A stretch of DNA of 64,000 nucleotides, taken from the NCBI GenBank assembly GCA_935421135.1, contig OW285190.1:1116001-1180000 (forward strand), given 5' to 3'. The notes below the pieces were generated by a model. It saw only the letters and a program-made list of their open reading frames with translations, had not been told where the DNA came from and did not search any database. Positions 1 to 64,000 of this stretch are shown in pieces (position 1 is the stretch's first letter; each line of letters starts with the position of its first letter). Source of the stretch: Bugulina stolonifera (taxonomy: Eukaryota; Bryozoa; Gymnolaemata; Cheilostomatida; Bugulidae). The position numbers and the translations under genes are program-made.

Positions 1-43
1 GTATATAGAGACATTTTTACCAGTCTACATTGTATATGCTTAC

Positions 44-3000
44 ATTGTGAAAGTATTTGGTGGACACTAGAGTAACAGGACTGGAGAGTTGGACAATAAC
101 TGGTAAACAAGTCTTTTCCATCTGGAACTTTGAATGAACCTGACCAAATGAATTGCTTCCAAATATATACATCTCACCCTAGAATAAAGCAGAGACAGCG
201 GTATAACAGCACCCATACTTTACTGTAGATCACAACGATTACATGGTATAACAGCACCCATACTTTACTGTAGATCACAACGATTACATGGTAATTATGT
301 GTAAGTACGACGTGGTATACAAGTACTACATAATATACAAGTACTACATGATATACAAGTACTACATGATATACAAGTACTACATGATATACAAGTACTA
401 CATGGTATACAAGTACTACATGATATACAAGTACTACATGATATACAAGTACTACATGATATACAAGTACTACATGATATACAAGTACTACATGATATAC
501 AAGTACTACATGATATACAAGTACTACATGATATACAAGTACTACATAATATACAAGTACTACATAATATACAAGTACTACATAATATACAAGTACTACA
601 TGATATACAAGTACTACATGATATACAAGTACTACATAATATACAAGTACTACATGATATACAAGTACTACATGATATACAAGTACTACATGATATACAA
701 GTACTACATAATATACAAGTACTACATAATATACAAGTACTACATAATATACAAGTACTACATGATATACAAGTACTACATGATATACAAGTACTACATA
801 ATATACAAGTACTACATGATATACAAGTACTACATGATATACAAGTACTACATGATATACAAGTACTACATGGTATACAAGTACTACATAATATACAAGT
901 ACTACATGATATACAAGTACTACATGATATACAAGTACTACATGGTATACAAGTACTACATGATATACAAGTACTACATGATATACAAGTACTACATGAT
1001 ATACAAGTACTACATGATATACAAGTACTACATGATATACAAGTACTACATGATATACAAGTACTACATGATATACAAGTACTACATGATATACAAGTAC
1101 TACATGATATACAAGTACTACATGATATACAAGTACTACATGATATACAAGTACTACATGATATACAAGTACTACATGATATACAAGTACTACATGATAT
1201 ACAAGTACTAGATGTACAACTCACGATGTGGGAGAGGGCGATAGAGTGGGCGTGGCCTGCAGCTATACAGGAAATAAAGACACGGTTAAGGGCCTCTATA
1301 AGTTTGGGAGATGCTTGGTTTTCTATATCACCGTGTCCAAGTTGTCCAAACACACCCCAACCCCAGCTGTACACCCTAGGAAGAAAGAACAGCTGATGTA
1401 TGCTATGTGTACATTACAGAGCGCCAGCACACACGTGTACTAACCACTGTTAGTCCACAACTGTAAGCAATCCTCCATATCTATACGTCACACAGTCATG
1501 TAAGTATCTATACAGTAAGTAAATAGACATGTAAAACAAGAAACACCCACCTGCCGGAGGTGTCCAACGCCAGGGTGTGGTATCTGCCACACACGACATC
1601 CACACAATCCACTGGCACTGGTACACAGGTGTCATATTCCTGGAAGAAACCTGCACCAACCTGCCCATAGACAGAGCTGCCACAACCTTGTAGCTATAAA
1701 AAGCAACAAAATAGTGATGTACACTACTCTACATGTACACTACTCTACATACACACTACTCTACATGTACACTACTCTACATATACACTACTCTACATAT
1801 ACACTACTCTACGTATACACTACTCTACATATACACTACTCTACATATACACTACTCTACATATACACTACTCTACATATACACTACTCTACATATACAC
1901 TACTCTACATATACACTACTCTACATGTACACTACTCTACATGTACACTACTCTACATATACACTACTCTACATATACACTACTCTACATATACACTACT
2001 CTACATATACACTACTCTACATATACACTACTCTACATATACACTACTCTACATATACACTACTCTACATGTACACTACTCTACATATACACTACTCTAC
2101 GTGTACACTACTCTACATATACACTACTCTACATATACACTACTCTACATATACATTACTCTACGTGTACACTACTCTACATATACACTACACTACATGT
2201 ACACTACTCTACATATGCACTACTCTACATGTACACTACTCTACGTGTACACTACTCTACATATACACTACACTACATGTAAACTACTCTACATATGCAC
2301 TACTCTACATATACACTACTCTACGTGTACACTACTCTACATATACACTACACTACATGTACACTGCTCTATACTCACACCAAAGGAGCTGAGAATCATA
2401 AGGTGTTTCTCTCCACTGGATATAGCTTTAACTTCACTTTGATTGTTAGACAAGTTACTGGCAATACTAGGTGTGGATACTTTGACCCTTTCTTCGATAC
2501 TCAATCTAAAAAATGGATAATATCATGCTGCAATCACTTGGGAGGACTAGATATTTATATAATAGATACTTATATAATGAGTACTTACTTATATAGTAGA
2601 TATTCACTCATATACATGTAGTATACTTACATGTATATAGTAGATACTTACATGTAGTAGATACTTACATGTATATAGTAGATACTTACATGTATATAGT
2701 AGAAACTTACATGTATATAGTAGATACTTACTTAGATAGCCTGGTTGAAGATCCCCAGCTAAAGACTGCGTCTCTATGTATGCTGTAGACCTTGTTAGAA
2801 CAACAGGAAATGGGCCGACACACCTGCTTACATTGCAGTGTTAGACTACCGTGTCCCTTCAATACATCATATACATATACAGTGTACCTTATATTACAGT
2901 GTACCTTATATTACAGTGTACCTTATATTACAGCGTACCTTATATTACAGTGTACCTTATATTACAGTGTACCTTATATTACAGCGTACCTTATATTACA

Positions 3001-6000
3001 GTGTACCTTATATTACAGTGTATCTTATATTAAAATGTATCTTATATTACAGTGTATCATATATTACAGTGTATCTTATATTAAAATGTATCTTATATTA
3101 CAGCGTACCTTATATTACAGTGTACCTTATATTACAGCGTACCTTATATTAGAGTGTACCTTATATTACAGTGTATCTTATATTAAAATGTATCTTATAT
3201 TACAGTGTATCATATATTACAGTGTATCTTATATTAAAATGTATCTTATATTACAGTGTATCTTATATTACAGCGTATCTTATATTACAGTGTATCTCAT
3301 ATTAAAGTGTATCTTATATTACAGTGTATCTTATATTACAGTGTATCTTATATTACAGCGCAGTTCATTATTATCATCATGTAATAGGGCAAGTGCAGTT
3401 TAATTCTCTTTAGCAAGAGTAATAAGATTTAGGCCAACTGCATCTTCACACAACTCCTAACAATATACCTGCGTTTCGAGACTTGAGGCTTTCTGAACTG
3501 CAGCTAAGCTGTTTAGTTGAGGAAGCAGTAGACACTTATGAGGTAAATGTGTAGACAACTTGAGTAATATTTTTATGTAGAATAAGTAGAGCCCGGCTGT
3601 GAATTCTCCTACTGAGAGCTTATCGGAGTTATCCCCCTCGTCTACATCCTACAGAAAAAAAATGTTGTATGACAGCTTGGGAGTTTGTCTTCCCTTTGAT
3701 GCAAACTTTAGATTACCTCAGAGCTTCAAAAGTCTCTAGTCTCAGCTCACCAGTGTCAGAGCAAAACAAAGTAACTCATAAACCTTATTCCAGGGTCATT
3801 CCTAGGGTTTAAAATTCTAATGCAAGAGTAATTTTAAACATTAAACCGAGAGAACATGTTACCTCTCATTTTAAAACCCTAAAAATCATGCCAATTAAAA
3901 TGCTTTTTGAATTTACCACTTTAAAACTACTACTTAAAACCTTTCCTCCAGAATTTTTATTTTCACTGATGACAAAAAGCCATCACAACACACGGCAACA
4001 AAGCCTTAAAACAAAGAAAGCCAACAACAAACGAGGTGAAAGGTCCTTGTTGAACACAGGAATTGTCCTGTACAACAAGTACCTAATGGGGATGGAGACT
4101 GGCACCGCTGCCTGTCGCGTGGATGGTCTGGCTGCTCTCGTGTGGGGGGTCGCTTAGGGCCGGTGGAGACTGCATGTCCCTGCCGTCCTTGCATGGGGTG
4201 GTTCTGCGGCGGTGAAGAGCTTTTTAGTTGGGCAGCCTTTTCTCTAGCTTCGGGCTATCTGGTTTGTCCCTTTGCTTTTTTTATATATGTCTTTTTAATA
4301 TATTTTATATCTTTCAAAAATAGCAATAAACGCACTAAACTAAAAAAAAACCTCCATCTTTTGCTTTAGTCTAACAGAGTTTTATACACTTTTCCCAGCA
4401 TCTGCTGAGCAGATATGACTGTGTAAACAAATGTGTACCTGATGGAGGCTAGCGTAAGACTGGGCACCTATAACATCCAAATACTCTCTGTAGCTAGTGA
4501 TGGTTTGGTGTATAAAGTTTGAGTATGGGTGATATCGTTGGGCTAGAAGCTGCAGAGCTAAGTCTTCGACTTCGTTTAGTCTAACAAGCAGCCAGCGCAG
4601 GTTAGATATGGTGATGGACTCTGCAGTTAGCAGGTAAGTACAAAAGTCTTCCGTGCTCAGTAGATATACAACAGTACCTACAATATACTCAGTATATATA
4701 CAACAGTACCTACAATATACTCAGTATATATACAACAGTACCTACAATACACTCAGTAGATATACAACAGTACATACAAAATATACGGTATATATGCATG
4801 TACAACAGTACATAAAATATACTTAGTATATAATATACTCTTTGTTACACACCTGATAATACAGAGCCCAAAGCATATACAAACTCTCTGTTAAGGATGA
4901 ATTGGTGTAATATACCAGATGTGAGCTTCTGTTGAGTATATACATGCTCTATGGCCCCTTGTATGAACCTCCTTTGCTGTCATGAATATCAGAGATTATA
5001 TATATAAACTATCAGCTACGTTATCACCAAAAACTACACTGCTTATACCTTCAATGTGTATGCATAGCTATATCACAGTGTACAGTATATGTTAATGCTC
5101 ACATACATACATGCACATGTATATCTACAGAGTACATGTATAACTACAGAGTACATGTATATCTACAGAGTACATGTATATCTACAGAGTACATGTATAT
5201 CTACAGAGTACATGTATATCTACAGAGTACATGTATATCTACAGAGTACATGTATATCTACAGAGTACATGTATATCTACAGAGTACATGTATATCTACA
5301 GAGTACATGTATATCTACAGAGTACATGTATATCTACAGAGTACATGTATATCTACAGAGTACATGTATATCTACAGAGTACATGTATATCTACAGAGTA
5401 CATGTATATCTACAGAGTACATGTATATCTACAGAGTACATGTATATCTACAGAGTACATGTATATCTACAGAGTACATGTATATCTACAGAGTACATGT
5501 ATATCTACAGAGTACATGTATATCTACAGAGTACATGTATATCTACAGAGTACATGTATATCTACAGAGTACATGTATATCTACAGAGTACATGTATATC
5601 TACAGAGTACATGTATATCTACAGAGTACATGTATATCTACAGAGTACATGTATATCTACAGAGTACATGTATATCTACAGAGTACATGTATATCTACAG
5701 AGTACATGTATATCTACAGAGTACATGTATATCTACAGAGTACATGTATATCTACAGAGTACATGTACATGTATATCTACAGAGTACATGTACATGTATA
5801 TCTACAGAGTACATGCACATGTATATCTACAGAGTACATGATCCAGTGCTCTTTTTGTAGGGGGCTCTCTGGGCTCCCGGGAGCCCCCTCAAAAAATCAT
5901 AGTTTGTTGAGGGGGCTCCCGGGAGTCCTCTCAACAAATTGCCATTTTAAAAGTAAGAGTTTAAAAAGTAGCCGTAGCCATAGCTAGGCATCATGCATGA

Positions 6001-9000
6001 TGCATTTTATTAGAAACATACATGTACATGTACATGTTACCTCACCTGGTACATGTATATCAATATGCTATGGTGAACCCCAATGTTGGCTCATGATTCC
6101 AGACTATATATACATGTATAACATACATGTATGAATTGTAGTGAGCAGCCAGCTAAGGAGAATAGCTACCTTGCATGTGTTACTAAACTGAATGTGCTTT
6201 AAAGGGTCGACCCAATGCATTAGTGAATGATATGTATAATTTTATGTTTTTACCATTCCCCCCGACTTGTCACATAGGACCGACTGCTGTACCTCGGCGC
6301 TCAGGTGCCCACAGTTATTTCCTAGTTGCCCTTCCCACCACTCCGTCAAACTATGTGTGTTATAAGGACCGATTGACAGCTATTTTACGTAATTAAAGTA
6401 TAAACACATTTATTTTATTTTTCCCCGAGATAATATGATTTATTACGGTTTTTAATAACATTTATTTGAGCATCCATGATTCTGTATAATTTGATATAGG
6501 AACGACCCCTGGTCTCCTTCCCCCACAATCCCAAGACCCCTGGTAGCTCCCCCGCCGAAAGTGAGTTTACTATATAAATGAGTGCATTTTGCTGCAGTAG
6601 TCAGTTGTTCCTTGAACTGCAATAAAAACACTTCCATATACTTTGTGGTGCTTTTAGCTAGGAATCTATTAGCCTAGGTTCATGACAGAGCCGAAAGCCA
6701 GAGGAACTAGCATAGAGTCGTACCCATAAGGTTGTCAACACAAGAAGGAACACTCGGACCTACCAGTCATAATAATAAGCCGCAAGTAGCTCATCTATCA
6801 CTTAGTGCATGAAAAGTGGAGGACCGATAGACCACTTACGGTCCTTCCCACATGACTACAAGTGTACGCAAGAACTTTACAATGTAAAATTAGCGCAATA
6901 TTCAACATCAGATTGGTGGCGATTAGCTTGAGAACTATAAAAGCTGTGCGGAACTCTTTCAATAGCCTCTCTTCTTAGAGACACTATAGCCTCTAACTCA
7001 TTTATACATTCGATCCTCCACTGGAGTTATTTGTGCCCAGACCCTATGTTATGTTACGCTATAACATGGTGGAAAAAAGGGAGGTACAGTGCAATTGACG
7101 AAAATGCCAAATGCCAAACATCATAACAGGGATGAACAATTCCCTATTGTCTAGGAAATCTTAGCAAAGTAACTCTAATCACTTATATGTATAGGATGAT
7201 TTGTATGCAAGGAATTTGTCTTTTGAGCAGTCAGAGACTTGTTTGACATCCATGAAAATACCAGTTCCTCACCGGGTTTGAACCCGGCACCTCTGCGACA
7301 TCTAATCGCCTAGCACAGTGAGCGGACCTACTACCGCTACACCAGCTCAGCAACTTTATAAAAGGAAGCTTTGCCAGGGAGCAGTAGATATGCTCTGAGC
7401 CAACTGCACACAAATCATCCCTCATATTACGACCACCTTGCTATAAATTATATTCCGCAAACCATTTGACCAAGCGAATGCAGTAGGAGTGCTATGCAGC
7501 ATGTGTGAAGGTGAGAGCGGGAGGGAACCTGAAATATGTAGGGAGCCCCTCAACTGATCTTACAAAAAAGCACTGACATGATCCCATGTCTACGTTTTTG
7601 GTAAATAGAATGTTTTCATTCGGCCCATACCAAGCCCACTGTAATTGCTGATAAACCAAATCATCTGCTATAATCCAAAGATAAGGTAAATTCAGCTGCT
7701 ACACTACAGCTTGATGGCTGAGTAGTTGTCATAAATGCTGAAGGGCAGTACTCGATTCTCAATAGAGCTAATTTATACTGTACTGTTTTATAATCTGCTC
7801 AGATTTTAAACTGACAGCACTATTTTATACATATATACAGGACACACGGAAGCTTATCTAGTTTGTTAGCTGCTACTATGTAACAGGTTATACAATGAGT
7901 TTTATATGAATATTGTTATTTTAAGCTTGTACCAGCATTTTAACCTATTAGCATATACTGTATATCAAGCATAGTACACTTGTAGCTAGCATTTTTATTC
8001 TAAACATCAACTCACCCACCAGGGCGGTAAATTGGGGAGAACTCTACCCTCAAGCAAAAAGTATGCTAATATCAAAATAATAAATCAATTCTCATATGAG
8101 TAGAACTAAATATCTCTCAAGTTATGACCAACAGACTTGCAATGTGTCTCCACTTTACATTCATGTGTGTTAATATGTTTAGTACATACCAAAGCCAGCT
8201 CTAACAACAACTTTATGTGTCCCTTTCTACAGAGTGATCTCATAGCTTGGTCTAAAGAATAGTTCTTCTCATAAAGCAAAAACTCTCTGCAACAAGAAGA
8301 GTAATCTAATTAGTAAGTAATAATAACCAATTAACTGAAGGATTTAGTGATTTCACCTTAATAGTAACAACATTTAGTACTAGTAGAAGCGGCATTACCT
8401 GAACTGGGTGTAATATGGGGAGCCCTGTACATCTCCCTCTGTCACTGACAGGAATGATGTGAGAACTGTGTTACTGACACTACTAGTTGAAGCATCCGCA
8501 TGTGAAGTAAAAGAGGGAGGAGCAGAATAATCTAGAATATCTCTGCTTGTTCGTATAACCAGCTCGTGCTGACTGTACTTGTGTAACATGCTTATCTTTG
8601 TCAAATCATCGCACTATGTGTAGAGAAATTACACGGTTTATATAGGACACACTATGCATAGAAACATTACACTAAGTTTTGATACATCACACTATGTATA
8701 GACCATGCATACAAGTACATGTAGATATATTACATATCTAAACAGTGTATAGATACATTGTACATTACACATCTATAGATAATTAAACATCTACAATGTA
8801 TAGATACATTACACATCTATAGATAATTACATATCCATAATGTATAGATACATTATATATCTATAGATAATTAAACATCTACAATGTATAGATACATTAC
8901 ACATCTATAGATAATTACATATATATAATGTATAGATACATTATATATCTATAGATAATTAAACATCTACAACGTATACATGTAGATACATTACATATCT

Positions 9001-12000
9001 ATAGATACATTACACATCTATAATGTATAGATACAACATTAAACATGTATAAACTATTTACAGATACATTACAGCTGTGTAGACCACATGGCATATGCAT
9101 TCCACTTACAGTCAGTACAACTAATTAAAATTAATACAAAGTAAAGGTAATGAGTAGAGAATGCTGACCCTAATATTGTTTGATTACCAAAAAAAGGGGA
9201 ACATACTTTAGAGTGAGAGAGACAGTCCAAAGCCTGTGTCACATTGCCATGCTGGAGGAGGTAGTTTGCACTGCGCAGGTACAGATTGAGAATATCAATA
9301 TGAGTAACTTGGGCTAAGCACTCGAGTCTCTCCACATGCATGTGCTCACTAGTACACCAGTTGAGAAAGAGCTGTTCGGCTGACAGTCTGTAGTAGTATA
9401 TTAGTAAAGTAACTCTTATAATCATATATTGGACGCACTGTAAATACGTGTAATACGATACAGGAAGATATCTATGAATATTGAAATGTGGACCCATAGT
9501 ACACATGTAATGCCATAATTATCATAACATACTCAGGTATATATATAAATATATATACTGTATGATAACATACTCAGGTATAATATATATACTGTATGAT
9601 AACATACTCAGGTATATATATACTGTATGATAACATACTCAGGTATATATATACTGTATGATAACATACTCAGGTATATATATACTGTATGATAACATAC
9701 TCAGGTATATATATATACTGTATGATAACATACTCAGGTATATATATACTGTATGATAACATACTCAGGTATATATATATAATATACTGTATGATAACAT
9801 ACTCAGGTATATATATACTGTATGATAACATACTCAGGTACATATATATATATATACTGCATGATAACATACTCAGGCACAAACTGTATGACTCTTCTGT
9901 TGGTTATGATTAAACAGCCGTCTAATAGAGTGTGAGTCAGCGATGCACAGTCATAGTTTGAGGAGGTTTCCACTAGTGCATTATACCTGCAGTGTATGTA
10001 ATAAATACAGCATAGTATATTACAGCCAATCACACCTATTACATATAAGTATATGCACTAATGTTGATATGTTTTACCAGTTAAGTACACAAGTATACAT
10101 AATATACAATAGTACTATTTAGAAGTTTTCGATTTTATTCCCTATATTTCAATACAGTCTTAGATTCATCATCAGAGGAATATAAAAGCTCTAAGTTCCT
10201 CTTCTGATGATACTAGGACTAGTAACAAATTTCTAACCTGTCTAACCTATCCCGTAGTGGTCAGAGATGGGTGACCTGTCTAACCTATCCCGTAGTGGTC
10301 AGAGATGGGTGACCTGTCTAACTTATCCCGTCGTGGTCAGAGATGGGTAACCTGTCTAACCTATCCCGTAGTGGTCAGAGATGGGTGACCTGTCTAACCT
10401 ATCTCGCCGTGGTCAGAGATGGGTAACCTGTCTGACCTATCTCGTAGTGGTCAGAGATGGGTGACCTGTCTAACCTATCCCGTAGTGGTCAGAGATGGGT
10501 GACCTGTCTAACCTATCCCGTCGTGGTCAGAGATGGGTAACCTGTCTAACCTATCCCGTAGTGGTCAGAGATGGGTGACCTGTCTAACCTATCCCGTAGT
10601 GGCCAGAGATGGGTGACCTGTCTAACCTATCCCATAGTGGCCAGAGATGGGTGACCTGTCTAACCTATCCCGTAGTGGTCAGAGATGGGTGACCTGTCTA
10701 ACCTATCCCGTAGTGGTCAGAGATGGGTGACCTGTCTAACCTATCCCGTCGTGGTCAGAGATGGGTAACCTGTCTAACCTATCCCGTAGTGGTCAGAGAT
10801 AGGTGACCTGTCTAACCTATCCCGTAGTGGCCAGAGATGGGTGACCTGTCTAACCTATCCCGTAGTGGTCAGAGATGGGTGACCTGTCTAACCTACCCCG
10901 TAGTGGCCAGAGATGGGTGACCTGTCTAACCTATCCCGTAGTGGTCAGAGATGGGTGACCTGTCTAACCTATCCCGTAGTGGTCAGAGATGGGTGACCTG
11001 TCTAACCTATCCCGTTGTGGTCAGAGATGGGTGACAGTTCCTAACCTATCCCGTTGTGGTCAGAGATGGGTGACAGTTCTGCAAAGCACCAAGCTAAATC
11101 ACAGTCTGTCCTCTGTGTCATATTCACCAAGGTCCATCTCCTCATGTTTTCATTCACTGTATCATAAAGTCTCTGTTTTAATCTTCCCCTTCTTCTCTTT
11201 CCCTGCACCTTCATCCCTGCTACCATTCCTACGTCTTCCTCTTCATTTCTCCCGCAGGCATGCCCAAAACATTGAGGTTGACGTCTCCTCATGCCCACAA
11301 CAATCGCCTCAAGTTTTGCTATTTTTTAAAGCCATCATTTGTAAAATGGTCTTCCCCACTAATATTGTAGAGATACAGGAGCATTTGTATTTCTGTAGTG
11401 CTGACCTTATCTTCCTGTCCTTGTGCTATTAGCCAGACTTCATTTCCAGACATCAGCGTCGGTTTGATTGCAGTTTTATACAACAGAATCTTCTCATCAC
11501 ACATAACACCAGTGAGCTCTCTCCAACTATTGCATGCTCTCTCTATCCTCTTTGCTACCTCCTTTCCACACTCTCCTAGTCTATTGCTGTGCCTACATGT
11601 TGATATTTGAAGCTGAAGGCTATTGGCAGTTCTGTTTGATTATACTCTTTCACCGCAACCGTTTCACTATCGCCAGATGGCGGTAGGTGTTCAATCTTTG
11701 ACCTACTGATTTTTTAGTCCAGCACCTTCCAGTCATCCTCTCCAGTTCTCCAGTCTCTCTTCTACTGTATCTTGTCCTTAGATTCATTACATAGTACCAA
11801 GTCATCAGCAAAGAGCATTGCTCACGACGTTTCCCCGTTGTGTTTTCGGTCAAAGTATCAAAGAAAAGGATAAACAGGAAACGGCCAATTTCTGTCTCTC
11901 AACTGTAGTAACCACAGCCGTTTCACACTCATGGTAAATGTATCGAAACAAGGAATAAAATCAAAAATTTGTCTAGTACTATTGCATATCAACACATCAA

Positions 12001-15000
12001 CACCTACAAATATACATGTAGGCCTATGCTATATACAGGTACAAGTACACTGTATGTACTGTATATACCATGAGATGGGGAACTTGATAGAAGACATGTA
12101 TTGGATGGTCTCATCTTCCTCCAGGTTATACTTGAGTATTTCATGGCCTCTCTACAACAAAATTGTACAGTATGTAAATACAGATTATACAATTCATGTA
12201 CTTTATGCATATTGTATATACATGAGTATATTATGTGTCTGCGTATAATACAATACCTACACTTGTAGATAATTTATAAATATAATTTGTTGTATATCCC
12301 ATCTATATACATTGCGTACCCCACATATACATGTACATGTACGTATACACTTTGCATACAAGTCAGTTATTGAGTTATTGCTATCAATGACTGATATTAA
12401 TGACTTATACCACAACACTGTAACTCATACCACAACTGTAACTCATACCACAACTGTAACTCATACCACAACTGTAACTCATGCCACAACTGTAACTCAT
12501 ACCACAACTGTAACTCATACCACAACTGTAACTCACACCACAACTGTAACTCACATCACACAACTGTAACTCATACCACAACTATAACTCACGCCACAAC
12601 TGTAACTCACACCACAACTGTAACTCACACCACAACTGTAACTCACACCACAACTGTAACTCACACCACAACTGTAACTCATACCACAACTGTAACTCAT
12701 ACCACAACTGTAACTCATACCACAACTGTAACTCATACCACAACTGTAACTCATACCACAACTGTAACTCATACCACAACTGTAACTCATACCACAACTG
12801 TAACTCATACCACAACTGTAACTCATACCACAACTGTAACTCATACCACAACTGTAACTCATGCCACAACTGTAACTCATACCACAACTGTAACTCATAC
12901 CACAACTGTAACTCACACCACAACTGTAACTCACATCACACAACTGTAACTCATACCACAACTATAACTCACGCCACAACTGTAACTCACACCACAACTG
13001 TAACTCACACCACAACTGTAACTCACACCACAACTGTAACTCACACCACAACTGTAACTCACACCACAACTGTAACTCATACCACAACTGTAACTCATAC
13101 CACAACTGTAACTCATACCACAACTGTAACTCATACCACAACTGTAACTCATACCACAACTGTAACTCATACCACAACTGTAACTCATACCACAACTGTA
13201 ACTCATACCACAACTGTAACTCATACCACAACTGTAACTCATACCACAACTGTAACTCATACCACAACTGTAACTCGTACCACAACTGTAACTCGTACTA
13301 CAACTGTAACTCATACCACAACTGTAACTCATACCACAACTGTAACTCATACCACAACTGTAACTCACAGTCTGCTTTTGGTTACAAGTGAAACAAAAAT
13401 TTCCAAATGAATATGATCATAGAGTGGGCAGTGGATGTGAAAGCCACAGTTGTTCAAAGCATTTGTTGTTATCATTGGAAATGTTATTATCTGGTATTGC
13501 TATATGACTCACTATTTTCATTACCTCTTACTCTGAACAGTTCACTGGCTTAGTGCAGTTTAAGTTATTCAGTATTGAGTACGGAGTTATTAGTTCTCAA
13601 ACTCAACCTTTTAGCAGTCAAATACAGGTTACTGACTGATAGCCCTGTTATACTCTAGTAAGTAGAGAGTTATCCCCTCCTTGTTTAATTTCTCAACCAT
13701 TACAATAACATAATTATAATATTAAACTGTTTGTCCACAAAGAACTTCTTTTGTAGAGATTAAAAAAAGAAACTGAGTGCGGGGAGCCAACTCTGTAAAA
13801 TAATTAATAAAGGCCATACGCTCCACCTTGTCACCATTACAATCTCTTTCTGACAGCTGATTGGCCAGCACTATGACATGTTTATGTGCCAGAGCACAGA
13901 ATGTCAGCCTGTCAGTGTAAACCAGGTGCTCTGTCCAACTTGGCAGGTTGTAAACAAAGAGTGGATGGTGCTCCATACTGCTGTCATATATCTACAAGAG
14001 CATAAAACAACAGTGTAATAGAAATAGCAATAGCTTTCTCTAAATGCTAAATTATGAACGATTGGCTGCTACATAAAATCTTATATAAGTTGTGCTCAAA
14101 TGCCCATACCGCCAGTTGTTGAATACTAGTACCCTGCTTATACATGTACAGTAATTTGCGACTGTTCGAAAATTCCAGTTAGAAACAGGACGTTCCGGAA
14201 ACTTTCGAACCTCAAACCCCAGACCCAAATGAACGTTTTCGGAACGTCCTGTTTCCAACTGACACTTTTAAAACTTTCTTTTACCCATGTACAGGACATA
14301 TAAAGAGAGAAAGTGTGGGTACCTTGAGGGAGGTGTCAGTCTTATCGACAGCTGAGATGAGGTGACATCCTTTAGCACTTTGATACTTGAGGGATACAGA
14401 TATGGGTACATTGGTGAATCTGTGTGGCAGGAACTGACCATCACTGTCAGCAGGTGAGTGAAGTATGGACTTGATATACGTGTTACCTGCAACATGCATA
14501 CCATGTTAAATATTACACTATATACCATGTGACATATTATATACCATGTGACATATTATACACCATGTGACATATTATATACCATATGAAATATTATATA
14601 ACATCACCATGTGACATATTATATACCATGTGACATATTACATACTACATGATACAACCTATCCCATGTGACATATTACATACTACATGATATAACCTAT
14701 ACCATGTGACATAGTATACACCATGTGACATATTTGATCAAACCAGAGAAGCCAAGTGTTCAAATTCAACTTGGATCACTAGTGATGTCACAAAGACACG
14801 ATGAAGGCACAGCTGTTCAAGTACAGTTACGCCAATGATAATTTTGGTTGAGAGGTGTTTGACATGTGCAAACAAACTAATTTACAATTTGTCAAATATT
14901 TATTATGACAGCATATACACTACATTGTACATGTATTAATCTTATTATTTGACTAAATATAAAATTATTTAATCGTTTTTAATTAGCATCATCGTTGTAT

Positions 15001-17801
15001 CTCTCAATAAAGAAATGTGTCAAAAGTATTACCCCAGCATGTGAGACTGACTTGCTGCTAAGAACTTGTGATTTGGTCTGAAACTGTTATAAAATACGAG
15101 AAATACGTACATGTACATGTACAATGTATATTGGAAGACATTGTTGGGAGAGATGGAGAGATCTGTCAGAAGTGTTATGCGATAGAAAAGTACCAACCAA
15201 GCCGAAAGTGCTTTTATACAAAATACCCATCAAACCTACATTTCTGTATGGGAATGAGACAGAGACAAGAGGTAAGAATGAGATACTGAGATGAGCATGC
15301 TCAGACACATATATGGAATCAGTTGGGAGGAGCATGTTAAGAACGAGGAGATCAAAAGCGAAGTGAAAGTCAAACCTGTCTCGATACACATGGCAGTGAG
15401 ATGGCTTCAATGGTATGGTCATGTGCAAAGGAGTGACAGAGATGAAAACATTAGATATGTGACAGAGATGAAGGTAACTGGCAAGAGGAAAAGAGGAAGA
15501 CCCAAGCGCAGATGGATGGATACAATAAAAATGACTTGAAGTGATGTGAACTGAAGCAGGAGGACACTGAGGATCGAATAAGATGGCTCTCGCTGATCGA
15601 ACTTGACAACCACCAAGACCGTGACCCGAACAGGATGCGACTGGATAGGTGAGAAAGATGAGAAATTTCATTGTTATTAACTGGTACAGCTTCATGTTTG
15701 TATTAAATCCAATCAAATCAACAGACAGCAAGACTAATGTACTAATGATCAATTTTCATTTGTGACCATCCTGTAAGGATTGTTTGAATTTTTTTTGCTG
15801 GAGATGTGGTCTATTACCACAACTGTACCTACAATGTATATGACTGTGACTGAGGGTACGTTACCCATCCAGCCCATGTTGAGGGATTGTTATGCACTTT
15901 CAGCATGATCAGATACAGAGCACTTACCTCCATAAAACCTATACCCTAGGGCTAATATTCTCTCCTTGGGTAAAGTCCTTTGAAGGTCAAGGTCAATGAT
16001 GTCTAAGAGCAATCTCCATTGCAAACTTGATCTCCCTGATATCTACAGTTGTACATGTATAACAAATACAGATCAATGGATATCTGCAGTCGCACTAGAT
16101 GATCACTACCAGCTGGGCTAGGGGACCACTACCGACTGGACAATGGGGCCACTAACAGCTGGACAAGGGGACCACTACCAGCAGCTGGACGAGTGAACCA
16201 CTACCAGCTGGGCTAGGGGACCACTACCAGCTGGGCTAGGGGACCACTACCAGCTGGATGAGGGGGACCATTACTAGCTGGCCGAGGGGACCACTACTAG
16301 CTGGACTACAGGTCCACTACTAATACATAGCTTACCAGTAAATAAGTTATATGCTGACTGTCATCCGGTACAAGTTCAAATCGAGTGATATGTCCATTGA
16401 CACGCGTCTTGTGCAGACATGTCTTATCCTCCACATCTATGAAGATAACATCTCCTTTCTGGAAGTACAGTGTTAGCATATACCAACACATGGTACATGT
16501 GTGCATATACCGTGACATGATACATATGTGCATATACCATGACATGGTACATATGTGCATATACCATGACATGGTACATGTGTGCATATACCAACACATG
16601 GTACATATGTGCATATACCATGACATGGTACATAAATATGCACATATATACCATGACATGGCATATGTTCATATGCAAGATAATAATTGGCAGGAATTTT
16701 ATTGCACCATAACTTATATAATTTCGCTCAACTGACGGCTGTTGGTGTTGAATCTGCTGCGGAGTGCTACTTACATAGGTTAAATACGTGACTGACCCAC
16801 CTGGGTGCCAATAATGACCACATTTTTGCCGAGAGATGTCTGCCACCACACACTGGAGCAAGGGAGAACACTGTGCAAGGCTGAAGGTAGCTTCACTTCC
16901 CGTACCTCCCTCTTCTTCTCCCACTTCACAGATTTTTCCACCCCAGGTTTCTGTAGTGCATTGTATATAGCGTATAGAGTGCATACAAACTACATGTATA
17001 TCACTAGCTATACGCAGTATATACATGTACAGTGTATATATATATATAAGTGGTATACAGTGTATTCTATACCAGCAAAGGGACAAACTTACCATAAACT
17101 CAGTAAAAGGAACAAGACAGAGAGTGTGTGTACAGATAACAGCTAACTGGTCCCCTCTTGTGTTGAAGGCTAGAGAGCGTATCTGTCCATAGCCTGAACA
17201 CTCCCAGGTTATTTTTTTTACTGAGGGGGTTTGCAGATGCCTCGTATCAATAACATACAGTGTTAGATCACCTTAAAGACAGCACAAGTGGCATGATAAG
17301 CATGAACAACTATGTACATATACTATATGACAGCAGTAGTATATACTATGTATGACTGAAGCCCATGTGATTTCAGTGCATATCCATTGAGTACCAGTAC
17401 TAGTGTGAGTACCAATACCAGTGCAAGTGCCAGTACTAGTGTGAGTACCAGTGCCAGTACTAGTGTGAGTATCAGTGCCAGTACTAGTGTGAGTACCAGT
17501 GCCAGTACTAGTGTGAGTATCAGTGCCAGCGCTAGTGTGAGTACTAGTGCTAGTGCGAGTACCAATGCTAGTGCTAGTGTCAGTATTTAGTAGCCTGTCA
17601 GTATTTAGTGCCTATATGCTGTAATATGCTAAATATAAACTGACCACTAGAAGGCAAGCATGAAGCTAGGTGAATCTTCTCTCCGACACCATGTGATGTA
17701 ACTGCTAAGATGGCCGACTCTGAGCCATTAGTAGACCTTCCTTCGCCTTCCTGTTGACCAGTAAAGAGTGGCAGAGATTCAGTTTTCAGAAGACTAAACA
17801 T
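44..17801 (-). CDS. Beta-propeller / helical / RCC1-repeat protein, 21 exons, 3' end outside window
   Basis: Exons, 5' to 3' on the minus strand: 17801-17645, 17220-17093, 16950-16801, 16458-16336, 16042-15928, 14486-14323, 13991-about 13827, 13499-13369, 12149-12069, 9986-9873, 9387-9207, 8613-8399, 8286-8190, 4976-4853, 4620-4439, 3648-3469, 2823-2732, 2505-2381, 1686-1551, 1375-1225 and 178-44. All acceptors are AG and all donors GT, and codon phase is kept at each junction. The donor of the 13.9-kb exon is the least certain. About 982 codons are visible. Residues 1 to about 420 have beta-strand blade character (e.g. NVVIIGTQKGDVIFIDVEDK). About 420-770 looks alpha-helical. From about 785 RCC1 repeats follow (VYSWGWGVFGQLGHGD, MYIFGSNSFGQV). 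The ATG lies one base after an acceptor-like TTGTAG, so a 5' UTR exon may precede it. RCC1 propellers often bind small GTPases or membranes; I do not recognise this ortholog and assign no function. Confidence 0.82.
303..1213. repeat. 18-bp minisatellite, about 50 copies
   Basis: The unit reads TACAAGTACTACATGATA on the plus strand, with scattered G/A variants. It fills the 5' part of the intron between the last two visible RCC1 exons and starts about 14 bases inside the intron, after the donor at 1224. Because 18 is a multiple of 3, open frames run through it on both strands; they are period artefacts. Confidence 0.95.
1714..2380. repeat. 16-bp minisatellite starting at a splice donor, about 41 copies
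   Basis: The plus-strand unit is TATACACTACTCTACA. Read on the gene strand, the intron opens GTGTGAGTATAGAGCA and continues as GTGTATATGTAGAGTA units in the same register. The degenerate first unit therefore is the 5' splice site of the exon ending at 2381. Confidence 0.93.
2560..2731. repeat. About 20-bp tandem repeat (AGATACTTACATGTATATAGT-like)
   Basis: About seven irregular copies lie in the short intron between RCC1-gene exons 2732-2823 and 2381-2505. On the gene strand the donor of the preceding exon is GTAAGTATCTACTATATA, and the units read (T)AAGTATCTACTATATACATG. The donor sequence is thus again inside the repeat. Confidence 0.85.
2876..3362. repeat. 17-bp minisatellite, about 28 copies
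   Basis: The unit is TTACAGTGTACCTTATA with T/C and A/C variants. It lies in the intron between exons 3469-3648 and 2732-2823, about 100 bases downstream of the donor. Confidence 0.93.
3660..4435. other. Intron with an unidentified GC-richer insert (about 4030-4260)
   Basis: This intron of the RCC1 gene holds AT-rich DNA around a GC-richer block of about 230 bases that is unlike its surroundings. The block has short open frames on both strands but no recognisable protein. It could be part of a retroelement; I see no terminal repeats. Confidence 0.35.
4660..4835. repeat. About 32-bp tandem repeat, 4-5 copies
   Basis: Units resemble CAGTATATATACAACAGTAC followed by CTACAATATACT. The array lies just inside the intron whose donor is at 4852. 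The unit boundary GAGTATATTGTAGG on the gene strand resembles the sequence just after that donor. Confidence 0.85.
5104..5850. repeat. 19-bp minisatellite, about 39 copies
   Basis: Near-perfect copies of ACATGTATATCTACAGAGT, with three longer ACATGTACATGTAT variants at the right end. It lies in the long intron (8189-4977) of the RCC1 gene. Three overlapping plus-strand open frames are created by the 19-bp period and are not genes. Confidence 0.96.
5855..5945. repeat. GC-rich palindromic dispersed repeat
   Basis: GGGGGCTCTCTGGGCTCCCG and an inverted GGGGGCTCCCGGGAGTCC flank an AT-rich spacer, giving a self-complementary stretch. A diverged relative with GAGGCTCCATGGAGC and AGGCTCCTGAGAGCC is at about 47190-47260. 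This suggests a small dispersed element. Confidence 0.55.
7225..7425 (-). mobile_element. tRNA-derived SINE, copy 1
   Basis: On the minus strand a pol III box A (TGGTGTAGCGG) is followed by a perfect tRNA-type box B (GGTTCAAACCC). The region upstream of box A (GCTTTATAAAAGTTGCTGAGC-like) and downstream of box B is shared with the copy at 63.8 kb. The tail is not tRNA-like and no acceptor stem closes, so this is a SINE and not a tRNA gene. It lies in an intron of the RCC1 gene, in the gene's own orientation. Confidence 0.8.
8640..9060. repeat. About 44-bp AT-rich tandem repeat
   Basis: Diverged copies contain ACATCTATAGATAATTAAAC and TACAATGTATAGATACATTA. The array fills most of the intron between exons 9387-9207 and 8613-8399 of the RCC1 gene. 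Confidence 0.85.
9515..9882. repeat. About 30-bp minisatellite containing a splice donor
   Basis: Plus-strand units are ACTGTATGATAACATACTCA followed by GGTATATATAT. On the gene strand each unit reads CCTGAGTATGTTATCATACA. The exon ending at 9873 finishes CCTGA and its intron begins GTATGTTATCATGCAG. Each unit therefore repeats the last five exon bases plus the donor, about 12 times. Confidence 0.93.
10215..11075. repeat. 38-bp minisatellite, about 22 copies, abutting a LINE 3' end
   Basis: The unit is GTGACCTGTCTAACCTATCC followed by CGTAGTGGTCAGAGATGG. It lies in an intron of the RCC1 gene. Its right end runs directly into the 3' end of the minus-strand LINE fragment at 11041-11853: the last LINE codons (HisAsnGly region) lie in the first unit. 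The array probably grew from the retroposon tail. Confidence 0.93.
11041..11853 (-). pseudogene. Non-LTR retrotransposon RT C-terminal fragment
   Basis: Minus-strand frames give the post-RT tail typical of many invertebrate LINEs: LLYKTAIKPTLMSGNEVW, then RRRQPQCFGHACGRNEEED and MKVQGKRRRGRLKQRLYDTV. Stops and frameshifts break it, and nothing upstream of the late RT region is present. This is a 5'-truncated insertion in an RCC1-gene intron. Confidence 0.75.
12410..13370. repeat. 18-bp minisatellite with splice-donor unit, about 53 copies
   Basis: The plus-strand unit is ACTCATACCACAACTGTA. On the gene strand it reads GTATGAGTTACAGTTGTG. The exon ending at 13369 is followed by GTGAGTTACAGTTGTG, so the first unit is the authentic donor. 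A 380-bp higher-order duplication is visible: the rare variant run ACATCACACAACTG recurs near 12554 and 12934. Confidence 0.95.
14125..14268. mobile_element. Hairpin MITE-like repeat
   Basis: CAGTTAGAAACAGGACGTTC and its near-perfect inverse GAACGTCCTGTTTCCAACTG are separated by about 45 bases. The motif GCGACTGTTCGAAA just outside recurs near 45263. It lies in an intron of the RCC1 gene. Confidence 0.6.
14500..14740. repeat. About 19-bp irregular tandem repeat
   Basis: Copies of ACCATGTGACATATTATAT with variants lie just upstream, on the gene strand, of the acceptor of exon 14486-14323. Confidence 0.85.
15060..15665 (+). pseudogene. Decayed LINE RT C-terminal fragment
   Basis: Plus-strand frames give WLQWYGHVQRSDRDENIRYV, then KVTGKRKRGRPKRRWMDTIK, the same post-RT tail type as at 11.0 and 18.5 kb, interrupted by frameshifts and stops. 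It is antisense to the RCC1 gene, in an intron. Confidence 0.7.
16100..16320. repeat. 23-bp minisatellite
   Basis: Units resemble GACCACTACCAGCTGGGCTA followed by GGG. The array starts about 15 bases inside the intron that follows exon 16458-16336 of the RCC1 gene. Confidence 0.85.
16485..16660. repeat. 27-bp minisatellite, about 6 copies
   Basis: The unit is ACCATGACATGGTACATATG followed by TGCATAT; CCATGACATGG is itself palindromic. It lies immediately upstream, on the gene strand, of the acceptor of exon 16458-16336. Confidence 0.88.
17387..17590. repeat. 24-bp minisatellite, about 8 copies
   Basis: The unit is GTGTGAGTACCAGTGCCAGT followed by ACTA. It lies in the first visible intron of the RCC1 gene, about 50 bases past the donor at 17644. 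Confidence 0.9.
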
Positions 17802-18371
17802 TCTACAACTGATGACACAATGTAGGTTACATACAACATGAAGTTCAATCTGTAACATAACATGATGACTACTAGGGCGACAGATAAGAAAACCTCAATT
17901 TTTAGCTTAGCTATGATAATTCCATGGCATGCACATTTAAGATAATCACAAACTTGCCCCAATATCAGAATTGTGCCACATTTAACCGGGTGTTTTTGTC
18001 AGAAATGCCTCCGTCTGTTTGCAGTTGGGTCAATTGGGTTTCCAAAAAGTAAATAAAGAAGACAACTTTTTGTACTTCTATTGTTTAAAACAAAGGTCAT
18101 TTCATTTACTGTTCAATTCTGCACCTAACACCTTTAGCCACCGGTTTCGTCAGTAGGTCTTAGGAATGACTCGATACTATGTACAAAGATAGTGAAAAGA
18201 CAGATGGGTCACCCAATGATAATACCCTGTCCCACTAAATACACCCAATTTGGCAGTCGCCATCTATCTACTGAGTTTTTGGAAAGCTGTTCGACAAGCA
18301 TTGCAGTATAATGCTCGTATATTGCATACCCTGTAATAAAATAGCATTTATATAAATATATTGTTCATACT

Positions 18372-18532
18372 AGGCAGGCAGGCAGGCGGGCGGGTGGGCG
18401 GGCGGGCAGGCAGGCGGGCGGGCGGGCAGGCAGGCAGGCAGGCAGGCAGGTAAGCAGGCAGGCAGATAAGCAGGCAGGCAGATAAGCAGGCAGGCAGGTA
18501 AGCAGGCAGGCAGGTAAGCAGGCAGGCAAGCA
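18372..18532. repeat. GGCA/GGCG tetranucleotide tract
   Basis: Runs of GGCA, GGCG and AGCAGGCAGGCAGGTA lie directly before the LINE fragment at 18535. The composition contrasts sharply with the AT-rich surroundings. Confidence 0.95.
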
Positions 18533-18534
18533 AC

Positions 18535-19110
18535 GTGCGTATAATGATAGATGGAAAAGAACTAGAACAGGTAACCCACTTTAAGTACCTAGGTAGCATA
18601 TTACCAGAGGTTGGTTACCGTGAGAGAGAGATTAAAGCAAGGATAGCGATGGGTAAAAACATGTTTGAGAAGTACAAGACTCTATTCACAAGTTGTTCGA
18701 GATCTGACTTAAAGAAAAGGCTAATATAGTGTTTTGTATGGAGTGTCTTCATGTATGGCTCAGAGATAAGGACTAGCGGAAAGGCAGAGTTGAGAAGAAT
18801 TGAGGGGTTTGATATGTGGATTTGGAGGAGAATGGCGAAGATCAACTGGGCAGAGAAGGTCAGTAATGAGGTCCTAAAGAGAGTAGGAGAACCTCGTAAA
18901 TTGGCACAGACAATTAGGCGAAGGAAAAAGAGATGGGTGGGTCATGTACTGAAACACGAGGGGTTAGTGAAGGATGTAATAGAAGGAAGGATTGAAGGGA
19001 AGAGGCCCAGAGTGAGAAAAAGAATGATGTTAGATGACGTAAAAAGTGGGAAAGAATACCACAGTATGAAGAGAAAGGCGGAAGATAGAGAGTTTTGGAG
19101 AGGAGTATGA
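18535..19110 (+). pseudogene. LINE RT C-terminal fragment
   Basis: The frame is nearly intact, with one stop at about 18727. It starts at the late RT region (THFKYLGSILPEVG) and continues through MYGSEIRTSGKAELRRIEGF and KRWVGHVLKHEGL to the C terminus at 19110. The HFKYLG motif marks the end of the RT domain in the Jockey/I/RTE-type LINEs common in invertebrates. It is less decayed than the relatives at 11 and 15 kb. Confidence 0.78.
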
Positions 19111-20039
19111 TGAAGGACCTGCCCGAGGGCAGAACACACACGCACGCGCGCACACACACACACACTAGGCTGTTGCGAGGAAGCGTCCCTGATTGGTCCA
19201 CGAAACCCCAATAGTAATAGCGGATTTAGATACAAAGTAGCACAACTCCTTGCTAAATCCAGACAGCGCTTGGAGGCGGGGGAAGGATAGTTTTTGGCTG
19301 GAGTGACTGATCTTCCCTTTCGCTATCTTTGATATGGAGCTGTCAAACTTGCAAAGAAGTGGCAAAAAGAACTAGCTGAACATATACTAAGCTTCTAGGT
19401 TTGTAACTCCCATGTACATAATTATGGTCTCTAGTCCTTGTGTGAGGAGGTGAAAAAATCTTAGATCCTTTGCAGTTTGAATCAAAAACTGCAAAGCTAT
19501 TTGTTTCACAGTTGACTAATATGGTATTGCTGAAGTGCTCTTTGGAATAGTGCTTTATGATTATCTTGTAATATTATTGCTGCTTAAACTGAATTCTAAT
19601 CATAAAACCATGACAATTAAAACTCTTGTTTACCTTTCTGGACTAATCTAAGCAGGAGGTTTGGAGAATGTCAATCTCTGGTGAACCCAGAGACCGCAGA
19701 TATGACAATCATGAGTAAAATGTACCCTATCAACCAGACTAGACTCTTGACACTATTGAAGTCCTTCCACCTCCATAGATCTGTCTCATAAATTTTAACC
19801 TCCTTGATCTTTGCCAGACAAATGAAGATAACAAAGTTCCGAAATGGATGAGTGCACCAGTAGGCCCGAGTCTCCTTCACAAAGCAATCCTTCACTCATT
19901 TTGCTAACTAGAAGACTTTGATCCCTCACTCTTATTCCCCCCCTCTCCCAGTATATACTAACTCTCTGTTAGCAACCTTCCTGTACTCAATCTATGTGTG
20001 TCTATTTGGCTTAGCCCTAGGATGTCTCTATACTGGTTG

Positions 20040-20480
20040 TGGCACCTCCGGCACTCTGCCTATTATGTGACTGAAGCTGCTACCTCACAGCCATCTCACA
20101 ATTGCATATGTAGCGGCAATCACTGAATCAGCCCACTCACATGGTTGGACAGTTCCACCACATTCTCTCCACCACATAGAGCTGTGGGTCCTTTCACATC
20201 CCACCGCTGCCACCAATGTTGCGAAATTTCCCTGAGAGCATGTGGTCTTAAACTGCCAACCTCCGGCACTCCACCTAGAATGTGACTGAGGCCGCCATCC
20301 CCATGGCAACCCCATGAAACAAGAAGTTTCAACGACTGCACGTATAGCGGCTGGACAGCTCCACCACATTCTCCCCACCACAACAAGCTGTAATTCCCTC
20401 ATCATCTCACTGCTGTCACACATGTTGTGGTTTTCCCTGGGAGCAATGTGGACTCGAACTGCCAGCCTAGGGGGTAGTGG
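20040..20480. repeat. Dispersed repeat, two tandem-like copies
   Basis: Blocks at about 20046-20180 and 20268-20395 share CCTCCGGCACTC, ATGTGACTGA, TATAGCGGC and GTTCCACCACATTCTC. A third copy is at 21625-21800. A GTTCGAGTCC motif on the minus strand near 20455 resembles a pol III box B, so a SINE origin is possible, but the order of boxes is not convincing. Confidence 0.6.
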
Positions 20481-21059
20481 TAAAAGACGTGAGTATGACA
20501 TGAGAGATAAATGAAGTGAGAGCGTGAAAACAACTCTAACTAACATTAGAATGTTGGAGTTTGGGGTAAACAAGAGTTTGACTTCTAACGTCAGTAACCC
20601 TATTTGGAGTTGTCTTCTTTTTCTCTCACAACATTTCATTCTCACGTCACACTCATGTATTTTACCACTACCACAACCTAGGGTTGCCAGGTGTTCAGTT
20701 TTAGGACGGATTGTCCTTCTTTAGAGCTGGTTGTTCTCCATCCGGCCTTGAGCTGTGGAGAACAGTGTTTTATCTTCCTTTCTTCAATATGTCCATTTTA
20801 ATTTTCAATTTACATGTTTTTAGTAGCTAAGCTATTTGATAAAATTTGTATAGGCCTAATAATTTCAAATTTGCCTTAGAGAATAAAAACCAATCAAAAT
20901 GTTATTGTGGCGGTACAATTTCCTACATAAATATGAGGAATGACTTCTCAGCAAACAGCTTCCACAGCAATATTTCCGAAATCAGCTTGGAGAGCAACAC
21001 CATTTTACTTAATTTTGTCAAGCAGTCACTGATTGTAACATACCAGATGTTGATATCAA

Positions 21060-21415
21060 TGAACCTTATGAAGAATATGGACTAGTAGAAGACATAGCTG
21101 CTACTCCATCATTCAAAGAGTGTCACAGTAAAGAACGCTACTTGCAACTGTTTAGGAATTTTGATGTCCATTTTCCAAACCACAAAAATATTAGCAGCTA
21201 CACATTCTCTATTCCCTGCAGTAATGCACACAGAAAGAGCATCTTTGATCGTGGCAGCAGCATGGAGGAAAGATCGAAATCGGTAGAAGTAGCTACAGCG
21301 AAAGCAGAACTCTAGATTTGCACAAACTTTGACAATAGCCCTTGCAGTGGCTTATATGGAACATTTCTCAATAACAACAAACTACTAAAGGTTGCTTCGA
21401 AAATTGAGAAGTAAA
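21060..21415 (+). pseudogene. hAT-type transposase C-terminal (dimerisation) fragment
   Basis: Plus-strand frames give SKERYLQLFRNFDVHFPNHK, then YTFSIPCSNAHTERASLIVA, then LLKVASKIEK. The IPCSNAHTER segment matches the conserved core of the hAT C-terminal dimerisation domain as I know it. There are frameshifts and no complete catalytic region. Confidence 0.6.
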
Positions 21416-21560
21416 ATATTATGATATTATAACTACATACTATATACAACTTTATACATGCATATTATGATATTATAACTACATACTATATACAACTTTA
21501 TACATGCATATTATGATATTATAACTACATACTATATACAACTTTATACATGCATAATAT
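21408..21560. repeat. About 46-bp tandem repeat, 3 copies
   Basis: Three almost identical copies of TATTATGATATTATAACTAC followed by ATACTATATACAACTTTATACATGCA (split here) follow the hAT fragment. Confidence 0.93.
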
Positions 21561-21624
21561 TATGATATTGTTGGTTGGTGGAGTTTTGTCCTCCTTTTCA
21601 TCAGTTGTAATCTGGCCAACCTAT

Positions 21625-21805
21625 GCCAGCCTCCGGCACGCCACCTAGCATGTGAGTGAAGCCGCTACCATCACAGCCATCTCGGCAACCCCAGAAAAGG
21701 AAGCTTTGACAACCACACGTATAGCGGCAATCAGGCACACACACGCGCGCAGTGCACGCACACACACACAGCTAGACAGTTCCACCACATACTTATAAGC
21801 AAAGT
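21625..21805. repeat. Third copy of the dispersed repeat at 20.0-20.5 kb
   Basis: It shares AGCCTCCGGCACGCCACCTA, GTGAAGCCGCTACC and CGTATAGCGGCAATCA with the earlier copies. It is split by a CA-rich microsatellite (about 21735-21770) before resuming at CTAGACAGTTCCACCACAT. Confidence 0.65.
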
Positions 21806-21954
21806 GGTATGGGCTACAGACTAGACTAGTCAGATGACTACTAATCATATATATCAATGCATGACCTTAGAAAAGTCAACCGCAAATTGAAATTAAAAAT
21901 ACAAACAATATTGAAAAATGTTGCTGTGGGATAATATTTTAATTATGAATAGTA

Positions 21955-22088
21955 GTACGAGACGCATTTTTTATATAGATTTAGTACCTAATATTTCGTT
22001 ACTTGTCCAAGTAACATCATCAGAGGATAAAAATAACATATAAAAAATCTATATAAAAAATTTGAATAAAAATGCATCTCGTCCTACA
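21955..22088. mobile_element. Short inverted-repeat (MITE-like) element
   Basis: AGTACGAGACGCATTTTTTA at the left pairs with AAAATGCATCTCGTCCTA at the right. The inner part ATATAGATTT / AAATCTATAT also pairs. The CATCATCAGAGGA core recurs near 10168. Confidence 0.6.
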
Positions 22089-23115
22089 AACAATATTATT
22101 TTATAATCATAATAATAATCATAAGATAATTAATGTCAACTTGATTTTACCTTAATTGGTTAAGTTATTTCATTTGTTTTGTAGGGCTCTACTGCCTCTA
22201 CTGACTACTCTATCTACAGCAGGGGTTCCCAACCTGGGGTACATTTTAGAAATCTAGGGGGTACAAAACAAGTTATCAACTTGATACATTTTTGGCAGTG
22301 ATTTTCAGTTACAGACTATTAACATTATGAATTATCATTATCTATTACTGAACTGAACATCAAATGGCCCACCGATGCAGATGAAGTTGAGCTAAGCCAG
22401 TGTGAAAACCATAAAACACTACAATCGATGAAAGTTGTATTATACAGTTATCAGGGCCGTAGTGGCCGTGTGGCCTGGCCGTCCGAACTTTTGGCATTGC
22501 AAAGTCGAAATGTAGTCAATCTAATATTGAATAACACTGTCAAGGGAGATACAATGTAAATCTAAATTTCGAGAATATCTCTTAAATGTGGTGTATACAT
22601 AGTCCATGTACTGGATGTGTTAAAAAATATAAACCTTGAAAATCTAAACAGTTATATTAGTTTTCAATTGAACAAACTTTTTCGAATTCAGCTATCTGTC
22701 TGCGATACATTGTTGTCAATATATTTACTTAGGCATTCAATCTTATAGGGAGAAATAAGAAATATCTCTATGATAGAAAAGAAACATATGCTTTCAGCTG
22801 CTTTTTGTAGATTCGTTAGCTCTACTTCATTCCATTGCATGCTTTTTATCATTGTACAAGAGTAAAAGTATTTGTACATGTCGTTAGAGTTGAATGATTT
22901 ACGTTCAGTCATAATAATGTTGTGAACAGATACCATGTATACATGTACGTGCATATACATGTATATGTATGAGGCTGGGCGATATTTGATGTTACTACAC
23001 AGGTATATTTATAAACCTGAACTGCTTCAAATTTGCTCTATTTTTCTGAAAAGCACTTTCAGGGTGTTGGCAGGGTGTAACAGATACAATGTATACATAT
23101 ACGTGCATATACATG

Positions 23116-25914
23116 CAGTGGTGGATTGGTAAAGTTTTACCAACAGGAACTGTGCCCGACCCTGCGAGGCATCACCTGGCATTTCGAGCTGGGGGTTTGG
23201 GGGGCGCTGTAAGCCTCCCAACGGGGTCCGGGGCAGCGCCCCGGAGCCAAGCAAAATCTGTGCATTTAAGGTTGCAGAGACGCTTAAAATGCTCATAAAA
23301 ATGTTTCATAAAGTCCCCTAATGATAACTGCTTTTTCTGTGTTAGTCATCAATAGAAATGTGGACTTACTAAAACTTGACAAAACACATAGTTTTACTCA
23401 GTGCGTTTTGCATTAAATGCAATATGTAAGGCCTATTTGCAGCGAAGGGTTATGACTACACTAATAAACATTTGTAATTTTACTGCCCATAAGTAACATC
23501 AGGTAAGAAAGTTAGGATCTGAATAGATAAGCGCGTTTCTAATATGGGGTAGAGAAGGAGGATCATGTAGCAGACAACCCTTATAGGGTTGGATGTCCCT
23601 TCTGCCACCGCCAGGGAATAAATAAATATTGATGTATTTTTATAGTAATCCAAATCTAATAGAGAAGTGCAAATGTTCTCAAAACATAAGCGTTAACATC
23701 TTTTATTTTTAATTTGCAGTGTATAGATAATAAAATTGTGGCAGCTTCATCATTATGTAATTGCTTATCTGTGTTATACATGTACATGCATTTTTTATGT
23801 ACATGTGCTATATTTGTCATGTATAATGTGTCCTGTTGTATCTTTGTACATGGCTGTTTGGCTACGTAAGCATCATGTTGGCTATATCTGTGTATTGAAT
23901 ATTTCTGTCACTTATATCTTTATTGCTTTCATGTTTAAGTCAGTAGGCAAGTGTGTCTTCTAGAGAGTATTCTAGTGTATCAACATAGGAAGTTGCGGCA
24001 TATACAAGTACAAATTACAAGCTATTTAGGCATGATAAAATAATGGGTGTAGAATTAATCAAGGGTTGTGAAAATAGTTTGGTGAGTGGAGAGTTTAGAA
24101 AGTGGATCGGTAAAGTGGAGTTAGCGGCTGAACTACAAAATATAACAATGGAGAGTTGCCTTTGTTACTTAACGAACTGGCCCTCACATTCTATGACCAG
24201 CTACCAGTGGAAGTAAAAGAAGACCATAACCTACCAAAGAAGGCTTTGCTGACAGCGCTTACTTTCAACAGCTGAAATGCTCAAATTTGCAAAGAGAAAA
24301 GGTTCTGCAAAAGTTAGAAATTGCAGAAGTTATTTCAGCAGACAGGAGTTTAGTTGAAACCCCAGACAAAGCAAATACAAGCCACTCATGAAACACACAT
24401 TGATGCAAATGCAGACTCATAAAATGCCTTTTGGTGACTGGGTTGCCTAGTGAGGAAGCTAACCAACTGAAGGATACAGTGACTTTGGATGGGTTGGATT
24501 CATGTAATGCAGCAGTGGTGAAAGAACTAGAGCAGTGATAACACCGACCAGATTTAGTTCAGAGAAGCCTCCATATGAACTGAACCATGTGGCACCTGAT
24601 GTTTTGAAGGAGTTACTGAAGTCTCTGCTGGAACTAGTACTGAAGCAACTCCACTAGAAATAAAATCTGCTGCAGCTGAAGCATCCCCAGCTGAAGAAGC
24701 AGAGACAGCATCTACTAATGAAGGCTATAGCACTGAACCGCCAGCAGAGGATGGACCAGAGGGTCATACAAAGAAATCTGGGTGTAGTTCTGACGAAAGT
24801 GTACTATTTAAGAGACTGTTTAAAAACCTTTTCAGTTATGTGAGTGTACCATAGAACTTGAATGCTACAGTGCAGACCCCAAGAGATGTAACCTTGAATT
24901 CGTGTACATAAATACTTAGGACTGTGAAATGCACAAGTACATGGCATATTGGAACTGCTACAGCACCTGTTTCTAACACATCAGCGAAGATAGATGATAT
25001 CGCCTGACATATTGATGATATTAGGTTTTGCTAGCAACCAGATTAGGGAAGGTCTCCTCATGTAGAGCTTGACATTTGCAGTATAAACAGCCAGGATAAT
25101 GAGCAGGATGATGCAAAATACATGTATGATATTAGTGGTAGTAGTACATGTAGTGTAGATGTGTAGTGTCTTTTAGAGAGTCCTCTAGTATAGCAATAGA
25201 GTTGTGGTAGATACAAGTAGTAAGACTTCACAAATACTTTAATAAAGAAATATATTTTTTTATATATATAAGCAGTATTAACAACATTTGTTATTATAAA
25301 ATAATTAAATTTATATTCTTTTATTTTACTACTTGCTCTAACAACTGAAATTTAATATTAGCTGCTCTCTAGATGACTGAATATTTTCACTGACTTTGGT
25401 TTTCAACCCAATTGTCAGATGTGAGTTGAGAGCAATTCAAGAGTAATATTCTTCTCAATATCATTACGATTGTGCTGATGCATACCTTTTCTTCTGGAAC
25501 ATAGTTGTCAGCTTTTTTACTAGTTTTTAATCAATGATAATTGTCAACATTAATTGAGTAAACATAATTATTTCAGTGAATATTAGAAGGCCAAGATGCA
25601 TTAGAATGTTGTTTCAAAAATTGAAAATAGCGAAACGGAAATGATTGGGAAAGCAGCTAATCTGAGTAGCTATTACTAGTTGTTTGCAATGCACTTGAGC
25701 TAACTGGCTTTTGTTAATGTATAGTGTGGGAATTACCGATATTTTACAGGGCTTTTACTAGTGGTGCCGATGTAATTTTTCCGAGATCTTTCCTGGTACA
25801 CACAGTAGGTGGTTTCCAATGCAAACACAAAATTATCAACCGGAACGACCGTTCCACCTTGGATTTGTCAACAGGAACGGCGTTCCGGATCGTTCCGGTA
25901 CCAATCCACCACTG
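23116..25914. mobile_element. Nested hAT-type element with perfect target duplication
   Basis: It begins CAGTGGTGGATTGGTA and ends with the exact inverse TACCAATCCACCACTG. It is flanked on both sides by the 8-bp duplication TATACATG (23108-23115 and 25915-25922). A GC-rich palindromic segment (GGGGTCCGGGGCAGCGCCCC) follows the left end. The interior holds a decayed gag-like frame and no clear hAT transposase. Confidence 0.85.
24040..24855 (+). pseudogene. Gag-like / transposon-borne ORF remnant
   Basis: Plus-strand frames give SGEFRKWIGKVELAAELQNI, then LALTFYDQLPVEVKED, then an acidic Ala/Glu-rich stretch (AAAEASPAEEAETASTNEG), with frameshifts near 24150 and 24270. The first part resembles short gag-like proteins (F-x-W-x-x-K-V-E-L-x-A-x-L-Q) carried by invertebrate retroelements; this is a pattern judgement only. 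It lies inside the nested hAT element. Confidence 0.45.
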
Positions 25915-26274
25915 TATACATGTATATGTATGAGGCTGGGTGATATTTGATGTTACTACACAGGTATATTTCATAAACTTGATACGCTTCAAATGCTCTA
26001 TTTTTCTGAAAAGCACTCTCAGGGTGTGGCCTGATATTTTGGCCCTACCAACATTTTTTAGGGCACTACCATACTGCATTTATTTACCTGTTTAAGGATG
26101 CATTTTGATAGTGTATACAAAGTCATGTAACATTAATCGAATTAAACCAAACATATCCTTGATTAAATACAGTTTTACAAAGAAGTATGTTGTTTGCTAC
26201 GAAGGGGTACATTGTTTGCTACATGACTGCTAAGGGGTACTTAGGCTAAAAAATGTTGGGAACCCCTGATCTAA

Positions 26275-28385
26275 CAGTATCAATATAATATGAAGTATGA
26301 CTCGTACTTCATGCTGTATGAGTGTGTTGCATATAAATAGTGACAATTATTATATTTAAGAGTTGTCCACTCTTGCGCACTTGAGAGAATGTAACTCCTC
26401 ACTAAAATTGATTGGCTGACTGTAGATAGGACAGGTATGTATAGGAGAGGAGTACCTACACTGTACAGTAGTCTCAGTAGAGAGATAGATAGACAGATAC
26501 CTAGAGTAGACTGTGAAAATGAGGCATGGAGAGACAGCAGTATAGACTGTCGACATACCTGTAGATAAGTCACACAGTGACAAGAGTGGACGACTACATA
26601 GACGTTACACATACATATTATACAAATGTATAAGCTAGTAGAAAACACGAAAATGGAAGAAAAACTACAAAATAGAAAACCAAATAAAAACCAATAAAAC
26701 ACTAAAACAAAAACACTAAAAACTAAACTAAACTACAATAGTGTGGAGCGTAGGTGGATCGTAGGCTACCCAGTAACTCATATCAATGCGTACTAAGGAG
26801 CAAGGATATATGCGGAACAACTATCTCGTTGTAGACCTTGGAATAGAGTCGACACCGCCACATCCTAGACCACAGAACCAGAACCTACGCCACACAGCTT
26901 ACTACATTGGAGATCAAGGTGCTGACAAAAGGACTTACAGACAGCGTACTACTACTACTACGTACTACGTACAGCTGGTGAGTCCTATGTACTTTGGCTC
27001 CAATTAAATGTTATAACTGACAACACAATACCAAAACCCCCAATTTTAGTTATAACAAGTGTGGTAAGTGGCTGCCGGCTGGTCAATTAAATTCTCTAAG
27101 AGACAGTAAAGTATATACGCACTTAAAAGATTGTTTAAATTCTAGTTAATTAGTGAAAAGGCTCAACAGGGTAAGGGAAAATATTAATAAAACAAAGCGG
27201 AAAACTGAGGCCAATCCACACATTAATACCACCAAAGTTCCTTTAAACTTTGCTTCCACACAAACATCACGTGCTTGATGGACCCAAGTTCAAACCTATC
27301 GACATCATTGGGCAACGTTCAAAGTACCTCGTTATCATTGGCTAGATTAGGACGAATAGGTATCTTTGTCAATGTAATTAAATGTCAGGGTCACAAACTT
27401 AGCTATGTTTTCATGAGAGAGTATTGAAAACGCTAACGGGTTTTGTTTCGATACATGTAACTATGATTGCGACAAAACACGTAGCAGTAACACATGTCTG
27501 TTTACGATCCTGGGCAACTCGGAGCTGTGGGAATTGCAAAGTTTTGCACACTTCACTTGAGTTTTATCATATCAACTTGAACTTTAATTTAATGTTAGTT
27601 TTCGATATATCTGAATCAAGTCAAAGGAAAATTTTATCTTAGGGTGCTATTTGCAATGTTGCATTGGAAATCTTTGCAATGGGTATTTAAAGTTTAAACA
27701 TACGTGTTTTGAACGACTCTCCGAATTACTACAATGTTAATGTATATTATAATTATTAATTATTATAATTATAATTATTATAATTATATTATTGCATTTG
27801 ATTATAAATTATAATTATTATATATATTATCATTATGTACAGTATTAACTACTGTAATTATTATTATTTATAAATTTAATTCATTGGATCTATCGACTAC
27901 TAACACTAAATATTCTTTCGATATAGGCGACTTTTCATACTTTACTAGATTAACTTTGACTCGGGTGTGCTCATCCAGTCAATCTTGGAAGTTTATCATC
28001 TTCGACTTTCTCTTCTGTTTCACTTGAATATAATAGGAACAAAGAAGCCCAAGCTACTACAGTTTTGGATATTTTCTTTTTGTTTTGTTTTTCCCTCTCT
28101 TTCTTCAAATAATATTTACATTTACATTTATTGGGTTTTCTAAAAGTTTACAGATAACATTATTTTGTTAAATGTAACTTGTTGACCACAAAAGAAAAAT
28201 ATATATATATATTATATATAACTCATAGGAGAGAATAAATAAATAAACAAAGAGAACAAAAAAAAAATATTTAGGACCTATCAACTTTTGCTGCAAATTA
28301 TTTTTGTGATATTCATATTGATTGTGACAGAGCTTCTCTTTTGATATTTTTGTACAAATTGCCTCATTAGATTATTTTATACAGC
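26275..28385. other. No recognisable gene; AT-rich, with A/T microsatellites
   Basis: The stretch includes TAATTATTATAATTAT tracts around 27735-27870 and a poly-A/T-rich lead-in to the LINE at 28.4 kb. An open frame at 26786-26980 ends at a donor-like CAGCTGGTGAGTC, but it has no recognisable protein and no partner exon that I can find. Confidence 0.5.
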
Positions 28386-28392
28386 TAATAGA

Positions 28393-31300
28393 ATGGCTGC
28401 ATGCGGTGGTTGTAAGAAACTTAGTCAAGGTAATTCAATCCAGTGCAACTTCTGTTCGCTGTGGTTTGACACCAAATGTTCTGGTGCAGACAAAGCAACA
28501 ATAAAATTTTTAAACGGTGCCAAAGGCTCAAAATCGTCAGTTCACTGGTATTGCAATTCTTGTGAGGCCAACTCTAAAAAGCTGTTTAATTTGATAGCCA
28601 ACCTAGATAAAAAAAGTCTTGACAGTAGAGACAAAAATTGATAAACTGACAGAGTCTCTCTCTAAAATATCGGACAAGGTTGACAGGCTGCCGCAAGGTA
28701 GCAATTTTACCTCTAATAATGTATCAACGGTATTAAGCGAGGTAAAAGAGCAAGAAAAAAGGGCCATGAATATTGTGTTTTCTGGAAAGGCTTCTGAAGC
28801 CTAAATCACTAAATTCTTGCAGCATACTGGGGTTCGAGAGGCCGATAAAGTATTTGCTATAGGCAAAAATAAAAATGTTTTCATTGTAACACTTGAAAGT
28901 GAAGTTGCTAAATGGAAAGCTGTTGGAAAGACTAGAATGTTATGTAGCCTACTTCTATTGATGACTGTAATGGAATGTATGTTAATCCTGATTTAACTAA
29001 GTCGGAACGTGACATGCAATTTAAACTGAGACAAGAGCTTAGGGCACGCCGTGCCAATGGTACAAATACTCGTATGATTATCAAAAGAGGAAAGATTGTA
29101 AGAAAGGATTTGGACTAGCATGCAAATGATAGTACTGCAAATAGAAAAAATACAAGGAAAACTAAGAAAGAACTCCATCTTGATATTTTATATACCAACA
29201 TACGCTCTTTGCGAAACAAGTATGTCAATTTAGAATGGGAGACTATGGTCAACACCAACATATACATACAACTGTATCACTGAAACAATGTTAGACAATA
29301 CAGTATCTAGTGGAAAAATAAAGATTACTAATTTTTCAGTTAACTGTCAGGATGGAAATATTAACTGTGGTGGAGTCGCAATATATTTACACAACAGCAT
29401 TGAAGCGACTAGGGTTTTGTTAGATTCAGCAGCTGAGGCGGTGTGTCTCAAAATCTCCACTGATAAAGGTAGAGACAAGATCATGATTCTGTGTGTGTAC
29501 AGACCTCCAAATAACAGTGACAATCTTTTGATTCCTAATTTGTTTAAGGAGGTTGTAATGTTGTATTCACAAGAAAACTGCTCATTGCTTATATGTGGTA
29601 ATTTTAATTTTCCACATATAAATTGGCATCTGGCTTCTGATTCAGGATCAAAAGCTTTATATGACCCATTTTGATCCTCGTTGTATGATCTTGGACTAAT
29701 CCAACACATATTTCAGCCAACTCATACTCATGGAAATATATTAGACCTTGTATTTAGCAATGAGATGATAGTATATGATATAACCATGCATACCCTTGAC
29801 TAAGTGATCACTCAATAATAACAATATCTCTAAATTTATGTGCAGAGCTTACTAAGGATTTGAATAGTAGAATAATATATAATTATGACCAAGTAGACAT
29901 CAAACGGGCAAAGGAAACTTTTGTTCCATGGGAGGAAGCGATAAGACAAGCCATTGAGAAGAAGGAACGCATAGACTCTATTTATGATATGTTTATTCAA
30001 TCGATACAAGATTTAAAGAACAAGTGTATAAAAACCAGAACTATTACTACGATTCCTAATAGTCTAGAATGGATGACAACAAGTCTCAAAAGTTCTATTA
30101 GCCATCAGCGCACACTTTATAATAAAATGAAAAGATTTCCATCAGACTATAACATCAAACAATATAAGATGTGTAGGAAAAAGAACAAGATTTTAGTAAA
30201 ATATGCTAAAAAGAGTTTCATGAACCGAAAGTTATACAAACCTCTCATGGAAGGTAATTCAAAATCATTTTATAGGTATCTTCGAGCATGCAGAAGTAAT
30301 GACTCTAATGTTACTCCACACTTGAAATATACTACCCAAATTTTTAAAACACCAAAATCTAAAGCCAACTGTTTCAATGAACATCTTGAGTCTGTGTTCA
30401 CGGTGGATGATGCGTCTGTTTGTCAAACTCTTGGTACTTCATATGACAATGCAATTGTCAGTCAAGAGATTACTGTGACTGCCAAAGGAGTCTTAAAGTT
30501 ATTAAGCGACATTGATACCAACAAAGCAGGTGGACCTGATAACATCTCAGGTGTTGTGTTGAAAGTCTTTGCTTCTGTTATTTTCATACTCACTTTCATC
30601 AGGAGTAATTCCTTCAGTTTGGAGGCTGGCCAGAATTCAACCAGTTCATAAAAAGGGAAGCAAACAGCTACCTAATAACTATCGCCCAGTCTCCTTGACT
30701 TGTATAACATTCAAGCTTCTTGAGCACATTATTTCCTGTCATTTACACCTCGTTTTAGAAGAAATAGACTTTTTGGCTGATGGTCAGCATGGTTTTCGTC
30801 CACACAGATCCTGTGATACACAACTCGATCATACTCTTGGACATGTTTTCCATTTGTATGATTTAGGTAACACCATAAACTTACTTATTTTAGATTTTTC
30901 GAAAGCATTTGATACAGTAAATCATAGGAAGCTGACTTTCAAATTAAAGTAGATTGGTATCAACAGTACTATTGTCAGCTGGATTTCAAAGTTTTTGAAT
31001 GATCGAAGACAATATGTCACTGCAAAAGGTCAAAACTCCAGTTGTCGACTGGTAACATCAGCAGTTCCTCAGGGTTCAGTTTTAGGGCCACTTCTCTGCT
31101 TAATTTTTTACCAATGATTTGCCTTCACAATTAAAGTCTCCATGTAGGTTGTTTGCAGATGATGTGATCATTTATAACACGGTTAAAAATGCATCAATCT
31201 TACAAGATTTAAATAAGCTAAGAATATGGTCAGAAAAGTGGCAATTAAATTTTACTGTCTCAAAGTGTAGCTTTTTACAAATTGGACGGAAAGGACGAAG

Positions 31301-31840
31301 CGATAAACAAGACTATTTTTTACACCATCAAATTTTAAAACAAGTTGAATTTCACTCATATCTCGGAGTCTGTCTGCAGTCTAATTTAAAATGGGATCGC
31401 CATATTAACAAAATTACCCACACTGCAACACTAAGGCTAGCTCAACTACGCAGAATTTTACAGTATGCAAATATGCCAACACGCAAAGTAGCATATATAT
31501 TTAACATTGGTAAGACCTTTGCTAGAGTTTGCAAGCCAAGTGTGGGATCCTCATCAAAAAAAATCCAATTAAACAAATTGAAAAGGTACAAAATAAAGGT
31601 CTAAAATTTATTTATAAAATTAGAGAGCAAGTTAGTTTTAAACAGCTGAGGGAAAAGGTAGGCATTAAGTCCTTACAAGAACGGAGGAAGGCGGCAAGAT
31701 TGTCACTTTTTTCAAGGTGCCTGGCTGAAGGTATTGAGCCAACTTTTAATTACAATTTAGATAAGATACACAAAACAAGACAAGCCGTTAATACATATAC
31801 ACCACACATTAGAACAAATATCATTTATTGCTCATTTTGA
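28393..31840 (+). mobile_element. Near full-length CR1/Jockey-like LINE, decayed
   Basis: ORF1 (28393 to about 28800) opens with a PHD-like Cys-rich finger (CGGCKKL ... CNFCSLWFDTKCSG ... HWYCNSCE) and a coiled stretch. ORF2 has an AP-endonuclease part (about 29180-29850): ILCVYRPPNN, LLICGNFNFPHINW, SDHSII. RT follows (about 30490-31600): PVHKKGSKQLPNNYRPVSL, LDFSKAFDTV (motif A), PQGSVLGPL (motif B) and LFADDVIIY (motif C). The frame ends at 31838. Stops and frameshifts near 28802, 29674, 30650, 30950, 31100 and 31530 make it inactive. A finger-bearing ORF1 followed by APE-RT is typical of CR1/L2-group LINEs. Confidence 0.88.
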
Positions 31841-32159
31841 CCCAGAACCCTGAGAGAGCTACGGTCTGATTTGAATGACTGAGACTAATAATAGCACATG
31901 TATCACAAAACATAAAAAAACACATATATATATAAATAGCATATAACAAAGAAAAAGATTACAAAAATAGTACATTTAACATAAAATTGAGTTTTCACGA
32001 CTTTACTGACTTTTAAGTGCGGTCTTTGTGAGAAAATGAAAAAAAAAACAAAATATGAAATTGAAACTTTGATTCTGACTAATTCAAATTAAAATTGAAT
32101 GTGTGTGTCTATTACAACAATGGGCACAGACCTGGTGCATGTTTTTCAATGCGGATAAA

Positions 32160-34135
32160 TGTTATTTTCTCTAACTCAGCCAACGTTCTCTGACACTGAC
32201 AGTCTCTGGGTTTCACCTCTGGCATTCCCCAGGGATCTGTTCTTGCACCAGTGCTCTTTCTGGTTCGGGTTAAAAATGGGGCCTCTAGACCGCTCCGAAA
32301 AGCAGAAAGGGAGGCTATTTTTTGTTACAAGCAAAATAGAATAAAATGGGTCACAGAACAAAAACTAGAAAGAAACATATAAGTATAATTAGGCTATTTA
32401 CTAAAAGATCCAACTCTCATGTCATGGTTGTTCGTGCAACAAATGCATTGAAGCTCACTCAGTCACTGTGCTGTTTGTATGAATGGCCACAGGCAAACGT
32501 TTCGACTGGAATCTAGTATTTTGCCTGTTTGGTTTAAAACAATTGTCTATAAAATTATATTCAGATCATGAAAAGACACACACTCAGATTGAGTTAAAGT
32601 AAAATGGAACATGGTTAATTGTTTATTTTTACGGCGGTCATCAACCCCTATTGGTGTCCCAAGTTTTGAGATAACAGATGAAGGTGTCATGAGGCTTCTT
32701 AGTTTGCTAAAGAAAGGAAAAGCCCCAGGACCGGATGGCCTGAGAAAAGAAGATCTCTGCGTTGATGTAGTCACTATCTGCAGATGTCTGACTATAATCT
32801 ACAACAAATCAGTAACAACTAGTTGCTTACCAAATTCGTGAAAACTGCCAACATAACTCCTGTTCACAAAAAGGGTCCTATTGACCTTCCAGCCAATTAC
32901 AGACCGATATCCCTAACAAGTATTCCCTGCAAATTACTAGAACACATTATTTTAAATAACCTAAATGCCAAAATTGAAGATATATTGTCTAATCAACAGC
33001 ACGGGTTCCGCAAAGGACTGTCCTGTGAGACACAGCTATGCAACACATTTCATGACATTGCCAAATCACATGAGTCTGGAAAAAACACCCATGCTGTGGT
33101 CATGAACTTTAGCAAAGCCTTTGAAAAGGTTCCCCACGCTCTCCTGATGAGTAAAATATCGTCAGTCAAACATCTTGACCCCTTTATCATCGCTGGGATC
33201 CAAAACTTCTTACTCAATAGGAAGCAACATGTAGTTGTTGATTGTGCATCCTCAACTGATCTCCCGGTAACGTCTGGTGTCCCTCAGGGTTCTGTCCTCG
33301 GCCCAACTTAATTTTTGCTCTACATAAATGATATGTAAACAGTGTTGATTGTAAAATCAGCCTTTTTGCAGATGATACTTTAATGTATATGGAAGTCAGC
33401 TCGGAACAAGACATAGACCAATTCCAAGCTGACATCAATGCCATACACAACTGGTCTAAACAATGGAAGATGGACATTAATGTACCCAAGTGCTTTCTAA
33501 TGATGTTTGGCAACAGGAATCAGCAAACCCCAGATTACACCCTCGGTGGCCTTGTCATGGAGCGTATAAACGAAACCAAATACCTAGGTGTGATCCTGCA
33601 GTCCAACTTACAGTTTCCTAGTCACATATCAACTGCTATCTCGAAAGCGAACAAATCCCTTGGATTCATCAAACATGGTCTTTATGATGCGCCAGAGAAG
33701 GCTAAACTATTGGCCTACTTGTCCCTCTGCAGACCCTTGATGGAATACGCCTCCCCAGTTTGGTCTTCATATACTAAGCAGCATATTCATGAAATAGAGA
33801 TGGTCCAACACAAGGCCCTGAGATTTATGCGCAAGCTACATGGTTGAAATAGTATTATTGCCGCTAAAGCCCAGCTTGGTCTACCAACCCTGGAGGAATG
33901 TCGACAGGCAAGCACTTTCAACTTCCTTATGAGAATACCTAGCAAGGAAGAAAATCACAGTGTATTCGCTAATTCATATGAGGAACTAATGAATCCAAGG
34001 ACGTCTTTGCAGGCGCGTACAGCAGCAAAAAATGTTCCCACAGCTATATATGCCTCCACCTCTGCATTTTGTAATAGCTTTCTAGCCCGAGCTGTACATG
34101 AACTCAGGGCCAAGTGCCATATAGATAACTAAGTC
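32160..34135 (+). mobile_element. Second LINE, RT and C-terminal part only
   Basis: An RT motif-B scrap (TSGIPQGSVLAPVLFL) lies at about 32205-32265. A longer fragment starts at about 32635: GKAPGPDGLRKEDL, HKKGPIDLPANYRPISLTSI, MNFSKAFEKVPHALL, VTSGVPQGSVLGP, LFADDTLMYME. The LINE C-terminal region continues to the stop at 34130. Breaks lie at about 32840, 33308 and 33845. Its sequence differs from the 28.4-kb element, so it is another family member. Confidence 0.85.
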
Positions 34136-34234
34136 TAATATAGTGCAAAAAAACGAAAGTTCGTGAATACTGCTAAACCTATCTACTATCATATGTCAAA
34201 CCATTGAGGCGCGCCCCTTTCACCACGAGTGATC

Positions 34235-34605
34235 TAGCGTGTGCTATTCGACGAAGAAGTAGTTTCAAACCTAATTTCTCCTTTTTTTCTGAGACTCCAT
34301 GGCGATCCCTAATGTTGCCCATAAAACGTGTAGCCTTATTTGAATGGCTTCCAAAAGATTAATATATTTAAGTAAAAAAGGATCCCACACTTCTACAGCA
34401 TACTCTAGCGTTGGTCAGCACAGAGTCGTGTAAGCTAGACATTTTATCTTCTCTAGGGCCAGTGGTAGTGTGCACCTCAGAGTTTTTTATGCTTTCGAGC
34501 TTTTTTGCTTATGTGGTCACTCATGTAAAAATTGTTTGAAATTACAATACCTAGATACTTAAAAAAGTCAGTCTTCTGTAAAGCAAAACTAAAGTCAACT
34601 GATAA
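34235..34605 (-). pseudogene. LINE C-terminal fragment, opposite strand
   Basis: On the minus strand, frames give KTDFFKYLGIVISNNFYMSD, ARKHKKLRGA, LAYTTLCWPTLEYAVEVWDP and ATLGIAMESQKKKEKLG, the post-RT region of a CR1/L2-like LINE. It ends about 40 bases before the SVIP-like start codon, so it may overlap that gene's promoter or 5' UTR. Confidence 0.72.
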
Positions 34606-34643
34606 TTTCGTATGGATTTGTTTGCAGCTGAATAGTTGTCGTC

Positions 34644-36298
34644 ATGGGATGCTGCTTTGGGTCATTTTGTGACGAGAGTTACGGTAGTGGCACCGCACAC
34701 TATGGATCCGATTCTCAGAAAAATAGTCAAGTTGCAGTAAACCGTAAACGTGCTTATTCGGATGAAGACAGTTCTATTGTAAGTTTGCTTCAATACAAAG
34801 TTTTATTCTGGGTATGTATATACACTGATTTATTGTAGTGGTAGATTCTACATGTAATTACATACAATCGTGCAATTACATGTATAGTTAAGTGTCATAG
34901 CCCTCAAGTATAAACCCCTTAACATTAAATACTTCAAATTTTAAACAAATGATGGTGAGAATTGGCTATTCGATTTGTTTGCAGTAAATTAAACTGTTAA
35001 ATGAGTGAAGTCATTAGGCCAGGTGGCACCCCACCAATACGTGCTTGCATGTAGGCCTACAATGCAGTCTGCTAGTACGACTTTGCAGGAAGTAAGGAGG
35101 GAGCGAGCTCGGGTAGCTGCCGAGAAGAGGCAGTTAGCTAACCAAACTAGAGGTGTTGGTCATCAGTCGTACCTAGAGGTAAAACAGAAGAGACTAGAGC
35201 AGGAGGAGAAGAAAGCTGTGTCCTCTGGCCGGGCCAATCAAACTAGTGCTTTATCTGTAAGTAGACTAGTACTCTATCTGTAAGTAGACTAGTGCTCTAT
35301 CTGTAAGTAAACTAGTGCTCTATCTGTAAGTAAACTAGTACTCTATCTGTAAGTATACTAGTGCTCTATCTGTAAGTAGACTAGTGCTCTATCTGTAAGT
35401 AGACTAGTGCTCTATCTGTAAGTAGACTAGTGCTCTATCTGTAAGTAGACTAGTGCTCTATCTGTAAGTAGACTAGTGCTCTATCCGTAAGTAAACTGGT
35501 GCTCTATCTGTCGTACCAGCCTATCAGTGGCCTTGATTACTATCCAGCCTTACGTGTTGGTCTTTGCATAGCTCTATCGTCTGTTGATGGTTATCACATC
35601 TGACCATCAGACTGCTGAGTATACCATAGCATGTTATCTACATGTAGAACATTAGGTGTCTTCGCGACCTAAATTTCAGGCCCAGGCCAATTTGCAAAGA
35701 CATTTTCCGGCACACATCAGTCACAGAGTCGTGAACACACACCGGGTTGGGCAAAAGCAAAATACTCATTTTCGCATGAAGAAGTCAGGTGTGCCGATGA
35801 GCTAGGGATGGTTTCGTTTGGCCAAGCCAAGTCCCAGGCCAATAGCCCTTCTGGCCTGGGTCGACGGCCATATTGGGATTTTTATTTGCGACCTGGGTCC
35901 GTCCAAGAAGTCGCTTGGACGCGAAGACACCTATTGCATAATAAAGTCACTCTTGGTCTGATAGTGTAATGATAGAGTGCTGATGATAATTCATAGGGAC
36001 ATGGGTTCAATCTCACCAAAGCATGATTTTTTCATTTTAGTAATTCACTAATTTGTTAGCTACTATAAGATTGAGGGGATAGCTATACAATACTATATTA
36101 TGTAATCTGTAAAATTGCATGCACCGTGTACCCACCTCATCTGTTCCACTTTGGACCCTGTATAATAATGTATAATTATGGCTTGTTAAGTGGTTAGAAC
36201 CATGCAGTGGTGGATAGAGCTGTTTGGTGGGGATCTTGGAGTAGCCTGAGATTCCAGCATATTCATTTGTGATTCTGTTGCAGTGGAAAGTGGGCTAG
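34644..36298 (+). CDS. SVIP-like small VCP/p97-interacting protein
   Basis: Exons 34644-34778, 35068-35256 and 36284-36298 (stop TAG) are joined in phase 0 at GTAAGT and GTAAGTAG donors; 112 residues. The N terminus MGCCFGSF has Gly2 for myristoylation and Cys3/Cys4 for palmitoylation. A basic/Ala helix RRERARVAAEKRQ (about 54-66) fits a VCP-interacting motif, followed by a charged helix KQKRLEQEEKK. It ends SWKVG, like the RWTVS end of vertebrate SVIP as I remember it. SVIP inhibits ER-associated degradation by binding p97 and Derlin at the ER membrane. It is longer than the 77-residue vertebrate protein. The call rests on motif order and ends, not on a search. Confidence 0.62.
35242..35512 (+). 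repeat. 23-bp minisatellite of the exon 2/intron 2 junction, about 11 copies
   Basis: Exon 2 of the SVIP-like gene ends ACTAGTGCTTTATCT and its intron begins GTAAGTAGACTAG. The array unit is ACTAGTGCTCTATCT plus GTAAGTAG, repeated head to tail to about 35512. Every unit therefore carries 15 exon-derived bases and a strong GTAAGTA donor. Donor variants are GTAAGTAA and GTAAGTAT. Confidence 0.95.
35650..35936. mobile_element. MITE-like element with AGGTGTCTTCGCG inverted ends
   Basis: The left end AGGTGTCTTCGCG and the right end CGCGAAGACACCT are perfect inverses about 280 bases apart. The flanking trinucleotide ATT is present on both sides. It lies in intron 2 of the SVIP-like gene, downstream of the minisatellite. 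Confidence 0.68.
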
Positions 36299-37147
36299 TT
36301 GTTTCTATGCAATGGATTGAACGCAAGACAGCTTCTATTTACTACTCACACACTACACTACATGGATATATTGAATATATATTGTACATTTACATGTATA
36401 TTATACACCCTCTGATATTTATATTACATGTATATATGCTACAATAAAAATAATTATGCAGTATTTATGGGAATTCCACTTTGAACTTCTATTTGTTCAG
36501 TACATCACAGATATTTTTATACATTATTAATATATTATTATATTTTACTCTTTTATTGCTTCATGTGTCTACATAGTATAGGTTATGTGCTGTGCTAGCA
36601 GGGTAACATTTACATTATAGAGATACTATTATTTTATGACTATTACTATGACTACTATTTAGTACAATCTCTCCTTGTAATCTCTTTTATACATGTAGTT
36701 ATTGTATGTAGAGATACATTCAATGTATTGTTTGATTCACTCAATAAACCACCTTCTGAGTACAGATTACAAACAAGCAATAATGATGTCCAAAATCCAT
36801 TACTATTACTATATTGTCTGTTCCTGCATTGATTCAAGAGTACACAACTTCCATTCTCTTAGTTCAACACAATCAAGTTCATGTAAATGGTATATACAGT
36901 GTATAATATTGTAATCTAATGCTAAGCGTGCCATAAAACCCCTACAGCCTAAATAACCAAAGTAAAAAATCACTAGGGCAGGTTGCAGTTATCCAGTATA
37001 CATATATTTCTAATTTACTACTAAGAGTGAATGATATATTATTTAAATATCTCTCGAGCTATTAGTGCATATAAAATCTTGTAGGCCATTTGTTTTATAG
37101 ACACAGTATCCAGGTTCAAATAATGTCCCTCATGTTTGACCTTGTGT

Positions 37148-40100
37148 TCAGTAGCCTTTCCTCCAATCGATGAGATAGTTGAGAGGTCTATCGCTGACAT
37201 AATTGTGTAAGTTTTCTATCACAGCGTCAGCAACCTACATGCAAGTATTAGAGTAAATATGGTTAGCTAATAGGGCGTATGTACCTAACAGAGTACAGAA
37301 ACACCTGCTATAGCCTTAGTTCTAACACAACCAGTGGCTCATTCCTGTATGCTTCAAGTGAATTTGGATTGTTGGTATTCAAAGTCTATTACACACACAA
37401 ACATGTAGAATACTGTAATTATTTTTCTGGAGTATTTTGGGCAGCATACCATAGCTACAAAGCTGCATGTAATAATACAGTACATGAACAAAAAGCAAAA
37501 TTCCATTACAGTAAGGTACATGAATAGATACACCTGCTATGTGTGGTGTTATAGTAACATACCTGATGGGGCATAGATACACCTGCTATGTGTGGTGTTA
37601 TAGTAACATACCTAATGGGGCATAGATACACCTGCTATGTGTGGTGTTATACGAGGGTCATTCAGTAAGTAAGGTGAATTTTTTCATAGGACTTGTATTG
37701 TACATAGAAACATTTTTTTTTATTCTACTACACAGTCTCCATTTAATGATACACATTTTTTCTTTCTGTATATGAGCTTCTGAATTTCTTCTACATAAAA
37801 ATCTTTGGATTGGCATTTTAGCCAATCGCTCACAGTTATCTGTACCTCTTCATCACCAGTGAAATGTTTTCCTCTCATGAACTCTTTAAGGGGTCCAAAC
37901 AAGTAGAAATCAGATGGGGTAAGATCTGGGCTATAGGGTGGATGAGGTAGCAGTTCCCAACCATACTGGTAGATGGTTTCCACTGTTGTGGCTGCAGTGT
38001 GAGGTCTGGCATTGTCATGCTCAGGGGTCAGCATTATGGAAACCCATCGACAGCTGACTTTGGAGTAGGAGAGATTTTCATGAACAATTCTGTGTGCTGT
38101 ACCTACTGATATGCCTAATTTTCTTGAGATGTCATCCACTCTCAGTCTTCTTTCAGTCCTAATGAGATTATCCACAGATTGGGTCATGGTATAGGTTCTC
38201 ACCTCTGTAGGCCTTTCTTGATCATGAACACTTGTCCGGCCTTCTTTGAACAATTTACCCCATTTGTAGACTTTTTTTGCCAAAACAAACTGTTCCATAC
38301 ACATTTAACATCCTGCTATAGGCCTACATTTTTCTGGGTTTACATCCTTCAGACACAAAAAATTTTATTCCTGACCTCTGCTCAATCCTGGAGCATTCTG
38401 CTTGATTGGCGATTTGGAAAAATCTCAAAAGATGTAATCATAATCTCAAAATAAGTTGGTGGGTGTTTTTAAATAGAAATTATGTAGAAAAATAAAAAAA
38501 AAAAAAATTTCTATGTACATGAAAAAATTCACCTTACTTACTGAATGACCCTCGTAATAACATACCTGATGGGGCATAGAAACACCTGCTATGTGTGGTA
38601 TTATAGTAACATACCTGATGGGGCATAGAAACACCTGCTATGTGTGGTATTATAGTAACATACCTGATGGGGCATAGAAACACCTGCTATGTGTGGTGTT
38701 ATAGTAACATACCTGATGGGGCATAGAAACACCTGCTATGTGTGGTATTATAGTAACATACCTGATGGGGCATAGAAACACCTGCTATGTGTGGTATTAT
38801 AGTAACATACCTGATGGGGCATAGAAACACCTGCTATGTGTGGTATTATAGTAACATACCTGATGGGGCATAGAAACACCTGCTATGTGTGGTATTATAG
38901 TAACATACCTGATGGGGCATAGAAACACCTGCTATGTGTGGTATTATAGTAACATACCTGATGGGGCATAGAAACACCTGCTATGTGTGGTATTATAGTA
39001 ACATACCTGATGGGGCATAGAAACGCCTGCTATGTGTGGTGTTATAGTAACGTTAGGGTGAGTCCAGAGAGGAGAGGTCTTGGGCAATGGCTCAGTGGGG
39101 AAGACATCCAATATGGCAGCTCGTATCCACTTCTGTCTATCAACACAACATAATCACATATTAGTATAATCACCAATAGACAGCATAAACAGTACATCAG
39201 AGTTGTGACAGACACATGTATTCGCTTACTCCAAAGCCTGCAGTATAGATGTTTCAGTGCAGATATCACCCCGTCCCACATTGATGAATACAGACTTCTT
39301 AGGACCACAGGCTTCAAGTCTACCATTGTCTAGGAGTGCACGAGTCAAAGGTGTGCTGGGTAAGATGTTGCAGATATAGTCACAGCTAGATAGCACCTCA
39401 TCCAGTCCATTAGACAGCCTGTACATAATACATGTGTATGTAATAAAATAGAACACAGACAGATGACATATACTGTATGTCAACTCTTCTGAGGGCAGAG
39501 AGTGAGTAAAATAATTGACTAATGGAACAAGTGGAATGTTTAGCTCCCTCAATATTTCACAAGTGTAAAGTTTAGAAAGAATACAGTATTTTGGATGCGA
39601 GTGAATTATTCCAAACACAAATCCATCAAATCCTACACTGTTGTAATAATTATAAGTTAGCAGAAGGATCTGACAGCTGTGTCGAAAAGAAGGGAGATTA
39701 AAAGAAAAATTAGAAAAATCATCTGCATGCATAAAGTCTCAATAATTATCTATAATATAGTACCATATAAGACAATATAACATAATGTAGCATATTAAAA
39801 TATTATAATGATATAAATGTAGCCATAATAAAATATAATAAAAGATAAAATTATACATCAGTTTCCTTACCATTTAAGGATCCTTACCATTTAGGATAAC
39901 AATTTATTGCATATTCAGTCGTATGATACACTATAGCATAGGAGTTGATAACTATAGCACAGTAGTTGATAACTATAGCACGGTAGTTGATACACTATAG
40001 CACAGTAGTTGATACAATATAGCAGAGTCATTAATACACGATAGTAACTTTCACAAATATCAACCAAAATTAAGCCATGTCTGTCTTTACCATTGTTCGG

Positions 40101-42011
40101 ATGGTAACCAAATGGATGGAACATTCCATGAGTATGCTAATGTTGAACACTATGAACTTCTCATAGCACACTTATAACACTATCATACGTGTATAGAGGA
40201 GAGAGGAAGGTATAATACTAACCTATACTCATCCACATGTGCACACCTGTCAGCCTCACATGGTATGCTGTTAACTATTGCCCACACTCTCATACCAAAC
40301 GCCTTGCAGCCACTGGCAACTAAAACATTCAATATTCACAAAGTAATAGAGTACTAGGCTCTCAAGAGAGGATAGCACCACACTATGACAGGCAGCGTAT
40401 AGATAACACCACACTATGACAGGCAGCGTATAGATGACACCACACTATGACAGGCAGTGTATAGGTAACACCGCACTATGACAGGCAGCGTATAGATGAC
40501 ACCACACTATAACAGGCAGCATATAGATGACACCACACTATGACAGGCAGTGTATAGGTAACACCGCACTATGACAGGCAGTGTATAGGTAACACCGCAC
40601 TATGACAGGCAGCGTATAGGTAACACCGCAATATGACAGGCAGCGTATAGATGACACCACACTGTGACAGGCAGCGTATAGATGACACCACACTATGACA
40701 GGCAGTGTATAGGTAACACCGCACTATGACAGGCAGCGTATAGGTAACACCGCACTATGACAGGCAGCGTATAGATGACACCACACTATGACAGGCAGCG
40801 TATGGATAACACCACACTATGACAGGCAGTGTATAGGTAACACCACACTATGACAGGCAGCGTATAGATGACACCACACTATGACAGGCAGCGTAAGGAT
40901 GAGCATACTGAATAACTCGCCTTTCTTCCCAATATCACCCAGTCCCAGTACACCAATAGACAGGGTGTTTAAGGGCCTAGAATTGGATTGTATATAGTTC
41001 GGTATCTCAGTCGACCTACAAAGCAACATCAACAGTATATTCAATAACCACTGCCAGAGTATGATGGACCACAGTCTAATGTTTGTACGGTGGACATACA
41101 GTGTACAGTGGACAAACAGTGTACGGTGGACATACAGTGTACAGTGGACAAACAGTGTACAGTGGACATACGGTGTACAGTGGACATACGGTGTACAGTG
41201 GACATACAGTGGACATACAATGTATGGTAATATATTATGTACACGTATTTACTATTGATATAATAAACGCACCAATGTGAAGCTGCTTGTTCCTGATAGG
41301 CCAACCTATAATTCCTCTCCTGAGCTACTATATAACTGAGGACGTATTCCGCTATTTGCTGGCCAAATACTCCAGAAAATCGGCAGTATTTGAATGCAGG
41401 CAGAGGACCGTCAGCTGGTATATCTCTTACCATGCTATCAATAGATTAAATAATAGAATCATATCTATAAATACATGGTTTATGTTGAAAATAGAACACT
41501 ATGTGCATGTAGTTCACACAAATATACTTATATGTACGTATGTTTGATTGACTGGTTAAGATACACAACTTCAGAGGCTAACTATTCACATTATTTATCT
41601 TCTTTGACAGAGGAAATACATTCGTCCAATAAACATCTAGAGCGTTTCAATAGATGCAAATGTAACAAGGTAATAACTATGCTTGTATCCTCTCAACCTC
41701 TCTACTGTCACTACAATCAACATCACTGGTTTACTTTTGTGTACTAGAGATATACGCAAGAAGGCCTACCTATCTATACCAGCCCAAGTTCCATGTACCA
41801 ATGCAAGGTTAGGCCTACCATACAGCCAGTGGCTAGAGTGGTGCGGCTCGGATATAATCACCTCAGCCTCATTCAGCGTCAGCTCATCTTTGCTGCTCAT
41901 ATTGCGGGGGTCAACTGAGGTCAGTTTGCTCACCACTGCTGCACATCTCTGTCTGATGACCTCAGTAATGTTAGGAATCTCTGACATAACGCATACTATC
42001 GGTCTCTTCAT
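37148..42011 (-). CDS. D-isomer-specific 2-hydroxyacid dehydrogenase
   Basis: Exons on the minus strand: 42011-41770, 41434-41273, 41015-40921, 40319-40223, 39418-39230, 39136-39007 and 37234-37148 (stop TGA). All phases agree; 333 residues, the usual family length. Landmarks: FKYCRFSGVFGQQ and AEYVLSYIVAQERNY (substrate/hinge part), the NAD(P)-binding loop GVLGLGDIGK (about 154-163), the catalytic Arg in NVGRGD (about R248), Glu in FPTEPLP (about E277) and His in TPHIAG (about H296). The family reduces 2-keto acids such as glyoxylate or hydroxypyruvate with NAD(P)H; the LDVFPTEPLP/TPHIAG pattern is nearest the GhrA-type branch. No targeting peptide is obvious. The third intron appears to use a GC donor (AAAG/GCGAGT), required by phase. 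The intron after the His-motif exon holds a junction minisatellite and a mariner. Confidence 0.9.
37652..38554 (-). mobile_element. Internally deleted mariner element
   Basis: The terminal inverted repeats begin CGAGGGTCATTCAGTAAGTA and match for about 35 bases at both ends. A TA target duplication flanks the 903-bp element. It inserted inside a unit of the 49-bp minisatellite, so the array is older than the insertion. Confidence 0.93.
37720..38304 (-). pseudogene. Mariner transposase, internally deleted
   Basis: A 194-codon frame against about 345 in the family. The N-terminal HTH part is present (RLRVDDISRKLGISVGTAHR) and so is the C-terminal part (HDNARPHTA, then YSPDLTPSDFYLFGPLKEF). The fragment jumps from SCRWVSIML straight to TPEHDNARPHTA, removing the segment with the first catalytic Asp. 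The D of HDNARPH and the D of the SPDL-x-PSD-(Y/F) motif remain. It cannot be active but could be mobilised in trans because the ends are intact. Confidence 0.88.
39915..40040. repeat. About 20-bp tandem repeat in dehydrogenase intron 4
   Basis: Four to five copies of TAGCACAGTAGTTGATACAC and the variant GATAACTATAGCAC. The array lies between the exons at 39418 and 40223. Confidence 0.82.
40370..40905. repeat. 31-bp minisatellite, about 17 copies
   Basis: The unit is ACTATGACAGGCAGCGTATA followed by GATGACACCAC, with two alternating variants (GATGACACCAC and GGTAACACCGC). The array begins about 15-20 bases after the GC-type donor at 40920 of the dehydrogenase gene. Confidence 0.94.
41080..41222. 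repeat. About 20-bp tandem repeat (GTGTACAGTGGACATACA)
   Basis: About seven copies with A/G variants lie in dehydrogenase intron 2, about 50 bases past the donor at 41272. Confidence 0.88.
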
Positions 42012-42351
42012 TACTCCACCTACTAACATTTATATTGTGTGTAACACATTCATTCATAATATTGTAATACTCAATCAGATAGCTAGGCTCAACTCAACAC
42101 CACATATACTGAGATAAACAACTGGCAAGACACACCTACGAGCAGACTAATAGCAGATTATAGATATGATTCAAGCTATCAAGATAATTAACTGCAGTCA
42201 AAAATTTTAACAAATAACCGTAGCAAAACAGATCATGAAAAATGCAAATGCCCATATCGACTATACCATATAGGAACATTTCCTAGTGATGCTGTTGTTT
42301 ATAGTTCTAATTTGCCCAAACATGAATCTGCTGTGTATCTTTTGCTACATT

Positions 42352-42816
42352 GTTCTAAAGCTGTGTTTGCATTACACCAATTCCAACACCAACTCCGGCT
42401 TCAACTACAACTTTCAGCCCAACTACAACTTTCAGCCCAACTCCAACTTTGTGTTTAGTGTTTACACTACACCAACTAATTGCTGACCACAAAATATAAT
42501 TAACCACCAGCATTCACAATAACAAAAAAGCATGGCTGTACTTGGATTATAGTAAATATGCCCTAAAGCTTTGGGTTTATCATCTACAATCCAGAGCCAA
42601 TCCTAGATTTGAAAAATAGATGCTAGCAATAAAAAACACTGATTAGTGATTGGGCAATACTGGCCGACTTGTCAGAGGAATGGGGGAGTGTTGGGTTGCT
42701 CCAACTCCCGTCTCCGACAATAGGCGTCTCCAACTCCGATTTTTGTGTTTATACTACACCAACTTTGCCGGAGTTGGGCAAAACAGCCGAAGTTGGTGTT
42801 AGAGTTGTGTAATCGT
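42352..42816. mobile_element. TIR element with ACACCAACTCC ends, copy 1
   Basis: The left part is TGTTTGCATTACACCAATTC and the right part reads GTTGGTGTTAGAGTTGTGTA, inversely related. Internal TTGGATTATAGTAAATATGC and TAAAGCTTTGGGTTTATCAT segments are shared with the 45.5-kb copy. It lies just 5' of the dehydrogenase gene. Confidence 0.55.
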
Positions 42817-43615
42817 ACCTGAATGATTACACACCAGAATCAGATAAAAAACTAGGCTAGCATAAAACTAATAGGTTTTTAGGCAACAAAAATAAATATC
42901 ACATTCTAAGGTTAGCATCCAAGCTAGGCTATACTAGGGGAGGCTAGGTGTGTAACATAACATAATCTAATAGAGTAACCACCATTCAATGGTTATGCTA
43001 CTGATGATATCCCATGATGCCCATAACATCATGCAAACTGTCACTAACAACCTAATCGTGATGATAAGCGTACACTGTAGCATCTATGATAATCGATACT
43101 ACGAATACAGGAAAACAAAATTATAATCATAATCATAAACATACATCGATAGATGGACAAAGATACCAACTTACAAAAATTAATGATAAAAACTAATTTA
43201 AAAGGCGACCCAAAATGAATTTAAGGCTTACTTAGTAGCATTCAGTCGAGTAAGGAGTAGTAAAATATTGCGTGCTCTTTCTGAGGAGAAAGTCGGAGAG
43301 AAAGTCAAGAGTTTAACCAATTAGGATACGCTCCTAATAGGTAATAGAGGCATATGTTGTAATTTGTATGCTGTTGTGAAGTTTGGTTGATGCCTGTTAG
43401 TGCTTTGTAAAGATATGAGTATGCACTGTTAATGGTAGCAGTGTGGGAGTGGTACATCGTCCTCCGATTTTATGTACGCTGAGTGGAGCCGAGGGCTGAA
43501 CTAGCAATGCTGTGCCTAGCAGTGGTTGATTACAAGAAGAACAATAGGTAGAGATGCACTGAAAACTACATATCGTGCCATTGCTTTTTAATAGTGTAAT
43601 TGACTAGCACTTTAG

Positions 43616-44250
43616 CAGACATGGGCACTCGAGTCATTTTACTTGACTCAAGTTAACTCGAGCAACAGCTTTTCATTACTTTTAATTGACTTGTGCTTTT
43701 GTATTGTGTGAAAGCTGAGAATTGACTTTTACTTCTACTCTCCTACAGAGCATGATGCTTGACTCTTACTTTACTCTAATCTCTCAGCTATCAATGATAA
43801 TTCTATTGGTTTGGTGTAATTATGTAAGAAGTCTCCATAGAGAAGCTGAGAGGCTTATAGATAAATAGACCTACCATTATAACAAGTGCAAATTTGAAAT
43901 AGCCTTTGTTCCTCAGAACTACTATAACTGACAGAAAATCGGATCTAACACTAAGCATTACCTATTGTGTGTTGTCACACTTGTATACATCAGAAATTTG
44001 TGTTATACAAAATTCCCATTGGTATTCTCTTTGACATACCGCTGTACTTTTGACTCTACTCTGACTCTAGCATTTTGGCACTAGTTGCTTGACTCTTACT
44101 TTACTTTTCAAAATGGCTCTTTATTTACTCTTAGTCTACTTTTGACTTGCTTCATCCGATGAGTTGACTCTAAATTACTTTTTATCAATTGGGAATACAT
44201 ACTCTTACTTGACTCTTGACTTGAGTATTTGTCTGCTTGGCACATGTCTG
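43616..44250. mobile_element. 635-bp hAT-type MITE with perfect 8-bp target duplication
   Basis: The left end CAGACATGGGCAC and right end GGCACATGTCTG are inverted. CACTTTAG lies immediately on both sides (43608-43615 and 44251-44258). The interior is repetitive CTTGACTCTTACTTTACT-type sequence without a coding frame. Confidence 0.82.
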
Positions 44251-44844
44251 CACTTTAGTAAAAATATTTTACAATTGATGCTAAATTACATTGATTATTT
44301 CAATCAATGATTTTAGTATGGAGGGCGCCATCTTTAACTATTCCGCAGGGAAGTTTGCGCGACTTATATGTGGGTATTGTTTTAGCATTTGTCCAATGAA
44401 ATGTGTCATGGGTGACCTATAAATCACCGAATAAAAACCATATACGACGTCATCAACATTAGGCGTAATCTCCGCCATTTTTTCTCCACTTTCACAGAGC
44501 AGAGGAGAGAACTCCTTTTTACAGACTTTCTGGACTTCAATTTTGCCTGCAAACAACGCTTGCCACCTAATTTGGATTTAAAGACAACCGAGTGGCAAAC
44601 ATCACACTCCGTGGTAACTAAACCTATTATATGGTTATTTGTACCTATTTTAACCATGGAAATTATAGTTTGAACTGATCTTTTATGTTTGTCATGTGCT
44701 ATAGAGACAACATTTGTGATTTTTCTTCTCTTGACCAGGTCCAATATGAGATTTGATAACACAGCGATCCAAAATTATAATGCAAAAGAGTTGTCTGCTC
44801 GATATTGTCATTCTGTTCCTTTCCCTATTTTAGCTATAATAATA

Positions 44845-44925
44845 ATTGCAATTAAAAATTCTAATTTAAATTTGAAGTTATTATTATAATAATAATAATT
44901 TCAAATTTAAATTAGAATTTTAATA
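44845..44925. repeat. Long AT-rich perfect hairpin
   Basis: AAAATTCTAATTTAAATTTG and its inverse CAAATTTAAATTAGAATTTT are joined by a TTATTATAATAA loop region. Single-stranded DNA or RNA would fold into a stem of about 30 bp. It may be a small MITE. Confidence 0.7.
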
Positions 44926-45465
44926 ATAATTATTAATTATATTCAATATTGTTAATTTAGATTTTATATTTTTATTATATTATTATAGTTGTTATAAATG
45001 GTAGCCTATAATTATTTTTATTTTATATTTAATATTCTATTTTCATGACTATTTTTCATTACAATTTTATATTTTTACAAGTACGTGATGTGTTGTTATC
45101 TTATGTGGATACAACTTGAAAATCCATGCTATTTTAAATGAAAGTATTTTAATTTTTGTAATAGAAGGTATGAGCTGAGGTCTCCCTACTTGCTTGATTA
45201 CGGCTACGAATTCCACTCAACTTCCAAAACCTATCTGCCAGTTGCTTTTGACAGTTAGAAATGTGCGACTGTTCGAAACGGGACATTTCGAAAGTGGACA
45301 GTTCGAAACGCCTAACCCCAACCACCAGGTTTCAACTAATTTTTATTTTTACTATTTTTTACATATAATTAACCAAACTAATTAACTAAAATGAATTATC
45401 TGTGAGTTTTGTTCTTCTAAATGTTATCTACACAGTTTCTAACTGTCCGCTTGTGGACAGTTAAG

Positions 45466-46043
45466 GTGCGTTTGCACTACACCAACTCCGACACCAACTC
45501 CGTCTTTTCTGCCCAACTCCGGCAAAGTTGGTGTAGTGTAAACACAAAAGTCGGTGTTAGAGATCCCTATTGTCGGAGTCGGAGCAACCCAACAATGCTG
45601 GGTTACTCCGACAAGTCAGGGGGTATCGACTAATTAGAAATCAGCATTTTAATTATAGCTAGCATTTGCTTTGCAAATCTAGGATTGGCTGTGGATTATT
45701 GATGATAAACCTAAAGCTTTATTGTGGGAAAAACCTTCCCTAGCACTAGCTATTCAAAGTGATGCTTACAAAATTGTAATTTGAAGTTTAATTTCCAATA
45801 GCTAAGGTTATAACTACCAGCCATTTTACAAATTTAGGATTAGCTGTGTTGATCATAGATGATAAATCCAAAGCTTTTACACTTATTTGCTATAACCCCA
45901 GTACATGTAGACTTGTAGGCCTACAAGCATGCTTGCTGCTGTGGGTACTGGCAAATAATTAATTATGTGGTCAACAACTAGTTGGTATAGTGTAAACACC
46001 ATAGTTGGGAGTTGGTGTTGGAGTTGGTGTAGTGTAAACGCAC
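45466..46043. mobile_element. TIR element with ACACCAACTCC ends, copy 2
   Basis: It begins GTGCGTTTGCACTACACCAA and ends with the inverse TTGGTGTAGTGTAAACGCAC. A second inverted GTTGGTGTAGTGTAAACACA lies at about 45525. It is about 580 bp and noncoding. Confidence 0.7.
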
Positions 46044-46049
46044 TTTTAG

Positions 46050-47940
46050 GTGCAATATCACTTGATTTCATGTAGTCAAGTCTTGGATCTTTGCAGTCGA
46101 AGCAGATTGGTTGGGTTGGTGCTACATAAAATGCGCATCTGGACCAATATTCTTCGACCGCAGACTAAATAACAATGGACGTGGACAAGATCACACCGGC
46201 CGAGCCTGTGTGCACAATGCCCACCATTGGCACCCCCACAACTTGGAGGTAATAATGGCGTCCGCCACTGCAATAGACACAACCTCCTGTTGCTACCTCG
46301 TCCGGTTACCTTTTTCTTTCATCACGTTCTATTTTTCTACACGGGCAATGCATTGCTGTTCGCAGACACTGGGGCCATGTCCACAATGCACTGTTCTGGG
46401 TGAGGGCCGACAACTCACTTGTATAGATGCTGTCTCCCAATCAAATAGCTTGCCTAGACATATGCTAGACAGATGGACACTTGCAATATCTGCTGTATGT
46501 CTTATCCACACCTTTGTAGAAAAGGAAGGCATCTCCTTAATTGGGACCATGTTTTTAATAGTTGGGAGTTGTTTTACCAAAAGGCTGATAAGGGCAAATG
46601 AAAAATATGCGTCCAGCCGAGTTATTTTCAATGAGGTGCGCGGCCACCATTGAAAACAGGCATCTGCTAGGTGGATGACCTGACAGCACAACAATGACAC
46701 CAAAATTATATGAAACTAGCCCTGCCTCTACATGTAACAATACACCCTTTGTTTACTTAACATTCTCGTCTATTACACATGCTGTATACAGTTGGAACAG
46801 TGGTAACTACTTGTAATTTTTGCATAGGCACATGACACTCGCACACCTCGAAAAGCAGTTTTGCAAGATATTTTCTCCACATAACATTTTTAAAACATAA
46901 TATTGCTTTCAAGAGATTCCAGTCTCTGCTTGGAGGGAAACTTCCATTATGGCTATCCTGGTTGATTGAAGAACATACATGTAAAAGAAGGGCTAGCAAG
47001 TTTTTCCATGCTGAAGAGTGTTTCAATCATTTCTGATTATAGCCTACATGTCTACACATAAGGCGGGTTGTACATGTGTATTGGGAGTTGAGATTTAAAA
47101 AATTAAATAATGTGGTGCATGCTCCACAAAAAAATTACTGTGCAGTCATATAGAGCCCATTGGAAATTGAGTGTTATGTTAAGAAAAGCGATTTGTTGAG
47201 AGGCTCCATGGAGCACTTTCAATAGAACATCGTTTAACAGGCTCCTGAGAGCCCACTGCAAAAACGCGCTGTGTAGATGCCATAGGGCATAGACCTACCA
47301 ATTAAATAATAAGTACATAATTATATGCTATGTACTATGTTGTAGATAACATTTAATAGATCGAGGCGTGACGTTTAAAAATGTAATGTTGAGTGATTTC
47401 TATGTACTTAGCTTTGTTAACAGCTAATGGAGGTCAACAATTGGTAGATGATCTATTGGACCTTCCATCTATCACCTGTAGACCTACAATGCTATTTAGG
47501 CGACACACCTATTCTCAGACGATGAATGGAAGTCCGTAGATAGAAAAACTCGCATCGTAGTAGATGTGCCTGTCACAATTACTGTTAGTTGCAGAAGTGA
47601 AAAATTTCGGCTGGCGTTAGTTCCCTGCTGGGATTTGCTGTAAGGACAGTCGAGCAATAAAATATGGAGAGGACATCTCTTGCTTCAGTTTTGGTGAAGT
47701 GCAACAAAGGTCATCTCAAATTTTTCCACTCTTGCACCCAACTCTCCCATATATATAATTGACATGACAAATAGAAGTGACAAGCCTGAAATAACACAGA
47801 GCGATCTGCAAACACTATCCTCTAGTCTAGTGTAGGCAAAATTAATTTTAAATCCCTTTAGCCTAGGCCAGGTCGCAAATAAGGCAAGGAGCTGTTCCAA
47901 TGGGCAGTTCTGTTATATATTATAACCCTAATATCTGAAT
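46050..47940. other. Upstream region of the zinc-finger gene; no recognisable gene
   Basis: A plus-strand frame of 180 codons (46111-46653) and an antisense frame overlap in a GC-richer patch. Neither matches a family I know, and no splice or repeat structure supports them. A diverged copy of the GAGGCTCC palindromic repeat lies at about 47190-47260. The promoter of the zinc-finger gene should lie near 47900-48000, but I see no clear core element. Confidence 0.4.
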
Positions 47941-48008
47941 ACCCAGGTCATGTGCTATTCATATTTGGTTGCAGCCCAGCCCACACTCTTACACAGACCC
48001 AAGTCACT

Positions 48009-51000
48009 ATGCCACCCAAGAGAGCAGCTGCTACTAAAACGGAATCGCCTAGTCGCCGAAAAGGAGGTCGCCCTAAAAAGATGGACACTGATGAGACAGG
48101 TAAGCTTTGGCGGAGATGTTAAAAATAAGTTGCAGTGACTACAAATATGCCCATGCAAGCCAATGTAGACCTTGGTGCAGTCAGTTGGTAACATTTGAAT
48201 AAGGCAACTGTTAGACAAATAGCTCTCCCCATTCCCATGCAGTGTCTGATATGGCACGAGGAGTCTTGGTCTATGTTGACCATCAAGTACATGTACATGT
48301 TCTATCATCTCATCCTTTGATTTCCACTTGTTTGGCTTGTTCCTGAGGAGCACTTAGATAAGGATTGTCTTGGCTGGGAGTGAATTGTTCAAAAATTAAA
48401 CCACATTGTATACGATTTAACAACGCTCCTATGCAAAAGTTAGTGGCAAGTCAAGACATCTGTGTGGAACAGGAGGATTATTATCTGACAAGAGTGAAAT
48501 TAATGTACATCTGTAGCGCTGAACAGCACCCTGAGCTGTGAATAAAGTCTGATTATTTGTATACTGGTCCTCATTCATTACAACTTGGAAAGTCTATTAT
48601 ACTCGTAGGCGATGGTGAACAAATAGCAGAAACGGAACTAGCTGAGGGAGCTGATCCTGTTGAAGAAGAGGAGATAACTGAAGAAAGTGCAACCCGTATG
48701 TTACATTGTATAATATGTAGTACAGTATGTGCTGTAGTGTATGTGTAGGTATATGTGCTGTAGTCTAGGTATATACTCAATAAAACACTTAGTGTGTCTT
48801 AATATTCTATGCCTAAACTGGTTCTTCTCCCTGTTGATTGTGTAGCTAAGAGAAGGGGCCGACCAAGGAGGTCCAAGTCTGCAGCTGCAGTAGCTGAAGA
48901 GACAGAGGATGGTGAGGAGTTACCCACCATCACCCTGAATATAGATGACATCATTGACCTTCCAGCCACGTCCAACAAGAAGAGGAAAGCACCGACCAAG
49001 TCTACTGCCACCAAGTATGTCTGTTGCCTCTATGTCTATGTATGTACAGTAGGATAGAGTTTCTGTTAAATAGTGTGCTGTATAATACTGCATGTAATGT
49101 TACACGTTATAGAAACTATTACATGTATATAATTGGTGTTTAGAAAAGGCAAGTCGGACACGAGCATGAGGGAGGTTGGAGGTGGTGGGGATGGAGAGAA
49201 TCTCATCCAGTGTACGCTGTGTGATGCCCGAGTGGTGCAGCTCGTGCGACACATCAGAGCCCAGCACGGGGACGACCCCGACTATGATAGTAAGATCAAA
49301 GAAGCAAGATCTCTGGAGGCAAAGGTGCAAAGCCATACACCTCGCAAGGTAATTCACACGTCACTCTACATTGTACTATCAATAGCAGATCAGATTCACT
49401 TCCAATATATATAGTAGTTGGTGTCATATTACATGGCCTACGTGTTGATATATCACAGACTGGAAGTAACTTACTCGATGATCTGACTATCACAGTTGGT
49501 AAGATGGCAAAGGAGCCAATAGTAGATAGGCGTACTATCCCAGGAGAGAGAGGAAACAGCCTGGTGAGACCGAAGAACACTCAGTGTCCTATATGTGAGA
49601 AGGTAGGTAGACCTAAATATATTATAGTTTTCTCTGTATAAAACAACAGGTGTGTGTTTAAGGGACTATATACTTGTATATCTTTACATACGTGCACTAA
49701 TGTGTGGTAGGTGGTGAGGCGCTATGACCTCAACAAGCACATAAGGAATGTGCACTCTGGGGAGAAGCCAAACAAGTGCCCCTACTGTGATTACGCGTCC
49801 CCATGGAAAGGCAATCTCAATACCCACATTGCCGGTGTGCATACCAAGGCAAGGCTCCATGACTGCATCCGCTGTGGCCTGTCCTTCAAGACAAGGAGTG
49901 CCATGATTGGTCATGTTCGTAAGGTACACGACAAGATGTACCAACCCAAAGAGAGACTGTTCGAGTGTGAGGAGTGTTTCAAGAAGTTTTACAAGAAATT
50001 TCATCTTCAACGGCACATTCGAGTTCACACAGGTATGTACAGTGGCAGTAGATATATAGGCTACACCATTACATAGTATAATACACACAGGTATATACAG
50101 TGGTAGTAGATACACCATTACATAGTATAGTACACACAGGTATATACAGTGGTAGTAGATACACATTACATAGTATAGTACGCACAGGTATGTACAGTGG
50201 TAGTAGAAATATACACCATTACATAGTATGGTACGCACAGGTATGTACAGTGGTAGTAGAAATATACATCATTACATAGTATGGTACACACAGGTCTGTA
50301 CAGTGGTAGTAGATATATACACCATTACATCGTATAGTACACACAGGTATATACAGTGGTAGTAGATATATACACCATTACATAGTATAGTACACACAGG
50401 TATATACAGTGGTAGTAGATACACCATTACATAGTATGGTACGCACAGGTATGTACAGTGGTAGTAGATACACCATTACATAGTATAGTACACACAGGTA
50501 TATACAGTGGTAGTAGATATATACACCATTACATAGTATAGTACGCACAGGTATGTACAGTGGTAGTAGATACACATTACATAGTATAGTACACACAGGT
50601 ATGTACAGTGGTAGTAGAAATATACATCATTACATAGTATAGTACACACAGGTCTGTACAGTGGTAGTAGATATATACACCATTACATCGTATAGTACAC
50701 ACAGGTATATACAGTGGTAGTAGATACACATTACATAGTATAGTACACACAGGTATATACAGTGGTAGTAGATATATACACCATTACATAGTATAGTACA
50801 CACAGGTATATACAGTGGTAGTAGATACACCATTACATAGTATGGTACGCACAGGTATGTACAGTGGTAGTAGATACACCATTACATAGTATAGTACACA
50901 CAGGTATATACAGTGGTAGTAGAAATATACACCATTACATAGTATAGTACACACAGGTATATACAGTGGTAGTAGATACACCATTACATAGTATGGTACG

Positions 51001-54000
51001 CACAGGTATGTACAGTGGTAGTAGATACACCATTACATAGTATAGTACACACAGGTATATACAGTGGTAGTAGATATATACACCATTACATAGTATAGTA
51101 CGCACAGGTATGTACAGTGGTAGTAGATACACATTACATAGTATAGTACACACAGGTATGTACAGTGGTAGTAGAAATATACATCATTACATAGTATAGT
51201 ACACACAGGTCTGTACAGTGGTAGTAGATATATACACCATTACATCGTATAGTACACACAGGTATATACAGTGGTAGTAGATACACATTACATAGTATAG
51301 TACACACAGGTATATACAGTGGTAGTAGATATATACACCATTACATAGTATAGTACACACAGGTATATACAGTGGTAGTAGATACACCATTACATAGTAT
51401 AGTACACACAGGTATATACAGTGGTAGTAGAAATATACACATTACATAGTATAGTACGCACAGGTATGTACAGTGGTAGTAGAAATATACATCATTACAT
51501 AGTATGGTGCACACAGGTATATACAGTGGTAGTAGATATATACACCATTACATAGTATAGTACACACAGGTATATGCAGTGGTAGTAGATACACATTACA
51601 TAGTATAGTACACACAGGTATATACAGTGGTAGTAGATACACCATTACATAGTATAGTACACACAGGTATATACAGTGGTAGTAGATATATACACCATTA
51701 CATAGTATGGTACACACACGTATATACAGTGGTAGCAGATACATGCACCATTACATCATATAGTACAGCGATAAACACAGAGTATTGTAACAGTGTAGAG
51801 CAATGCTGTATTAAAGTATGAATCTGTTCCACTGCTGTAGGGGAGAAACCGTTTGTGTGTGCTTTCTGTGAGAAGATGTTTGCCAGCAAGACGAATATGG
51901 ACTCTCACATTCAGAGTGTACACCTCAAAATAAAACCATTCAAGTGTGGCTACTGTGAGAAGGTAGGTCAGTTGGCCGTCATTCACTCGGCTGGTGCTCC
52001 TACTCTACCCATCAGTGTGCTTCCCACTAAGGCTACAACGTTATTGGTATTCATAGGAGTTGCTTACCCATGAAGGCTGGTGTTGTGGGGACACAACTCC
52101 AAGATAGTGTTGTAATGATGCAGTATATCTACATGTAATTTAATCAGCAAAAGGACCGTAATAATATTGTGTGAACTTACATGTAGTGTAATTAGTAATT
52201 CTCTCTCCATCATCTCAGTGCACCCACCCTTTATGTAATCGGATTAAAATTAAATTTATTCAAATATTCAAATGAACAATAACTGAATATCACTATAAGA
52301 TATGATGTATGTCAATGTACCTATGGACAGGGATTTGCTCGTAAGAAGATGATGCTGCTACACATTAGGAAACATCATATGAACAAGGACAGTGACAACA
52401 CTATAGGACTGGCCAACATGATTGACATTGACGACGTGACGTTAGATGATAACTTGGACAACGAGAGCAACGCCAGCATTGAGAGTGGAGAGATATTGGG
52501 TGGAGGTGACTCTGGCATGGTGAGTTATACACATATTAATGTGACAGCAAAATATAATATGAACAATTAAGCTGGAATCTGCATCACAACCTGTACAATG
52601 ATTGGTCAGCTGTCTCTGTTAACTCTGACAAAGTATGTGTTTATAGATTCTGCATACTCTGCTTGATGCGAGTAGATTGCCCATAGATCTATGTAAATGT
52701 GGAGATAGTAATTGCAGTGCTATTCTGATGTGTCTTGTATCATCATTGCTAGCATTTCATCTCCATCACCCGCTTCATTCTGCCTCAGATTACATGGCAT
52801 CCCCTTGTTCACTTTTGATTGTATGTACAAGTGCACTTTGTGTCATAACACAGGTCCTCATTAAGATGAGAGACGATGGTGCAGGAGAGAGTGATGACCC
52901 AGTGAAGCAGTACATGTTTGTACCTGCTAATGACCTGCCATCTGACCTGGACAATACATTGGACACTACAGCAGCTGATAGGACCACTGACAGCATAGAT
53001 GAATCTATGGACACAAGCACAGCAGCCGCTGCCTCTACTAGTGCTGCTGCCGAGGATCAGATGACAAAGGAGACACCTGCTACTGCTATCACTCCAGCTG
53101 TAGCAAATGTAGAGAAAGCACCTCTTGCTGCTGCCACCACCAGCCAGCCAGTTGTTATCAACGTAGCAGTAAGTACCCATCCTCCGCCCCAATCACACCA
53201 TTTGTTGTGAAGTAGACAGACTACCGTACCGGCATACATACACACAATTACCTGCTCTTTCATATACATGCATACACACATATATTATAATATACTATCC
53301 AACTATTCATCTTCTTGTACTTGCTAGCCTACCCAAGTTGTGCAAGCTGTGCAAACATCTGAAGGTATCATGCTGGTAACACAGTCTGCCACCATCACTG
53401 ACAATGTGGATAACACTACCACTGTGATTGCCCCACCTCCCTCCTCTGCTACCAATGGTGAAGGTGATGGTGCTGCAGTCGAGGCTACAGACACTACTGT
53501 TAATGATACTAACCAATCAGTCGCGAAGGAAAGCACTCAGGTAAATATGACGTTGTATGTGTACATATGCACGGTAATTTCACTACAGTAAATTTATCCT
53601 ATAGTCGTTGTAAGTACACTCGTACATTCTCTATATTCTCTATATATTATTGTAATGGTGTCTATGTATAATATGCAGGAGGCTGATACTGTATCATCTG
53701 CCACTACAGACCTGGTACAGCAGGCACTCAGTGAAACTCTTCCAGAAGTAACAGCAGCCGGTGATGGTGGTGAACAGGTTAGTAGGTTCAGTGTCACAGT
53801 AGGTTAGTAGGTTCAGTGTCATAGTAGGTTAGTAGGTACAGTATTATCCATTTGCCAACTGTAGTAACTGAATAAGTTAGTAAGCAATCAGCACAGCTAA
53901 TAGCTACCAGAAGTGCAGTTGTACATCTTAAAAGTGAATACTAAAGCTGATGAATCACCATTAACAAAAATGGTCAGTAAGGTAGTTGGATAGATACATG

Positions 54001-56916
54001 TACTTTGTAGTTTACACCGTATAATAGCACTTAGACTTACTTACTGTGTATCACTTACTGTGTCTGTGTATGTTTGCAGGGGACAAACACTAAAGAATCT
54101 GTAATAAACAGTAGCTCTGATCTGACTGTAGGACTTCCAGCCAACCTGCTGGCTTCTGAGGAAGGAGAACAGGTACTCTAACTATCTGTGTCTTATCTAG
54201 TGCTGCACAGTGTTTCGGTTTCATTCAGTTTTTTCTTGCGTTTCAAAAACTGCAAAATTTTTGATATGCAAGCCAAATGCAGCAGTTCAGTGCGATTCAG
54301 TTTTAAAATTCAAACCGCGCCTGGCCCCTTAGCGCACTTCTGATAATAGCGTGTGTTGCGAACACGTGAATCCATATAATGCTTCTTTCAATCTTTATAT
54401 ACAGTGGAACTTGCTTAATTCAACCTTGGATAATTCCAAAACTGGTTAGTTCAAACTGTTAGCCTTGGTCACTGCTGAGCACTATATAAACAGCTTCAAA
54501 TAATTCAAACTTACCATCTGTAATTGAAACTTCATGCGGCTTAGGCTCACACTATAATCAATGATAATACTATCACAGCTAGCATTAGTCACCTAATAAT
54601 CGTTGCTAGTAGTTATTTGTAGTTACTACTGCAATATGTTTCTGCTCAAGCTACGCTGGGAAAACCCACTAATTGCTTTACTGTTCCTTAGCTACATGTA
54701 AATGCGTTTTTATACTGTTGCCCTGTACATGGGATGCATGTCATTATATAAAATGAAGGGATAACATAATTCAAACCAATATGGTGGTCCCTGGGAGTTT
54801 GAATTAAGCAAGTTCCACTGTAATTCGTTGTCATCCTCGTAATACAGATTTAGCTGCACCCGTCTTCGTCACCCAGTGATGACTTGCTGTAGTTTCACTC
54901 AATTCTAGTAGTCATACTTACATATTATTATAAGCAATTAGTATTTAATAATTACGATTTATTGAACAAATACAAAATGGCTCCCATTACATTTGAAAGC
55001 AGAATGTAATACCAAAGAGGGTTAAAGGAAAGAGGGATCACTCAATGATAATACCCTGTCTCACCAAATACGCCCAGTTTGGCGGTACCGACGTTCCATG
55101 ATCAGCTTTTCCGCCATTTGCCTACTGACATTCTGGATAGCTGTTTGACTGCTATCAAATCTTACGACCGTTATATTTAGGATCCTGTATTGATATCTCG
55201 TTAATGGAAATAGAGGGTTTATACTAGTGCTGGGCGGTGTTTCGGTGTCATTCAGTTTTTTCGGTTTTTTTTCATTCGGTTCAAAAACCGCCAAAATTTA
55301 AAATGTGAACCGACACCAAATGCGGCGGTGCGGTTTTATTCGGTTTTAAAAGTCAAACCGCGCCTGGCCTCTTAGCGCACCCACTTTCAATAATGGCTGG
55401 CGTTGAAAACACGTGAATTCATGTTATGCTTCTTTCAATCCTTATAATTCGATGCCATCCTTGAAATTTAGACTTAGCTGCAGCCATAATATAATCACTC
55501 AGTGGCTATTTATTGTAGTTTCACTCCTTTATAGCAGTTACGATTGCAGATTATTATAAATAATAAATATTTAATAATTGTTAACTATTAAACTAAATGA
55601 AAATGGCTGCCATTTTAGTGCTTCTTTTAATCCTTATAATTCGATGCCATCCTTGGAATACAGACTTAGCTGCAGCCATCAATGTCACCCAGTAAGGGTT
55701 TACTGTAGTTTTCATTTGATTCTAGTAGTCAAACTTGCATATAGTTATAAATAATTAATATTTAATTATTGCAAATTATTGAACAAAATAAAAATGGCGG
55801 CCATTTCCGGTAATGGCTGAAACTCCGAACACATGAATTTATGTCATGCATCTTTCAATCTTTATAATTCGATGTCATCCTTTGAATAAATACTTAGCTA
55901 CAGCCATCATTGTCACCCAGAGATGATTTACTTTAGTTTCACTGAATTCCAGTTGTTATACTTCCATATTATTATAGATGATTGGCATTTAATAATTGCA
56001 ATTTATTAAAGAAAATTTAAAATGGCCGCCACTACAGCATAAAAGCAGGGTGTGACAACTCCAATATTGAGTATTTAATTTCCGGTTCGGTGTTTTTTCA
56101 TGAATTAAAAAAACTGAATTAAACCGAGGGTGAGAAGACAACTTCGGTTTCATTCAGTTTTTTAGAAAAATCAGCAAAAAAACTGAATGCACATGCAAAT
56201 CAAAACCGCCCAGCACTAGTTTATACGAGCCCGTTGTAAAGACCCGCTTCTTATTGGTCCGCGGAACACCAATCATCATAACGGATTTGCACACAAAGTA
56301 GCATACCTCCTTACCTGGTCCGTACCGCATTTGGAGGCGGGCGGGAGACAGTTTTTGGCCGGAGTGATCCCTCTTTCCTTTTACGCTCTTTGGTAATACT
56401 TCCAAAAGTGAGCATTTAGTTTCGGTTTGATTCAGTATTTTTTTCATGAATTTCAAAAACCGAATTAAACCGAGGGTTAATTCACAACTTCGGTTTTATT
56501 TAGTTTTTTTTTCAAAAATAAGAAAACAGCTGAAAGCAAGTGCAGATCAAAACCGCCCAGCACTAGTATTATCTGTGACCTACTCTATTACACCACATAC
56601 TGTAGTACATATTACAGTGGTAGATATTATATACTAGAACTAGAGTGTACACACTACACTGTACACCCCTGGTACGCCGCTGTTTATCTAGTATCCACAC
56701 TTATCTAGTATCCACACTTGTCTAGTATACACACTTGTCTAGTATACACACTTGTCTAGTATCCACACTTGTCTAGTATATACACTTGTCTAGTATACAC
56801 ACTGTCTAGTATACACACTGTCTAGTATCTAATAGAGCTTATCATCACTTGTGTTGTAGACCAATGGAGAAGTAGAAACCTTCTACATAAAGGATTTGCA
56901 AAATAGCGCTGCCTAA
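48009..56916 (+). CDS. AT-hook and C2H2 zinc-finger protein, 13 exons, complete
   Basis: Exons: 48009-48099, 48609-48695, 48846-49014, 49144-49348, 49459-49602, 49711-50032, 51841-51962, 52331-52519, 52854-53168, 53328-53540, 53679-53777, 54080-54172 and 56860-56916 (TAA). All are GT-AG and the phases agree; 701 residues. The start is the MPPKRAAATK ATG. AT-hooks: KGGRPKK (18-24) and KRRGRPRR (61-68), each on its own exon with acidic stretches between. Seven C2H2 fingers start at about residues 139 (short, C-x2-C-x9-H-x4-H), 227, 255, 284, 318, 346 and 375; several are split by introns. HSGEKP, VHTG and EKP linkers are present. Residues 397-701 form an acidic, then Thr/Ala/Gln-rich tail suggesting a trans-regulatory region. 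It is likely a nuclear DNA-binding regulator; no specific ortholog is assigned. Confidence 0.92.
50024..51740 (+). repeat. About 50-54-bp junction minisatellite with 557-bp higher-order copies
   Basis: Exon 6 of the zinc-finger gene ends TTCACACAG and its intron opens GTATGTACAGTGGCAGTAGA. The unit ends ACACACAG and restarts GTATATACAGTGGTAGTAGA, through CACCATTACATAGTATAGTA, so each of about 30 units carries the junction. Two length variants exist (with or without ATATA). Blocks starting near 50378 and 50630 recur 557 bases later at 50935 and 51187, showing a recent segmental duplication inside the array. Confidence 0.95.
53772..53842 (+). repeat. 25-bp repeat beginning at a donor, about 2.5 copies
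   Basis: Exon 11 of the zinc-finger gene ends GAACAG. The intron reads GTTAGTAGGTTCAGTGTCAC followed by AGTAG, and then repeats. The unit starts exactly at the GT donor and ends with an AG, so it looks like an early stage of the larger junction arrays. Confidence 0.88.
54402..54820. mobile_element. Pogo/Tigger-like MITE
   Basis: The ends CAGTGGAACTTGCTTAATTC and GAATTAAGCAAGTTCCACTG are perfect inverses with TA on both sides; 419 bp, noncoding. The CAGTGGAAC-type terminus is characteristic of pogo-group Tc1/mariner relatives. Confidence 0.88.
55011..56394. mobile_element. CTCTTTGGT-end TIR element, split by a later hAT insertion
   Basis: The left end ACCAAAGAGGGTTAAAGGAA and right end TTTCCTTTTACGCTCTTTGG match as inverted repeats of about 34 bp with some mismatches. 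Left and right internal segments match the copy at 18182-19332. A 68-bp miniature with the same ends is at 58483-58550. No transposase is evident. Confidence 0.78.
55225..56218. mobile_element. Inner hAT-type element with perfect target duplication
   Basis: The ends TAGTGCTGGGCGGT are inverted at the two sides. The perfect 8-bp duplication GTTTATAC lies at 55217-55224 and 56219-56226. It belongs to the same family as the outer element. The interior has repeated TTTATAATTCGATGCCATCC and AAAATGGC blocks and no clear transposase. Confidence 0.88.
56682..56832. repeat. 17-bp tandem repeat just before the last exon
   Basis: About nine copies of TCTAGTATACACACTTG with variants lie in the 3' end of zinc-finger-gene intron 12, ending about 30 bases before the terminal acceptor. 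Confidence 0.9.
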
Positions 56917-59250
56917 GCTCAGCCCATCAGACAGACAGACATGTAGTGCAGTCATGTAGTACAGGCATACAGTATAGACATGCAATGCAGTACAGTGAGC
57001 ACCTACACTTTATAGGAGAGGGAAGCTATAGTTTTGTGTACATAGTACACACTGTCTACTAAGTGATTTTACCTACTATTATAATACGTTTTTCGCTGTT
57101 GTACATGTAGTTGTATCAGTATCAGCTTTCTTTTCTGCTCACCAATGGATGGTTATATAGCCTAGGATATGCCATAAAGTCAGATGTGGTCGACTAGCTG
57201 TGTGTACTGTATACTGTGTATTACATATGTATAATTATTATATACTTCCATGTGCTGTATACATACTAGCATGCACATTATATTACTATAGGCTATTCTA
57301 ATCATAGTAATCACTTTATACAACCATTATCCTTCCTTACTTGTATATATACACTGTACTTATACCTAACTTCTTGTCATTCTACTATTATATACATCAC
57401 TTTATAATCCTACTTTGACTAGCTAAATATAACTTGTGACTTACAGTAAGCCTATTCTATGTTCTGTTCCAGCGATTTGCTGATAGTATAGCAACCCCAG
57501 ACTTGCAAAGTGTACTAGGCACCAGCATGCGCACATGTAAGCCTACCATATGGAGTAGTGTAGTAGTGTGGTCGGAAAAAGAAGAACTAACGGCTCTAGC
57601 CTCTACTGTAACCAAGACTCTATTATTAGTACAAATACTATGATCATTATACATGTATATCTTTCAGTCTTACATTTTTAGTCTTACTTGTGTCATTGAA
57701 TTATAATACACTATTTAATATTATTTTTAACTCCAGAGTAATCTTGGATCTATACATGCCTGCCCTCATTGCTACTAGATAGGATCCCCTCTGTCAGCAT
57801 CCTCAGCTTAGAACAGTGTAGTAGGCATGATGTCCTCAACCAGATCCTGTTAGTTGACAATCTATTCAAACATGACGTATCTAATTATCCATATCTCGCA
57901 TTATGTAGCCTTCAGTTATAATATGTCTTGTTCCTTTTTGGATTTATATAAACTGGGATGGCAGAAATTTCTTTGTATAGACCCTAGAGGGCACTAGGCC
58001 AGCAAGGAATGAGTACAGGATCCTTCTATTGTGTATGGTTGGGGTAAGAAAAGACAACTCTTCCATATTACAGACCGTTGCTTTGCTTCTCTATGCAGTG
58101 ATCCTGGACTGGGCTGTTTCTGGCTCATGCTATGCTAGGCACAGATAAGATAGTGGAATGAATACCTTTGCTGTGGGCAACTCCTTTATTTGATATTTCT
58201 AAAATACAGTTAAAGAGTAAAACCAGTGCGCATACATGTTATTGTGTACATTATTTACATGGATGATCAACAATTCACTCAATAATTCACGGACAGTTCC
58301 AACAGCGGCAAAAGGGCTATTTGTAGTTGTCCTCTTTTTATTTATTAATTTTATATTTCGATGTTGCAAAATAAGTGATGTAAGATTGGTCAAAGGTATC
58401 CACTATCTTTGGATTGGTTTCAATCATAGAGTTTTCTCTATGGTTTCACTTTCAATCCTGGTCAATGATAATAATTATAATATCAAAGAGAGTAAAAGGT
58501 AAGTAAAAGCTAAGACTATGTAAGAGTAAAGTCCTTTTACGCTCTTTGGTAATATAATAATAATATAATGCACATGTACAATGTACTTGTACATGTATAT
58601 TATCATTGTCCTGGTTTCAATGCATCATAGCCTTCTCTTCAGAATGGTTACATTCAAAGGGTTCTTTGATTGACCAACCGTGTTTTTGCAAGCAACTGGG
58701 TTGTGGTGCTAAGGCAATCAATGACCAGCAATGCAGCAAATACATGTTATTATGATCGTTACAATAAAATTTTTTACTGTATTCGTATTGTCATTCCTTC
58801 CAAGAAAAAATAATTATAATATTAATTCTACTTTTTACAGACTTGAGTTCACTTTCTAGGTTTTTTCAATATGTGAGTGGGTTTTCCTTCTCCACAGGGC
58901 AGTAGTGTAGTATTATAATTAATAATAATTATAATTGTACATAATACTGTATCAAGAGACACAAACAAATACCAATATCTGAATATCAATATCAATATGG
59001 TGTACATAATAATGTTGTACATTATATATTTATATGTGTGTTCAACAAGTTGTTTTTAACAAATGTTATCTGTACACTTTTAGAAAACCCCAATAAATCA
59101 ATGTAAATCACTAAATGTAAATAATATAAATACTGATAGGGGGCCTATAAATAATAATTGAAGTATTAATATAATAATAATAATATATGGAGTAATGCAC
59201 TTGTTTGTGCATTGCTGAATCTCAGACAAAGTGCTCGATGTTTACAACAG
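56917..59250. other. 3' flank of the zinc-finger gene; no further gene recognised
   Basis: The 3' UTR is expected to begin at 56917. The stretch contains short AT-rich microsatellites and the miniature TIR element at 58483-58550. Short open frames near 57.5 and 58.2 kb have no recognisable product. Confidence 0.5.
58483..58550. mobile_element. 68-bp miniature of the CTCTTTGGT-end family
   Basis: TCAAAGAGAGTAAAAGGTAA at the left pairs with GTCCTTTTACGCTCTTTGG at the right. The ends are the same as the 18.2- and 55.0-kb elements, with almost no interior. Confidence 0.72.
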
Positions 59251-59256
59251 AGCTAA

Positions 59257-59794
59257 TTAATATTTAGTAGAATCTCACTGTTTTGTCTCTTTTATTACTA
59301 ATAGTTTCATGCTATATACTAGAATGAAATATAAAGCAATCATCAGACAAAAGAGACATAATCTGGGAACTGAAGGAACAGCAAATAAACTTCAACATCA
59401 GGTGGAAAATAATAACTCATGCACAGGCCTATAACAACTCTTCCAAAAATTGCCACCTATGCGTGACTGAGAAATATTTTATTTTACGCAAACCACGCAT
59501 GGCCACACTAAATAAACGAAACGAGCTCATATCTACGTGCAGACACTCTAGAAAGCACATGCTCAATTATGGAATAACTTGATACACCAAGATTAGTCTT
59601 AATCCCCTTAGCTACATGTATATAGCAGTAAGCCAAACAATCGCTACATATAAAACACCATAACCATGTCCTTGTCCATTAGTAGTTAATTATGTCTCTT
59701 TTGTCTGATGATTGCTTTATATTTCATTCTAGTATATAGCATGAAACTATTAGTAATAAAAGAGACAAAACAGTGAGATTCTACTAAATATTAA
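59257..59794. mobile_element. Fold-back element with 106-bp inverted arms
   Basis: Left arm 59257-59362 begins TTAATATTTAGTAGAATCTC. Right arm 59689-59794 is its inverse to the base as far as I read it. About 326 bases of unique, noncoding sequence lie between. The arm includes GTCTCTTTTATTACTAATAG. TAA-rich DNA flanks both ends, so a target duplication is ambiguous. Confidence 0.87.
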
Positions 59795-59799
59795 TAATA

Positions 59800-60115
59800 A
59801 TAATAATGAAAATAATAATTATAATCATGTTATAATAATAATTATCATAATAATATTAAAATATAATTATGATAATTAAGACCATTTTCATTTTGATTTT
59901 ATATCGCATTTACTTTGTTTATATTTACATGTATATTTAATATTTATATTATTTGTTATATTAATAAAATATTTATTAATATTAATTATATGTATTATAA
60001 AACTATTATATTAATTCATTCATATGATGATTATGATATTAGATATTGTAATTTTTAGTCATTAAGTTAATATAATTATATATAATAATTATAATTTGAT
60101 GATTATTATATAAGT
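59800..60115. repeat. AT-only low-complexity tract
   Basis: Runs of AATAAT, ATTATA and TATTAA with almost no G or C. No coding or structural feature beyond simple-sequence DNA is visible. Confidence 0.85.
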
Positions 60116-60994
60116 AACCTATTAGCTTGCTGTGTGAAGCATGATCATTAGGCCGGTACTCTAGCCTACTAGACGCAACTGTGTCTATGTCTATTATTAT
60201 TTAAAAGAAACACACTCTTTGGCCTTCACTACATATTCATGTTGTTGCGTCCGGCTGGTTAGCTGATGCGCAGCCCCACAACTTACAAGCCAGAGCAACA
60301 AGAGGGAGTCGGAACTAGCCAACCAGGCAAACTCTAGGGGCAGATCCAATCAAACAGCTCAGCACACGTCAAGGAATGGGTGACTACCACCGGGAAACCA
60401 TCCTGCAGTTGCTGGGGCATGATCCGGCAGCCAAAAGAGGCAAGGAGAGAGACTGGGTGGCCAGTCATGCAAGACCTGGTTATGTGGGCACGGGCCAGAA
60501 AAGGGTCCGAGTTACGATAGGCTTATGTGCAAAGCAGTCTCGAATCCGAGCATAAAAAGACACCGTTGCATATGAAGCCAAACAGGATAGTTTACAAAGA
60601 AGTAAACCAGCATGGCATGCAGTTACAGTGTAAAGGAATTAGTAAAAGTAACACAATAAGCTGGCATACACTCATAACTGGTACTAATTAAAACATAATC
60701 ACACAATGCATTCAAGGCAATGCAATAATGAGAAATGTCACTGTTATTTTAGAATTACTATCATCTGAGATGACATAAAAATATGTTATATTTACTTGCA
60801 TGTCCATGTGACTATAAATAATTACGATAATAATTCATAAAAATATGTAAATTTCTGGATAAAATATGTTCATTGTTGTTACAAATTTGTTTCATGGTAT
60901 CATGTACCCATTATCAGACAACAATAGTATAAAAAGGCATTGGGATATACATTTAATATGATGTGCATGCCTAATCCTTTAGCTTTTGAAATTA

Positions 60995-61570
60995 GTTAGC
61001 TTCTATTTAACTGGGTGTCTGCATGTTGCGGCTAGCTTGTTTCTGCTGTTGAGTGTTGCTGATGGACTTTTGCAAATTATGTAATATTTTTCAGCTATGC
61101 AAAGATTACATTTGCCGGTAGCTGGATTGTATGGTACTGCTCTGGTCAATATTTTCATTTTAAGTGATATTTTTGCTTCTGCTCTTTTAAGGCCCAAATA
61201 TGCTTACTTAGTTTTGCGAATTACTTGTGGTTGATGTTTTTTATGGGTAACCTGTGGCTATTGTATCTTGTTTTACACGATGTAATATCTGTGAAACCTA
61301 CATGTATGTCTCCCTTTTGTTGTTGCTGGTGATCACGATAAATTATGTTCCTTGATTGGCAGCTTCCATTTAGTTGGCATGTGCTTTTGCTGGTCTCTGT
61401 TACAGTCTTAGTTGTTAACCTTTGTTTATTTACTGCAGTGATCAGTGTTGCCATGTTTGGCATGCAGGTATAGCTCACCTTTATGGTATGTCTCAGAGTG
61501 TAGTTGGCTGGGAAGCTGATATTTATGTTTAAGAACCTTTCTCTTATGTTAGTTGAAACTGCCATATTAC
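60995..61570 (-). pseudogene. GIY-YIG-type retroelement endonuclease fragment
   Basis: Minus-strand frames: CQLNGSCQSRNIIYRDHQQQ, then VGFTDITSCKTRYNSHRLPI, then after a stop ILTRAVPYNPATGKCNLCIA, EKYYIICKSPSATLNSRNKL and AATCRHP. The order Cys-rich finger, GLT/GFT-x-KxRYxxH, then KCNLCLxEK and (N)KRxELxxxCRH is what I associate with GIY-YIG endonuclease tails of Penelope-like and related elements. Two stops break it. Confidence 0.6.
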
Positions 61571-61794
61571 ATGGTGGATTATACCATACGATGTCCCTGT
61601 TTTTCGGCTCAACTTAGATCTAGATTTACCAAGGTGAGGTTTTCCACCTTCTATACTTCAGTTTGTGGCTATAACCACTGGAGCGAAGGGATTCTTGGTA
61701 TTGTTTAACTTCACTATTGAAGTTACTATCATTTGAGGATATGTTGCTATCTATCTATCTGCTATCTATCTGTCTTTCTATCTATATATATATA

Positions 61795-61885
61795 TATCTA
61801 TTCATGTGGGAGTCCCAGGTTCGATTCCTGTAAAGGTCATTGGTGGTAATAGGAAGGGCATCCAACGTTATAATGCTTATTTGCT
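61795..61885 (+). mobile_element. SINE-like fragment with pol III box B
   Basis: GGTTCGATTCC is a perfect box B. It is followed by GGTGGTAATAGGAAGGGCAT and CCAACGTTATAA, a tail type common in invertebrate tRNA-derived SINEs. No box A is visible upstream because the sequence there is a CTAT/TA microsatellite. A diverged antisense relative lies at about 23578-23622 (GGTTGGATGTCCCTTCTGCC). Confidence 0.5.
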
Positions 61886-62309
61886 ACATCAGTAACTTTG
61901 CCATTGGTGAAGTGCCCTCCCCACCCCAAACTAGGAAAATGCAGATGATCATTGCTGTTTTACCAGGAATTAATAGTGGCAATTAAAGCCGCTAAGTTTT
62001 TTATTATTTTGTTACCCAAAGAAAAACGAAAGAATGTTGTTGGTTATTATAATCATCCAACTGCTATTGCAAATGACACTGAATTAAACACATGTGATAG
62101 TGCAAAACACAACTCTTTTAGCATCTGATGGTGGCCCTTAAAAGGGTCATTGTGTAGAGAAGCGACATTACTGCCCAATCTTCTTCACCAGGTCGAAGAA
62201 GCCAACATCAATAGTGTATTGGTCGAATCCACGGCGACGGACCATACCTCATGTCTTGGAGTCGAAGACTCCTCTCTTGTGGGCTTTTAAATCGGACGAC
62301 GTTTTCCCA

Positions 62310-62500
62310 TTCTTCAGGGCCTGTTGGTCCAGCTTTTCATATCATGCTATCGGTCAAACTCTTCAGTGTCTGCTATAGGTCCAACTCTTCAGTGTCTGAT
62401 ATCGGTCCTGCTTTCCGGATCAGTTACGTTACTCATGGCCTGTTATCGATCCAGTTCTCCAGGGTGTGTTATTGGTCCAGTTCTCCAGGCTTCGGCCAAC
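62310..62500. repeat. Degenerate about 28-bp tandem repeat
   Basis: Repeated CTTCAGTGTCTG..ATCGGTCC and GGTCCAGTTCTCCAGG blocks. The 146-codon plus-strand frame across it has no family resemblance and is probably fortuitous. Confidence 0.6.
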
Positions 62501-62699
62501 AACCTTCGACAGAAATAGGAATTCTCTTCAACATAATCATCAATTATGTCATTTACAATAATAAGGATAATTGTGTCTGCTGTCTTTGTCCTGTTGCTCT
62601 GACCTATGCACTATTCATTTTTATTTCCCAAATTCATTTTGGAACTATTGAAGAGTATAGATTTAAATTTTACTTGAAAGTCAGCTTCTAAGTATATTT

Positions 62700-63770
62700 C
62701 TTCTGCAAATGAGGTAATACTGTAATGTTTTAGTGTTTATTTACATGCGGGTGCCGATGGCACGAGCATGGGAAGGGCTTGGAAGTTGGTAGAGGACGAC
62801 CAAGTGACCTTCCACACATTACATAAAAGAGTGAACAGTTATTAGGTGCTCTTGTTATTATGTACCTGACTTAGGCCGATGCTGAGACTCATTAAAGAGT
62901 CCAGGGTGGACGTAGGTCTTGTAGACTTTATACTCCAGAGGAGTGCAATGAAAGATCTGGTATTCTAGGAACTTAAGCCCGATGCTAGATTCCTATAGAA
63001 TCCGGGATCGACCTAAGCCGTAGAAGTGGTGTAGAGATATGCTTAAACGAGGATGGGGATGAACTCGAGCCGTATGGATCTATGGATCCGCCGGTGGAGT
63101 TACCCGCCTACAAGAGTAAGCCTCTAGCTTTGAGTTAGGAGATGCTGCTTTATTAGAGCGCAATCAACAACTAATTTCATACAGAAAATGTGCTACCTTA
63201 TATACTAAATCTACTTCCGGCAAAAAGAGGCCGATAAGGTATCGGCCGGCCGATAAGGTGTCGGGTCCGGAACTGATGCAACAACATGGATGGTTCCGCC
63301 CGACGTCGGCCACAAAAAAGGTTTGGCCTTGGCACAAAAGGTGCTTACAATGGTCCGAAATGGAAAGTGTATAAGTATGAGCCTATTCCAAGATATCGGC
63401 CTTAAAAAGTACATGGTAAAAGACTCAGTTTAATACAATCAGATAAGAGAAGATAATTGCTTATAATATGTAGGAAAAACCAAGTGTAATTGCAATAATC
63501 TGATTGGTGGATAACAATAATAGAGCACACGATAAGTGGTTGATTATAATAGAGTATAAGCATGCATGTATAATAATTGTACAAGGTAAGACAATAATGC
63601 ATGAATGGATAGTATGGATAAGTGTATGTATATGAATAATCATGTAAACAGTGTCAATGCATATACAGTACAAGAACTCAGTCTATGTCTAGGCAGGCTG
63701 TTTCACCACAATTATACTTATATTAATACTTTATAATAATATTAGTTGTTTCAAGCTTTTTGGCCCACAG
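62700..63770. other. No recognisable gene
   Basis: A moderately GC-richer segment (about 62740-63410) contains repeated TCGGCC/GATAAGG motifs and may be part of a mobile element. I find no terminal repeats, protein motifs or RNA gene. Confidence 0.4.
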
Positions 63771-63774
63771 TTTT

Positions 63775-63980
63775 TATATATTATGCTATTTCTCTTGCCA
63801 GGAATTTCTTTCTGGGCAGCCAAGGACTTGGTTCCACATCTGTGAAAATAACCCATTTCTGACTGGGGTTTGAACCCGAGGCTCTATAGTACTTAATCAT
63901 CTAGCACACTGGGCTGACACATTGCCACTACACCAGCTCGGCTTCACCAGCGAGCAGTACCTGTGTTCTGAATCAACTGC
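63775..63980 (-). mobile_element. tRNA-derived SINE, copy 2
   Basis: On the minus strand box A TGGTGTAGTGG and box B GGTTCAAACCC are present with the same spacing as at 7.2 kb. Shared flanking words include AACTGCACAGA/AACTGCACACA and GAGCTGGTGTAG. The two copies differ by many substitutions, so the family is not recent. Confidence 0.78.
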
Positions 63981-64000
63981 ACAGAAGACACTTCTCTATA

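Follow-up and report, generated by a model that had tools for sequence, protein, structure and literature searches.

Tandem duplications across exon–intron boundaries have been reported from amphioxus, where minisatellite-like duplications termed mirages are described in the Adh3, globin, troponin C and PGBD5 genes (PMC3087553, PMC3902484). They are reported at both 5′ and 3′ boundaries, measure 10–72 bp in Adh3 and reportedly leave splicing undisturbed (PMC3087553, PMC3902484). A second related system is intron gain by tandem duplication (the Rogers model), for which ATP2A1, a 24-bp case in fission yeast and potato RdRp have been put forward (PMC4974935).

Here we examine a 64-kb stretch of Bugulina stolonifera chromosome 4 (positions 1116001–1180000; the window), from a genome assembled from long (HiFi) reads (PMC10213821), of which 234,951,659 bases in 27 contigs were searched for comparison. 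A sequence-only reading of the window had described minisatellites seeded at 5′ splice sites and had pointed to boundary minisatellites in amphioxus, correctly, these being the mirages (PMC3087553). No report of minisatellites or mirages in bryozoans was found among the titles and abstract openings listed, a search that covered the subscription literature thinly.

Genes and splice sites in the window

The large gene of the window, on the minus strand, carries RCC1 repeats recognised by Pfam, and its exons 1 to 14 were placed by aligning a Bugula neritina protein (P0001, 52% identity), the one homologue to reach E ≤ 0.001 when 7991 candidates were scored. P0001 itself is without the RCC1 part, and the RCC1-repeat locus (1–17850) may be one gene or two. 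Reverse-transcriptase-like reading frames, their translations judged by eye, lie at 18500–19110 and 32590–34130.

The dehydrogenase gene encodes a 2-Hacid_dh_C domain (Pfam) and has a Watersipora homologue (P0002, 54%), from which the junction MPHQ|V follows: ...VSMPHQ at 39007 continues with V/ADAVIENLHNY from 37234, in a minus-strand exon at 37234–37151. A GC donor (AAAG|GCGAGT) may close the third dehydrogenase exon at 40922 on the minus strand: GT donors scoring ≥0 are missing there, and splicing from this site would keep the following exon in frame, giving KKVASGCKAFG. Similarity of the SVIP-like gene to B. neritina P0122 (73% identity across 56 residues) extends as far as ...ALS at 35256; its next exon, WKVG-stop at 36284, was selected from five AG|TGG candidates for resemblance to LSWKME of P0122. 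The junction of the zinc-finger gene at 50032 was set by HTG|EKPF in the joined exons, a typical zinc-finger linker. Nine window splice sites at which no candidate scored ≥0, including an exon end near 13815, were positioned by homology or by eye.

Tandem arrays cross exon–intron boundaries

TRF returned 72 rows of tandem arrays in the 64-kb window, and boundary-crossing arrays with exon bases at 5′ splice sites are real. In the RCC1-repeat gene, a 31-bp array (9549–9877, minus strand) crosses the donor 9873/9872 and includes 5 exon bases, with P0001 residues 390–428 and 429–487 contiguous across the intron. A 23-bp array of 11.7 copies (35242–35511, plus strand) crosses the donor 35256/35257 of the SVIP-like gene with 15 exon bases, as placed by P0122 homology. 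In the 2-hydroxyacid dehydrogenase gene, a 49-bp array of 10.1 copies (38558–39051, minus strand) crosses the donor 39007/39006 at the P0002 junction with 45 exon bases; this array is interrupted by a mariner-like element (37652–38557) that has a transposase-like frame and inverted ends that match, and a further 2.6 copies of the unit stand beyond the insert (37524–37651). The zinc-finger gene has a 52–53-bp array of 34 copies (50022–51767, plus strand) that crosses the donor 50032/50033 at HTG|EKPF with 11 exon bases. A 25-bp array of 2.7 copies (53776–53842, plus strand) lies at the predicted donor 53777/53778 with 2 exon bases, the exon coming from an ab initio model only.

The sequence-only reading had counted seven introns whose array unit contains the donor. 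Those at 9872, 35257, 39006 and 50033 are borne out and that at 53778 is borne out on the ab initio model, whereas those at 2380 and 13368 are not. The array near 2380 (16-bp unit, 1720–2371, minus strand) begins some 7 bases within the intron that follows a donor at 2379 or 2381 (9 bases with the adjacent GT as donor), and the TRF array thus leaves the donor out. An 18-bp array (12403–13367, minus strand) sits within a long intron of the RCC1-repeat gene; P0001 residue 357 falls on an exon whose end is near 13815 and residue 363 on one that begins at 12151, with no space for a further exon between them, and the donor proposed at 13368 is therefore unsupported. No donor scoring ≥0 was found near 13815, where the exon end was placed by eye.

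Four more arrays had been said to start within about 20 bases of a donor. This is so for an 18-bp array of 50.7 copies listed at 1224 (303–1214, minus strand), which starts 10 bases into the intron after donor 1225; for a 21-bp array of the RCC1-repeat gene (2548–2731, minus strand), which runs from the first intron base of donor 2732/2731 on a weaker model; and for a 23-bp array listed at 16335 (16104–16320, minus strand), which starts 15 bases into the intron after donor 16336. The fourth, listed at 4852, begins 69 bases away and covers the 3′ splice site at 4677 instead, leaving three failures (13368, 4852 and 2380) among eleven listed places.

Boundary arrays also occur at 3′ splice sites. 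In the RCC1-repeat gene a 32-bp array of 4 copies (4656–4783, minus strand) crosses the acceptor at 4677, as aligned with P0001, and includes 22 exon bases.

Boundary arrays in a genome sample

Profile searches of the genome gave 143 Pkinase and 72 Helicase_C matches, from each of which 30 loci were taken, and the sample was enlarged by 20 and 8 further regions out of 116 planned. Genes were modelled with our own gene finder and with splice matrices trained on 89 Pfam-anchored exons; the finder overlapped 82 of the 89 in frame and agreed with the anchor-based choice of donor in 58 and of acceptor in 55, and the splice sites of the sample are its predictions. Three of the eight regions, L094, L096 and L097, contributed no intron because the finder called no gene on their anchored strand.

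The 126 introns adjoining anchored exons have a median length of 311 bp, and 28 of them carry 29 arrays, which make up 9.8% of intron bases. Clear donor-crossing arrays were present at loci L041, L051, L062 and L085, a degenerate one at L031, and the array at L061 begins at the first intron base. At L071 an array crosses the acceptor and takes in 12 exon bases; L068 offers a weak case of the same kind. We take the products to resemble DDX18 at L051, DDX3 at L062, a NEK kinase at L085 and an SNF2 protein at L071, families whose sequence the joined exons of these four loci seem to follow. In all, boundary arrays were found at 6 of the 134 donors inspected in kinase and helicase genes.

Array-bearing introns are far commoner in the window (23 of 32 modelled) than in the sample (28 of 126, plus 0 of 8; P = 9 × 10−8), and the window therefore does not allow generalization. 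Within it, strong arrays (period ≥10, ≥2.5 copies, score ≥100) number 23 in 33.5 kb of hand-marked genic sequence versus 2 in the other 30.5 kb (binomial P = 2.6 × 10−5, for one window in which arrays are not independent), covering 29% and 0.7% of the sequence, respectively. A random 20 kb of C1 (L039, L040) contained no strong array.

Ladders of repeated splice sites

The claim that such introns open with ladders of potential donors is supported: in 8 of the 12 donor-touching arrays (those whose start lies on the first intron base or in the exon), the score of the first donor is equalled or bettered by later copies. Later GT sites scoring at least as high as the first number 9 at 35257, 9 at 39006, 10 at 50033 and 6 at 2731, and, among the genome loci, 9 in L051, 3 in L041, 2 in L031 and 2 in L085; there are none at 53778, L061 or L062. 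In the array at 9872 all donor copies fall below the counting floor, and the best later copy equals the first, both scoring −1.8. The acceptor array at 4656–4783 has identical AG sites at 4741, 4709 and 4677, of which the last, 4677, fits P0001. At 9873, 39007 and 35256, as at 4677, the exon-side copy continues the homologous protein, and the exon-side donor copy (at 4677 the last acceptor) would be the one used in the mRNA, to judge from protein homology. In that case the spliceosome would be selecting one donor out of at least 10 equals at 39007.

Array seeds appear evenly spread over introns

We compared array placement with a null model in which the first duplication of a unit of length u falls with equal chance at any position in contact with an intron whose length before array growth was L, so that the donor is crossed with probability u/(L + u). 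L was taken as the present intron minus array growth (median about 220 bp), and for the last dehydrogenase intron also minus the 905-base insert; the model assumes a single seed unit and simple growth. Both intron ends were modelled for 53 arrays. Dropped before the count were predicted introns of <60 bp, which removed L041, and zinc-finger introns with uncertain models; an array at 56687–56828, which has no known donor, and arrays of sampled loci beyond the modelled introns stayed outside the counts. A 56-array set adds SVIP, the last dehydrogenase intron and L041, omitted at first because they had no usable acceptor; these three additions were chosen as donor-crossing, L041 being re-entered by hand once its next exon had been located.

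Arrays touched the donor in 9 of 53 cases against 7.4 expected (P = 0.32), and in 12 of 56 against 7.7 expected (P = 0.067). Acceptors were touched in 3 of 53 cases against 7.4 expected (P = 0.04), or 3 of 56 (P = 0.03). Set against each other one-sidedly, donors and acceptors stood at 12 to 3 (P = 0.018), or 9 to 3 without the three additions (P = 0.073). Of the 53 arrays, 15 start no more than 25 bp from the donor (13.6 expected) and 14 end no more than 25 bp from the acceptor; in the set of 56, 17 starts fell within 20 bp of the donor, with 12.8 expected (P = 0.10). Requiring ≥3 exon bases gave 9 of 56 at the donor versus 7.0 expected (P = 0.25), requiring ≥3 copies gave 9 of 40 versus 5.2 (P = 0.057), and treating acceptor-crossing arrays as selected out raised the donor expectation to 9.3 of 56 (P = 0.17). 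Within the power of samples of this size, seed positions were flat over the pre-growth intron (KS P = 0.98 for 53 arrays and 0.81 for 56). Any extra fraction of arrays directed at donors has a 95% upper bound of 0.22 (56 arrays), and a modest true donor excess is possible.

The sharp peak of arrays at 5′ splice sites that the sequence-only reading had set as its test is absent from these flat seed distributions, which, together with the coverage of 3′ splice sites at 4677 and L071, also speak against its proposal that the junction seeds the arrays. Of its suggested genome-wide process, the recurrence of donor-crossing arrays in kinase and helicase genes survives, but neither 53 nor 56 arrays display the peak. 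With present-day intron lengths, the same 12 of 56 arrays would be set against 3.9 expected (P = 0.0003), an enrichment that may explain the strong impression of a pattern. Ignoring array growth is thus a trap, in which near-ordinary placement looks like strong donor seeding (P = 0.0003 versus 0.067).

Units share a composition but mostly not a sequence

A composition set of 89 non-redundant arrays was drawn from the window and L009–L098, some of them perhaps outside introns; units measure 12–108 bp, with medians of 7.3 copies and 91% match. Relative to non-array intron sequence, the consensus units contain AAA/TTT at 0.12 times, GTA/TAC at 2.4 times (0.114 versus 0.049 per position) and GTAC at 5 times the frequency, and purines alternate with pyrimidines more often (0.675 versus 0.541; P = 4 × 10−16). 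Neither AAA nor TTT occurs in 71 of the 89 units, compared with 34% of length-matched control windows (P = 9 × 10−19); this applies to 22 of 25 units in the window and 49 of 64 elsewhere. The 60-base flanks resemble other introns (AAA/TTT 0.041 versus 0.052; GTA/TAC 0.053 versus 0.049). Outside donor-crossing loci 60 of 73 units are also without AAA/TTT, and this shared triplet composition contradicts the statement that the junction is the arrays' common feature. The bias may reflect a mutational preference or selection against repeated T-tracts and A-runs in transcripts. Separately, G outnumbers C on the sense strand of 33 non-donor-crossing arrays in modelled genes (mean skew 0.149, positive in 23 of 33; P = 0.014).

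Over 500 pairs of units, the mean best ungapped score was 6.93 versus 6.99 in composition-matched models, with a slightly heavier tail (top 16 versus 14). A single spreading repeat family was rejected on this comparison, and the assertion that units differ completely needs softening: most are no more alike than composition predicts, but a few arrays do resemble one another. Window positions 2300–2500, used as a DNA query, gave 105 matches, many of them in other arrays of similar unit, 16–18-bp arrays among them, and picked out arrays with units like the window's 16-bp array at L099, L100 and L101 (C8 and C1; 1.1–1.6 kb), where our finder predicted no gene. A search of the 64 kb against Rfam gave nothing at the gathering threshold.

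Discussion

We think it probable that minisatellites are born at random in short introns and then filtered by splicing, with no process aimed at 5′ splice sites being needed. A tandem duplication at an essentially random spot in an originally short intron would found an array, from a seed presumably AAA/TTT-poor and GTA/TAC-rich like present units, and slippage or unequal exchange would then enlarge it. Where the founding segment takes in an exon end, copies made afterwards would carry the donor or the acceptor. Such boundary arrays would persist because the additional copies come to lie in the intron and the one adjoining the exon stays usable by the spliceosome. Acceptor-crossing arrays may be lost more often because extra AGs would interfere or be harder to ignore, and the somewhat lower number of acceptor arrays is suggestive of this. 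The bryozoan cases suggest a side effect of minisatellites growing in short introns, and one that could be widespread.

More tentatively, and in our view with clearly less probability, a sequence-driven bryozoan engine might amplify AAA/TTT-free, GTA/TAC-rich intronic segments. Donor motifs fit that composition, so such an engine would keep yielding ladders of near-identical donors from which the 5′-most copy is picked, and a donor bias of up to about one-fifth of arrays would be possible. Were this true, donor ladders would be a natural test of donor choice.

It is unlikely that a process acting at 5′ splice sites, such as transcription- or U1-linked breakage, repeatedly duplicates boundaries and so founds the arrays. 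The 12 donor-touching arrays where 7.7 were expected, their 12-to-3 ratio to acceptors and the 17 starts within 20 bp of a donor lean that way, but the seeds are flat, the count before the three additions was 9 of 53 against 7.4, any extra directed fraction is at most 0.22, and arrays cross acceptors at 4677 and in L071. We regard it as very unlikely that ladders are kept for a function, as extra U1 sites protecting transcripts or for graded donor choice: later copies do match or exceed the first donor score in 8 of 12 donor-touching arrays, but in 33 arrays not crossing donors GTRAGT is not favoured in sense (1 versus 2 antisense; 9 versus 3 for a looser pattern). An overlap produced by wrong donors or faulty assembly, of which 13368 is a case and which the several model-based splice sites might permit, is more improbable still, given that protein homology pins the junctions 9873, 35256 and 39007 and that the assembly is reported to come from long (HiFi) reads (PMC10213821). 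Least credible is the birth of introns by tandem duplication of AG|GT exon segments, a published model (PMC4974935) that some units containing exon bases and a GT donor recall, but none of the 56 arrays spans both ends of its own intron.

The comparison with known systems separates likewise. Tandem duplication of a segment with a splice signal is common to the Rogers model and the bryozoan arrays, but donor and acceptor both derive from copies of one unit in 0 of 56 arrays. Ordinary intronic minisatellites are alike in unit size, copy number and uniform-looking placement within introns, whereas the bryozoan arrays differ in their AAA/TTT-poor, GTA/TAC-rich units of alternating purines and pyrimidines. 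The closest likeness is to mirages: here too, tandem units hold a splice site and exon bases at both kinds of boundary, although the bryozoan cases sit among many more arrays that lie mostly away from boundaries. The unit spans the boundary at donors 9872, 35257, 39006 and 50033 and in L041, L051, L062 and L085, as well as at acceptors 4677 and L071, and units are mostly unrelated between genes (6.93 versus 6.99, with a few arrays alike). Judged by this anatomy, as read from genomic sequence alone, the bryozoan boundary arrays are mirages, so that boundary minisatellites, which we found reported from amphioxus, are now seen in a bryozoan.
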